The position numbers and the translations under genes are program-made. A stretch of DNA of 64,000 nucleotides from Selaginella tamariscina. Taxonomy: Eukaryota; Streptophyta; Lycopodiopsida; Selaginellales; Selaginellaceae. Each line of letters opens with the position of its first letter. The stretch's first letter is position 1. The DNA lies in contig PUQB01000282.1 of the NCBI GenBank assembly GCA_003024785.1, positions 184,369 to 248,368 of the forward strand. The letters run 5' to 3'. Shown in pieces: positions 1-64,000 of the stretch. The notes below the pieces were generated by a model, which did no database searches, was not told where the DNA came from, and worked only from the letters and a program-made list of their open reading frames with translations.

Positions 1-270
1 TGCGTTTGTTATGGAGAAGAATTCATCCGCTCCCCTCAGGATTATGGGCTCAACAGCCGTAAAGAAATCGATGAACACAGCAACAATAAATTTAGCTCCG
101 AAAAAGTGCAAACTGTACCTCAGTGGCAAATCGTTTCCTCTCTGCCCCAGCTCGTACCTGCACTCAGCTTTTGTTGATGTAGAGTGCGCTCAAGATTTGG
201 GATTGTCCGTTCAGGATCTAAGCTCCTCCATGGCCTCCTTCATGGCCTTCCTACATTTTAGAGCACGAGT

Positions 271-525
271 GTGCGGATCGGACGTGGAGTTCTACTTGGC
301 TCGGAGCCACAGGCAGCTCACATGCGCAAATGTTCTGCACGGTTTTGGGAACTCGTTTCCATTCGAGGATGGAGTTATCGATGCTGCGAGAGCCTCAAGG
401 TCGTCAGGAATGAGAATTACTTCCCGAAGCGTGGATCAGAAGCCTGGGCGTCGTTCCGAGATGTGTATGTCTCTGCCGCTGTCAGCTTTGGTGCTGATCA
501 GAAGACTGCGATGGGCAATCCTTGA
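271..525 (+). CDS. Hypothetical open frame, possible 3'-terminal exon
   Basis: An open frame of about 84 codons ends at a TGA at 523-525. It has no ATG at its beginning and follows a pyrimidine-poor TTTTAG, so if real it is an internal or terminal exon and not a complete gene. The product has a mixed globular composition with no membrane segment. The overlapping 11-541 frame is longer and begins with ATG but reads less like a protein. I do not recognise either and assign no function. Confidence 0.2.
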   Translation: MRIGRGVLLGSEPQAAHMRKCSARFWELVSIRGWSYRCCESLKVVRNENYFPKRGSEAWASFRDVYVSAAVSFGADQKTAMGNP

Positions 526-1058
526 AGCGGTCAGCACCTAGATTTTGTACTTTCATTGTCTTGTTAGATTCACTATAAACGATTGAGCGCTTTCATCTTC
601 TTCGCCTCTTTTTCTTGCAAATGCAACAAAATACTACGGCCTGTGTATTAATTCCACCAGCAGATCGGGCTTGCTGTGTGCTGTTAATTAATGTCACTCG
701 CTGATGAACGTACATGTTCGGAAGCTAGAAGCAGAAGAATGCGATAATCTGGACGTCCATAATCGCAACATGTCCGAGCTCAAGATTCAGCAAAAATGCA
801 GCTGGATGGTTGTAGCTCCAGCTGCTCCAGGGTTGGTTGAGGCCGAAGAATTTATCAACGATGTCAAAAATAAGACCGCTGTCATGTGAATAGCGCTTTC
901 AGTGGTTTGTAAGACGCACAAGGATGTCTTGAAATCGGCAATATGCTCGGTGGTTCTGTAAGACAAGATATTAACCTTCAACAGGTTCTGTTCTAGACGG
1001 ATGCCCTTAGATGTTCTGGACCACACGCACTCAACAAAAGAAGACTCATATGACTAAC

Positions 1059-1066
1059 AATCTGCA
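1059..1066. repeat. Target-site duplication, left of MULE A
   Basis: AATCTGCA here matches AATCTGTA at 8851-8858 with one C/T difference. The flanking position and the 8-9 bp size fit a MULE insertion. Confidence 0.7.
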
Positions 1067-1067
1067 G

Positions 1068-1089
1068 GGGTCTCGGCGAAAAGGAGGCT
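1068..1089 (+). repeat. Left terminal inverted repeat of MULE A
   Basis: GGGTCTCGGCG is followed by AAAAGGAGGCT. The reverse complement of the right end (8829-8850) begins GAGTGCCGCC and then carries TTTTGAGGCTT. The two ends agree at GxGT, at the CG-rich core and at the GAGGCT block. Degenerate short terminal repeats are common in MULEs. Confidence 0.65.
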
Positions 1090-1153
1090 CCGGCTCAAGA
1101 GGCTTATATTATTCTAGTATATTCGTAGATATTCAGTATTCTAGCATATTTCA

Positions 1154-1168
1154 AGAATATTCTAGAAT
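1154..1168. promoter_or_regulatory. Heat-shock-element-like repeat, left subterminal
   Basis: Three contiguous units AGAAT-ATTCT-AGAAT follow the nGAAn/nTTCn rule for heat-shock factor binding. The surrounding 1100-1170 contains more TATTCTAG motifs. The opposite end of the element carries the same pattern. The function is inferred only from motif shape, in an AT-rich setting. Confidence 0.4.
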
Positions 1169-1217
1169 ATATAAGTTTTTTAATTAATAATGCTGACTTT
1201 AATATATGCCGACTGGC

Positions 1218-4200
1218 TTAATAAAGCATTATCCTAAACCCTAAACCATTTATCCTTGTAGCATGAACTCTGCAATTCACCAGCAAACGGTGGACCTCCA
1301 TCTCACTGAGCGATCGCCTTTGTAGAAAATATGTGACGTCCGGGTTCAAGCCAAGCACACGGCTGTAGACGAAGTACATGTGTACACATGGGCTCCAACT
1401 TTTGCTCTTCTGAAAGGTAGAACAACTGCATGTAGGATAAGTACTAATAGTCACCTTTTGAGTCATTTCCTGCCGACACAACGAAAGCCTCCTTCCGTCC
1501 TCTAACTGTCACTTCAACATTTCTCACACGACCTAAAAACGTCTTGGCCTTGTGGAAATTCTTCTCTTGTTCCTTAGACATTTTTGTTGGAGTCCGGACC
1601 ATACGTCCTTCGAAAGGTGGAATTGTTGTAGATCCAGCTCCACGTGGTGGCGATGGTGTTTTGTCCTTCTGACCCTCATCTACTCTTCCTGCCGTCCCCT
1701 GTAAACCTTCCAGAACAAAGCCTGCATCCTGTAGTTCTCTGACCTCCTCACTTGTCAGCTTGTTTCCTTGAGCAAACCGTTGGTGGTGTTGGAATTCGTG
1801 ACTGAAGAATTTTGCCGTTTGGCCGCGTGAAACACCCTGAATCTTTTGGGCAGAACCACATCATCTGTTGTACATACTCCTCATTCCCCAAGGCATCAAT
1901 GTACATTCGTTTTCCATAGAATCCTGGTGCTGGCACTCTGCTTGGATAACCGATTGGTTTTCCACACAGAGCAGTTCCTTCCTGATTCATCCCCAAACAC
2001 TTAACCTTACTAGATGCTCCGATTCGTCTGATGGCCCACTCTGTTTGAGCAATCTCTCTCTCCAAAACCTCTTCGAACCTTAACCTCTTTCTCCTGTTGT
2101 TTTGGACCACCCGCTCTGTGTACTCTACATCATGTCTGTGTGAACGTCGAGCATCAGACTGTTCTGTTCCTGTGACTGTTCTCCTAACAGTTTGCACTCG
2201 AACGTTAGTGGTACTCGTGAACTCCGGGCTGGTCAAGTGTTCCTCGCCTTCCACCAGATTGATAATTGTTGATGGAGATACACTTTTCCCCTCAGAGAGT
2301 TTGCGTTGCACTCGTTTCAACAGAGTTTCCTTCGAAGGCCCTGACCCTGTATACCTCCCTTCTATTGCCGCTTTCACCTTCGCACTCTGCATAACTGCAT
2401 CGGTGAGGTCTAACATTGTCGCCTCCAGCAGTGGTACTCTTTTGGCCAATCTTGCTCTTCTTGCTCTCGCATGAATCACTTCAGCATTGTTTGTAGTTGG
2501 AACGCTCGCGAGTCCTTCTTCTGTCATGTCTCCCAGTTCCGCCATGGAGATGTGGTCCTCATGCCTGATCCACCAAGACAGCCATGTCTTCAAAGCTCGA
2601 ATGTTTGACGCTCGTCCTTCCCAAAAAGACTCGAGAATTGCTAGTTGTTCTTTCTTAGATTGTTCATTCAGTGCTGCAGGCCAGGCACGAGCAAGCTTCA
2701 TGTGTTCTTCGATGTTCGCGATGTTCTTCTGCGATCCATTTCTTTGTCACCTGACGCACGGATTGCATAAAGTGAAAAGACAGCTTCTTTCCCTCCCTTT
2801 CATTTTCTCCGTTGTTGAATACTTGGCGCAAGGCCTATCATCCGATCATGAAACCAGCAAAGTTGACATTCTCCAAACCCTTTCTTACAAACCTCTAGCA
2901 TTGTGTTCAAGAACTTCAGCACTGCAACATTATCTTCGCGGCACATATCTGCGTAAGCTATAGTCACCATGGATCTGACACTGTAAGAGAGCATTAGATA
3001 ACAAAGATTAGAAAGTGTTATGAAGAGTTTACAACTTACAATGGGTCATAAAGGTGTATTCCAATTGTCGCCCAGTCTGGTATATGGTGCGTGTGGTCCA
3101 GAACAACCCATTGATCATGAAGGTCTCCTCCACTTTGACACCTTCTGATGTAGTCAACTCCTGAACCCGGTCCCTCAACTGTCATTTTGAAGATCAGAGG
3201 CTGCTCCTCAGCACCATGCAGTTCCATCCCTGGAACATGTATGACGTGAATGAAAGGTATTGGCAACTTTGTCTTCAGCTCCAGAAGACCCTCGTAACCC
3301 TCTCTAAAGTGTGTCTCCTTCTGTCTTGATTGTGTAATCCAGTCCCGAGTCCTAAAGGAAAGGTCACGTCAGTGTGTAGAGATCTAAAGAAAAATACCTT
3401 CGATGGTTTGTAAGAGGTTCAAGTTTTGAGAGTAAACCAGTGTACGAGACTTCTCCTTCTTCCTTGAAAAGTTCTTCAAAGATGAGCTCACACGCAGCTT
3501 GAAACTCAATCACTCGTTGATTGGTTCGCGGACTGCTCTTTACCACGTTGCTGACACTAGATCTGGCACGCTGAACGTTTGAAGCTGACACTGAGGGGCT
3601 GACTGGATGCTGATGAACACCTCTGTGAATGAACAACCTTGTAAAAGAAATGTCGTCTGGCAGAATGTAGTACACATAAGCCGGACAAGTGTGCACTAGC
3701 AATGGCTCCTCTCCACAATGCTTACATTTCATGCCTATTACTTTGCCTGTCTCAGTTGTCTTTGCCTTCTCCACAGCACCCTTGAAGTGACATTCATTTG
3801 CTTTCTTCTCAAAAGCCAAGTAGGGGCAGGTAGGATTGATGCATTTGAGATGTCCGACACATGAACTTCGACTGACTCGCGCGGAACATGCCAGTGTGTT
3901 GTGCTCGGGTGTGTCCAATGGTAGCAGCCATCCTTGCGATTCATCCCCAAGTACTTCTCTGTGCTTTCTTTCTTTGGGGAAGTTCGTAAATGACATTTCC
4001 ATTGTATATCTGTGGTAGTTCAGAGACTCGTTTAACTTCAGACGAACCAATGAGATCCTTCCCTATCCTACATTTGTCTGCTCTTAGAAGACACACCAGC
4101 ATGGATTCCTCACGCTCCTTTGTCCGCAACCTGAACAACGGGCCCTTTGCCGGGCACAATGTGTAAAAGACAAACTGGTTTGATGCATTGCCTTCTGGTA

Positions 4201-4375
4201 ACAACTCCACATCTTCTCCAGAACTCGCAGAAACTGACATCAATTGAACCACATGTATACTGAACCAACAAGGAATGTTGAAAGCAAAGTGAAGATCATG
4301 TTCAAACACAAAAGCATTTCCATCTTCATCGACTGGGAAATCTTTGTCAATGCCTTCATAGGTAACTCTGGCCAT
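1218..4375 (-). pseudogene. MULE transposase with zinc-binding N-terminal region and SWIM finger (copy A)
   Basis: The gene starts at ATG 4373-4375 on the minus strand. In order it encodes an N-terminal domain of about 140 residues; a cysteine/histidine-rich region (CINPTCPY, MKCKHCGEE, HTCPAY) about 3640-3870; the DDE core, with first Asp in WVVLDHTH near 3090-3110; a CLFHF motif near 2770-2790 in the intact copy; a TTNNAEVIH glutamate near 2470; and a C-terminal SWIM finger (CSCSTFQ...CVHMYF) near 1375-1440. Exons are separated by short introns near 3360 and 3000. Compared with copy B, A has one-base losses near 3880 and 3950, and a deletion near 2825-2865 that removes the SDEAGAIW segment with the second catalytic Asp. 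It therefore should not make active transposase. Confidence 0.8.
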
Positions 4376-4886
4376 GACAACGCAAGGAGAAAGCTCGGTG
4401 GTTTAGGAAAGCAAAGCAAAAGATTAAACACACTCTCGTTCGCCAAAAAAAAATTATAATCGTTGATAATAAACGTGAATACACTTTTGTATATAATTAA
4501 TTCTACGCTGCCCAGCTCACAGTGTTCTTAATGCTGTCCTCTCTAGTATCACCGATTTAATTTAATTACTACCTTTTATGATTTGAAATATCTTCACCTT
4601 TACCAATTATTCACATATTTTAATATTAAACCCTAAATATTAATGTCACATTTATTCGTAGGGTTCACTTTTCATTGCGGCTAGGGTTTTTGGTAGATAG
4701 GGTTTACTGTTTCCACTGCGGCTAGGGTTTTTTCAATCTCAGATCTGAGTTCTGAAATCTCCTCCAAGGGGCTTGAGAGGAGCGGCGCCATCCATTTCGA
4801 GTCGATTCGTGCGCCCAAGTAAATCAATCGAGATTTCTGTGCCGATTTAGATTGTCGGCACCATCCTGCTCAGTCGGCGGCCACAA
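4376..4886. promoter_or_regulatory. Divergent intergenic region between the two MULE genes
   Basis: About 0.5 kb separates the transposase ATG from the first non-coding exon of the methyltransferase gene. It holds AT-rich sequence and then (about 4650-4740) nearly two copies of a unit of about 42 bp containing GCGGCTAGGGTTTT and GGGTTTACTGTTTCC. In copy B the unit is expanded to about three copies. A bidirectional promoter is inferred from the layout; no defined TATA box was assigned. Confidence 0.5.
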
Positions 4887-5455
4887 GGTATGTGCAATTT
4901 CTGTATTTTATGATTTGCGGCTCAAATAATTTATTTTTCAGAGATAAAGGGTCTTCCCATTTGTGCCGACTGAGAGTGACGGCACCATCCTGGTTCAGTC
5001 GGCAGCCACAAGGTATTTTCGATTTGTTTATTTTTTTCTTTGCGGCTCAAGTATCCGTATCACAATGTTTTTTTTTTCAGAGTTAATGTGTCTTCCCATT
5101 TGTGCCGACTGAGAGTGACGGCACCATCCTTCAGTCGGCAACCACAAGGTATTTTGAATTTGTTTATTTTTTGCTTTGCGCTCAAGTATTTCTTTTTTCA
5201 GAGTTAATGGGTCTTCCCATTTGTGCCGTCTGAGAGGGACGGCACCATCCTATCTCAGTCGGCACCATTATCTCTTCAGTGCCGTCTGAGAGGGTCGGCA
5301 AACTATCTCAGTCGGCAGGATTTGTTCTTCTACATCTCTGTGCCGACTGAGAGGGTCGGCACCATCTAGCTTGAGTCGGCAGCCACAAGGTTAGTCATCT
5401 TTGTTTTTTTTTTATTTTGTCTCCTAATCAATTGACTTGTGTGTTTGCTTTCCAG
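4835..5455 (+). repeat. Tandem mini-exon/intron array with GTGCCGAC hairpins
   Basis: The repeat unit is TTTTTTCAG|AGTTAATG..., a dyad segment, then CCACAAG|GTATTTT, so every unit carries its own acceptor and donor. Predicted mini-exons are 4942-5012, 5081-5148 and 5202-5389, preceded by an exon ending at 4887 and followed by the coding exon from 5456. Perfect 8-bp stems with a 7-nt loop lie at 5223-5245 (GTGCCGTC/GACGGCAC) and 5340-5362 (GTGCCGAC/GTCGGCAC). Several units contain a short upstream frame from AATG that ends at the TGA inside the dyad. Confidence 0.75.
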
Positions 5456-5465
5456 AGTTTACAAA

Positions 5466-8400
5466 ATGGTGAGAGCTTCAAAACGTCTACTAGAGACTGC
5501 GCCTGATGAAGAGCCACGGGAAGAGAAGAGGATATCGAAGCAGAAGCGAGGCAAGAGAGGAGAACCATCTAATGTAGCAAAGGAGGATCCTCCAGTGACT
5601 CAGTCTGGAGTAGTACCAGTTGAGCAAGAGCAGCCTCCATCAACCATCACAGATTTCCCGGAGAGCTCGTCGCAGTTGCCTCCTTCATCCGCTGAGGTTG
5701 CAGTCCTGAACGAGCAAGTGCAGATGACAGAGGCAGTTGAAGCTAGCGAGGACGACTTGGAGGAGGCAGTCAGCAAAAAGAGAGGCCGGGAAAGCTGATC
5801 CAAAAGGCAAGAAGGCGAAGAGCGATAAGGAGCCGAAGGAGTTATACAGCATACCGGCTAGCCTGCATTTGGAGAGCTCAGCAAACCTGCTCGACAAAAT
5901 TATTGTCAAGGGACTTGGTGATCCTCCTGATGTGCCCATCTGTAGAATGCATTGAACGAGGTGGTTCGACGAGTGAACCCAGGGGACTTGGACAGGCTGG
6001 TGTCATCGTTGAAGAAGGCTGGTTATCTACGCAACACGGCCTTGTTCATTCTGTCCATCGGAGATCGACTCACTGCTGAGGAGCTATCGGAGCTGTCGAA
6101 GGACACGTTCAGTACGAGCAGCACCGGTCTTTCGAGCAAGCTCTTACTCAGCCGGAGTACAAACAGTGGGCTTCAAGGCTCTCAAAGGAAGTTAGCTGCT
6201 GGGACGGGAACCATAGGCTACAGGCTTTGCAGAAGCTGTACCGGAGGATGCAGAGGACAACCAGCGATGGGCTATTCGCGTTCGATCGAGTTTCATCTCC
6301 ACGGAGAACCTCGACAATCTTCAACTGGTTTCGATGTTCCAATCGATTAACATGTGAGTATTTTCTTTTCTTTTTGTTAAGAGTTAGACTTACAGTTTCG
6401 TTGAACAGATCTTCAGCAACATCTGTGGAAACAACGCTACCACATATTCTCCTCGCTGTAAAGGCGGTCTGCACTAGTACGAAGGAACTCAGAAAATCCT
6501 CGAGTCACTCACGGAGGTTGATCGTCTTGAGGTGCGGAAGTGGAAGGAGAGTTCAACAGGAAAGACGGCTTGGCATCCTCTTCCGAACCTGATCTGCGCA
6601 AAGATCCTTTTCAAGGTAACCTCCGATTTGATTTATAGGAAAGAAGTTTTTAACTTATTCTATGTGCAGAACGAGATCGACGATGATCTCGACAGAGCAG
6701 TCACCAGTGCTAAGGGCAATCCACAGGTTGAGTGAACCTGAAGCAGCTAGTGTACAAGAAGCATGACAAATGCACAAGTTCCTCTCCATCATAGACCCAG
6801 ACTTGGGGGAGGAGTGGTTCCAGAAGGTGACGAACATCTCTCATAAGCAGTGTCGCTGGATGGGCATTGAGAAGCTGTATGCGATGTCAAAGGCGAAGAT
6901 TCCAAACATGCTGCGACTCCGATACTTGAACAAGCTCACCCGTCTCGAATCCAAGGCAGAACAACAGACACTTGGGCTACCAGGCATGCAGGACAAAGAG
7001 TGGATCAAGTGGTTCACCTTGGACTTATATTGGAAGGCTGTGCGCGAGGAAGCCATTCAGATCCTTAAGGGGTTGCGAGAGGATGGTGAAGAAGTTGGAA
7101 CGGATGTCGACTTCATGAGCTGGTTTGACGAGATGCGAAACTCGGAGCAAGTGCCTGGTCTTTCAGCCCTTCCATGACTGCATACGGTTCACTTATTCGA
7201 TGGAGCCGAATGAGTTTCTGGAGCGTGAGGAGTCTGCGCGTCGGATGATATGGAGGTAAGCTTTCATTCCAGCATTGCTACTGTCTGACTTTGTGTTACA
7301 GGTTCATACTGGCGAAGAAAATGGCACCGTCCAGACGATGAAGCTGTGGACAGATCATACAAGCGAGCCTCACATGTGGTCGAAGAGCAGAGGAGCTCTA
7401 ACACCGTTCGAACGGGAGCATGTTCCATTCTGGCTCGACTCCGTCGCAACAGCCACCAGCTTGGGAGAGCTCACTATTCGACGTGCAGCAATGATCTACC
7501 AGCGATTGTTTGGGAGCCGGAGAAGTAGAGGCTATCAAGAAGAGCAAGATGAAGAAGACGGTGCGGAAGACAACTACACCTGCAAAGGGATCGGGAGCGG
7601 GACCAAGCTCTTCTACAGCACCTCCGCCGGCAATCGACTTTACAATCAATGAGGTGCAGCCACTTGTAGCTAGTTTGGACATCAAGGACGACCTGATGAC
7701 CTTCATCCCGACCCTGGCTGCATCCCGTGGATCCTACGACCTGGCTGTGTGCGATATGGAGGAGATGAGCAGGTCTTTCTTCGAGCCGGGTGCTTCCCAG
7801 ACAGAGGTGTACACCAAGCTCCGACAACAGGTTGACAGACTACATACGGTTGAGTCACAAACGTGTTCCAGGAAGTGGTAGGTGAATACGGCTTCAACCT
7901 CATCATCCTCGACTTGCCCAATGAGCTTGTATATGGAGGTGCTAGCATCAACAAGGACATTGTGCAGCTAGATCCGGTGAAGTTTGAGGAGGCCTTGCAG
8001 TTCAGTGGAATGCACTTGGCAGCGAGTGGTTTCATGGTCGTCTTCGCGAGTTCTCCTTCTGTTTCGGCGGTGATTCAGGCGGCTGCAGTAATCAACTTGG
8101 AGGTTGCAGGGACTTACAGCGTCTACCGTGCACGAGGCTGGGGATACCGTGACAAAATTAAGGTAAGCTAGCTATTCAAGTTCAAGTTTAACTTGGTCTA
8201 TGTGGCAGGATAACTTGTTAGTTCTCTTGGTGCTGCAAAGCTCTGAGAAGAAGTCGAAGAGGCCAAACCCTCTGGCGTTGACGAACACGATCCTCGTCGA
8301 CACGCCGACCGTTTCAGGAGGCTTGGTAAGGAAGTACTTTGCTTTGTTTATCCTAATGGAAGTTTGTGCAGGATGATGATTCAACCGAAGAGTGTTCGAC

Positions 8401-8645
8401 TCATGCAGCTTTTGATCGAGCGTCTCAGTAGACCTGGCGACCTAGTCTGGGATATTGGTTCCGGAACCGGGTCATCGTTGTTAGCTGCCGTCGAGCTCGG
8501 AAGGAATATTATAGGAACCGAGAAGAGTTTCGAACTCTCTAGGTTGGCAACAAACAAGCTCGCAGAGAACATTAGACCAGAGGAATTACCTACTCAAACA
8601 CCTCCACGTCCAAGCTACTGGTGGTTCGAGAACTGCAGCTTTACT
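5466..8645 (+). pseudogene. ParB-like domain plus beta-class-type DNA N4/N6 methyltransferase (copy A)
   Basis: ATG 5466-5468 follows an acceptor at 5451-5455. The product begins with a Lys/Glu/Pro-rich, nuclear-type tail. A ParB-like region (about 5840-6350) ends in the signature CWDGNHRLQALQ near 6198-6235, matching the GxHRxxA box. Next come a helical middle region (6660-7250), a basic linker (7510-7630), and a methyltransferase domain with LIILDLPNELVYGG at the DPPY position (about 7902-7940) and QPKSVRLMQLL...WDIGSGTGSS...GRNIIGTEKS at motifs X and I (8385-8530). This IV-then-I order is the beta-class arrangement. Introns of about 45-65 nt lie near 6355-6410, 6616-6669, 7256-7302, 8163-8208 and 8325-8373. 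One- or two-base losses near 5787, 5946, 6112 and 6246, relative to copy B or expected frame, break it. DLPN replaces DPPY, so activity is uncertain. Confidence 0.72.
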
Positions 8646-8777
8646 TAAGATGAAGAAGAAACTTTAGCTAATGTATATTGAGTAATAAATTAAGCTAATA
8701 AAAAAAGAATAAGATAGAAATACAACAGTTTTACTAGAATTCTTTTTTGCCGACTGAGGCCAATACTGCCGACCAAA

Positions 8778-8802
8778 AGAATATTCTAAAATATTCTAGA
8801 AT
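8778..8802. promoter_or_regulatory. Heat-shock-element-like repeat, right subterminal
   Basis: AGAAT-ATTCT-AAAAT-ATTCT-AGAAT gives four good units out of five in one phase. It mirrors the left subterminal block of the same element. A GCCGACTGAGG motif shared with the internal mini-exon array lies just inside at 8749-8759. Confidence 0.4.
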
Positions 8803-8828
8803 ATTTGAGCCCAGGCCTCCTGGGCCCC

Positions 8829-8850
8829 AAGCCTCAAAATGGCGGCACTC
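8829..8850 (-). repeat. Right terminal inverted repeat of MULE A
   Basis: The sequence ends ATGGCGGCACTC and is directly followed by the AATCTGTA target duplication. Copy B ends with the same bases at 56545. Confidence 0.65.
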
Positions 8851-9300
8851 AATCTGTAATATCGAACCTCAATTGTATTTGCAACACCTACTGACTTTCA
8901 AATATCATTTAACATACCAATAACCACCGTAAGTCGTGAATTCAAGCGAAAATGTCAGTCAAAAAGATTGTAGAGCACCTAGGAGGACGACAATTGTATA
9001 ACATCTAGACTTACGGGTTGCGTGCCAATGACAAGAAGAAGGTTAAGCTGATAGCCTGCCTATCAGAAGTATATATGGCATGCCTCTGGATAACCTTTCA
9101 TCTAGCTGAAGAGCACGCTTGCAGCTTATGTTGAGTGACATTGTGGACTCCCTCTTACACGTGGCTCCACCACACATAGGCAGTGAAGTGCACTTGTTTT
9201 TCACTACATCTAAGGTTCATCAACATAGTACCGTAGGTAACAACAATCAATATTTAAAGTAATAAAGGGTCGAGTCATAATAAAAACTATGACAGTGTCT
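8851..9300. other. Right flank of MULE A, possible decayed coding remnant
   Basis: The first bases are the right target duplication (8851-8858). Around 8952-9130 a plus-strand reading begins at an ATG, gives a short basic helical stretch (VKKIVEHLGG), and is broken by in-frame stops. It could be a decayed SAP-like helical domain but is too short to name. No intact gene was seen. Confidence 0.3.
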
Positions 9301-10007
9301 GTATAATTTAATTTATTTAGCACACACACGATATACATATGTACATATATATGTGTGTATAATTTTATTGATTATGATAATATAATAAAAGAATATTCAA
9401 TACATATTTTATTCCTTTTTTGGGTTTAAGAATATTTGTTTATGGTTAATATATATTTATGGTTTAGGTATATCTGTAGAAAGAATATTTGCTTAGGGTT
9501 AATATATATATTTATTCCTTTTAAGGCTTAGGTATATTCTTAGGATTTCAATGCGACAGAGGAGAAACGCTGTGGCGGTGGAAATGTGAGAGCGGCAGTG
9601 TAATATCTCTCTCACAAGGCGTGGCTTGCAAAAAGCCGCGGTGGTGCAGTAGAGTTTGAAGTGCATTCACACAAGTGAAATCTTTCTCTCTCTCACACAC
9701 ACCTCAATGTGTATACATATACATATATATCTGTATGTGATAGATAATTTATTTATTTATCTGTATTTACATATATATTTATATGTGTGTGTGTATCTAT
9801 ATAATAAAATTTATTTATATATCACTTGCACACACACACTCTCCTGTATATACATACACATATACATATATCTGTATTTACGTATATGTGTGTGTGTGTG
9901 TGTGTATCTATATAATTTATTTGTTTAGCTCACACACTATACACATATACATGTGTATCTGTATAATTTTATTTATTTATCTATCTCTAGCATACACATA
10001 ATATACA

Positions 10008-10038
<31 letters not shown>

Positions 10039-10200
10039 GTATGTATCTGTATAATTATTAATTTATCTATATCTAGCACTTTTGTATATACTATACATAT
10101 ATATGTGTGTATCTATGTAATTTAATTTATTTAGCACACACACGCACACACATGATATACATACATATATACATATATAAGTGTATATATATCCATCTTA
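9300..10200. repeat. Microsatellite-rich TATA/TGTG tract
   Basis: Long runs of (TA)n, (TG)n, (CA)n and ACATATATAC-type words are mixed with ATTTATTTAT. Open frames here are repetitive Tyr/Ile/His/Cys strings and are not genes. An AATATTC/GGGTTTA-containing stretch at 9360-9560 resembles the central part of the 15-kb element (36240-36390), in reverse orientation. Confidence 0.8.
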
Positions 10201-10558
10201 AAATATTATATTCACAATGTGTAATCATGCTATGCAACTTAATGCATTATTTGTTTATTTATTGAACTGCTTTGTTAAACTCCCAAGATTATTATATAAT
10301 GGCCGGGCTATCTTATTAATTATTAAGGTTAAACGAATGCAATATAAAACAGATTAAACTTGCAATTGCCCAAATATTGGCACCCCAATGAACTTTGAAC
10401 AACAATGTTAGCCACTGGTTTTACACGTTAAGGTCATAGAGATTTATGAAACTGTTAAAAAGGCTTAGTGGCAAAAGTTCCGTAGTAGAAATCTAAAGGT
10501 TAAAAAAGGAACCTTTTATTCTATCATATATATGAGCAACTAGGGTTTTAGGGTTCAT
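10201..10558. other. AT-rich sequence upstream of phosphatase-like pseudogene
   Basis: No gene was recognised. The last 60 bases (CTAGGGTTTTAGGGTTC) resemble plant 5' leader sequence ahead of the ATG at 10559. Confidence 0.4.
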
Positions 10559-11061
10559 ATGGCTACCCTTGTCCTGGATTTGGACAACACCTTGATCTTT
10601 GGAGATTGTAAAAGGCCGGGTGTGGACGAATTCATGGAGCTAATGAGCAAAGATTACGAAATTGTTGTTTCACGAGGAATACAAAGGAGCGGGCGGATAG
10701 AATAGTCAACACTATCCTTAATGCGAAGCACAAATATGTTAGCAGGTGTTTCTACCAGGATTCTTGTGTAGGGCATTGCAAACCGCTTCAAGTGTTGGGC
10801 CTCAAAGATCTCAAGAGAGTGGTGATGATCGATGATGACCCTAGGAGCTATGCTTGTAACCAGGACAATGCTTTGCCTATTTCCCCTTTCTCAAGCCTGA
10901 CACTGGAGAGAGAGGAGCAGGAGAAGAACTTGCTTAAGCTGGTGCCGCTTTTGTTGCAGATAGCATCCCTTGAGGATGTGAGGCCTGCCTTAAAGCAGTG
11001 GAAGGAGGAAGCACAAAGGGAGAAGGAGGCCGCATTCTTGCGTGCCAGATTTGGTTATTGA
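10559..11061 (+). pseudogene. FCP1/SCP-type HAD phosphatase domain gene, frameshifted
   Basis: Starting at ATG 10559, the reading contains LVLDLDNTLI, the canonical DxDxT nucleophile motif of FCP1/TFIIF-interacting CTD phosphatases. After a single-base frameshift near 10668-10672 the frame continues to VVMIDDDPRSY near 10816-10850, the second acidic HAD motif, and ends at TGA-equivalent 11059-11061. Total length is about 165 residues, little more than the catalytic domain, as in small CTD phosphatases. Family members dephosphorylate RNA polymerase II tails or other phosphoproteins. It lies between a microsatellite tract and the 5' part of transposon copy F, on the same strand as that transposase. 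Without the frameshift both acidic motifs would be intact. Confidence 0.7.
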
Positions 11062-11330
11062 ATATAATATTAATATCAATGTTATAATGGCCTGTCAACA
11101 CTTTTATTGAATAAATAATGGTTCCCATGGGAATTTCTAGATTATGTCATATTATAAAATCGCCATTCATTCAACAGCAGAATGAGTACTAACTGATTCT
11201 TTCTTGGTTATTGAGTATAATATTAATATCAATGTTATAATGGCCTGTCAACACTTTTATTGAATAAATAATGGTTCCCATGGGAAGTTTTAGATTATGT
11301 CATATTATAAAATTGCCATTCATTGAAGAT
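11055..11330. repeat. Direct repeat of about 115 bp in the 3' region of the phosphatase pseudogene
   Basis: The segment from TTGGTTATTGA through TGGTTCCCATGGGAA to the ATTATGTCATATTATAAAAT stretch occurs at 11050-11165 and again at 11206-11322 with few differences. It starts at the last codons of the phosphatase frame, so the duplication includes the gene end and its trailer. Confidence 0.8.
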
Positions 11331-12087
11331 AATGTATATTAATTTAATATTGATAATAAGGTTTAACATAGGAATATTCTTGAAATAATAAGAAATTAAT
11401 TAAGAAAATCCCATTAATATATACAAATGTACAATAATTACTAAAATAATTAAGAATAAGACTAATTTAATTATGATAATCATGTTTAATATTGGAATAT
11501 TCTTTAAATATTAAGAAAATAATAAAGAATATCCACATTAATAGTAGGAAATGTAAATTAATTACTCAAGTAATTAAGAAAATAATAATAATAAACAGAC
11601 TATGAATATATTTGAAATGATACATAATAATATATCAATTTATTTATTGTATAAGTATATTTATATAATATAAACTTAATAATATATACTTGAATATTAA
11701 AATGTAGAATAATTCTTAAAATTTCGTAATATTAAACAGCTTGAATCACTTGAATAACATTAAATATAATTTTATAACACTCATTGGAATTGAAGTATAT
11801 ATGTCAGAGTGTCGGTTATTTGTGTCGACTCATCTTAAATTTTATTTTTTATTCAAAAATTTTAAATTTCTAACATAAGTATTGTCGGTCTGACATGTGA
11901 ATTTGAAAATGCATTTAATTTCCCACTCAAATTCAGATTTGGTTCTTTGTTCGGCAAGGGTTTTTTCATTTCTGTAATTTTCACTCTTCAGATCTTCTTT
12001 TTTCTTCATAGTGATCAGCTCAGGAGCGACATTAAATTGGGTGTTATTGTTTATAAGAAAGCACGGCGCCTTCAATGCTGTTTACAA

Positions 12088-12997
12088 GTAAGTATTATAA
12101 ACAAATTTAGATATACTTATAAAGATTCATTCTCTTACTTCTCTTACATTAAAATTTAGGGGTTTAGGAATGCATTAGGATTACAATATATTCCGTTAGG
12201 GATTTATCCCGTTTAAATATCCTTCTAATTTAATATTCTCGATTAACTGGGGCGGCGGGATTAATTCGGCCATTTCTTTTTCGCCTTTTAGAAGAGGTGG
12301 CGAGATTAATCCCGCCACCATCTCTTTAATACCTATGGCAGAATTAGTTTGGATAATGCTTCTCCGCCTTTGAAAAAGAGTGACGGGATTAATCCCGCCG
12401 ATAACTCTCTCAATTGATAAAGAATTACTTGAATTTATTAGAAAGAGTTGTCGGCGGGATCTTTGTGGACATGATTTATCTCGAGATCTCTTTGAAATTA
12501 TAGCTTCGGAGAGAGTTGTGGGCGGGATTAATCCCGCTACCTATTCCCTGTCGTAAAAGTTGTGGATGGGATTAATCCCGCCGCCTCTTCCTCGTCAGAG
12601 GGAATTGCGGCGGGATTAATCCCGTCGCTTCTTCCTCGTCAGAGAGTCCGCAGCGGGATTAATCCTGCCGATTCTTCCTCGTCGGAGGGAATCGGCAATG
12701 GGATTAATCCCGCCGACTCTTCCTCGCCGGAGGAATTGGCGACGGGATTAATCCCGTCAACTCTCTCCGAAGGGGTAGAGTCGGCAACGGGATTAATCTC
12801 GCCCACCGTTCCTCATTGGAGGGAGTCGTGGACAGGATTAATCCCGCCCATCAGTTGTATTAATCAAGCATGAGATATTATCTTTATACATAATTATGTA
12901 TTATTGCACATGCATATTATTAAGCAACCGCAGTTCAGATTTCTTAGAAATATTGCATAAATAAATATCATAAATAACACAATTATTTATGTGTAGG
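12088..12997 (+). promoter_or_regulatory. 5' intron of transposase copy F holding the palindrome array
   Basis: A donor-like ACAAGTAAGTATT lies at about 12085-12097. The acceptor ATGTGTAG at 12990-12997 directly precedes GACAATATGTTTAATACTGG, where coding begins. Copies E and the old copy carry the same pair of sites. Confidence 0.55.
12245..12860. repeat. Array of GGCGGGATTAATCCCGCC-type palindromes (copy F)
   Basis: About a dozen copies of the 18-bp palindrome occur, mostly with one to three changes (GACGGGATTAATCCCGTC, GGCGAGATTAATCCCGCC and similar). The spacing is irregular at 40-60 bp. The array is more decayed than that in element E. Confidence 0.85.
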
Positions 12998-13001
12998 ACA
13001 A

Positions 13002-15320
13002 TATGTTTAATACTGGAGATAAAGTATGTTTTCTTCGGAACATGGCACTGGAACTGTGGAAGTTCCAGATGATAATACATCATGTTACAATATTGCCTAA
13101 GGATCTTGTGTGTACGTATGGGTGAACACCATTTACAAGCATGTTAAAGTTCTGGGAATGGAATTTGAGGAGGGTTCTCCTGTATTGTGGAATTTGGATG
13201 AAGTCAAGACTAACACAGAATATGCAAGATGGAGCGCAAACCTCAATACATGGGAACACTCGCTTGGTCAAAACCTACTCTCACATTATGGCAGCCATAT
13301 AGATACTCAAGGCTTTTGTGGAAGCAAATGTAGACAGGATGCCTCACAAATGCCGAATCACAAATGCAGGGGTCAGGGAAAATCTTAAGGTTTTGCCTTC
13401 AATCTACACTCAATTGAAGCTGTGTGAACATGTGAACAAGTGCCTCAGTTTGATGGGGCTCCAAGCAATCTGCACTGGTACCTTCAACAACATATGGAAT
13501 ACTCATTTAAGGATGTGGAGATTGCAAAACACTCTAGCTTTTCCAAGTGTGACACTTGTACATCATTGAAGGTTACAGAGGCTTGTGCAAAAACCTTGGT
13601 GGAGATCACTGCCATTCAAAAGAAGATGGAGGCCCACATGATTGCACAACAAACTTGCCGATCTTAGTACTATGCACACCTCATGCTTTCTGTGTCACGC
13701 CCATCAAAGTACTTGTGCTTGATCCATGACAAGATGGATCATTCAAAGACTAGCATTCCAAAGCTCGTTGCAACACCAAAGTGCCTTAGAAATGTCATGA
13801 AACTTCCGATTTTATTGACAGGTGTGCTAACACATGGACACGGTTGTGAGTCATATGGACACTTTTTACTTCCACATTAGTCTAGCGACTCCAATTTCAA
13901 AGTGAAGAAACAACACCTTCAACCTTTACATAATGCTCTCATGAACACGTCTGCACTTGAGGCTACTTGGGAATATGAGAGGCATTGTCAGCCTGCACAA
14001 AAAACAGATGGCCCTGTTGAGAGTTCTGGTTCAGTGGAGGGATCTAGCTCAAATAGTGTACATGTGTCCTCAACATCAAATAAGCTTCCTCGTCATTTGC
14101 TTTTACAGATGGATAATTGTGCAGGCGAGAACAAAAATAGGTAAATCATTTTACTTAAGGGTTTCTCAAGCTCATACTTACTTTTATTTTCTAGATATGT
14201 GCTAGCATACTTGTCAATGCTTGTTGCCAAAGGTGTGTTTGAAACAATCACGCTCAGTTTCCTTATGGTTGGTCACACTCATGAAGATATTGATGCGTTC
14301 TTCAGCAAGGTCTCCAACTCTACAAAAAGGACAAGTGCACTTACCTTACCGCATATGATGAATCTTTTTGAAAATTGCATCTCCAAAAAAAGTTGTGCTT
14401 TGCTTGTGACTGAGGTGCCAGACTTCAAAAAATTTCTCAAGGAGTATATAAAAGAGGGAGTGATTCTTTAGTTGGTCACCTTGTGCCGCTACAATTCTTT
14501 TTCTCCATACGAGATGGTATACCTATTATGCAGTACAAGTTACGGCCATCAGAGCAGGAGTGGTTACCGAAAGAGGGCTTAATGCTCTTCAAAAGTGGAG
14601 AGGATGGAAAGCCACTTCTCCCAGAAGGACAACCAGACCCTATTCCATTGAGTGCCCAGCTCAAGGAACAAGAGGTTATTATTGATGGCATCAAAAAATA
14701 TGTGGCATGGGTTCAAAAATCGATGCCAAAGAATTCTGATAAGGCAACTGGTTACTCAGAACTATATAAGCATGTGGTCGACTATTGGGAGACTGTTGTT
14801 CGAGAGTTGGAAGGGCCTACTGTCACAAGTACAGAATTGCAACACCCTTTTTGGCCTAAAACAAGGTGGCGAGAGGAGATTGAAATGACATCACTGAGCA
14901 CAGACGACATAGAAGCCAGTAGTGATGTGGAAGTGCAAACCCCACACTTTGTTGGACAAAGGAACCAAAAACCTAAAGCATACTTTGATTGCTGCAAGGA
15001 TCTTCAAAAACTAATGATGGTTCTCATTACTCCAGATGCGTCATATAATCAGCCTATTTGGATGGGTCAAATTATCGACACACCTGAAGTAATCAAAAAA
15101 TATATTTAAGGTTGCATGGTTCAAACCACAAAAAAGGCGACACGAGAAGGAGAGCGAAAGATATAATGGATGCCTAGAAAACATGGTCTTCCAATCAAAA
15201 AAAGACCTAGCATGTTTTATAATGTTAAATCCATTCGATATGGTGGATGTCAAGAAGCGTTGATAAAGTCACGATAACAAAACTGCAAAGAATGTATTTT
15301 TCTGAACTTAAAGCAATTAC
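13002..15320 (+). pseudogene. DUF7869-like transposase, copy F, internally deleted
   Basis: The start region, FNTGDKVC and the strand match copy E. Relative to E it lacks about 12 bases near 13041, and about 700 bp between the NLDEVK-type segment (13200) and the DGARTS-type segment (13230). Stops interrupt it near 13666 and 13880. The second half keeps LLQMDNCAGENKN (about 14102-14140), an intron at about 14141-14194, and MVGHTHEDIDAFFS (14263-14304), the motifs I take as parts of the RNase H-like core. A stop near 15107 truncates the C-terminus. It is clearly inactive. Confidence 0.75.
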
Positions 15321-15326
15321 AAAATT

Positions 15327-15826
15327 ATAAAATATCGTATATTTAATATTCATAATTATTATATCTTTAATAATAGTACCAAATTGTTTACTTAATTATA
15401 TAAATTTATAAAACGATATGGAAGATTTACTATATTATTATAGGATTTTGTATATTATATATATATTATTACTATTATAAATTTTTAATTAATAATGTTA
15501 TATTTAAATATTAATATTTTAAGAAGAACATCAATATTTATATAATGTATCTTTTATGCTCTTCCTTAATTGTTATATTAGGTAATTTAAATATAATATA
15601 TTATATAATTTAATACCTTCTACTTTTATAATGTTATTATTTTTGTTAATGAATGCTATAATTTATTAAAGGGTGATTACAAAATAGAATATTTTAAGAA
15701 TATTTATTTTCAAATATATATTTTAAAGAATATTCCTTTAATATTAGAAAATGCTAATTAAATAGCTAAAATTTAATTATTAGGAAATGGGACTATAGCC
15801 ATGCCCATTTTAGTTACAACTTGCAT
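15327..15826 (+). repeat. AT-rich 3' trailer and terminus of copy F
   Basis: The region is strongly AT-rich, with AGAATATTTTAAGAATATT words near 15690. It ends in GGGACTATAGCCATGCCCAT and then TTAGTTACAACTTGCAT. The last 27 bp equal the right terminus of element E. Confidence 0.75.
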
Positions 15827-16278
15827 CTTTCTTCGTTCGCCATCATGAACAATAACAACAAGGGGAAGGGAGACAAAAAAAGAAAAACAAAAAACTAAGC
15901 CTTCAAAGGACTACTTAACTTCTTTATAATGAGAGAAACGTGAATACCAAATATGATTCGATTAGGTTTAACTCATATAAGGCATTTATACTAGGTGACC
16001 GTGCTAGGATTAGGACGCCCAAATTAGCTAGCACCTAGATTAGTGTGGCTGGTGCTAAGTAAATCCTAGTGCCACATGGCACCTCCAGGACAGAGTCTAT
16101 GTGGCATATATACTATATACCATAAAACCTTACAATTCTACATGGCATATATACTGTGTATATACCATAGAACCTTACAATGCATATAAAATATAGATGT
16201 GTATATCATATATTAAAATCTAGAATTATACACTATAAAATAAAAGAGCGTATTCTATCACAAGAACAGTTATTTCGG
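15827..16278 (+). repeat. Left long inverted repeat, outer part
   Basis: This pairs with 18868-19306 on the opposite strand. It includes CTAGGTGACCGTGCTAGGATT and a run of TATATACCATA-type words. It resumes after the LINE insertion at 17389. Confidence 0.7.
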
Positions 16279-17371
16279 ACGACTGAAGATGTGGAGATGG
16301 AGAAGTGCCACGGGACACGGCCTTTTTAGCTATGAGCCGCGAGTGGGACGAAAGGTATTCACATGCCGGCAGCAACCGTCGAAGTTGGAGGAGCACTTGG
16401 GTAGGATCGGGCTGCCTCGATCGCTGCGAGAGCTGGGGAGTGAACTTTGGACAGGGTATTGGTCGAGGGATAAAGACTTTCATGTGGCTCTTGTTGCAGA
16501 ACAACTTAGCGGTCCGGGACAACATTCGAGGCTTACCTTGCAACACATTCTGTGTTGTGGAGAAGTGGAGACCGAGAGGCACTGTCTATGGGATTGTCGT
16601 GCAACCAAGGCGGTTTGGAGCAGAAGCGATGACTGTGGTTCAGAGGTTGGGTTGAGGAGATGATGCTACGATAGGCTGGGAGATGGCCTGCCTTGGTGAA
16701 CATGTGGTGCATGTGCGTGCGACAGCAGGAGTCTGACATGTACTTGGAGGCTAAACGCCAAGCCGGTGTTTGATCCCGGGGACTGCAAGAGGTGATGGAA
16801 GAGCCGCCTTTGGCTGAATCAGTGGTAATTCTTGCGGGGGTGACCATGTGGACAATCTGGCGAGCCTGCAATGTAGAGGTTTTTCAAGGGCATAGATGGA
16901 GTTTGCAACGAACGGTGGCATTTATGTGGGTAACCTTAGTTTCATTAGTAGCCGATCGTATGAGAAGCACGTGCCATGTGTGATATTGGGGAGTACCGAG
17001 TATATGAAGAACAATGGCTGCCAGCGTTTGGTCGCATGGTGTAAAGACAGGGAACTTGCACGCATCCATTTACTGGAGGTGGCAACCGCCCTTGTGGTTT
17101 TTAGAGGGAGATAATTCATTGGATGCTGCTTGGAGAGACTGATTTCCACCTTGGTGGCTGATGTGGTGGGTGGCTGACGTGGCAGGTGGTTGGCGTGGCA
17201 GGTTGCTGATGTGGCCGGTGGATGACATGGCAAAGGTAGATGAATAGGCTAGGCTAGCCATAGAAAGTAATGGGCAGGGCAGTAGAAAATAAGGTAGGTT
17301 CCTCTTATACGCAAAAGGAATCCTCTTATGTACACTACTACACTATTGAATAAGATACACAGAATTTCCAT
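16279..17371 (+). mobile_element. 5'-truncated LINE insertion
   Basis: The insert is flanked by AAGAACAGTTATTTCGG (16262-16278) and AAGAATAGTTATTCCGG (17372-17388), a 17-bp target duplication with two differences, interrupting the long inverted repeat. Length is about 1.1 kb. The coding remnant near 16450-16660 reads, across frames, as the zinc-binding domain found at the C-terminus of plant LINE reverse transcriptases. No clear poly-A tail is visible. The 3' part (17100-17260) has a repeated TGGCTGAxGTGGCAGGT motif. Confidence 0.7.
16450..16660 (+). pseudogene. zf-RVT domain of LINE reverse transcriptase, frameshifted
   Basis: Fragments TFMWLLLQNNLAVRDNIRG in one frame and CCGEVETERHCLWDCRATKAVW in the next match the pattern F.W.......T..N L...., C..C....E...H....C..A...W of the plant LINE zf-RVT domain. 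Frame changes occur near 16490 and 16560. Only this terminal part survives, as expected for a 5'-truncated LINE. The upstream reverse transcriptase domain is absent. Confidence 0.65.
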
Positions 17372-17388
17372 AAGAATAGTTATTCCGG

Positions 17389-17560
17389 AGTAGTAAGAGG
17401 TCATCTATCAAGAGCCTGAGATGAAGAGTGTAGTTTTCCCACATACATGAGCGTGGATTGTACAGAATAAATGCTCCAGAAAAGTAATATCGGACTCGAA
17501 GCCTAGTCCGAGTCCAAGCTCAAACGGGCAAAGAAAACACCTAAGAGCCAGCCGGACAAT
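17389..17560 (+). repeat. Left long inverted repeat, inner part
   Basis: AGTCCGAGTCCAAGCTC and flanking sequence are the inverted complement of 18680-18866. Together with 15827-16278 they make the left arm. Confidence 0.7.
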
Positions 17561-17849
17561 GTCACACAGATACACACAACATGATTAATTGTAAATAATA
17601 TGTATTTACCGAGGTCTGAACTACAGACTTTCTTGATGTGGGCTTTTTAAAAAAACTGATATATGTTGTATATGCATTGTATTACATAGATAATACTTGT
17701 TTTGTTCTAAGTAAATATTAAAGTTTCTATTTACAGACAATTGCACTGTACATAGTGTTTATGTCAGATTTCATGTCTCTTCTGAAGCTCTGTCTTCATG
17801 ATATCGTTAAACGTTGGATAGAGAGTGCATCATTTGTCCCACTCCCTCT

Positions 17850-18660
17850 AGCTTATCTAATGAGTAACGGTTATTGATTTAAGTTTGTTGTTTACTTCAA
17901 GTGAATTGTGTATCACCTTGTTTGCTTGCAGTTAAGAGAGAAGACCAACTACTAACCAGAAGAGAATAATCAAACAAGGTAGCATTTGCAAACTTAGTTA
18001 TCCATGGTCCAGAAATTCTCTGTCCTTGCTCGATAATAAGCACATAATCCTCTCATAAAAGCCCCAAACAATGGGTAATGCAAGATTGAATCCCAAGATC
18101 CTTAGAACTTGCACTTCTAGTTTATTGATTACCACAGGATCAAGATCCTCCATCATCAAAACGTGTGTTACATTAAAACTGCTTTTATTTTGTTCATATT
18201 TCATGCAAGAAGCAAACACACTTTAGGAAGTGATGGATGTTCATTTGGATCAATTGTAGCCATGGATATATCTAGATATGCAACAACCAAATGGAGAGTG
18301 TTGATACTCCACGAGTACTTGACTTGCATATCTCTCATGAATACAATCATAAATCCCCTATGTTAAATGCGGTCCGATGGAAGGGACGTTTATCTGATTC
18401 CTTCTCCTTGAGATTGGTTATGATAGATTCCTGCTCGTTTGCAAATGAATCAAGAGGAGATTAGGTGTTGTATCCAGGATTGATTGTCGAAGAACTGTCT
18501 GTAGAAGAGAGAAGAGACTCAAATTTCTGTAATTTGCTCTTTTTGAGACTTAACATGCACTCATCTTCTGGTGCCCGAGCTTATTTTACGAATATGAATG
18601 AGAACCTGGCATTTAAAGCAAATTCTCTGATACCTAATTATCTTTTTTAAAATTAACATA
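17850..18660 (-). pseudogene. Cyclin-box fragment inside the long-inverted-repeat element
   Basis: On the minus strand the reading contains KYEQNKSSFNVTHVLMMEDL and then VLRILGFNLALPIVWGFYERIM, with an upstream stretch (18300-18240) giving ISMATIDPNEHPS. The pattern AAKYEE...L.....ED.......I...E..VL..L.F.L..PT...F is that of the N-terminal cyclin box of A/B-type mitotic cyclins. Stops and frame changes break it. A second, less damaged copy of the same fragment is at 47812-48270 plus 56546-56838, where the N-terminal part reads open from an ATG. Cyclins activate cyclin-dependent kinases; this is a gene fragment captured in repeats and presumably not functional. Confidence 0.6.
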
Positions 18661-18679
18661 GTATATTCCCCTATGTTTC

Positions 18680-19306
18680 GTCCCACTGGGTCATCCTCAC
18701 TCTTGTTCGGCTGGCTCTTAGATGTTTTCTTTGCCCATTTGAGCTCGGACTCGGACTAGGCTTCAGTCCATTATCGCTTTTCTGGAGCATTTATTCTGTA
18801 CAATCCATGCTCATGTATGTGGGAAAACTGTGCTCTTCACCTCAGGCTGGATAGATGACCTCTTACTACTCCGGAATAATTGTTCTTGTGATAGAATACG
18901 CTCTTTTATTTTATAGTGTATATTCTAATTTTAATATATGATATACACATCTATATTTTATATACATTGTAAAGTTCCATGGTATATATGCAATATATAG
19001 GTTTTATGGTATATACATAGTATATACGCCACATAGACTTTGTCATGGAGATGCCGTGTGGCACTAGGATTTACTTAGCACCAGCCACACTAATTTGGTG
19101 CTAGCTAATTTGGGCGTGCTAATCCTAGCACGGTCACCTAGTATAAATGCCTTGTATGAGTCAACCTAATCAAATCATATTTGATATTCATGTCTCTCTC
19201 ATTAGTGAAGAAGTTGGGTAGTCCTTTGAAGGCTTATTTTTTTTTTTTTTTATTATTTTTTGTTTCCCTCTCTCTTGTTGTTATTGTTCGATGGCGAACT
19301 AAGAAA
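18680..19306 (-). repeat. Right long inverted repeat
   Basis: This is the inverted complement of 15827-16278 plus 17389-17560. The uninterrupted right arm defines the pre-insertion sequence of the left arm at the LINE site (CTACTCCGGAATAATTG). Confidence 0.7.
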
Positions 19307-20196
19307 GGTGTTGCAATTGTTTGATGTGTTACAATTGAGCTTGGTAAATCAAACTGCTCTTTGCGGAAATTCACCAAGGTATAGTAGAATGCCATATGCC
19401 GCAAGTGCCACTCCACACCTTTTGGGTTTGAATCCACGTTCGTTCAGAGTTCTTTAAAGGGGAGGTTGGAACAAACGTGTACCATTGGTGAGAACACTTT
19501 TAAGGGATTGCTAATTACCATGGATAGTGGTTGCAAGAGTTCCCAACATGTTGCAAGGACTTACCTTGCAATGGTACAATGGTGTCCCCGTTTCGATCGC
19601 AAGATTGGAACATTTGTCCCAACAATTCAAGTAAGCTTTTGATAAGCCGAGGATTTTGTTGCGCTTTTCGTGAGCTCCATGACTTGAAGCAAGTGCAGAA
19701 GAACTGTTGAACGATTCGAGATCAAGTTTTGGAACTTGATCAATTGTGCGGATCTGAGCATGATAGAACGTGTACGGCTGGCTTGTTGTGGCTAGCTCTT
19801 CACCTTGATTTGGCTAGCTTGGTGGAGGGATTTGTTCCCTCGACTGTGGAGGAGCCCTTGAGGATTGCACAATGATTTGAGAACTCATTGGGCGCAACAC
19901 AATGTGTGTATCCTGTACCAACACCTATACCTGGAACTTCTTCACCATCCAATCATGTTCCAATGAAGTGGGTGCTGTCCATATGGAGGACAGTCTTCAG
20001 GCGCAGGAGGGGCCAAGGCCAATTTGCTGGTCAATGTGGTCGTGGTTGTGGTCATGGGCAGAACATTCAGTGTGAGTGCCGAGGTTGAGGACATGTTACA
20101 CGAGCATGTGCAAATCGACATCAAATAGCCACCATCGAGACTATAGAAGAAGTTAAGATGCTTCCTTAGTTGGAATAGTGCATGGGGTGTCAAAGG

Positions 20197-20800
20197 ACTG
20201 GTCGTCGGGGACTCCGTAGGCCAGATGTGGTGCTTCTTATAAAGCCTTGGTGGTCGCTAGGCATTGTGGATAGCATCCAATCCTAGGGGTCCGCACCGTA
20301 AGCTGGCCTTACCTTAGGAATATTGAAGGTGCTGAATGGCCTCTACTTGGATGCCGTGAGGGTCCATGTACAAGGGTGGGGGAGTTCTCCTAGAGCAATA
20401 TGCCGCTTGGTGGCAGAGTACGTTGTTGGGCCTAGGAGTGAAGCAAGAGGAGAATCACCAGAGAGATGGTGAACAAAATGAACATGTATTTATATATATA
20501 GTGCCTACCTGAGTACAAACTACCTCAGGAAGGTGGAGCAAGATACAAGACGAAAACTATACTAGAAGGACCCCGACTCATTACCAACCTTCCTCTTATA
20601 TAGTGGGTCACCTAGTGCTAGACCCTAGGTACATGTGGCACTCTCTCACTAGTATGCCATGTGACAAGTCCTGTCTATCACATTTTATGCACCTCCCTCA
20701 AGCATGCTATCTTGAGCACCTTTGGTAGTTGATCCGACGATTAGATCTATGCTTGGTTATGCCACCGCCTAACAGCTATCGGCAGTCCATACCTGCGTAC
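20197..20800 (+). repeat. Dispersed direct repeat, copy 1
   Basis: From GGTCGTCGGGGACTCC to TTATGCC[A/G]CCGCCTGAC-type sequence this matches 23068-23650 along about 590 bp with frequent substitutions and small indels. It separates the gag-like and pol-like parts of the gypsy remnant. It may be an unrecognised LTR or a non-autonomous element. Confidence 0.7.
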
Positions 20801-21649
20801 CTTCCTTGCTCAGCGCTTCGTCTGTCGCTCATTCGCTTATTTGGTGGTGGTCAAACCACCGTCAACTAGGGACCCATGCATTAGGCACATTGCATCACCT
20901 CTGAAAAATTTGACTATGCGCATAGTCAACACTTCCTCGAAGCACCTTTGTTCTTCCATGCTTGTGCTGGTGTAGGGGACATGAGCATTTTATGTGTGTT
21001 TTCATGCATGGTAGAAGGAATTCTTGTTTCAGTCATAGTGGACTCTGATCCGGTATATCTTTTATTAATCATCGGTAGTTGAGTCCCTGCACTTGAACAC
21101 AATACCTACTAAGCGGACTCTAAAGGTAGTGTTTACTATAAGAAGTTCTTTGCTTGATCACATCAAATTGCACATGTGCCTATGATGTTAGGAGGATACC
21201 ATCATATACTTCTATTACGGGTGATGCCGAGCCAAGTCCATGACATCATTCTGGGTGTCAATTGGCTCCGTTTGGTTAGAGCAAGATGTGATTTTGAGAT
21301 GTGCACGATGTCTATCCCAAGATGCCTCCCATTGTGGGCTACAAGACATGCACCGCAGCGACATTGCAAGGCATCGTGGCATCTAAGGAAGAGCCTTCTT
21401 CGGAGCAACGGGCCAAGGACATCAAGGACTTGTTGGCGAGATATCGAACCTATTCAAATCATTATAGGAGTTGTGAATCTTGTTGACTAATCGGCATCAC
21501 ATCCCAACTAGTACAACTTGCTCGATGAGGATGGGCCTCATGCACGTTCTCCAAAGGAGATGGATATCATGAATCGTTGCATGAAGGAGATACTAGAGTT
21601 GAAGGTGATATGTAGGTTCTGAAGTCCGTGGGCACCAGAACCACACCTA

Positions 21650-22500
21650 GTATCCACTACCGAGGGTGGATGATTTGGTCGATGCATTGGGGAACAACTG
21701 GTACTTCACTATCCTTGACATGGCTTTTAGCTATTGGCAGATCCCTATGGCTCTTAAAGATGCAGCAAAGACAACATTTTGAACACCATCGGCTTATACG
21801 AGTTTACGGTTATGCCATTTGGATTGGTTGGGGCCCCAACAACCTTCCAGCAGATGATGGAGGAGTTATTAGAGGGCTTTAAAGAATTTGCACGTGCGTA
21901 TATTAACAACTTTCTTATTCACTCTATTACGTGGGAAGAACACCTTCAGCAGTTAGAATGGGTCCTGCAGCGATTGATGCAATACGGGTGAAGTTGAAAG
22001 AGCAGAAGTGCAAGTTTGGATGTACCTGCTCCTGAGTCAGTGGCGGAGTTGCAACGTTTTTTGGGAAAGGCAGCATACCTAGTGAGGTTTGTTTCGTGGT
22101 TCTCGGATTTGATAGCCCCATTGTGAGGATTGTTAAAATAAGGAGCTCGGTTCCTGTGTTCAAGAAGTGTCAGAAGGCATTTGAGAACGTTAAGGTGCTA
22201 TTGGGATCTCCACCTTTGTTGCAGTATCTAGACTTTAACAAATCCTTTATTCTTCGGACTGATGCTTTAAATGTTGAGTTGGGAGCAAATCTGCTGCATG
22301 AGAGACTCCCGATGGTCAGTAGTACCCAATCACTTATGCAAGTTGGAGCCTTAGTGATGTGGAGAAAAACTATCCACCACGGATAAGGAATGCCTTGGCA
22401 ATCATATGAGCCTTTCAGAAGTTCCAATGCGTATTACATGGCTTTGACTCATTGTTGAAAACTGATCATGCTGCAATCAAATCGTGCATGAAGAGTGAAA
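21650..22500 (+). pseudogene. Ty3/gypsy reverse transcriptase and RNase H remnants
   Basis: Recognisable pieces are DMAFSYWQIPMALKDAAKTTF, YEFTVMPFGLVGAPTTFQ (a classic MPFGL.NAP.TFQ block) and AYINNFLIHS, where Asn-Asn stands at the catalytic YxDD position. The connection segment QRFLGKAAYL follows near 22050, and SFILRTDALNVELGANL near 22240 marks the RNase H start. Loss of the catalytic aspartates and multiple stops show that the gene is dead. Keeping the order with the upstream protease supports one decayed element. Confidence 0.7.
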
Positions 22501-23067
22501 TGTGACGGGGCGACTTCCACGTTGGGTTTTTTAATCCTGCAAAGGTATCAATTTCGGGTTCTTCATCGGCCAGGATCTAGCATGGGAGACTGGACACATT
22601 ATCCAAGCTCCTTTGGCGGTGGCGCACCTGTGCATTGTTGCCGGATGCCCTCCTTGATCACGTCCTTCCTAGGTGGGAAGACATTGTGGAGGCCAAAAAG
22701 GCAAAGCGTGAATAAAAAGGTTGCGCAAAGTCTTGAGAGGTGATGTACCCTGCAAGGATCTTAACTTTCGTACATATGCACAGTCTTTGAGATTGATGGA
22801 TGACATGCTTGTGTTTGTTGGAGACGGTTTTTGAGTGTCATGTGGTGGCACCACCAGTTTACATTAACTCCTGGTTGTAGTTATCGTTGGAATCCCATGT
22901 GTTCGGACATCAGGTTGTCATGAAAGGTCTTGAGAGAAATTTGGTAGCACTTGTATTGGTCCTGATTGTGGCAAGACCTGCATGAGTACATTCATATGTG
23001 TCCAGAGTGTCAATAGCATAATGTGTCCATACTTCCTCATGCTGTAGCCCTGGAACCAATTCGAGTT

Positions 23068-23650
23068 TCTCGTTGGTCGTCGGGGACTCCACAGGCCAGA
23101 TGTGGTGCTTCTTAGGAAGCCTCGGTGGTCGCCAGGACGCTGTGGTAGCATCCAACCCGGCAAGCCGGCCTTACATCGGGAGTATTGAAAGGTGCTGAAT
23201 GGCCTCTACCCGGACGTCATGAGGGTCCATGTATAGGGTGGGGGAGTTTGCCTAGGGTACCGCTGTGGTGGTTAGCAAAGTGCGTGGCTTAGCCTAGGAG
23301 CGGAGCAAGTGGGGAATCACCGATAAGATGGTGAATAGAATGAGCATGTATTTATATATATATAGTGCCTGCCTGAGTACAAACTACCTCCAGTAGTGGA
23401 GCAAGATACAAGACGTAGACTTCCTAACCAAAAGACCCTGACCCACTACCAGCCTTCTGCTTATATAATGGGTCACTTAGCGCTAGACCCTAGGTATAGG
23501 TGGTACTTACTGGTCTACCAACTTGTAACAGAGTCCTGTTTGTCTCATTTATGCACCTCCCTCAGCGTGCTATCCTGCGTACCTTGGTAGTTGATCTGGA
23601 CAATCGGATCTATGCCCAGTTATGCCGCCGCCTGACATTGGTCGCTTTAT
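23068..23650 (+). repeat. Dispersed direct repeat, copy 2
   Basis: This is the second copy of the 20197-20800 repeat, in the same orientation, directly after the integrase remnant. If the two are LTRs they would bound pol only, which is odd; nested insertion is the alternative. Confidence 0.65.
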
Positions 23651-24280
23651 CCAGGATCTAAGTTTGTGTATCTGCTAGTCCTTCTTTGCTATGGCCTGGC
23701 TACAGGTGTGCTGGTCGTCATTGAGTAGCCCTAGGAGGGTTTTGCACTCACTGTATAACCTCCGGAATTTCATTGTCCTCGTCGCTCTAGAGTTCCCAAG
23801 CGTCCTTCTTCCTTTTTAATGTTATCATACACAGTTAGCCCCCTTGACATAGCAATTCCTTAGCCTTTTGGGTATCCTCCTGTACTTCTTGCCATTGTTC
23901 CGTGAGCTCCGCCACTATGGCATTGTGTTCTTCCGCCACAACTGGGAGATTGAGGTTGTCATATACCGCATTGCTTCCTTTAGCTAGTTGAAGGTCTCCG
24001 CAAGCTTGGTGTAGATCGTGGAGGCCCATCGTCTGTTAGCCTGGAATTGTCGTAATTAGCCTTTGACTCATCCTCGAACTTGCCTCCCTTTTCTCCCTGG
24101 CCATGTCCGATTGATTGCTTGGTGTTTTGGACGGGGATTCCGGTGGTAGCCGGGATCCTATAGCCAGGGGAATCACGTGTATGGGTTTCGACGTCCCATG
24201 CTCTGGTGATTCCTGGTCAGGGAAGGGGCTACCCTCCGCCTATTCCTTTATTGACCCCAGGGGTCCTGGCTGCTCCCTAC
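23651..24280. other. Unassigned stretch next to an LTR
   Basis: A minus-strand open frame at 23835-24029 reads as a charged, helical, possibly coiled-coil segment, but I cannot tie it to a family. No other feature was seen. Confidence 0.3.
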
Positions 24281-24754
24281 TGTCAAGCCACGATCCAAGA
24301 GCAAGGAGGCTGACTTCAGGAGCAAGACAAGGACTAGGAATAGGATAGGAGCAGGACAGGAATCAGGAGCAAGACAGGAGCAGATATGAACTAAGAGCAA
24401 GACAGGAGCATGATAAGAACTAGGAACAAGACAAGGAGAGAACAGGAAGTAAGGAGCAAGACAAGAACAGACAAGACAGATTGATCATAGAAAGACTAGT
24501 GTTGATAGTAACTGATTGTACAACAATTAGGTCGGAGCTTTTACGCTCACAACTCCAATATGGTCATGAGCCTAATCTAGTCATGAGCTAAAAATGGTGA
24601 CCCTTATCCTGTAGGCATATCCTGTAGCATATCTTGTAGGCATATCCATAGGAATATCCTATAGGCATATCTTATAGGCATATCCTGTATCCCATATCCT
24701 GTATCTAGAATCCTGTATCTAGAATCCTGCATTCTGTATCGGGTTGTGACAGCA
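24281..24754 (-). repeat. LTR of a minus-strand Ty3/gypsy element, with internal minisatellites
   Basis: The sequence begins TGTCAAGCCACG and ends TGTGACAGCA (TG...CA). On the minus strand it follows a purine-rich AGGGAGGAG tract, as expected for a 3' LTR. Inside are two tandem arrays: GGAGCAAGACA-type units (about 24300-24470) and CCTGTAGGCATATC-type units (about 24605-24740). Confidence 0.65.
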
Positions 24755-25672
24755 CTCCTCCCTAAGGACGAGTTCCACGAGTTTTGGAACCTGATTTAGC
24801 AGGATAATGCCGATGGAAGGCAGCAACTTGAAAGAAGCATGGAGTAAGTTGGATGCAGGTTCCAGTGCGATCGATAGGCAAATAATCTTTCCAATCCACC
24901 AAGTATTGAAGTTGGCGCGATGAAAATGAAAATCAAGGATGGCTGCAACTTCGTACTCAGGTTCATAGTTAATGACCACAGGAGGGGGAGGAGGAGAAGC
25001 ACGACTAGGAAGAGAAGAAGGATGATACGGCTCCAACAAGGAAGTGTGAAACATAGGATGAAGTTTCACCGTAGATGGTAACTCAAGTCGGAAAGCTACA
25101 CGATTGACCTCAATCGCAATACTATGAGGGCCCAATCGTTGAAAATCTAACTTAGAAGAAGGCCTGTTGGTGCAAATATGCCGACGAATAAGCCACACGA
25201 GATCACCAATCTTGTATGCAGGTGCCGGCTGATGATGAACATCAGCATGATGCTTGTACCGTTCCTGTGTTTGCTGAAGATGAACTCGGAGATCATCCTG
25301 TACCTAACGAAGATGCTGGAGACGATCCTATATTACAGGAGGGAAAAGGAGAAACAGGATAGCAAAGTTAAAACGTGGATGGTAGCTTGTGAGAGCAAAG
25401 AAAGGTGTCTGGCTTGTAGATGCATGAACAAAGTTGTTGTAGGCAAACTCCACCATTGGAAGAAGGTTCAACTAGTTGTCCTGTTGGTAATTGATGAAGC
25501 AGTGAAGATATTGCTCCAAGGTCTGAATTGTGCATTCGGATTGCCCATCAGTTTATGGATGAATATCTGGAAAAAAGATTCGCCTTGACTTGTAACTTTG
25601 GAGAAACTCTCGCCAAAATTTGAACATGAATTGTGGGCCTCGATCAGAAACAATGCTCTTATGAAGACCATG
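24755..25672 (-). pseudogene. Ty3/gypsy integrase C-terminus and chromodomain-like 3' end of pol
   Basis: On the minus strand, 25198-24719 reads FQRLGPHSIAIEV, LPSTVKLHPMFHTSLLEPY and EYEVAAILDFHF...NTWWIGKI, with DWKDYLP-type residues in an adjacent frame. That is the GPF/Y region followed by a chromodomain-like tail, as in chromoviruses, where it guides integration to heterochromatin. The upstream part to 25672 is also pol-like but frameshifted. The 5' remainder of the element is missing, because the old DUF7869-like transposon begins at 25673. It is a decayed fragment. Confidence 0.65.
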
Positions 25673-26154
25673 ATGCAAGTTGTAATTAAAATGGGCATGG
25701 CTATAGTCCCATTTCCTAATAATTAGCAATTTTAGCTATTTAATTAGCATTTTCTAATATTAAAGGAATATTCTTTAGAATATAATACTTGAAAACAGAA
25801 TATTCTTTAGAACTTCAATAAATTATAACATTCATTGAACAAAAATTAATACATTATAAAAGTGAAAGCATTAAATTATATATATATTGCCTAATATAAC
25901 AATTAAGGAAGAGCATAAGAGGTTCATTATATATAATTGATGTTGTTATTAAAATATTAATATTTAAATATAACATTATTAATTAAAATTTGTAGTAGTA
26001 ATAATATATATATAATATACAAATCCGATAATAATATAGTCAATCTTCCATATCGTTTTTAAAATTTATATAGTTAAGTAAACAATTTGGTACTATTATT
26101 AAAGATTATAATAATTATGAATATTAAATATATGATATTTTATAATTTTGTAAT

Positions 26155-28315
26155 TGCTTTAAGCTTCAGAAAACATACATTACCTTGCAGTTTTGTTAAT
26201 CGTGACTTTATTAATGCTTCTTGACATTTACCCATATCGAATGGATTTAACATTTATAAAACATGCTGGGTCTTTTTGATTGAGAAACCATGTTTTCTCT
26301 AACATCCATTATATCTTTTCGCTCTCCTTCTCGTGTCGCCTTTTTTGTGGTTTTGAACCATGCAACCTTAACCATATTATTTTTTGTGATTACTTCAGGT
26401 GTGTCGATAATTTGACCCATCCAAATAAGCTGATTATATGATGCATCTGGAGAAATGAGAACCATCATTAGTTTTTGAAGATCCTGGCAACAATCAAAGT
26501 ATACTTTAGGTTTTTGGTTCCTTGTCCAACAAAGTGTGGGGTTTGCACTTCCACATCACTACTGGCTTCTATGTCGTCTGTGCTCAGTGATGTCATTTCA
26601 ATCTCCTCTCGCCACCTTGTTTTAGCCAAAAGGGTGTTGCAATTCTATACTTGTGGCAGTAGGCCCTTCTAACTTTCAAATAATAGTCTCCCAATAGTCG
26701 ATCACATGCTATATAGTTCTGAGTAACCAGTTCCTTATCAGAATTCTTTGGCATCGATTTTTAAACCCATGCCACATATTTTTTGATGCCATCAATAATA
26801 ACTTCTTGTTCCTTGAGCTGGGCACTCAATGGAATAGGGTTTGGTTGTCCTTTTGAGAGAAGTGGCTTTCCATTCTCTCCACTTTTGAAGAGCATTAACC
26901 CTTCTTTTGGTAACCACTCCTGCTCTGATGGCCGTAACTTGTACTGCATAATAGGTATACCATCTAGTATGGAGAAAAAGAATTGTAGCGGCACAAGGTG
27001 ACCAACTAAAGAATCACTCCCGCTCTTTTATATACTCCTTGAGAAATTTTTTGAAGTCTAGCACCTCAATCACAAGCAAAGCACAACTTTTTTTGGAGAT
27101 GCAGTTTTCAAAAAGATTCATCATATGTGGTAAGGTAAGTGCACTTGTCCTTTTTGTAGAGTTGGAGACCTTGCTGAAGAACGCATCAATATCTTCATGA
27201 GTGTGACCAACCATAAAAAACTGAGCGTGATTGTCTCAAACACACATTTGGCAACAAGCATTGACAAGTATGCTAGCACATATCTAGAAAATAGAAGTAA
27301 GTATGAGCTTGAGAAACCCTTAAGTAAAATGATTTACCTATTTTTGTTCTCGCCTACACAATTATCCATCTGTAAAAGCAAATGACGAGGAAGCTTATTT
27401 GATGTTGGGACACATGTACACTATTTGAGCTAGATCCCCTACTGAACCTGAACTCTCAACAAGGCCATCTATTTTTGTGCAGGCTGCTGACAATGCCTCT
27501 CATATTCCCAAGTAGCCTTAAGTGCAAGACGTGTTCATGAGAGCATTATGTAAAGGTTGAAGGTGTTGTTTCTTCACTTGAGATCACTGATAGGACGTGT
27601 CTGTGAGTGGGCTTCAAGGTTTCTGAAACACATGGCCAACGTTCCAATAGTGAAATTGGAGTTGCTAGACCAATGTGGAAGTGAAAAGTGTTCATATGAC
27701 TCACAACCGTGTCCATGTGTTAGCACACATGTCAATAAAATCGGAAGTTTCATGACATTTTCAAGGCACTTTGGTATTGCAACGAGCTTTGGAATGCTGG
27801 TCTTTGAATGATCCATCTGTCATGGATCAAGCACAGGTACTCGGATGGGCTTGACACAGAAAGCAATGCAGTGTGCATAGTACTGAGACCGGCAAGTTTG
27901 TTATGCAATCATGTGGGTCTCCATCTTCTTTTGAATGGCAGTGATCTCCACCAACGTTTTTTTGCACAAGCCTCTGCAGCCTTCAATGATGTACAATGTC
28001 ACACTTGGAAAAGCTAGAGTGTTTTGCAATATCCACATCCTTAAAATGAGTATTCCATATGTTGTTGAAGGTACGTGCAGATTGCTTGCAGCCCCATCAA
28101 GCTGAGGCACTTGTTCACATGTTCACACAGCTTCAATTGAGTGTAGATCGAAGCAAAACCTTGAGATTTTCCTAACCCCTGAATTTGTGAGGCATCCTGT
28201 CTGCATTTGCTTCCACAAAAGCCTTGAGTATCTCTATGACTGCCATAATTGAGAGCGGGTTTTGACCAAGCGAGTGTTCCATGTACTGAGGTTCGCACTC
28301 CATCTAGCCACTCAT
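26155..28315 (-). pseudogene. DUF7869-like transposase, C-terminal part of split old copy
   Basis: Read on the minus strand it begins at the point matching E position 40632 and continues through the C-rich CDTCTS-like region, the LIHDKMDHSKTS-like region (about 27800-27830), an intron-bearing MDNCAGENKN-equivalent near 27335-27370, MVGHTHEDIDAFFS (27214-27174) and the C-terminal IKKYVAWV region (26770). Many indels and stops are present. The N-terminal part lies 15 kb away at 43312-44259, because element E sits inside the gene. Confidence 0.8.
28312..28315. repeat. 4-bp target duplication, left of element E
   Basis: TCAT here and at 43308-43311 corresponds to a single TCAT in the uninterrupted gene (reverse complement at 40620-40623). 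The split-gene comparison fixes the duplication at four bases. Confidence 0.75.
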
Positions 28316-28342
28316 ATGCACGTTGTAACTAAAGTGGGCATG
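28316..28342 (+). repeat. Left terminal inverted repeat of element E
   Basis: ATGCACGTTGTAACTAAAG is followed by TGGGCATG. It pairs with 43281-43307. The same terminus occurs at 15826 (copy F) and 25673 (old copy). Confidence 0.85.
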
Positions 28343-28604
28343 ATACGTGAAAATGGGAATATAAAATAAATTACTAATTAATACTTAAGTTTTAATTATT
28401 AATTAATCATTTAATTAATATGTAATTAAGCCTTAAATATTAATTAATTAATTAATTAATCCTTCAATAACCTTACTTAGTAAGGAATATTCCTAAAATA
28501 TCTTAGAATATTCATATTATTCTAAAAATAGTTTACAATAATGAAGAAATACTATCAAACATAATTACAAATGAAATCATTTTCTTATCAACATGTTAAT
28601 TTTT
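28343..28604. other. AT-rich trailer of the left arm of element E
   Basis: Runs of TTAATTAATTAA are followed by GGAATATTCC (28484-28493) and AGAATATTCA (28505-28514), short heat-shock-element-like pairs. No gene was seen. Confidence 0.5.
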
Positions 28605-29810
28605 TTATAAATACTTTCTTTCTATCATACAAAGAAATCTTTTCATTTTGTCTAAATCATCACTCTCCGGATTAATCAAATCATTTTGGTCAATATCTTG
28701 ATGTTGTTGCCACCACTTAACACTCTCACGAATGCAATTGGGAGTTGCCATCCTTGTTAATACATAAGATGTGATAAGAGAAGGTCTGCATAAAGGCTCA
28801 TCTAAAAACTGACGTTCCTTAAGAATAATATTATAAAGCGCCCGGTTGCTATCCTTCATTTTATAAAATTCAATATCACGAGAAAGAAAAGCTTCAGGAA
28901 ATGTATGATACGGTGGATACTGCTCACAAAAATTTTCGAGATTCTTCTTTCTGAGGCACGTATCCAAGTAGTTCACTAGCTCATCCATGATATCGATATC
29001 AGAATATGGATCGAAAGTGATTGGATGAATACAAGCAATGTTTTGGTTGAGCATAGCCTTCTGAGGAGAGTCGTCTACTACTAAGATATGTGCATTCTTC
29101 GTTATCCTTAAGCGACTGATCTCCCCATGAGTCCCAATTATTCTTTCATTCTTGAAGAAGTATGGCTTGCTTTCCTTTCCTATATTGTGAAATTCGAGAG
29201 GTTTATAACACATTCGCTGGTCAAAAATCCAATCTTTACGAATCACCTCTTCTGCAACACTACAATGTTTCTTAAGTAAACTCAACAGCGGTGTTAAGTT
29301 ATGAATCTGCATGCATGACCAAATCCCCACAAGCGCACCCATCTCCTTAAGCTTTTGAAAGAGACGATCCAACCCTGGACGAAAAATAATATCATATCGA
29401 AATTTACCATGACAAGGAATGAAATCTCCTTGTTTGATTTCTGTTTTTCTATCCTCGGGCCTTTGTCGATGAAGCAGAACACCATTGACATCCAACAACA
29501 CAATATGGCCATGAGTAACGTGAGATAGCGTTGCCTCTTGAATACTTTGCAAATCACTTGTTTGCTCCCTTTCACATTTATCCGTTGCCACTATTTCGTT
29601 GCCTATCCCTTCATCATTTAATTGTACATCATCCTTACAAGATTCAGATATTGCATGCGCTGAAGAAATTGATTTCGGAACTGAAGCCAATAAAAATGAT
29701 GATGCAAAAACTGAAGTGGCCCCCATGGTAACGATGTTTTGAGCTGCATTATTATCCATTTCCTGCATGAACTCTGTCATTCTGACATGTGGCACAAAAA
29801 TTGTCGCCAA
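28605..29810 (-). CDS. FCP1-type HAD phosphatase-like protein carried by element E
   Basis: The open frame of 401 codons starts at ATG 29808-29810 on the minus strand. Upstream splice-like segments (about 29830-29950) suggest additional 5' exons. The domain starts with IVLLDVNGVLLHR (about residue 107) at the nucleophile position. It continues with FRPGLDRLFQKLKEMGALVGIWSC, a CYKPLEF motif, and ILVVDDSPQKAMLNQNIACIHP near residues 246-268. The D-x-N-G version (Asn for the usual second Asp) is typical of a plant-specific FCP1-like subgroup, so host origin is likely. Known relatives act on phosphoproteins or have lost activity. It is the only long gene of the element without an internal frameshift. 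It lies downstream of the ParB-methyltransferase gene on the same strand. Confidence 0.75.
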   Translation of the reverse strand: MATIFVPHVRMTEFMQEMDNNAAQNIVTMGATSVFASSFLLASVPKSISSAHAISESCKDDVQLNDEGIGNEIVATDKCEREQTSDLQSIQEATLSHVTHGHIVLLDVNGVLLHRQRPEDRKTEIKQGDFIPCHGKFRYDIIFRPGLDRLFQKLKEMGALVGIWSCMQIHNLTPLLSLLKKHCSVAEEVIRKDWIFDQRMCYKPLEFHNIGKESKPYFFKNERIIGTHGEISRLRITKNAHILVVDDSPQKAMLNQNIACIHPITFDPYSDIDIMDELVNYLDTCLRKKNLENFCEQYPPYHTFPEAFLSRDIEFYKMKDSNRALYNIILKERQFLDEPLCRPSLITSYVLTRMATPNCIRESVKWWQQHQDIDQNDLINPESDDLDKMKRFLCMIERKYL

Positions 29811-30050
29811 ACCCCTCTCTTACCTCATGGCAATGCTGAAAATCCATGTTCTCAATTATTTCATTACATCTGCAAAATGATAATTAGCTGACCTTAAAAT
29901 TATCAAGGTATATTATTTACCTTGTTAATGTGTGACCCATGTTTGAACTAAAAGCTTCATTAATCCTTGAGAATTTATTTTCTGTACAAATATAAAAGAA
30001 ATATACAAAAATGCCTTATGTTACACTCATTTACAACTATTCATCACTTA

Positions 30051-33000
30051 TCAATTCATTATCAATTCTTCTTCGCTATTACCTTCTGAATGAGGCGAAG
30101 AAGGTCTAAGCCGCTTGTGAGATGGTTCAAGATCTTCTGCATCTTCTATTGATGTTTCCATGGGTCCTGGAGTGTGCGAATGTTCTGTACTCCTCGAGAT
30201 AACTTCCGGTCTAATATCTGATTGATGTTCGTTCTCAGACTCCGAGATTGAACCAGATTCACCTTCAGAGCTATCGCACTTATCTGGAGGGAACTTTCTC
30301 AAATACGCCTTTATGGAATCGTTGGGGTACTCAGTTGAGACCCAATCTATCCACTTGTTCAGGTCCTCAACCATGGTCTTATCCTTCTCAACGGCAAACA
30401 CACATGTATGCCGAAGGTAACACTCCTTCAAGACGGACCCCCTAGTGCAGTAGTCAAAAACCCACGCATCACTGTGAGGACCCCTGATCAAGTTGACGAT
30501 GCTCCGTGCCGCTTGACTTGTAATGTTTGGATAACGTACATTGCCGAATACGTCACTCATACCTATCGGTGTATCGGATGGAGGTTCAGGGCCGTTGGAG
30601 TGCAAACAGATGCCTGGCCAGTCATTTGGAAGCTTGAAATTGTTTGGCGCATTCCTAACAACCAAGTGAACAACAGTATCAATGCACTTGGGATTAGCAT
30701 CGTTCATATAAAATCCTGTCCAACGATGTCTATTCTTCTTGGCGAAGGCGAAGGCAAAAGTATCGGTGACATGAGCAAGAATCAAGAAATAAATACCTGA
30801 AAAAGTAGGTATCAGTGAAGAGCGCAAGCATGAATTCAATAATAAATACCTTCTATGTATATGCTTGCACGGCTAAGTTTCTCCACCAGATCCTCTAGTG
30901 CCCTATCTGTCGAAAGATTTTTTGACACCCGCCGATCCATCACGAACAATTGAAACGGTTTCCTACAAGCAGTGATGTTACCCCATAAAGTCTCCGAATC
31001 TAACAACAAACATCTGTAGGGCTTGTCGTGATTCGTAGCATCCTCCTTTATAAGGTTCAATTCGGTTCTCCGCTGCTGAAGGACTGCCATAAGAGAAGGC
31101 GTCATCCCAATGTTCTCCTTTTTGGCGTTGGCGTGCAATAGATTCTTGCCCAGATCTTCCGATTGGTTCACCCATTCGACAAGCATATCATCGTTCGTCA
31201 CATGCAAATATTTGCTAACCTCTTCATATGTTGAAGTCGAGGTCCAACCCAGTTTGTGGCAGTGTATTCCCAACCACTCCTTGAAATGCCTGACCGTCTT
31301 CAACTCCATTGCCTTGAGATGAAAAGGAGAGGTTGGGCTGCTGTTATTGATTTGTAGTTTGCCATCGATCACCAAATCAGCCAAGACTTCCATCTCCTCC
31401 ATCGTTGTTCCATTTAAAGGCTTCAACCATGTGAGCTTGAAATCGTTGTCTACATCCTTTGTAGATTGAACAGACTTAGCCTTCGGCGTCTTACTGGGTT
31501 TCTTTGCAGACTTTTCTGAGGGCTCCCCTTCACTTGTCTGCTTCTTCTTCAGTGTTCCTTTTGAAAAGGATTCCATAATCCCCAACCATTTGGCAAAGAT
31601 CCTATCTTCGGGGCAAGAAATCAACATCATCAGAAATGATGTTTCCTTCCCGCCCACCTGGGCAAAATCAACTGCTGCAATTTCTTCAACTCTCTGAGGA
31701 AAAAGACAGATTAATATACCGGCGAGATAAATCCCGCCCAAACAATTTGCTTACCCGGTATTCCGCAGATTGTGTATTCCCTGCGGTAGCTCTTTGTGGT
31801 CGCTGAAGAGATTCCCACACGGCTCGCGTGTGTTTAAACTTCTCCCATATTTTGCTGTTGTAGTGGTTTGGTGTCGGCAGCGTCCCATTCCGCCGATAAC
31901 TTATGGTACTGCTCGATTGTGAGATTCGGCTTAGCTAAAAACGCCGATCTTTTTGTCAGCTTCTCACGGGTATGCTCGGAAAGTTTTGTTGCCATCGTTC
32001 CTTTGTTGTGTTCTTCGAGAAGTCGTTGGGCTGCCGTTATTGTGTGCTGGCCACTAATGATGTAGTACTTGATAGATCTTTTATTCTCCGTCTGAATCTT
32101 CATGAGTTGTTCTGGTGTTGTGATCCAGACTTTGTCAGCACCCTTCCTTCTTTCATAGTATGGACACAAAACAGCATTATGTGGAACGGTATAAGAATTG
32201 TCGTCCTTCATCTTCTCCATGAGCTCAGCTACACGTTCCTGGTTGAGTGGCCTGTAATTGAAGTTTGGGTTGACGCTGCAATATTTAACCCTACAAGGAT
32301 AAATCTTATCATCCAACATCATTTCCTTGTGACTTATTGCAGCATGAGATGCCACAGGTGCAGCTGACAAAACGATTGATGATTTTCTTTTGCGATCCGA
32401 ATCAACATGTGTGATCCCCGACTGCAGCTGTTCTAGTGTTCTCGGCACACTGCTCCAGCTCCCGAAGCTTCCTAAGCAAATTGAACGTGATCTGTAGAGA
32501 ACCTGAGACCGAGCCACCTTCTCAATCTCCCTTATGATGTCGCTGTGTTCTTCTTCAATGTCAAGAGGGAAGATTGCTCCACTTGCTGATTTTCTGTATT
32601 GTGAAACAATATCTCCTGACAATACACCTACTCGATGAGTCTGAAGATCTTCGAAGTAGACATCCAGATGGATCCCCTCCATAGATGGGCTTTCGTTGAG
32701 TTGAAGAAGAACTCCAAGGTCAACATCATTAGTGAACACGTGAACGTCATTATCCACAAGTCGACAAAACCACCCGAGATTAATGTTGTAACTGACGACC
32801 TCTGGATCCGAGAACGTGACATTGGATGGAACAAGGCATATCTGTCGAGCATCGTCCAATCTGGGTTCGCAGCCTGCTTTCGGGTGCTTGACTAGCGAAT
32901 CAACTTTCCATTGTTTTACTTGTCCATGAGATGTGACAGAGGTTAATTTGACAGCAGCCATGGTTGCTCCAATGCGCTTCCCATTTATCTTAAAATATGG

Positions 33001-33198
33001 CCAAGTTGATTCCAGAATCCCCCTGCCCATCTCTTCTCCTGCTCTTGACTTTAATGTCACCTCAATTCCACATCTGAATACAAAAATGATTAGTTCAAGT
33101 ATCCGAGTATAACAGATTTTATTTTAATTCTTACCCAGAATTTGACGACGACTCCATACTAATGACTCGATCTCCTTGTTTGATCAAATCGTCCTTCT
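30051..33198 (-). CDS. ParB-like domain plus degenerate DNA methyltransferase-like protein (element E)
   Basis: Exons on the minus strand: about 33198-33137, 33074 to about 31755, 31693-30847 and 30800-30051. The product's central part has a ParB-like fold pattern: VKYCSVNPNFNYRPLNQERV and YYIISGQHTITAAQRLLEEH (residues about 258-350 of the second exon), where GQHT stands for the GxHR box. After a lysine-rich linker follows LLLDSETLWGN at the methyltransferase DPPW position (near 31010), EDLVEKL, and finally AWVFDYCTRGSVLKECYLRHTCVFAVEKD (30480-30390) at motif I. Motif order IV then I equals the beta class. Both catalytic motifs deviate, suggesting a DNA-binding pseudoenzyme. The acidic tail is rich in Ser/Glu. 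An apparent one-base frameshift lies near 31880. Confidence 0.62.
31694..31754 (-). other. 61-nt intron with the element palindrome at its centre
   Basis: Donor GTAAGC and acceptor CTCAG bound a 61-nt intron on the minus strand. GGCGAGATAAATCCCGCC at 31721-31738 matches the array palindrome with two changes. No other palindrome lies in this gene. Confidence 0.6.
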
Positions 33199-33299
33199 GC
33201 AAAATAATACACTATAAATATAAATTATATAAAAACGCACACACACTTGTATAAACCCGAATATACAAAAATAATACACAGAGAGAAGTAGACGTAATT

Positions 33300-33386
33300 A
33301 ACTGTCCGAAGCTCACATTTGTGTTAGTGCAAAAGAAAGATAACATTTCGTTTTAGAACCACCACAAATGTGAGCTCTGGACAGTT
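33300..33386. repeat. Hairpin of two 24-bp arms
   Basis: AACTGTCCGAAGCTCACATTTGTG (given as arms 33300-33323 and 33363-33386; the core is GCTCACATTTGTG) pairs with two mismatches around a 39-nt loop. It sits just upstream of the ParB-methyltransferase exons. It could be a tiny inverted-repeat element or a small-RNA hairpin. Confidence 0.7.
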
Positions 33387-33489
33387 TTACATAGATTCCT
33401 AGCTTTTACTCGAAATAATATGAAGAGATGATAAAAGTAAATAAAATGAGATATGCAACTTATATATACTAATACACATATATATTCAC

Positions 33490-35050
33490 ATGGAAGGTGC
33501 GGCGGGATTAATCTCGCCACCCCTTCAATGCCTCCTGAAAGAGTGGGCGGGATTAATCTCGCCACCTTTCTGGAGGCCTTGAACGGGAGTGCGGAATTAA
33601 TCTTGCCACCCTTCTCGGTCTCAGAGAGAACTGGGCAGGATTTATTTCTCACACCCCTTCAGTGACTCCAGAAAGGAGGCGGGATTAATCTCGCCCACCA
33701 TGTAAGGGATGGTTAAATGAATCTCGCCACCCTTCCCAGTCCCCTCCATTGGTATGTTGTAAACCTTCTACGTCTTAGACAGAAACGTTTGGGATTGGTC
33801 CAACTCACCAATGGAGGAAAAAGGGAAGGGTGGCGAGATTCATTTCTCCAACAGGCATTGAAGACTCGGCGGGATTAATCCCGCCGCCCAGGGCCTTCAC
33901 TCGATCCCTATGCGGCGGGATTAATCCCGCCGGACGCCAATTCCCTGCGCGGAATCGGGCGGGATTAATCCGCCGCCTAGGCACTTCAGGCAGGCCAATG
34001 GCGGCGGGATAAATCCCGCCCGATTTCGCACAGGGCATTGGCGTTCGGCGGGATTAATCCCGCCTCCCAGGCCCTTCACTCGGGCCTTAGTCGGCGGGAT
34101 TAATCCCGCCGAACGCCAATGCCCTGTGCGAAATCTTGCGGGATTAATCCCGCCGCCTAGGCCCTTCAGGCAGGCCAATGGCGGCGGGATAAATCCCGCC
34201 CGATTCCGCGCAGGGCATGCGTACGCGGCGGGATTAATCCCGCCCACCATGTAAGGGATGGTGAAATTAATCCCACCACCCTTCTCGGTTCCCTCCATTG
34301 GTATTTTGTAAACCTTCTCCGTCTCAGACAGAGTTAGTGGGATTGATTCAACATACCAATGGGGTAATGAAGGTTCGGGATTAATCTCGCCACCGGGTAA
34401 TGAAGGTTCGGAGGCTAATCCCGCCGCCCTCTCGTAAATCATGCGCTCACACATATATATTGGCTGCGGCATTTTTGAACAGGGATGGGTGGGGGCGGGA
34501 TTAATCCCGCCGCCCAGGGAATTCACGCAGGACATGAACGGCGGGATTAATCCCGCCGCCCTCCGCGAAGGGCATGAGCGTGGGGCCGGATAATCCCGCC
34601 GTTCATGTCCTGCGTGAATTCCCTGGGCGGCGGGATTAATCCCGCCGCTCTACGACAAACCGAAGAGCGGCGGGATTAATCCTGCCGCCCATTCCCTGTA
34701 AATGCCCTGCGCGGAATCCGGCGGGATTAATCCCGCCCATTAGAACCTTCACACAGGCCATTGCCGGCGAGATAAATCCCGCCGCATTCCGCGCAGGGCA
34801 TGGATGAGCGGCGGGATTAATCCCGCCGCCGAGGCCCCTCACGCAGGCTATGGGCGGCGGGATTAATCCCGCCGCTCTTCGGTTTGTCGTAGAGCGGCGG
34901 GATTAATCCCGCCGCCCATAGCCTGCGTGAAGGGCCTCGGCGGCGGGATTAATCCCGCCGCTCACCCATGCCTGAAGGGCCTCGGCGGCGGGATTAATCC
35001 CGCCGCCATGGCCCCAACTATATAGCGGCGGGATTAATCCCGCCGCTCGA
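33490..35050. repeat. Palindrome array of left arm of element E
   Basis: About 25 copies of GGCGGGATTAATCCCGCC, roughly 15 exact by eye. The rest differ by one to three bases (AGATTAATC, GATAAATC forms). The spacing is mostly 40-50 bp. Spacers also repeat in inverted form: CCCAGGGAATTCACGCAGGA at about 34515 recurs inverted at about 34600. The array lies upstream of the minus-strand ParB-methyltransferase gene. Open frames rich in GLIPP or GGINPA are translations of the repeat. Confidence 0.9.
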
Positions 35051-35742
35051 GGGGCTTAGCGAGATAAAAACACACACATATATATATGTGTGTGTATATA
35101 TATATATATGTATGTATGTATGTATGTATAGGAGTGTACGTGTGTGTGCAAGAGATAGATAAATAAATAAACTTATACAGTACTGGTACACCTAATATAT
35201 GTGTGTACATAGGTATATATATGTGTGTATATGTATATCGTGTGTATGCGTGTGAGCGAAACAAATAAAATCATACAGATAAACAAACACACACACACAC
35301 ATATATATATACACAGGAGTGTGCGTGTGTGTGCAAAAGATAAAACTAATAAATAAATAAAATTATACAGATAAACACACACATATATATGTGTGTATAT
35401 AGATATATAATCTATAGAGAAAGAGAGAGAGTCTGTGAATATATAAGCATATATATAAACTAGTGTTGTATGTATGTATATATGTATATAGGTATATATA
35501 TATGTGTATATGTATATTGTGTGTATGCGTGTGTGAGCGAAACAAATAAAATCATACAGATAAACAAACACACACACACACACATATACATACACAGGAG
35601 TGTGCGTGTGTGTGCGAGAGATAAAACTAATAAATAAATAAAATTATACAGATAAACACACACATATATATATGTGTGTATATTATGAATATATAAGCAT
35701 ATATATAAACTAGTGTTGTATACTATTTGTTAATATGCATTG

Positions 35743-35779
<37 letters not shown>

Positions 35780-35862
35780 GTGTGTGTGTGTGTGTGTGTG
35801 TAAAGCAGTGCGCGTGTGTGTGGGAGAGATAGATCAATAAAAAAAAATTTACAGATACTGGT

Positions 35863-35941
<79 letters not shown>

Positions 35942-36161
35942 GCAAGATCAATAAAAAAAATTTACAGATACTGGTACACATAATATATGTATGTATATAT
36001 GTATATAGGTATATATATATATATGTGTATATGTATATCGTGTGTATGCGTGTGTGAGCGAAACAAATAAATCATACACACATATACATACACAGGAGTG
36101 TGCGTGTGTGTGCGAGAGATAAAACTAAGAAAAAAAATTATACGCACACTCCTATACATAT

Positions 36162-36192
<31 letters not shown>

Positions 36193-36235
36193 GATCTCAC
36201 CTGTGTGCACAGCCGCCGCCGCCGATTTCACAGCC
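35050..36235. repeat. Central microsatellite region of element E
   Basis: Long (TA)n, (TG)n and (CA)n runs occur, with tandem blocks of about 200 bp (35240-35450 and 35520-35720 share CGAAACAAATAAAATCATAC). A GCCGCCGCC run closes it at 36210-36240. No gene. Confidence 0.85.
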
Positions 36236-36565
36236 GCCGCCTCTTGAAACCCTAAGAATATACCTAAACCCTAAAGGAATTAAATATATATATCAACCCT
36301 AATAGAATATTCCTTCTGAGAATATACTTAAACCCTAAAAAGAATAAAATATAGATTCGCCCTAAACGAATATTCTTTCATTATATTATTAGCGCGTGCG
36401 TGTGTGGGTGTATCACATACACCTCAAAAATATAAATCATGCAGGGATTTAACATGTGTGTGTCCATGAGAGTGTTAAAGTTTCATGTGTACACATTGCA
36501 TATATTAATACACATAATATATACATACACACGTGTATACACACAGACATACACACATATTACAT

Positions 36566-36590
36566 GGGTTTAGGGTTTAGGGTTTAGGGT
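36566..36590 (+). repeat. Interstitial telomere-like TTTAGGG repeats
   Basis: Three to four TTTAGGG units in tandem; the plant-type telomere unit. Confidence 0.8.
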
Positions 36591-37035
36591 TTTGGATTTA
36601 GGATGGATCATGCATGGTGTGTATGTATGAGAGAAGAGAGAGTGTTGAAAAATTATTTTTGTACACATTGCATATATTAGTACACATATATACTTACACA
36701 TATTATACACAGATATACATACATAGTATATGAGAGAAGAGAGACAGTACATATTAATATGGATCATGCATGGTGTGTATTATACACACAGACATACATA
36801 CATATTAGTACATAATATTAGAGAGACCGAGTACATATTATAGATCATGCATGGTGTGTATGTTTGAGAGAAGAGAGACAGTACATATTAACATGGATCA
36901 TGCATGGTGTGTATGTATGAGAGAGAAGACAGAAAGTACACATATATACATACAGAGTACACATATATACATGCACACGTGTATACACACAGACATACAT
37001 ACATATTACATGAGTAAATTCATTGTGTTACATAT

Positions 37036-37072
37036 TAGGGTTTAGGGTTTAGGGTTTAGGGTTTAGGGTTTG
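37036..37072 (+). repeat. Interstitial telomere-like TTTAGGG repeats
   Basis: Five contiguous TTTAGGG units followed by TTTGC. The old copy carries a shorter inverted counterpart (CCCTAAA) near 47135-47155, so the tract belongs to the transposon family. Confidence 0.85.
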
Positions 37073-38502
37073 CTCCCAACAAGCTTAATATAAATATTAC
37101 ACATGTAAATTCAATGTGTTACATATACACAGATTGAGTACATATATCATACATGCGTTGAACATGATGTTTTCAATAAAGAAGCAACATATTTCTTCAG
37201 TTTGGTTTAGGGTTGTGCATGTGTGTGCATATGTGTTTTTGTAAGTTCTTGTAATGCGTGTGTAAATTTATGATTGTGTTTATATATGTGTGCAAAACAA
37301 ACATCGAATAATTAAGAAAATAAAATTAATAAACACACTAGGAACATATTTTAAATTATACATAATAATATATGATTTTATCTAATATATAGCCATATAT
37401 AGTTTTAATAATATATATTAATTTAATATTGATAAAAAGGTTTAACATTGAAATATTCTTGAAATAATAAGAAATTAATTGAGAAAATCCCATTAATATA
37501 TACAAATGTAAATTAAGTACTCAAATAATTAACTAAATTAATTATCATAATCATGTTTAATATTGGAATATTCTTGGAATAATAAGAAAATAATAAAGAA
37601 TATCCCATTAATATAAAGAAGATTAATTACTCAAGTAATTAAGGAAATGATATTAATATATATATTATTAAAACTATATATGACTATATATTAGATAAAA
37701 TGATGTATTATTATGTATAATTTAAAATATGTTCATAGTGTGTATTAATTTAATATTGATAATAAGGTTTAACACATGAATATTCTTGAAATAATAACAA
37801 ATTAATTGAGAAAATCCCATTAATATATACAAATGTAGAATAATTACTGCAATAATTAAGAACAAGACTAATTTAATTATGATAATCAGGTTTAATATTA
37901 GAATATTCTTCAAATATTAATAAAATATTAAAGAATATCCCATTGATACTAGGAAATGAAAACTAAATACTCGAGTAATTAAGAAAATAATAATAATAAA
38001 CAGACTATGAATATATTTTAAATGATACATAATAATATATCAATTTATTTATTGTATAAGTATATATTTATATATATATATATAATATAAATATACTTGA
38101 ATACTAAGAATGTAGAATATAGTCTAAAATTTCGTAATATTAAACAGCTTGAATCACTTGAATAACATTAAATGCAATTTTAAAATACTCATTGGAACTG
38201 GAGAGTATATATGTCAGAGTGTCGGATATTTGTGTCAACTCATCTTAAATTTTATTTTCTGTTCTTTTTAAAAAATTTGAATTTCTGACATATGTATTGT
38301 CGGTCTGACATATAAATTTGAAAATGCATTTAATTTCCCACTCAAATTCAGATCTGGTTCTTTCTCCGGCAAGGGTTTCTTCATTTCTGTATTTTTCACT
38401 CTTTAGATCTTCTTTTTTCTTCATAGTGATCATCTCAGGAGCGAGATTAAATTGGGTGCTATTCTTTATAGGAAAGCACGGCGCCTTCAGTGCTGTTTAC
38501 AA

Positions 38503-39678
38503 GTAAGTATTATAAACAAATTTAAAAATACTTATTAAGATTCACTCTCTTACATTCTCTCTTAAAATTACAATTTAGGGGTTTAGAAATGCATTAGGAT
38601 TATAATATATTCCGTTAGGGATTTATCACGTTTAAATATCCTTTTAACTTAATATTCTAGGTTAACCGGGGCGGCGGGATTAATCCGGCCATTTCTTTTT
38701 CGCCTCTTTGAAGAAGTGGCGGGATTAATCCCGCCACCATCTCCCGGGCAATGCTTCTCCGCCACTGAAAAAGAGTGGCGGGATTAATCCCGTCGATAAC
38801 CTTCTCAACTGATGAAGAGTTACCAGAATTTATTAGAAAGAGTTGTCGGCGGGATTAATCCCGCCAACCATTTTAGGAGGCAGGGAAGGGGTGGCGGGAT
38901 TAATCTCGCCACCACTTCACTGTTTTAAAGATTTGGGGACAGGATTTATCCCGAGATCTCTTTGAAATCATAGTTTTGGAGAGAGTTATGTGCGGATTTA
39001 ATCCCGCCACCCATTCCCCGTCGTAAGAATTGTGGGCGGGATTAATCCCGCCTTGGACTCCCTCCGACAAGGAAGAGCCGGCGGGATTAATCCCGCCGCC
39101 TCTTCCTCCGACGAGGAAGGGAGTCCGGCGGGATTAATCCCGCCGACTCTCTCCGGCGAGGATGAGTCGGCGGGATTAATCCCGCCGGACTCCCTTCCTC
39201 GTCGGAGAGAGTCGGCGGGATTAATCCCGCCGGACTCCCCCGAGGAGGAGAGGCGGGATTAATCCCGCCGGACTCTCTCCGAAGGGGGAGTCGGCGGCGG
39301 GATTAATCCCGCCGGACTCTCCTCGTCGGAGAGAGTCGGCGGGATTAATCCCGCCGGACTCCCCCGAGGAGGAGAGCGGCGGGATTAATCCCGCCGGCTC
39401 TTCCTTGTCGGAGGGAGTCCAAGGCGGGATTAATCCCGCCGACTCTCTCCGAAGGGGTTGAGTCGCGGCGGGATTAATCCCGCCGACCGTTCCTCGTCGG
39501 AGGGATTCGTGGGCGGGATTAATCCCGCCCATCAGTTGTATTAATCAAACATGAGATATTATCTCTAAACATAATTATGTATTATTGCATATGCATATTA
39601 TTAAGTAACCGTAATTCAGATTTCTTAAAAATATTGCATAAACAGATATCATAAATAATACAATTATTTATGTGCAGG
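38503..39678 (+). promoter_or_regulatory. 5' intron of the element E transposase
   Basis: Donor-like ACAAGTAAGTATT at about 38500-38512 and acceptor TTTATGTGCAG at 39668-39678 bound about 1.17 kb. The palindrome array lies inside. Both sites are conserved in the other two copies. Confidence 0.55.
38665..39530. repeat. Palindrome array of right arm of element E
   Basis: About 19 copies of GGCGGGATTAATCCCGCC, some 15 exact by eye. From 39033 to 39527 twelve copies follow at intervals of 39-47 bp (close to four helical turns). Spacers are variants of GACTCTCTCCGACGAGGA in alternating orientation, so the whole block is a nest of palindromes. Confidence 0.92.
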
Positions 39679-39684
39679 ACAATA

Positions 39685-42600
39685 TGTTTAATACTGGAGA
39701 TAAAGTATGTCTTCTTCGGAACAACGAGATAGTTGGCACTGGAACTGTGGAAGTTCGAGATAATAATGCATCATGTCACAATATTTCCCAAGGATCTTGT
39801 GTGTACGTATGGGTGAACACCATTTTCAAGCATGTTGAGGTTCTGGGAATGGAATTTGAGGAGGGTTCTCCTGTATTGTGGAATTTGGATGAAGTCAAGG
39901 CTGACACAAAATATGCAGAGTCACAAACAAATAGTAGCACGAGTTTACCAGATGATGGCTTGCCTGCTGTGATGGATGAGGTGATTCTCTTTCTTCGTGA
40001 GATTGAAGTCGGAAGAGGCATCATCACAGCTATAAATCCAATGGAAGCAGTGTCAGAAGAGAAACTAGGGTCCGACTTCGTGGGTGTAGTTGTGACAGAG
40101 GTTTCACCTAATGGCACATTGTATCCTGGATCCCTCGTGAGGTGGCGAACATCTGAATTAAGACGGCAAGATGGTTCAACATATTCTGGGTTGGATTTCA
40201 ATAATAACAACCCGGAAGAACAACTCATATTTGAAGAGGTTCCTTGCATTGGTCCTATTGTAAGAAAAAGGCGATTCATGGGTTGTAGATCTTCCCCTGC
40301 AAGTTTCAGCAAGAGGGTAAAGATGGATCCTACATCTTCCGAAAGTGTTACGAGCATTTCCACGATTGACTGTTGCAAGAAGAAGTGTTGTCAGATGGCA
40401 GACCGGAATGAAATTACCCAATGTAGACATGTCTTTCGTATGCTCACCCAAAAGCAAAGGCATGAGTTTGTATATGCTGCACTAACTGGGTTATTGATGG
40501 AATGGCCTCGGAACACAGGTTATCAGAGTACATCCATGGTATTTAATAAGGTGGCCATCTGCTTCAAAGCTTGGTACAGTATATACGGGATCCCAAAGAC
40601 CACGTTCTACCGTCGGAGGGATGAGTGGCTAGATGGAGCGCGAACCTCAGTTCATGGGAACACTCGCTTGGTCAAAACCCGCTCTCACATCATGGCAGCC
40701 ATAGAGATACTCAAGGCTTTTGTGGAAGCAAATGCAGACAGGATGCCTCACAAATGCCGAACCACAAATGCAGGGGTCAGGGAAAATCTCAAGGTTTTAC
40801 CTTCAATCTACACTCAATTGAAACTGTGTGAACATGTGAACAAGTGCCTCAGTTTGATGGGGCTCCAAGCAATCTGCACTGGTACCTTCAACAACATATG
40901 GAATACTCATTTTAAGGATGTGGAGATTGCAAAACACTCTAGCTTTTCTAAGTGTGACACTTGTACATCATTGAAGGCTGCAGAGGCTTGTGCAAAAACC
41001 TTGGTGGAGATCACTACCATTCAAAGGAAGATGGAGGCCCACATGATTGCACAACAAACTTGTCGGTCTCAGTACTATGCACACCGCATGCTTTCTGTGT
41101 CACGCCCATCAGAGTACTGTGCTTGATCCATGACAAGATGGATCATTCAAAGACCAGCATTCCAAAGCTCTTTGCAACACCAAAGTGCCTTGGAAATGTC
41201 ATGAAACTTCCGATTTCTTTAACAGGTGTGCTAACACATGGACACGGTTGTGAGTCATATGGACACTTTTCACTTCCACATTGGTCTAGCGACTCCAATT
41301 TCACTATTGGGTCGTTAGCCATGTGTTTCAGAAACCTTGAAGCCCACTCACAGACAACTCCTATCAGTGATCTCAAAGTGAAGAAACAACACCTTCAACC
41401 TTTACATAATGCTCTCATGAACACGTCTGCACTTGAGGCTACTTGGGAATATGAGAGGCATTGTCAGCAACCTGCACAAAAAACAGATGGCCCTGTTGAG
41501 AGTTCAGGTTCAGTGGAGGGATCTAGCTCAAATAGTGTACATGTGTCCTCAACATCAAATAAGCTTCCTCGTCATTTGCTTTTACAGATGGATAATTGTG
41601 CAGGCGAGAACAAAAATAGGTAAATCATTTTACTTAAGGGTTTCTCAAGCTCATACTTACTTTTATTTCTAGATATGTGCTAGCATACTTGTCAATGCTT
41701 GTTGCCAAAGGTGTGTTTGAAACAATCACGCTCAGTTTCCTTATGGTTGGTCACACTCATGAAGATATTGATGCGTTCTTCAGCAAGGTCTCCAACTCTA
41801 CAAAAAGGACAAGTGCACTTACCTTACCGCATATGATGAATCTTTTTGAAAATTGCATCTCCAAAAAAAGTTGTGCTTTGCTTGTGACTGAGGTGCCAGA
41901 CTTCAAAAAATTTCTCAAGGAGTATATAAAAGAAGGGAGTGATTCTTTAGTTGGTCACCTTGTGCCGCTACAATTCTTTTTCTCCATACGAGATGGTATA
42001 CCTATTATGCAGTACAAGTTACGGCCATCAGAGCAGGAGTGGTTACCGAAAGAGGGCTTAATGCTCTTCAAAAGTGGAGAGGATGGAAAGCCACTTCTCC
42101 CAGAAGGACAACCAGACCCTATTCCATTGAGTGCCCAGCTCAAGGAACAAGAGGTTATTATTGATGGCATCAAAAAATATGTGGCATGGGTTCAAAAATC
42201 GATGCCAAAGAATTCTGATAAGGCAACTGGTTACTCAGAACTATATAAGCATGTGGTCAACTATTGGGAGACTGTTGTTCGAGAGTTGGAAGGGCCTACT
42301 GTCACAAGTACAGAATTGCAACACCCTTTCTGGCCTAAAACAAGGTGGCGAGAGGAGATTGAAATGACATCACTGAGCACAGACGACATAGAAGCCAGTA
42401 GTGATGTGGAAGTGCAAACCCCACACTTTGTTGGACAAAGGAACCAAAAACCTAAAGCATACTTTGATTGCTGCAAGGATCTTCAAAAACTAATGATGGT
42501 TCTCATTACTCCAGATGCGTCATATAATCAGCCTATTTGGATGGGTCAAATTATCGACACACCTGAAGTAATCACAAAAAATAGTATTGTTAAGGTTGCA

Positions 42601-42819
42601 TGGTTCAAACCACAAAAAAGGCGACACGAGAAGGAGAGCGAAAGATATAATGGATGCCTAGAGAAAACATGGTCTCCCAATCAAAAAGACCCAGCATGTT
42701 TTATAAATGTTAAATCCATTCGATATGGGTGGATGTCAAGAAGCGTTGATAAAGTCACGATTAACAAACTGCAAGGGAATGTATGTTTTCTGAAGCTTAA
42801 AGCAATTACAAAATTATAA
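39685..42819 (+). CDS. DUF7869-like putative DDE transposase of element E
   Basis: Coding begins at ATG 39685 after an acceptor at 39678. The N-terminal part (FNTGDKVCLLRNNEIVGTG) is a beta-rich domain of unknown role. A basic/HTH-like and Cys-rich region follows (CCKKKCCQMADRN near 40375; CDTCTS near 40955). The core has LIHDKMDHSKTS (about 41122-41157), LLQMDNCAGENKN (41579-41617) and MVGHTHEDIDAFFS (41742-41783); I take these Asp/Asp/Asp-Glu positions as the candidate RNase H-like triad. A 54-nt intron splits NKNR|YVLAY at 41620-41673. One base is missing near 41117 relative to copy F, so this copy is frameshifted. Total is about 1,000 residues. Proteins of this type are widespread in plant and oomycete genomes but poorly described. 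Confidence 0.72.
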
Positions 42820-43307
42820 AATATCATATATTTAATATTCATAATTATTATAAACTCTTTAATAATAGTACCAAATTGTATACTTAACTATATAAATTTA
42901 AAAAATGATATGGAAGATTGACTATATTATTATAGGATTTTATATATATATTATTACTACTACAAATTTTTAATTAATAATGTTATATTTAAATATTAAT
43001 ATTTTAATAACAACATCAATATTTATATAATGTACCTCTTATGCTCTTCCTTAATTGTTATATTAGGCAATATATTATATAATTTAATACATTCTACTTT
43101 TTTAATGTTATTAATTTTTGTTCAATGAATGCTATAATTTATTAAAGGGTAGAATACAAAATAGAATATTCTAAAGAATATTCTCTTTTCAAACATATAT
43201 TCTAAAGAATATTCCTTTAATATTAGAAAATGCTAATTAAATAGCTAAAATTGCTAATTATTAGGAAATGGGACTATAGCCATGCCCATTTTAGTTACAA
43301 CTTGCAT
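42820..43307 (+). repeat. AT-rich trailer and right terminus of element E
   Basis: AT-rich, with AGAATATTCTAAAGAATATTC (first 20 bases at 43163-43182) and AGAATATTCC near 43206. The terminal repeat is at 43281-43307, ending AGTTACAACTTGCAT. Confidence 0.8.
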
Positions 43308-43311
43308 TCAT

Positions 43312-44255
43312 CCCTTCGACGGTAGAATGTGGTCTTTGGGATCCCATATATACTGTACCAAGCTTTGAAGCAGATGGCCACCTTATTAAATACCATGGAT
43401 GTACTCTGATAATCTGTATCCGAGGTCATTCCATCAATACACCCAGTTAGTGCAGCATATACAAACTCATGCCTTTGCTTTTGGGTGAGCATACGAAAGA
43501 CATGTCTACATTGGGTAATTTCATTCCGGTCTGCCATCTGACAACACTTCTTCTTGCAACAGTCAATTGTGGAAATGCTCGTAACACTTTTCAGAAGATA
43601 TAGGATCCATCTTCACCCTCTTGCTGAAACTTGCAGGGGAAGATTTGTAACCCATGAATCGCCTTTTTCTTACAATAGGACCAATGCAAGGAACCCTCTC
43701 AAATATGAGTTGTTCTTCCGGGTTGTTATTATTGAAATCCAACCCAGAATATGTTGAACCATCTTGCCGTCTTAATTCAGATGTTTACCACCTCACAAGG
43801 GATCCAAGATGCAATGGCCATTAGGTGAAACCTCTGTCACAACTACACCCACGAAGTCGAACCCTAGTTTCTCTTTTGACACTGCTTCCATTGGATTTAT
43901 AGCTGTGATGATGCCTCTCCCAACCTCAATCTCATAAAGAAAGAAATCGCCTCATCCATCACAGCAGGCAAGTCATCATCTGGAAAACTCGTGCTACTGT
44001 TTGTTTGTGACTCTGCATATTCTGTGTCAGCCTTGACTTCATCCAAATTCCACAATACACGAGAACCCTCCTCAAATTCCATTCCTGGAACCTCAACATG
44101 CTTGAAAATGGTGTTCACCCATACGTACACACAAGATCCTTGGGCAATATTGTGACATGATGCATTATCATCTCGAACTTCCACAGGTCCAGTGCCAACT
44201 ATCTCATTGTTCCGAAGAAGACCTACTTTCTCTGCAGTATTATACATATTGTCCT
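43312..44255 (-). pseudogene. DUF7869-like transposase, N-terminal part of split old copy
   Basis: Minus-strand reading starts with FNTGDKVC-equivalent NTAEKVGLLRNNEIVGTG and continues through the VYVWVNTIFKHVEV and VLWNLDEVKADTEYAESQ blocks, a frameshifted middle (43560-43900), and CRHVFRMLTQKQRHEFVYAA (43500-43440), up to FYRRRDE at the insertion point of element E. Several indels confirm decay. It joins the part at 26155-28315. Confidence 0.8.
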
Positions 44256-44399
44256 GCACATAAATAATTGTGTTATTTATGATATCTGTTTATGCAATAT
44301 TTTAAGAAATCAGAATTGCGGTTGCTTAATAAGATGCATGTGTAATAATACATAATTATGTATAAAGATAATATCTCATGCTTTATTAATACAACTGAT

Positions 44400-45200
44400 G
44401 GGCGGGATTAATCCCGCCCACGACTCCTCCAACGAGGAACGATGGGCAGCATTAATCCCACAGTTGACTGTACCCCTTCGGAGTGAGCCGGCTGGATTAA
44501 TCCCACCGACGAAGCTACCTCTTCAGAGAGAGTCGGCGGGATAATCTCGTCACCGATTCCCTCCCGCGAGGAAGAATTGGCGGGATTAATCTCACCGCCG
44601 GATCTTCCTTGTTGGAGAGAGGCGGCGGGATTAATCCCGCCCCGGATCTTCCTCGTCGAGAGGTGGCGAGATTAATCCCGCCGTGGACTCCTCCGACGAG
44701 GAAGTACTCGGGATTAATCCTGCCGCCGGATCTTCCTCGTCGGAGAGAGGCAGTGGGATTAATCCCACTGCAAATCCCTCCGACGGGAAGAGGAGGCGGA
44801 TTAATCCCGCCACAACTCTGACAACGGAGAATAGGCAGCGAGATTAATCCCGCCCACAAGTCTCTCTGAAGCTATGATTTCAAAGAGATCTCGGGATGAA
44901 TCCTACCCATAAATATTTAAAACAGGGAAGGGTGGCGAGATTAATCCCGCCACCCTTCTCTGCCTCTTAAAATGGTTGGTGAGATTAATCCCGTAGATAA
45001 CTTTTTTTAATAAATTCAAGTAACTCTTTATCAGTTGAGAGAGTTATCGGCGAGATTAATTCCGCCGCTCTTTTTAAGAGGCAGAGAAGCATTACCCGGA
45101 CTAATTCTGTCATAACTATCAAAGAGATGGTGGCAGGATTAATCCCGCACCTCTTCGAAGGCGAAAAAAAATGGCCGGATTAATCCCGCCTTCCCAGCTA
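44400..45200. repeat. Decayed palindrome array of the old copy
   Basis: About 17 recognisable copies of the palindrome, but only a few exact (44402, 44625). Most have one to four changes. Position and orientation match the 5' intron array of copies E and F. Confidence 0.88.
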
Positions 45201-47811
45201 ACCGAAAATATTAAGTTAGAAGTATATTTAAACGGGATAAATCCCTAACAGAATATATTGTAATCCTAATGCATTCCTAAATCCCTAAATTTTAAAATTT
45301 AAGAGAGAATGTAAGAGAGTGAATCTTTATAAATATATCTAAATTTGGTTATAATACTTGTAAACAGCACTGAAGGCGCCGTGCTTTCCTATAACAATAG
45401 CGCACCCAATTTAATGTCGCTCTTGAGCTGATCACTAAGAAGAAAAAAGAAAATCTGAAGAGTGAAAAGTAAAGAAATGAAGAAACCCTTGCCGGAGAAA
45501 GAACCAGATCTGAATTTGAGTGGGAAATTAAATGCATTTTCAAATTTACATGTCAGACCGACAATACTTATGTCAGAAATTCAAAATTTTTGAAAATAAC
45601 TGAAAAGAAAATTTAAGATAAGTTAAAATGAATAACCGATAGTCTGACATATATACTCTCCAATTCCAATGAGTGTTTTAAAGTTGCATTTAATGTCATT
45701 CAAGTGATTCAAGCTGTTTAATATTACGAAATTTTTGTAATTATTCTACATTCTTAATATTTAAGTATATATTATTAAGTTTATATTATATATATATATA
45801 TACACTAATACAATAAATAAATTGATATATTATTATGTATCATTTAAATATATTCATAGTCTGTTATTATTATTATTTCTTAATTACTCGAGTAATTAAT
45901 TTACATTTCCTACTATTAATGGAATATTCTTTATTATTTTCTTAATATTCAAGAATATTCCAATATTAAACCTGATTTTTCTCAATTAATTGTTATTATT
46001 TTAAGAATATTCCTATGTTAAACCTTATTATCAATATTAAATTAATATATATTATTAAAACTATATATGACTATATTTTAGATAAATGATATAATTTAAA
46101 TATGTTCATAGGTGTATATTAATATCATTTTCTTAATTACTTGAGTAATTAATCTTCTTTATATAATGCGATATTCTTTATTATTTTCTTATTATTCCAA
46201 GAATATTTCAATATTAAACATGATTATCATAATTAATTTAGTTAATTATTTCAGTACTTGATCTACATTTGTATATATTAATAAGATTTTCTCAATTGAT
46301 TTCTTATTATTTCAAGATATTCTAATGTTAAACCTTATTATCAATATTAAATTAATAATATATATATTAAAACGCCTATATATTAGATAAAATCATATAT
46401 TATTATGTATAATTTAAAATATGTTCATAGTGTGTTTATTAATATTATTTTTTTAATTATTGGATGTTTGTTTTGCACACATATATAAACACAATCATAA
46501 ATTTATAAATACACGTGCACACACATTAGAAGCACTTACAGAGACACATATGCACACACATGTACATTGCCTTAAACCAAACTTGAGAAATTATATGTTG
46601 CTTCTTTATTGAAAAACATCATGTTCAACGCATGTATGATCTATATGTATTCAGTCTGTGTGTATGTAACCATTGAATTTACACATGTAATATATATGTA
46701 TGTCTGTGTGTATACACGTGTGTATGTATATATGTGTACTAATAATGCAATGTGTACGATTTTCATTTGTTAACACTCTCTCTCTTCTCTCATACATACA
46801 CAATGTCACCATACATAATCCCTTCTCTCATACATACAACACCATGCATGATTATGATTCATAATATGTAGCCTGTCTCTTCTCTTATACATGGTGTGTA
46901 TGTATGAGAGAAGAGACAGGCTACATATTAAGGATCATGATTATGTATGGTGTGTATTACACACCATGCATGATCCATAATATGTACTGATGTTACAATA
47001 TTATGTAATATGTATAATGTATATCTATGTATAATATATGTATGTATATATGTGTACTAATATATGCAATGTGTACAATATTAATTTTTTAACACCCACT
47101 CCTTTCATACATACACACCATGCATGATCCATCCTAACCCTAAACCCTAAACCCTATATAACACATTGAATTTACACATGTAATATGTATGTATGTTTGT
47201 GTGTATACACGTGTGTATGTATATGTGTATTAATATATGCAATGTGTATGAATTTAATTTGTTAACACTCTCTCTCTTCTCTCATATATACACACCATGC
47301 ATGATCCATAATATGTACTCTGTCTCTCTAATATTAATATGTACTAATATGTATATATGTCTATGTTATAAACTATGTGTGTATATATGTATCGCTGCAC
47401 GTGAAACTTTAACACTCTCATGGACATACACATGTTAAACCCCTGCATGATTTTTATTCTTGGGTGTATGTATACACCCACGCACACGCACATGCTGATA
47501 ATATAATGAAAGAATATTCGTTTAGGGCGAATCTATAGTTTATTCTTTTTAGGGTTTAAGTATATTCTTAAAAGAAATATTCGATTAGGGTTAATATATA
47601 TTCTATTCCTTTTAGGGTTTAAGTATATTCCTAGGTTTCAAGAAGTAAGGCGGCGGAGGCAGGAGCTGTGAGATTAGGTGAGATCTCTCTTTCTCTCTCT
47701 TACACACACACACACGCACACTTTTGAGTTTATTTATTTATTTTTATTCACATATATATTTATATGTGTGTGTATCTTAATAATATAATTTAGATCTCTA
47801 TCTCTCGCACA
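45201..47811. other. AT-rich, microsatellite and telomere-like region of the old copy
   Basis: This is the reverse counterpart of 36240-38640: the conserved leader (45349-45660), AT-rich sequence to 46440, CATGCATGATCC and TACATACACACC repeats, CCCTAAA words at 47135-47155 and a CA/TG-rich end. No gene was seen. Confidence 0.65.
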
Positions 47812-48270
47812 TAGCTTATCTAATGAGTAATTGGTTATTGATTTAAATTTGTTGTTTACTTCAAGTGAATTATGTATCACCTTGTTTGCTTGCAGCGAAG
47901 AGAGAAGACCAATTATTAACCAGAAGAAAATAATCAAACAAGGTAGCATTTGCAAACTTAGTTACCCATGGCTCCAAAAACTCTCTGTCCTTGCTGGATA
48001 ATGAGCACATAATCCTCTCATAAAAAGCCCCAAACAGTGGGTAATGCAAAATTGAATCCCAAGATCCTTAGAACTTGATTGATTACCACAGGATCAAGAT
48101 CCTCCATCATCAAAAAGTGTGTTACGTTAAAACTGCCTTTATTTTGTTCATATTTCGCTGCGAGAAGCAAACACACTTCAGGAAGTGATGGATGTTCATT
48201 TGGATCAATTGTAGCCATGGATACATCTAGATATGCAACAGCCAAATGAAGAGTGTTAATACTCCACGAG
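47812..48270 (-). pseudogene. Cyclin fragment, second copy, cyclin-box part
   Basis: The sequence matches 17850-18313. Minus-strand reading gives LHLAVAYLDVSMATIDPNEH, PSLPEVCLLLAAKYEQNKGS, MMEDLDPVVINQVLRILGF and FALPTVWGF, then FYERIM. This is the first cyclin box with the conserved LA.KYE.....V....ED......I...VL..L.F pattern of mitotic cyclins. It is better preserved than the copy at 17850-18660. MULE copy B interrupts the frame at 48270; the N-terminal part is at 56548-56838. Sequence before 47812 belongs to the old transposon, so the 3' end of the gene is missing. Confidence 0.65.
48262..48270. repeat. Target-site duplication, left of MULE B
   Basis: CTCCACGAG here and CTTCACGAG at 56546-56554. 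The unoccupied paralogue at 18307-18315 has a single CTCCACGAG, which proves the duplication. Confidence 0.85.
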
Positions 48271-48339
48271 GGTCTCGGCGAAAAGGAGGCTCCGGCTCAG
48301 GAGGCTTCATATTATTCTAGTATATTCGCGGATATTCTA

Positions 48340-48375
48340 GCATATTCTAGAATATTCTCAAGAATATTCTAGAAT
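48340..48375. promoter_or_regulatory. Heat-shock-element-like repeats, left end of MULE B
   Basis: ATTCT-AGAAT-ATTCT, two bases, then AGAAT-ATTCT-AGAAT: two groups of three phased nGAAn units. Confidence 0.45.
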
Positions 48376-48459
48376 ATATAAGTTTTTTTAATATGCCGAC
48401 TGGCTTAATAAAGCATTATCCTAAACCCTAAACCATTTATCCTTGTAGCACCGGTGGGT

Positions 48460-50640
48460 CATGAACTCTGTTGCAATTCACCAGCAAACGGTGGACCTCC
48501 ATCTCACTGAGCGATCGCCTTTGTAGAAAATATGTGACGTCCGGGTTCAAGCCAAGCACACGGCTAGACGAAGTACATGTGTACACATGGGCTCCAACTT
48601 TTGCTCTTTCTGAAATGTAGAACAACTGCATGAAGGATAAGTATTAATAGTCACCTTTGCAGAGTCATTTCCTGCCGACACAACGAAAGCCTCCTTCCGT
48701 CCTCTAGCTGTCACTTCAACATTTCGCACACAACCTAAAAACGTCTTGGCCTTGCGGAAATTCTTCTCTTGTTCCTTAGACATTTTTGTTGGAGTCCGGA
48801 CCATACGTCCTTCGAAAGGTGGAATTGTTGTAGATCCAGCTCCACGTGGTGGCGATGGTGTTTTGTCCTTCTGACCCTCATCTACTCTTCCTGCCATCCC
48901 CTGTAAACCTTCCAGAACAAAGCCTGCATCCTGTAGTTCTCTGACCTCCTCACTTGTCAGCTTCGTTTCCTTGAGCACAGGCCAAACCGTTGGTGGTGTT
49001 GGAATTCGTGACGAAGAATTTTGCCGTTTGGCCGCGTGAAACACCCTGAATCTTTTGGGCAGAACCACATCATCTGTTGTACATACTCCTCATTCCCCAA
49101 GGCATCAATGTACATTCGTTTTCCATAGAATCCTGGTGCTGGCACTCTGCTTGGATAACCGATTGGTTTTCCACACAGAGCAGTTCCTTCCTGATTCATC
49201 CCCAAACACTTAACCTTACTGGATGCTCCGATTCGTCTGATGGCCCACTCTGTTTGAGCAATCTCTCTCTCAAAACCTCTTCGAACCTTAACCTCTTTCT
49301 CCTGTTGTTTTGGACCACCCGCTCTGTGTACTCTACATCATGTCTGTGTGAACGTCGAGCATCAGACTGTTCTGTTCCTGTGACTGTTCTCCTAACAGTT
49401 TGCACTCGAACGTTAGTGGTACTCGTGAACTCCGGGCTGGTCAAGTGTTCCTCGCCTTCCACCAGATTGATAATTGTTGATGGAGATACACTTTTCCCCT
49501 CAGAGAGTTTGCGTTGCACTCGTTTCAACAGAGTTTCCTTCGAAGGCCCTGACCCTGTATACCTCCCTTCTATTGCCGCTTTCACCTTCGCACTCTGCAT
49601 AACTGCATCGGTGAGGTCTAACATTGTCGCCTCCAGCAGTGGTACTCTTTTGGCCAATCTTGCTCTTCTTGCTCTCGTGAATCACTTCAGCATTGTTTGT
49701 AGTTGGAACGCTCGCGAGTCCTTCTTCTGTCATGTCTCCCAGTTCCGCCATGGAGATGTGGTCCTCATGCCTGATCCACCAAGACAGCCATGTCTTCAAA
49801 GCTCGAATGTTTGACGCTCGTCCTTCCCAAAAAGACTCGAGAATTGCCAGTTGTTCTTTCTTAGATTGTTCATTCAGTGCTGCAGGCCAGGCACGAGCAA
49901 GCTTCATGTGTTCTTCGCGATGTTCTTCTGCGATCCATTTCTTTGTCACCTGACGCACGGATTGCATAAAGTGAAACAGACAGCTTCTTTCCCTCCCTTT
50001 CATCTTTGCTCCGTTGTTGAATACTTGGCGCAAGGCTATCCATATCGCTCCAGCCTCATCCGACATGAAACCAGCAAAGTTGACATTCTCCAAACCCTGC
50101 TTCTTACAAACCTCTAGCATTGTGTTCAAGAACTTCAGCACTGCAACATTATCTTCGCGGCACATATCTGCGTAAGCTATAGTCACCATGGATCTGACAC
50201 TGCAAGAGAGCGTTAGATAACGAAGATTAGAAAGTGTTATGAAGAGTTTTACAACTTACAATGGGTCATAAAGGTGTATTCCAATTGTCGCCCAGTCTGG
50301 TATGCGGTGCGTGTGGTCCAGAACAACCCATTGATCATGAAGGTCTCCTCCACTTTGACACCTTCTGATGTACTCAACTCCTGAACCCGGTCCCTCAACT
50401 GTCATTTTGAAGATCAGAGGCTGCTCCTCAGCACCATGCAGTTCCATCCCTGGAACATGTATGACGTGAATGAAAGGTATTGGCAGCTTTGTCTTCAGCT
50501 CCAGAAGACCCTCGTAACCCTCTCTAAAGTGTGTCTCCTTCTGTCTTGATTGTGTAATCCAGTCCCGAGTCCTAAAGAAAAGGTCACGTCAGTGTTAGAG
50601 ATCTAAAGAAAAATACCTTCGATGGTTTGTTAGAGGTTCA
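48460..50640 (-). pseudogene. MULE transposase, C-terminal part (copy B)
   Basis: Minus-strand exons include DQWVVLDHTHRIPDW (about 50345-50290; first Asp), NVNFAGFMSDEAGAIWIALR (about 50088-50030; second Asp, lost from copy A), RERSCLFHFMQSVRQV (C-x-x-H type motif), TTNNAEVIH (candidate Glu, 49700-49675), and a SWIM finger CSCSTFQKEQKLEPMCTHV near 48640-48580. This is the standard MULE order. The 5' exons have been flipped away and lie at 54746-55675 on the plus strand. A frameshift follows the Glu motif near 49677. Inactive by rearrangement. Confidence 0.8.
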
Positions 50641-50657
50641 AGTTTTGAGAGTAAACC

Positions 50658-53117
50658 GCCTCCTCAAACTTCATCGGATCTAGCTGCACAATGTCCTTGT
50701 TGATGCTAGCACCTCCATATACAAGCTCATTGGGCAAGTCGAGGATGATGAGGTTGAAGCCATATTCACCTACCACTTCCTAGAACACCGTTTGTGACTC
50801 ACTCATATGTAGTCTGTCAACATGTTGTCGGAGCTTGGTGTACACCTCTATCTAGGAAGCACCCAGCTCGAAGAAAGACCTGCTCATCTCCTCCATGTCA
50901 CACACAGCTAGGTCGTAGGATCCACGGGATGCAGCCAGGGTCGGGATGAAGGTCATCAAGTCGTCCTTGATGTCCAAACTAGCTACAAGTGGCTGCACCT
51001 CATTGATTGTAAAGTCGAATGCCGGCGGAGTTGTAGAAAGCTTGGTCCCACTCCCGATCCCTTTGCAGGTGTAGTTGTCTTCCGCACTGTCTTCTTCATC
51101 TTGCTCTTCTTGATAGCCTCTACTTCCGGCTCCCAAACAATCGCTGGTAGATCATTGTCATGCACATTGAAAGTGAGCTCTCCCAAGCTGGTGGCTGTTG
51201 CAACGGACAGTCGAGCCAGAATGGAACATGCTCCCGTTCGAACGGTTAGAGCTCCTCTGCTCTTCGACCACATGTGAGGCTCGCTTGTATGATCTGTCCA
51301 CAGCTTCATCGTCTGGGACGGTGTCATTTTCTTTGCCAGTATGAACCTGTAACACAAAGTCAGACAGTAGCAATGCTGGAATGAAAGCTTACCTCCATAT
51401 CATCCGATGCGCAGACTCCTCACGCTCCAGAAACTCATTCGGCTCCATCGAATAAGTGAACCAATGCAGTCATGGAAGGGCTGAAAGACCAGGCACTTGC
51501 TCCGAGTTCGCATCTCGTCAAACCAGCTCATGAAGTCGACATCCGTTCCAACTTCTTCACCATCCTCACAACCCCTTAAGGATCTGAATGGCTTCCTCGC
51601 GCATAGCCTTCCAATATAAGTCCAAGGTGAACCACTTGATCCACTCTTTGTCCTGCATGCCTGGTAGCCCAAGTGTCTGTTGTTCTGCCTTAGATTCGAA
51701 ACAGGTGAGCTTGTTCAAGTATCGGAGTCGCAGCATGTTTGGAATCTTTGCCTTTGACATCGCATACAGCTTCTCAATGCCCATCCAATGACACTGCTTA
51801 TGAGAGATGTTCGTCACCTTCTAGAACCACTCCTGCCCCAAGTCTGGGTCTATGATGGAGAGGAACTTGTGCATACGCTTGTCATGCTTCTTGTACACTA
51901 GTTGCTTCAGGTTCACCTCAACCTGTGAATTGCCCTTAGCACTGGTGACTGCTCTATTGAGATCATCGTCGATCTCGTTCTACACATAGAATAAGTTAAA
52001 AATTCTTTCCTATAAATTAAATCAGAGGTTACCTTGAAAAGGATCTTTGCGCAGATTAGGTTTGGAAGAGGATGCCAAGCAGTCTTTCCTGCTGAACTCT
52101 CCTTCCACTTCCGCACCTCAAGACGATCAACCTCCGTGAGTGACTCAAGGATTTTCTGAGTTACTTCGGTACTAGTGCAGACCGCCTTTATAGCGAGGAG
52201 AATATGTTAAGAGTTTAGACTTACAGTTTCGTTGAATAGATCTTCAGCAACATCTGTGGAAACAACGCTACCACAAATACTCACATGTTAATCGATTGGA
52301 ACATCGAAACCAGTTGAAGAATGTTGAGGTTCTTCGTGGAGATGAAACTCGATCGAACGCAAATAGCCCATTGCTGGTTGTCCTCTGCATCCTCCCGGTA
52401 CAGCTTCTGCAAAGCCTGTAGCCTATGGTTCCTGTCCCAGCAACTGAACTTCCGGTTTGAGAGCCTTGAAGCCCACTGTTTGTACTCCGGCTGAGTAAGA
52501 GCTTGCTCAAAAGACCGGTGCTGCTCGTACTGAATCGTGTCCTTTGACAGCTCTGATAGCTCCTTAGCAGTGAGTCGATCTCCGATGGACAGAATGAACA
52601 AGGCCGTGTTGCATAGATAATCAGCCTTCTTCAACGATGACACCAGCCTGTCCAAGTCCCCTAGGTTCACTCGTCAAACCACCTCGTTCGAATGTTTCTA
52701 CAGATGGGTACATCAGGAGGATCACCAAGTCCCTTAACAGTAATTTTGTCGAGCAGGTTCACTGAGCTCTCCAAATGCAGGCTAGCCAGTATGCTGTATA
52801 ACTCCTTCGGCTCCTTATCACTCTTCGCCTTCTTGCCTTTTGGATCAGCTTTTCCGCGGCCTCTCTTTTTGCTCACTGCCTCCTCCAAGTCGTCCTCGCT
52901 AGCTTCAACTGCCTTTGTCATCTGCACTTGCTCGTTCAGGACTGCAACCTCAGTGGATGAAGGAGGCAACTGTGACGAGCTCTCCAGGAAATCTGTGATG
53001 ATTGGTAGAGGCTGCTCCTACTCAACTGGTACTACTCAGACTGAGTCACTGGAGGATCCTCCTTTGCTACATTAGATGGTTCTCCTCTCTTGCCTCGCTT
53101 CTGCATCGATATCCTCT
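50658..53117 (-). pseudogene. ParB-methyltransferase gene, middle part (copy B, inverted)
   Basis: The minus strand carries, from 53117 downward, the Lys/Glu-rich tail, the ParB-like domain ending in CWDRNHRLQALQKLYREDAEDN (about 52440-52380), the helical middle region and the start of the methyltransferase domain, where LIILDLPNELVYGG is encoded near 50755-50715. It breaks at the inversion point 50658. Compared with copy A it keeps frame through 52969-52667 and the YREDAEDNQQW segment. The domain's GNHR reads RNHR here. Exon 1 codons are on the other strand at 53807-53866, and motif I is at 55676-56275. Confidence 0.7.
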
Positions 53118-53806
53118 TCACAATGTTTTTTTTCAGAGTTAATGTGTCTTCCCATTTGTGCCGACTGAGAGTGACGGCACCATCCTGGTTCAGTCAGCAG
53201 CCACAAGGTATTTTCGATTTATTTATTTTTTTCTTTGCGGCTCAAGTATCCGTATCACAATGTTTTTTTTTTAGAGTTAATGTGTCTTCCCATTTTGTGC
53301 TGACTGAGAGTGACGGCACCATCCTTCTTCAGTCGGCAGCCACAAGGTATTTTGAATTACTTTATTTTTTTCTTTGCGGCTCAAGTATCCGTATCACAAT
53401 GTTTTTTTTCCAGAGTTAATGTGTCTTCCCATTTGTGCCGACTGAGAGTGACGGCACCATCCTTCTTCAGTCGGCAACCACAAGGTATTTTGAATTAGTT
53501 TATATTTTGCTTTGCGGCTCAAGTATTTCTTTTAAACCAGTTAATGGGTCTTCCCATTTGTGCCGTCTGAGAGGGACGGCACCATCCTATCTCAGTCGGC
53601 ACCATTATCTCTTTAGTGCCGTCTGAGAGGGTCGGCACCAACTATCTCAGTCGGCAGGATTTGTTCTTTTACATCTCTCTGCCGACTGAGAGGGTCGGCA
53701 CCATCTAGCTTGAGTCGGCAGCCACAAGGTTAGTCATCTTTGTTTGTTTTTTTATTTTGTCTCCTAATCAATTGACTTGTGTGTTTGCTTTTCCAGAGTT
53801 TACAAA
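53118..53806 (+). repeat. Mini-exon/hairpin array, re-inverted block (copy B)
   Basis: Four to five units of TTTTTTCAG|AGTTAATG...GTGCCGACTGAGAG...CCACAAG|GTATTTT in plus orientation, matching A 5061-5465 with one extra unit. The last donor CCACAAGGTTAGTC and the acceptor TTTTCCAG before ACAAAATGG are kept. Confidence 0.8.
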
Positions 53807-53866
53807 ATGGTGAAAGCTTCAAAACGTCTACTAGAGACTGTGCCTGATGAAGAGCCATGGGAAGAA
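53807..53866 (+). pseudogene. First coding exon fragment of the ParB-methyltransferase gene (copy B)
   Basis: ATG 53807-53809 and about 20 codons (MVKASKRLLETVPDEEP) match the start at 5466 in copy A. It then runs into inverted array sequence at about 53866. The continuation of the gene is on the minus strand ending at 53117. Confidence 0.8.
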
Positions 53867-54240
53867 AGCAAAATATAAACAAATTCAAAATACCTTGTGG
53901 CTGCCGACTGAAGAAGGATGGTGCCGTCACTCACAGTCGGCACAAATGGGAAGACACATTAACTCTAAAAAAAAAACATTGTGAAACGGATACTTGAGCC
54001 GCAAAGAAAAAAATAAATAAATCGAAAATACCTTGTGGCTGCCGACTGAACCAGGATGGTGCCGTCGCTCTCAGTCGGCACAAATGGGAAGACCCTTTAT
54101 CTCTGAAAAAAGAAATACTTTGAGCCGCAAATCATAAAATACAGAAATTACACATACCTTGTGGCCGCTGACTGAGCAGGATGGTGCTGACAATCTAAAT
54201 CGGCACAGAAATCTCCATTGATATACTTGGGCGCTGCACG
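53867..54240 (-). repeat. Inverted part of the mini-exon array (copy B)
   Basis: Reverse complement of A about 4805-5176: CTTGTGGCTGCCGACTGAA units with acceptor/donor pairs on the minus strand. About 110 bp of array is present in both orientations, so the inner inversion included a duplication. Confidence 0.8.
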
Positions 54241-54299
54241 AATCGAGTCGAAATGGATGGCGCCGCAGTGGAAACCATAACTCTGAGATCTGAGATTGA

Positions 54300-54470
54300 A
54301 AAAACCCTCGGGATCTGTTGTAGTGGAAACAGATCTGAGATTGAAAAAACCCTAGCCGCAGTGGAAACAGTAAACCCTATCTACCAAAAAACCCTAGCCG
54401 CAGTGGAAACAGTAAACCCTATCTACCAAAAAACCCTAGCCGCAATGAAAACAGTGAACCCTACGGAATA
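54300..54470. repeat. Promoter minisatellite, 42-bp unit (copy B)
   Basis: About three units beginning ACCCTAGCCGCAGTGGAAAC and including AGTAAACCCTATCTACC. Copy A has fewer than two (4650-4740). It lies between the two divergent genes. Confidence 0.8.
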
Positions 54471-54745
54471 AATGTGACATTAATATTTACGGTTTATTTT
54501 AAAATATGTAAATAATTGGTAAATGTGAAGATATTTCAAATCATAAAAGGTAGTAATTAAATTAAATTGGTGATACTAGAGAGGACATCATTAAGAACAC
54601 TGTGAGCTGGGCAGCGTAAAATTAATTATATACAAACATGTATTCACGTTTATTATCAACGATTGTAATTTTTTTTGGCGAAGGAGAGTGTGTTTAATCT
54701 TTTGCTTTGCTTTCCTAAACCACTGAGCTTTCTCCTTGCGTTGTC

Positions 54746-55675
54746 ATGGCCAGAGTTACCTATGAAGGCATTAACAAAGATTTCCCAGTCGATGAAGATG
54801 GAAATGCTTTTGTGTTTGAACATGATCTTCACATTGCTTTCAACATTCCTTGTTGGTTCAGTATACATGTGGTTCAATTGATGTCAGTTTCTGCAAGTTC
54901 TGGAGAAGATGTGGAGTTGTTACCAGAAGGTAATACATTAAACCAGTTTGTCTTTTACACATTGTGCCCGGCAAAGGGCCCGTTGTTCAGGTTGCGAATA
55001 GAGGAGCGTGAGGAATCCATGCTGGTGTGTCTTCTAAGAGCAGACAAATGTAGGATAGGGAAGGATCTCATTGGTTCGTCTGAAGTTAAACGAGTCTCTG
55101 AACTACCGCAGATATACAATGGAAATGTCATTTACGAACTTCCCCCAAAGAAAGAAAGCACAAAGAAGTACTTGGGGATGAATCGCAAGGATGGCTGCTA
55201 CCATTGGACACACCTGAGCACAACACACTGGCATGTTCCGGCGCGAGTCAGTCGAAGTTCATGTGTCGGACATCTCAAATGCATCAATCCTACCTGCCCC
55301 TACTTGGCTTTTGAGAAGAAAGCAAATGAATGTCACTTCAAGGGTGTTGTGGAGAAGGCAAAGACAACTGAGACAGGCAAAGTAATAGGCATGAAATGTA
55401 AGCATTGTGGAGAGGAGCCATTGCTGGTGCACACTTGTCCAGCTTATGTGTACTACATTCTGCCAGACAACATTTCTTTTACAAGGTTGTTCGTGTTCAT
55501 CAGCATCCAGTCAGCCCTCAGTGTCAGCTTCAAACGTTCAGCGAGCCAGATCTAGTGTCAGCAACGTGGTAAAGAGCAGTCCACGAACCAATCAACGAGT
55601 GATTGAGTTTCAAGCCGCGCGTGAGCTCATCTTTGAAGAACTTTTCAAGGAAGAAGGAGAAGTCTCGTACACTTT
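54746..55675 (+). pseudogene. MULE transposase, N-terminal part (copy B, inverted)
   Basis: ATG 54746 starts an open frame of 269 codons: N-terminal domain, then HLKCINPTCPYLAFEKK, MKCKHCGEEPLLVHTCPAY and a truncated FTRLF segment. The Cys/His spacing suggests a zinc-binding DNA-recognition domain as in FLYWCH/WRKY-GCM1-type MULE N-termini. Copy A is frameshifted in this stretch, so this is the better reference. The gene breaks at 55673 at the inversion point. Confidence 0.8.
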
Positions 55676-56277
55676 GCAGTTCAGTGGAATGCACTTGGCA
55701 GCGAGTGGTTTCATGGTCGTCTTCGCGAGTTCTCCTTCTGTTTCGGCGGTGATTTAGGCGGCTGCAGTAATCAACTTGGAGGTTGCAGGGACTTACAGCA
55801 TCTACCGTGCATGAGGCTGGGGATACCGTGACAAAATTAAGGTAAGCTAGCTATTCAAGTTCAAGTTTAACTTGGTCTATGTGGCAGGATAACTTGTTAG
55901 TTCTCTTGGTGTTGCAAAGCTCTGAGAAGAAGTCGAAGAGGCCAAACCCTCTGGCGTTGACGAACACAATCCTCGTCAACACCGCCGACCGTTATCAGGA
56001 GGCTTGGTAAGAAAGTACTTTGCTTTGTTTATCCTAATGGAAGTTTGTGCAGGATGATGATTCAACTGAAGAGTGTTCGACTCATGCAGCTCTTGATCGA
56101 GCATCTCAGTAGACTTGGCGACCTATTCTGGAATATTGGTTCCGGAACCGGGTCATCGTTGTTAGCTGCCGTCGAGCTCGGAAGGAATATTATAGGAACC
56201 AAGAAGAGTTTCGAACTCTCTAGGTTGGCAACAAACAAGCTTGCAGAGAACATTAAACCAGAGGAATTACCTACTTA
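55674..56277 (+). pseudogene. ParB-methyltransferase gene, C-terminal part (copy B)
   Basis: Colinear with A 7995-8600: LQFSGMHLAASGFMVVFASS, an intron of about 46 nt at 55842-55889, a second near 56008-56052, then QLKSVRLMQLLIEHLSRLGD and WNIGSGTGSSLLAAVELGR at motif I. DIGSGTG reads NIGSGTG here, and stops occur near 55757 and 55815. The GSGTGS loop for S-adenosylmethionine binding survives. Confidence 0.75.
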
Positions 56278-56461
56278 AACACCTCCATGTCCAAGCGTAA
56301 TTGGTGGTTCAAGAACTGCATCTTTACTTAAGATGAAGAAGAAACTTTAGCTAATGTATATTGAGTAATAAATTAAGCTAATATAAAATAGAAAAAGATA
56401 AAATATAACAGTTTTACTAGAATTTTTTTTTGCCAAATGAGGCCAATACTGCCGACCAAAA

Positions 56462-56501
56462 AGAATATTCCAAAATATTCTAGAATATTCTTGAATATTC
56501 G
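56462..56501. promoter_or_regulatory. Extended heat-shock-element-like array, right end of MULE B
   Basis: Eight contiguous 5-bp units (AGAAT, ATTCC, AAAAT, ATTCT, AGAAT, ATTCT, TGAAT, ATTCG); seven fit the nGAAn/nTTCn rule in phase. This is the best such array in the window. Confidence 0.5.
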
Positions 56502-56545
56502 AGCCCAGGCCTCCTGGGCCCCAAGCCTCCAAAATGGCGGCACTC

Positions 56546-56838
56546 CTTCACGAGTACTTGACTTGCATATCTCTCATGAATACAGTCATAAATTCCCTAT
56601 GTTGAATGTGGTCCGACGGAAGGGGACGTTTATTTGATTCCTTCTCCTTGAGATTGGTTATGATAGATTCCTGCTCGTTTGTGAATGAATGAACAGGAGA
56701 TTGGGTGTTGTATTCAGGATAAGAGCTATCTGTAAAAGAGAGAAAAGACTCAAATTTCTGTAATTTGCTTTTCTTGAGAGGCGAAATATAATCTGGTGCA
56801 GACCTCTTGATAGGCACTCGTCTTCTGGCGCCTGGCAT
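56546..56838 (-). pseudogene. Cyclin fragment, second copy, N-terminal part
   Basis: Starting at ATG 56836-56838 on the minus strand, 96 codons are open: a basic N-terminal tail (MPGARRRVPIKRS) and a linker leading to IQHREFMTVFMRDMQVKYS, which joins the cyclin box at 48270 once MULE B is removed. A start followed by a long disordered tail is normal for mitotic cyclins. No destruction box was identified with confidence. Sequence on to 57260 matches 18660-18960. Confidence 0.6.
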
Positions 56839-57260
56839 TGTGATGAATGAGAACCCTAGCTTATTTTACGAATTATGAATGAAAACCCTAGCTTATGCTA
56901 CTGTTTTTATATGGCATTTAAAGCATATTCTCTGGTACCTAATTACCTTTTTTAAGATTAACATAGTATATTCCCCTATGTTTCGTCCCACCGGGTCATC
57001 CTCACTCTTGTCTGGCTGGCCCTGTTTTCTTTGCCCGTTTGAGCTCGGACTCGGACTAGGCTCCGAGTCTGATATTGCTTTTCTGGAGCATTTATTCTGT
57101 ACAATCCACGCTCATGTATGTGGGAAAACTGCGCTCTTCACTTCAGGCTCTGGATAGACTACTCCGGAATAACTGTTCTTGTGATAGAATACGCTCTTTT
57201 ATTTTATAGTGTATAATTCTAGATTTTAATATACCTCTATATTTTATACACATCATACAT
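56839..57260. repeat. Duplicated segment shared with the cyclin-bearing element
   Basis: Matches 18660-18960, including CGTCCCACCGGGTCATCCTC and the inner part of the right long inverted repeat (GGAATAACTGTTCTTGTGAT). The match ends near 57260, so only part of the inverted repeat is present. Confidence 0.75.
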
Positions 57261-57764
57261 GAATTATACTTGAATTAATAGCACAGTGTTTAACATATAA
57301 TATATGGTCATCCTAAAACACAAATTATAAATGTAAAAAATGTTTTGTGAGTTTAAGTGTTTTCATCATCTTGAAGGAAACCGTTGAAGATTTGTTAAAT
57401 AAAATGTTATAACCCGAATAAAAAGAATCATTATATAAAATGCAATTGTAATGGAGATCTTAAAATTAATATAAAAATTATTATGAAACCTTTTCTGATC
57501 TAGACACCATTCGATTTCGATGATATATGTCCATACCACTATATATATTATTTCGTGGTACTCTAAATTTAATTTATTTCATATATTTTTTTGTAATATT
57601 CTAGATTTATTTAATTAAAATATATTTTCTATTTCTTCCGAGCTATAAAAATACTAAAACTATATATATTAAACTTTCAAACTTTGTATATATAAATATA
57701 TAATAAATTTGCTTTTGCTGTGTACTTGTTTTTAGTATCGCGACAAAATGGAATAATTTTACCT
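57261..57764. other. AT-rich stretch, nothing recognised
   Basis: AT-rich sequence without open frames or repeats that I can name. It ends with ACCT (57761-57764), the target duplication of the retrotransposon. Confidence 0.5.
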
Positions 57765-57923
57765 TGTAAGATCCACGCGTACGGCTGCATGTGCACGTAC
57801 TATTATTAGTGTAGTGGATTTTGATAGCTGTCGGATTGAATTCAATCTAAACCGCTCGCTCTTGTATATAAGTTAGGGTTTTTAAACTAATGGATATACA
57901 CATTTATATTCCGAGCTCTCACA
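57765..57923 (+). repeat. 5' LTR
   Basis: TGTAAGATCCACGCG...GAGCTCTCACA, with TATATAAG near 57866-57873 as a likely TATA box. TTGGTGGAGATGAGG follows at the primer-binding position. Confidence 0.88.
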
Positions 57924-58062
57924 TTGGTGGAGATGAGGGGTACCTCTAATCGTCCCTACGGAGTGCTCGGATTTGTGTCTTTTTATCGATTTTCTTTGTC
58001 TTCTTAGTCTAGCTTTTCCATTGTCTAGATCTATTCTTTCTTGTGATTTTGTCTTTCTTTGT

Positions 58063-59000
58063 CCATGATCCACAACAGCAAATCCTTGTCTGTGGAGCAG
58101 TTACTCATGCAGTTGTTGGATGCCATGCAGTTGTTGTGCCATGCAACATTGAACAATCATTCTCAGTTGATGGCAGCATTCACAGCCAGGGTACTCCTCC
58201 TGCTCATGTTGCAAACCCCGTGTCCGGCGGATTTCTTTGCGGAAATCCTGGAGATGATGTGTACCATTGGTTTGACCACTTCACTGTGGTTGCCACATAT
58301 CATTCGTGGGACGGTGCTCAGTGTTTGCGCGAGTTTCCTACTTGTCTTCAAGGGACGGCGTTGCAGTGGTACAATGGTCTGGACGTTGCAACTCGTGGAG
58401 ATTGGTATTCTTCCAGAGATCTTCAAACGGCATTTGCAGGACGACTGTGATGACTTTTCAGCAGTTGCATCGTATTCGTCAGAGCCATCTGAGTCGGTGA
58501 TGCAGTTTGGTGTTCGCTTTCGAAGCCTTTTGCTGCGTGCAGAACCTAACATGTCGGAACGCATCAAGTTAGGTATGTTGTGGCCAGCACTTCGTCAAGA
58601 CCTTGTGGGGCTTGTGCATGCACTAGCTCCAGTGACTCTTGACGATGCTTTGAGGCTGGCACAACGATATGAGTCGTCACCTCTCTTTCACGTGCTCTCG
58701 TTCCACTTCATGTTGGGGATGGACCTGCTCCGATGGAGGTTGAGGCTGTTGCCGCTCGTGTACCAGCACAAGGTGGGGCCCGTGGACGAGGACGTGGACG
58801 TGCAGTTCGTTGTTGGGCGTGTGATGAGGTTGGACACACGTATCGGCGCTGTCAACGGTTTCCCGATTGGCGTCCCCCATTTCCAGGATGGAGGCCATGG
58901 CGTCAACAACGTCCGTTGGTGCTGCTGCAGTGGAAGGTTGTGATGCGGTGGATCTTCCGGGAAACGACGAATCGCACGAGTAGAGGAGGGTCCTCGTGCG
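58063..59000 (+). pseudogene. gag of the Ty3/gypsy element, frameshifted
   Basis: The structural protein reads through several frames: a capsid-like part (FDHFTVVATYHSWDGAQCLREFP, LQGTALQWYNGL; then SVMQFGVRFRSLLLRAEP, about 58260-58680) and a CCHC zinc knuckle CWACDEVGHTYRRC near 58810-58850. Frame changes occur near 58445 and 58700. Gag forms the cytoplasmic particle that packages element RNA. The region between 58860 and 59000 is basic and Trp/Pro-rich. Confidence 0.8.
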
Positions 59001-59179
59001 AATAAATTAGTGACCCCTCCGTCTTTCTTTCGGGAGTATCATCAAGGGGTTCACTCGGCACCAAATCATCCGGTTTTCACTTTTCAAGCTCGATTTAATC
59101 ACACCACATCCTTTTTCCTTTCAGTGTTGGTGGATACAGTTCAAGTTTGTCCTCTATTTCTCAATCTGTTGCTACACGT

Positions 59180-62100
59180 TGCAGCCTTCATTTGCGTCGT
59201 GCGGTAGAACCAGTCTTCATTTGTACGGTTGGGACACACTCATGCTTGTTCGCGGGATGAAGTGGACATTGTTGTTCGTGTGGATGATCGTGAGCTCGAG
59301 CTTCAATCTTTGCGGGTGGTGCCAAGTCAAGCTTTTCACCTTATTCTTAGTATGGATTGGTTGACTCACAATCATGCCAAGTGTGACTTTGAAAAGTCTC
59401 CCCCTTGTTTGATTCTTCCCTCGTCTTTCTTCCATTCCTCTTACTTCTATTCCACTTCGTCCATCTGCTTTCATCACTTTTGTCTCACCCCTATTTCCAC
59501 CATTTTCCCTTCATGCTCTTCCTTTCCTTCTCTGAATCCATCAAATGATCATTGTGTTGTAGTTGTTGATCAACTCAAGAAGGAGTATGCTGATCTTTTC
59601 AACTTCGACTTGTCATCTGGGGCCAAGATTGCGACACACCACCCTATTCCAACTGGAGATGCTAGGCCAATCAAGGTACTTGTTCGGCGTCGTTCACCAA
59701 AGGAGCTCAAGATCTTACAAGCGAATGTCAAAAAGATGTTGGGAAGGGTGTTATCCGGAAATCTCAAAGTCCTTGGGCGTGCGAACCTCACCTTGTGACA
59801 AAGCCTGATGGTGTCATGACCTTGTGCAAAGGGCGAAACCTTTAAAACAAGGGTGGAACCTTGAAAGGAGGAGATTGTATTCAAGAAAGAAATAAATACA
59901 AAATGAAACACAAGGCCGAAGACTGGTGTTGAATGATTCTAAGAAACCTGGAACTGGAACCCTATTTATATATCTGAGGTCCTGAGGATTGTATGGTCCA
60001 CAACTGGTCTGGAATGTGTGATCCACAACTAGTCTGGAATGTGTGGTCCACAACTGGTCTGGAACATGCGTATGAATATATGCCTTGCTGTTGATGGTGT
60101 AGTTCAGCATCTAGGATCATACAAACCAGTTGGGTAACACGTGTGTGTTAGCCAAAAGGTTTCGGGTTCAAGTCCTGTGAAAGGCAAAAATTGACCATGA
60201 TCCTTACAGATGGGAGCGTTCAATTCTGTACCCATTTCCTCATACTGCAGACTTTTGGATCGACTGGGGCGGAGCCGTTGGTTCACCAAGTTAGATCTCG
60301 CATCTGGATATTGGCAAGTTCCGATGGCTGACATGGACATTCCCAAGACTGCTTTTCGGACACCATTTGGCCTGTACGAGTTCTTGGTGATGCCTTTCGG
60401 TTTGAGCAATGCTCCAGCAACTTTCCAGCGTATGATGGACGAGGTTCTTTGCGACATGCCGGAGGTGACTGCGATTTCATCGATGATGTTTTGATCCATT
60501 CGGATGGAAATGGGAGGAGCATGTCGGTGATGTACGTAAGGTTTTGGATCGGCTGCGGGAAGTTGGTTTGAAGTTGAAGCCATCTAAGTGTGTGTTTGGA
60601 TCAAAGGACACCACTTATCTGGGTTATCGCATTTCACGTGAAGGTTTGCAAGTCGATCCTGACAAACTAGTTGCAGTTTTGAAGTTCCCTACGCCAAAGT
60701 GTGTGAATGATGTGCAACGCTTTCTTGGCAAGGTACAATATCTGGGTCGTTTTGTGGATCATCTTTCAGATCGTACTGCACCGTTGCGCGCGTTGTTGAA
60801 ATCGTCAATGACTTCTTTTGTTTGGTCTAAGGATTGCAAGCAGGCATTTGCAGATCTCAAAGAGTTGTTGACGACTCCTCCAGTTTTGGCGTACCCGGAT
60901 TACACCCGTCCTTTCATCTTGCGTGTAGATGCTTCTGACATCGGCCTCGGGGCGTATTGATGCAGGAGAGTACGAGTGTTCCTGGCCAACGACATCCCAT
61001 TGCGTACATCAGCCGTACATTGCAGCCAGCAGAGGTGAATTACTCCACGACAGAAAAGGAGTGTCTAGCAGCAGTTTGGGGTTTTGAGAAGCTCCATGCC
61101 TACTTGCATGGTTCGCGGACGTTGTTGGAAGGCGATCATGCAGCAGTCACTTCGTTGTTGAAGCGGAAGAATTTGATTGGCGTACTGCTCGGTGGGCCTT
61201 GAAACTTCAAATTTACGACTTTGAAGTTGTTTCATCCCAGGAGTTCCATGGCTGATGCTGATGCTCTTTCTCGGGCTCCTCTTCCACCTTCTCTCTCTTC
61301 TGTTGCCCCAGAGGAACCAGTTGTTCCAGCTTCAGTGGACTTTTTGGACGAAGATTCCGTACCATCAGCAGTTGCTGTGCTTGACGTTCAGTGTCCGCAG
61401 AATGCAGAGTTAGATTTGCCGTCTTTGGATGAGGTTCGGGAAGCTCAAAAGGTTGAGCCGTGGATTCGAAGGCTTCGTGATGGGTTTGAGAATCCTGCAT
61501 CACTTGCTGATGACTTGCCTTTCAGGCATTTACATTCACAGTATCGCCTTCAGGATGACCTTCTTTATTTTGTGGGGACTGATCCAGATGATCCTTTGCG
61601 GTTGGTGGTGCCTTCAATCTTCATTCCACGCTTCCTCCATGCTTACCATGACTCTCCTATTCTTGGCGGGCACATGGGACATCGTCGGTGATGGAGAAGC
61701 TGCACAGATCTTTCTATTGGCCGGAGTTGCGAGGAGATGTGATTCGGTATGTGCGTAGCTGTGTGTGGTGCCAAGCTCGCAATACTCCCCCATGTGCTTC
61801 GGAAGGACGGTTGGAGTCAATTGCAGTTTCTCGTCCATTTGATTGGTGGCATTTGATTTGATGGGACCTTTTCCGCGGTCAACTGCTGGTAACGAGTACG
61901 TTATTATTGCTTCTGATTACCTAACTCGTTGGGTAGAAGTTGGTGCTCTTGCTAGTGCGACTGCTTCTGCTGTTGGTCAGTTTCTCCTTAATCGGGTCGT
62001 GTTTCAGCATTCTTGTCCGGAGCGAATTCTCTCGGATAATGGTCCTGCATTTATGGCTGAGGCATTTCATGTTTTGACATCTCGACTAGGGATACGCCAC

Positions 62101-62763
62101 ACTTTCACAAGTGCTTATCATCCTCAGACAGATGGTTTAGTGGAACGGCTCGTCAGAACCTTCAAGGGGATGATCGAAGTATGTGAACTTTCAACATTCG
62201 GATTGGGATGGTTATCTGCCGTCTCTCCGATATGCTTATGTCACTGGAGTTCAAAGTTCCATTGGTACTTCCCCATATAAGCTCTTGTATGGTCATGACC
62301 CGGTGTTGCCAACGGAGTTGGGTTTGCCTTCTCGGTTACCGCGAGCTGCTGATGCTAGGTCGTGGGATCGGTATCTGACGAGCATTCTTCCATTGGTTCG
62401 TGCGGAGTCAGCAGAACACTTGGGCCGCGTACAAGTAGGACAACAACAACGCTACAACTCGCATCATCGTCCTCCTACGGAGTACAAGGTTGATGAACTG
62501 GTGTTGGTTCGTTTTCCCAAGCTTACGGTACGTGGTTTAGCTAAGAGTCTCCTTCCTCAGTGGAAAGGACCGTATCGAGTGCTACGGCAAGTAGGGCCAC
62601 AGGTTTATGAGGTTCGGCACGACATTCAACCCGATCCTCCAGAGATTGTACATGCAACGGTTGAAGCATTTTGTGCAACGGGAACAAGTTGTGCCCCTAC
62701 AGATCCACCAGTGCCTCCTCCTGATGTTCCTCCAGATCCGGGCCCGTCTACAAGAGAACCCTA
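59180..62763 (+). pseudogene. pol of the Ty3/gypsy element (PR-RT-RH-IN), frameshifted
   Basis: Protease-like segment near 59240-59400 (FHLILSMDWLTHNHAKCDFE). Reverse transcriptase at about 59640-60500, with ASGYWQVPMADMD and MPFGLSNAPATFQRMM. The catalytic YxDD position falls at the frame change near 60470-60490. RNase H at 60890-61200 (FILRVDASDIGLGAY, TEKECLAAVW). Integrase with an HHCC region near 61640-61800 and a core with DLMGPF, SDNGPAF and a Glu near 62145 (YHPQTDGLVERLVRTF). A GPF/Y-like tail ends at the stop 62761-62763. Frameshifts near 59805, 60480, 60957, 61205, 61690 and 62180 inactivate it. Confidence 0.85.
59828..60205 (+). mobile_element. Short insertion with tRNA-like promoter, SINE-like
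   Basis: About 0.38 kb interrupts the reverse transcriptase between TGTCATGACCTTGTGC and ACAGATGGGAGCG. It contains three or four copies of GGTCCACAACTGGTCTGGAA (59995-60065) and, at 60130-60180, an AACCAGTTGGGTAACACG box and GGGTTCAAGTCC (60164-60175), close to the A and B boxes of tRNA genes. Exact ends are uncertain. A solo LTR plus a tRNA-like piece is the alternative. Confidence 0.5.
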
Positions 62764-62795
62764 ACCAACTTACACCCTTCCGAGAGGAGGGATGA

Positions 62796-62955
62796 TGTAA
62801 GATCCACATGTATGGCTGCATGTGCACATACTATTATTAGTGTAGTGGATTTTAATAGCGTTCGGATTGGATTCAATCTGGACCACTCATCTTGTATATA
62901 AGTTAGGGTTTCTGAACTAACAGATATACACATTTCTATATTCCAAACTCTCACA
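62796..62955 (+). repeat. 3' LTR
   Basis: TGTAAGATCCACATG...AACTCTCACA, followed by ACCT (62956-62959). About 16 substitutions separate it from the 5' LTR, mostly C/T and G/A. Confidence 0.88.
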
Positions 62956-63127
62956 ACCTCTTATTTTAATTAATTATAAAAAGATTATATTATATATATT
63001 TCGAGCTCTCACAACCTCTTGAATTATATAAAAGATTATATTATATCCTCCATTTCGTATAGTAGATAATATTATATTATTACTAAACTCAATATGATTA
63101 ACATAATTACAAATTAACACTAATTAA
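62956..63127. other. AT-rich spacer downstream of the dynein gene
   Basis: Includes a short repeated CGAGCTCTCACAACCTCTT (63001-63019), a duplication of LTR-end sequence. Otherwise likely dynein 3' flank. No gene seen. Confidence 0.5.
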
Positions 63128-64000
63128 TTAGTGATCAATATTCATGGAAAGAGCAACTCCTTGTAACACCCAGTGGGAAGTATGTTCTTCAGTTGCCAAG
63201 TCAGCTTCGAAGATTAACCCCACGCCCATTGCATTACGACGTGCTTGTGTTACGTAAACAGGCGTTCTAAACGTGTTTTGCAGCTTAATCTTGCTTGCTT
63301 CCATTGGTAATTTCTAATATTGGTAATTCAACTACGAGTTGCTTTGGTTCCTATATACCCAAAATAATTTATTAATTATATTTTTAAATATTTATATTAT
63401 AATAATAAAATATATAAAATATATTAAATGGTTTACCTGTCGTTTAAGAACGGACCGTTCCAAATCCCAGTCAGCACCTTCAAGATATAAACCAGTCACA
63501 TAACAACCGTGCTTAGGTCTCCGAACTTCCTCAACTGTTTTATACTTGGTAACCTGGAATTATTATTAAAATATATAAATTAATTATATACAACATATTA
63601 ATGATAATACTTAAATATACAAAATAGAAGAACCATTGCAAATTACATAAAATTTAAATGTATATAAAACTCGGAAGCTATAATAAAATACATTTGAAAT
63701 TTAACAATTTAAATAAGCTTTCTATTTTTTTTCTAAACAATACAGTTTTAAATCGTTAAGAAAATAATCAAAATAATATATTTAATATAATTAAATAATT
63801 AAATATATTATGTACCTTTGTGTAAATGGTGGATCTGTCCAAAGGCCAACCACGGTCTCTACACGCAGTTTGTACAAGGGCCGCAATATACGTCTCCGGA
63901 ATTTGTAAACCAGAAAGCCACATAACTTTCGGCTCTCCGTTTACTGCCCAGTCCCTATATTGTTGATCTCTTCGTAATAACCACACAATCCATGCCGCTA
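63128..64000 (-). CDS. Dynein heavy chain, C-terminal exons (axonemal type, partial)
   Basis: Three exons on the minus strand, running off the window: 64000-63816 (WLLRRDQQYRDWAVNGEP, KVMWLSGLQIPETYIAAL), 63553-63437 (HGCYVTGLYLEGADWDLE) and 63350-63128, ending SHWVLQGVALSMNIDH then TAA. The GCYVxGLYLEGAxWD block and the WLSG motif are hallmarks of the dynein heavy chain C-terminal domain. The TPVYVTQARRNAMG ending suggests an axonemal inner-arm type. Introns have clean GT-AG borders. Such motors drive flagellar beating, implying motile gametes. In the last exon the frame shifts near 63308-63320 relative to the expected protein, which may be an assembly error or the sign of a pseudogene. Confidence 0.85.

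Follow-up and report, generated by a model that had tools for sequence, protein, structure and literature searches.

A 64,000-nucleotide stretch of the Selaginella tamariscina genome (hereafter the window) raises the question of whether transposons of two unrelated kinds encode proteins that recognise palindromic repeats within their own DNA. An earlier note had described in both kinds a transposase gene divergent from a second, accessory gene with arrays of dyads in the 5' non-coding parts, and this layout was confirmed in each. The reading that we prefer, and to which we give an even chance, is that the accessory protein may bind the palindrome arrays of its own element and keep the divergent promoters active, an anti-silencing or autoregulatory role proposed by analogy with VANC. 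To our knowledge, the escape of plant transposons from silencing is understood in few cases, of which VANC is the best known.

The full-length Sola-like DNA transposon was 15.0 kb in length (28316-43307) and carried a DUF7869 transposase, a ParB-like gene and two dyad arrays. The end at 43307 claimed previously was upheld and a search for terminal inverted repeats (TIRs) placed the other end at 28316, so the range 1067-43307 also includes unrelated DNA and other copies. The left (28316-28341, minus strand) and right (43282-43307, plus strand) 26-bp TIRs were identical at 24 of 26 positions and were flanked by TCAT target site duplications (TSDs; 28312-28315 and 43308-43311), with the empty site supplied by an older Sola-like copy that the insertion had interrupted. 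The two parts of this older copy, both on the minus strand, were located at 25673-28315 (3' part) and 43308-47656 (5' part, with its own decayed array at 44401-45190), while a third, internally deleted copy (11329-15826, plus strand) retained a decayed array (12254-12848) and an intact right terminus. An independent copy, C147, was collinear with the full-length element (98.9% across 11.3 kb and, in a second segment, 97.8% across 4.1 kb), and both Sola-like insertions examined had 4-bp TSDs (TCAT in the window and ATTT in C147). The passages of PMC10741241 on the Sola superfamily give 4-bp TSDs, TIRs of 11-1124 bp and sizes mostly of 2-9 kb with some above 15 kb, and the TIRs and size of the window element agree with these. 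The term Sola-like is used for an element whose transposase ORFs (39642-42819, plus strand) had DUF7869 (PF25273, E 1e-26) as their sole Pfam match.

Matches to the dyad GGCGGGATTAATCCCGCC with up to three mismatches numbered 67 in the window against 0.00 expected from shuffles, and 66 of these were in four arrays (12254-12848, 33501-35044, 38673-39529 and 44401-45190) at a spacing of mostly 44-46 bp. Two arrays belong to the full-length element, A1 (33501-35044) upstream of the accessory gene with 27 dyads and A2 (38673-39529) upstream of the transposase with 18 dyads, both counted at up to four mismatches, and A2 had inverted symmetry over its whole length. A lone dyad in an intron of the accessory gene (31721-31738, plus strand) was seen in all 30 loci viewed and in C1248, a diverged comparison copy that is itself decayed (one stop and several frameshift indels). 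Major-allele frequency in A1 and A2 was 0.94-0.97 for dyads and 0.47-0.50 for linkers. Mismatch between the window and C1248 was 0.050/0.053 in dyads and 0.227/0.251 in linkers, that is, dyads were 4.5-4.7 times less divergent than linkers in a comparison with one diverged copy; this conservation could partly stem from concerted evolution. The linkers of A1 and A2 are unrelated, with a match between arrays (8.17) close to the shuffled value (7.85, SD 0.33) and within-array matches of 19.3 and 17.2, yet the two arrays share the same 18-bp dyad.

Neutral or selfish minisatellites, in which palindromes grow by slippage and template switching and linkers are flipped by recombination with no protein bound, would be expected to have features seen here. 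These include best linker partners in both orientations (7 forward and 13 reverse in A1, 9 and 7 in A2), the capacity of A2 to fold as a single long hairpin (z -29.9) and the varying length of A2, which had 18 dyads in the window, 20 in C147 and 11 in C1248. We nevertheless regard this origin as very unlikely, as the same dyad is found among unrelated linkers in two arrays, one more dyad is isolated within an intron and a half-site is kept by arrays of the second kind of element that do not align with each other, as described below.

The accessory gene of the Sola-like element was encoded on the minus strand. Exon 1 (31834-33123) encodes a transposase-like N-terminal stretch followed by the ParB-like motif SGQHTITAAQ (from 32055 downwards) and was frameshifted near its end in the window copy, with a 478-aa open frame in copies elsewhere. 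The ORF with exon 2 (30836-31750) featured VMDRRV at a motif-IV-like position and that with exon 3 (30051-30872) a motif-I-like FDYCTRGSV. The central and C-terminal parts had a purifying pattern, with pN/pS against C1248 of 0.23 for the ParB part, 0.16 for exon 2 and 0.43 for exon 3, while the N-terminal part was under little constraint (0.53 against C1248, 0.94 when 13 copies were pooled and above 1 in several). Approximately 50 N-terminal residues were common to the accessory protein and the transposase (score 60; shuffles 31.0, SD 4.8, with 0 of 500 as good). No significant match to the accessory protein was obtained in Pfam, PHROG, PDB or protein databases. The two structure predictions made in the analysis were of low pLDDT (33.5 and 50.9) and unusable.

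The second kind of element was represented by two MULE-I copies. Copy a (1068-8850) was decayed and aligned to copy b (48270-56545), which has an internal inversion (50658-55673) and an array at 53110-54210. Copy a consisted of transposase exons (1218-4402, minus strand), 71% identical at the DNA level along 1.1 kb to the transposase of L080, the one element read from an abundant second subfamily (MULE-II), an array (4838-5382) and a frameshift-broken ParB-methylase-like gene (5436-8648, plus strand). In the one insertion examined, copy b was flanked by a 9-bp TSD with one mismatch and the empty site was present inside the window (17849-18967), which agrees with the 7-12 bp TSDs given for Mutator elements in the relevant passages of PMC10741241. 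MULE is a working label, since Pfam scans of the window and L080 transposase ORFs returned no Mutator or SWIM match and a SWIM-like C.C...C.H pattern in the transposase was noticed by eye only.

The GC-rich dyads described previously were enriched in both element kinds, although in MULE-I the clean GTGCCGAC...GTCGGCAC dyad gave way to a tandem unit of 63-139 bp containing the half-sites TGCCGACTGA and TCAGTCGGCA. The motif GTGCCGAC occurred 13 times against 0.60 expected, always inside 4854-5362 and 53158-54081. For MULE-II, 1092 exact CCCAGTCGGCATGCCGACTGGG sites were counted, with 0 for the reversed control, and L080 had an array of this palindrome at the place homologous to the MULE-I array. 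The arrays of the two MULE subfamilies do not align, yet the half-site TGCCGACTG was common to both, with 7, 11 and 18 matches in three arrays (shuffled means 0.00-0.02) and 2 and 1 matches in the rest of the elements. These arrays include GCCGAC, the DRE/CRT core recognised by DREB/CBF factors, and could accordingly be captured stress-response enhancers serving host transcription factors. In the 8.9-kb L080 locus, GCCGAC/GTCGGC occurred 23 times in the array and 3 times elsewhere, as such capture would predict, but the unit conserved in MULE-II is a longer palindrome of 22 bp rather than GCCGAC on its own, and this hexamer is absent from the Sola-like dyad; we consider host factor binding highly improbable.

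The earlier note had named both accessory genes ParB-methyltransferases, which was upheld in part. Matches to N6_N4_Mtase (PF01555, motif X/I region) were obtained for the MULE-I (E 1.1e-8) and MULE-II (E 7.5e-10) proteins together with a match to phrog_67 (2e-10), motif I was intact (DIGSGTGS in the window gene) and the MULE-I and MULE-II proteins were 51-75% identical by part. By sequence, the MULE protein is a relative of the beta-class N4/N6 methylases. The catalytic motif IV of this class is (D/N)PP(Y/F/W), whereas the four MULE copies read (MULE-I copies a and b and L081, and MULE-II L080) all had DLPN at the place where six phage relatives had DPPY, DIPY or DLPY. Searches of the Sola-like accessory protein with Pfam, PHROG and a custom methylase profile gave no methylase signal; its segment was not among the matches listed for the profile built from the six phage relatives, where 20 of 500 shuffles ranked higher, and the motif-IV-like place read MDRRV, also in C1248. 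Active self-methylation, whereby the accessory protein would modify adenine or N4-cytosine in or near the dyads and so mark its element, has been suggested in print for ParB-methylase accessory proteins (PMC12477816, in which 4mC or 6mA is the predicted product of the Ectocarpus Sola1 protein). The profile matches, intact motif I and MULE-I/MULE-II identity would suit this explanation, but the motif IV and profile results argue against it and we judge it quite unlikely. Dyad methylation is an unlikely mechanism for the proteins as they stand, and the claim that the elements modify their own dyads was not supported because the catalytic motif is degenerate in the MULE protein or undetected in the Sola-like one.

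The ParB call is made at the level of a motif. The ParB/Srx fold features a GxxR/GxH-A loop motif, and candidate loops of the GxH...A type were identified by eye (SGQHTITAAQ and CWDGNHRLQAL). The Pfam ParB_N profile had 0 matches in the whole genome, where the control matched in 10 of 14, and none in the window or MULE-II accessory proteins. BLASTP between the Sola-like and MULE accessory proteins gave E 0.89, and the ParB-region score was equalled in 12 of 1000 shuffles against MULE-I and 325 of 1000 against MULE-II; the two proteins are not detectably related save for this weak score. Bacterial ParB is a dimer that recognises palindromic sites (parS); the sites here are likewise palindromic, whereas the ParB_N profile is unmatched and the partition role belongs to the bacterial system.

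Across the genome, gene and array were present together in many copies of both element kinds. All 98 places that were scored, among 6574 candidates, matched the accessory exon of the Sola-like element. Thirty ParB-exon loci were fetched, which were 99-100% identical and therefore not independent, and an array was upstream in all 29 that were readable, the thirtieth reading N there. In contigs C1-C112, six of six methylase matches with the 106-aa ORF typical of MULE-II had an array 3.15-3.33 kb away. Among the matches listed, a ParB exon was scored no more than 8 kb away at 7 of 40 array-probe loci, indicating that the array persists in copies where no gene was scored, and the other 33 speak against tight coupling; three of nine MULE-II palindrome clusters among the matches listed were without a scored methylase match within 4 kb.

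This persistence would also be expected if the transposase itself bound the arrays, as transposase sites or autoregulatory operators, with the accessory gene uninvolved. The transposase carries the stretch common to the accessory protein and A2 stops 113 bp before the transposase ORF. This alternative is nonetheless unlikely in our view, as the Sola-like arrays are separated from the termini by 3.8 and 5.2 kb and are not subterminal, and a second array is upstream of the accessory gene with another dyad in its intron. In CACTA/EnSpm elements, TnpA binds subterminal arrays of short sites, whereas the arrays here are central, between divergent genes.

Under the preferred reading of accessory-protein binding, each autonomous element would encode, head to head, a transposase and an accessory protein that binds DNA and descends from ParB/methylase proteins, with palindrome arrays between the two genes and upstream of them. 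We infer that the accessory protein is the binder, that it would occupy the palindromes as a dimer in many copies along the array and that this would keep the divergent promoters active, while on non-autonomous copies that retain the array it would act in trans. The role would most likely be sequence-specific anti-silencing or autoregulatory, and the arrays fit binding by an element-encoded protein, by analogy with VANC, which acts on motif arrays in VANDAL MULEs. Anti-silencing of the VANC type also entails a loss of DNA methylation when the protein is expressed. VANC21 is described as an anti-silencing protein encoded by VANDAL21 that recognises short tandem motifs in the non-coding parts of the element, the motifs differing between related elements (PMC5735166). 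Motif arrays also occupy non-coding parts here, with binding putative, and the VANC21 motif (YAGTATTAY) differs in being non-palindromic; VANC is not called ParB-like in the relevant passages of PMC5735166.

The description of these elements as an undescribed system was too strong, as ParB-methylase accessory genes and the idea of self-marking are already in print. Sola1-1_Ec32 of Ectocarpus is a Sola transposon of large size that encodes, on the opposite strand, a protein with ParB-like and N4/N6 methylase parts, and its authors suggested that proteins of this type may bind their own transposon and modify it epigenetically (PMC12477816). Similar proteins are reported from DNA transposons of green and red algae (Iyer et al. 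2011; Petroll et al., as cited in PMC12477816). The Selaginella element resembles Sola1-1_Ec32 as a large Sola-like transposon with an opposite-strand ParB-like gene. In Selaginella, by contrast, the methylase part of the accessory proteins is either degenerate or undetected, and the same layout recurs in a MULE family; the section of PMC12477816 on Sola1-1_Ec32 mentions no palindrome array. Our literature search returned no paper tying ParB-methylase accessory genes or self-marking to palindrome arrays. The Selaginella families offer concrete candidate protein-site pairs with many near-identical copies, candidate cis targets for the accessory proteins known from algal transposons, and a caution that some of these may bind rather than methylate. 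A wider and tentative reading, which we find somewhat improbable, is that a parS-like system has arisen repeatedly in eukaryotes. Two or more transposon superfamilies, unrelated to each other, would have recruited ParB-derived proteins that load onto private palindrome arrays at head-to-head promoters and spread along the element, forming a self-recognition mark that is non-catalytic yet retains a methylase-derived domain, with protein and palindrome changing together (GGCGGGATTAATCCCGCC in the Sola-like element and CCCAGTCGGCATGCCGACTGGG in MULE-II). The Sola-like element also carries a cargo ORF (28605-29819, minus strand) with an NLI-interacting-factor/CTD-type phosphatase domain (PF03031, E 1.1e-11).

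The Sola-like element, a DUF7869-transposase transposon at 28316-43307 with 26-bp terminal inverted repeats (TIRs) and the target site duplication (TSD) TCAT, contains an NIF-type phosphatase ORF, an accessory gene, two palindrome arrays and the transposase. It sits within an older copy of itself that runs from 47656 down to 43308 and then from 28315 down to 25673, and this interrupted copy is the source of the empty site. The region 40628-43307 was considered as a separate mobile unit and ruled out, as the TIRs show a full element nested in the older copy. A second full-length, collinear copy with the TSD ATTT is located on contig C147. In its TIRs, its size and the 4-bp length of its TSD the element is consistent with Sola as described in PMC10741241 and PMC3627910, and it is a putative member of this superfamily. 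The phosphatase ORF of the NIF/CTD type (28605-29819, minus strand) is apparently cargo, and a second ORF resembling this type by eye (10612-11061, plus strand) is located near a deleted Sola-like copy. Telomere-like TTTAGGG runs occur at 36566-36602 and 37035-37071 in the central part of the element.

Array A1 (33501-35044) is located upstream of the accessory gene and array A2 (38673-39529) upstream of the transposase, with 3.6 kb between them. Both are built from an 18-bp dyad, GGCGGGATTAATCCCGCC, that is far commoner than chance and mostly spaced 44-46 bp apart. Linkers are similar within one array while similarity between A1 and A2 is about at the shuffled level; the dyad is nevertheless identical in both. 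Perfect GC-rich palindromes 18 bp or longer numbered 33 in the window, and every one lay inside a Sola-like copy; the MULE-I copies described below had none, and neither did the 21.5 kb that belong to no listed element. Relative to a diverged copy (C1248), dyad positions differed by 5.0% in A2 and 5.3% in A1 (gapped dyad positions 103/324 and 184/486, respectively) and linkers by 22.7% and 25.1%; concerted evolution could contribute to the low dyad divergence. Linkers are present in both orientations within the arrays, which recombination between adjacent palindromes would allow. The window has two decayed arrays, and in both of them most changes in the ten commonest dyad substitution classes were C>T or G>A (17 of 24 in one array, 18 of 19 in the other), a bias that would be expected after cytosine methylation. 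Whole-array self-folding gave a z of -29.9 for A2 and -6.6 for the MULE-I array. A2 could form one long hairpin, which if transcribed would be a source of dsRNA. A single stretch in IMG/VR contained the dyad, as an isolated site that was taken as chance.

A first look gave 6574 candidates for exon 1 of the Sola-like accessory gene. All 98 that were scored matched, 89 of them with no stop within the match, and the window's own exon 1 has a frameshift near its end. An array was present within 1.5 kb upstream in 29 of 30 fetched ParB-exon loci and the thirtieth (L032) reads N there, although these loci are 99-100% identical and include the window itself, and so are nearly one observation repeated. 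The pN/pS values relative to C1248 were 0.23 for the ParB part, 0.16 for exon 2, 0.43 for exon 3 and 0.53 for the N-terminal part, while pooling 13 mostly very close copies gave 0.31, 0.15, 0.47 and 0.94, respectively. The central parts of the gene therefore look constrained and the N-terminal part not clearly so. About 50 residues near the N-terminus are common to the accessory protein and its transposase, a similarity that none of 500 shuffles equalled.

Searches of protein families, the PDB and protein databases gave no significant match for the Sola-like accessory protein, its ParB segment matched no phage, and a PDB sequence search returned nothing relevant. Two structure predictions had pLDDT values of 33.5 and 50.9 and were set aside. 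Scoring of 7993 and 7999 candidates revealed no homologue of either accessory protein, Sola-like or MULE, at a threshold of E 0.01, scoring of 5032 revealed none of the Sola-like exon 1 alone at E 0.1, and no IMG/VR loci were confirmed for a transposase exon and the ParB exon. A methylase profile placed at least 20 of 500 shuffles above the Sola-like protein. The missing matches and the shuffle result thus reduce the earlier note's ParB-methyltransferase to a motif-level reading of ParB in this element, its methyltransferase half being unsupported save by analogy with Ectocarpus Sola1.

TTTAGGG-type short repeats and Ty3/gypsy-like ORFs (by eye) suggest that the window, C596:184369-248368 in a 300.7-Mb assembly, is plant-like DNA. 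It also holds two copies of one MULE, the MULE-I subfamily, at 1068-8850 (copy a) and 48270-56545 (copy b), with 91-95% identity by main segment in a self-comparison of the window; no RNA families or tRNAs were found. Mutator Pfam models did not match the transposase ORFs of the window or of L080, a complete element of a second subfamily (MULE-II), and MULE was kept as a working label on account of the 9-bp TSD together with a SWIM-like pattern noted by eye. Copy b has that TSD with one mismatch, and its empty site is a paralogous stretch of its surroundings at 17849-18967. Relative to copy a it carries a clean internal inversion (50658-55673) that breaks within the transposase and the methylase part. 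Repeats of AAACCCTA type occur at 54344-54463, and cyclin-like ORFs were noted by eye in the surrounding sequence (48018-48296 and 56548-56865, minus strand).

The C-terminal part of the MULE accessory protein is a relative of beta-class N4/N6 DNA methylases, with at least 150 matches in the genome (150 scored of 739 candidates). Twenty loci were read, eight belonging to MULE-I and twelve to MULE-II (71-75% identity to MULE-I over 75 residues). L080, the sole complete MULE-II element read, shows the MULE-I order of transposase, array and accessory gene, and its array consists of eight perfect copies of a 22-bp palindrome, CCCAGTCGGCATGCCGACTGGG, with a period of 39-40 bp, plus degenerate copies. 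This palindrome had 1092 genome sites and its reversed control none. Six of nine palindrome clusters listed for the first contigs had a methylase match 3.15-3.33 kb downstream, while those on C1, C13 and C132 had no scored match within 4 kb among the matches listed. Conversely, an array was present at all six matches with the MULE-II-typical 106-aa ORF in C1-C112 (C10, C58, C69, C72, C90 and C112), five of them classed by ORF length and score and one read. The half-site TGCCGACTG is common to MULE-I and MULE-II, although their arrays do not align. Motif IV reads DLPN in all four MULE copies read as opposed to DPPY, DIPY or DLPY in six phage relatives. With the aromatic residue lost, methylation by the MULE protein is doubtful, yet possible. 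The ParB segment of this protein gave a best E of 0.3 against plasmids.

Most simply, the arrays would be binding sites for an element-encoded protein, with the accessory protein as the best candidate for the predicted binder. The nearest functioning parallel for arrays bound by an element protein is VANC of the VANDAL MULEs (PMC5735166); for the Sola-like and MULE elements such binding is predicted from sequence. Tight coupling is contradicted by the array-probe loci, of which only 7 out of 40 had a ParB exon within 8 kb among the scored matches listed; the remaining copies could be non-autonomous, truncated, or accompanied by a ParB exon that went unscored. As regards the undescribed system suggested previously, ParB-methylase accessory proteins in DNA transposons and the idea that they bind and mark their own element are already in print in PMC12477816, which cites Iyer et al. 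2011 and Petroll et al.; no publication tying such proteins to palindrome arrays was found in the open-licence literature searched.

The open-licence literature likewise yielded no publication on DUF7869. In a genome survey for DUF7869 (150 of 4250 candidates scored), two further loci were read and both belonged to the same Sola-like family. The copy on C869 (L082) retains array A2. The other (L083, C633:254700-259200) is a deletion derivative in which the left 1.15 kb of the element is fused to the 3' part of the transposase, with no array within the 4.5 kb viewed; deletion copies without array or gene therefore also exist. A contig search with the transposase exon returned a 963-aa DUF7869 ORF in the cyanobacterial MAG contig CADCWO010000071.1 (L008 1822-2256), which may be a contaminant or a transfer.
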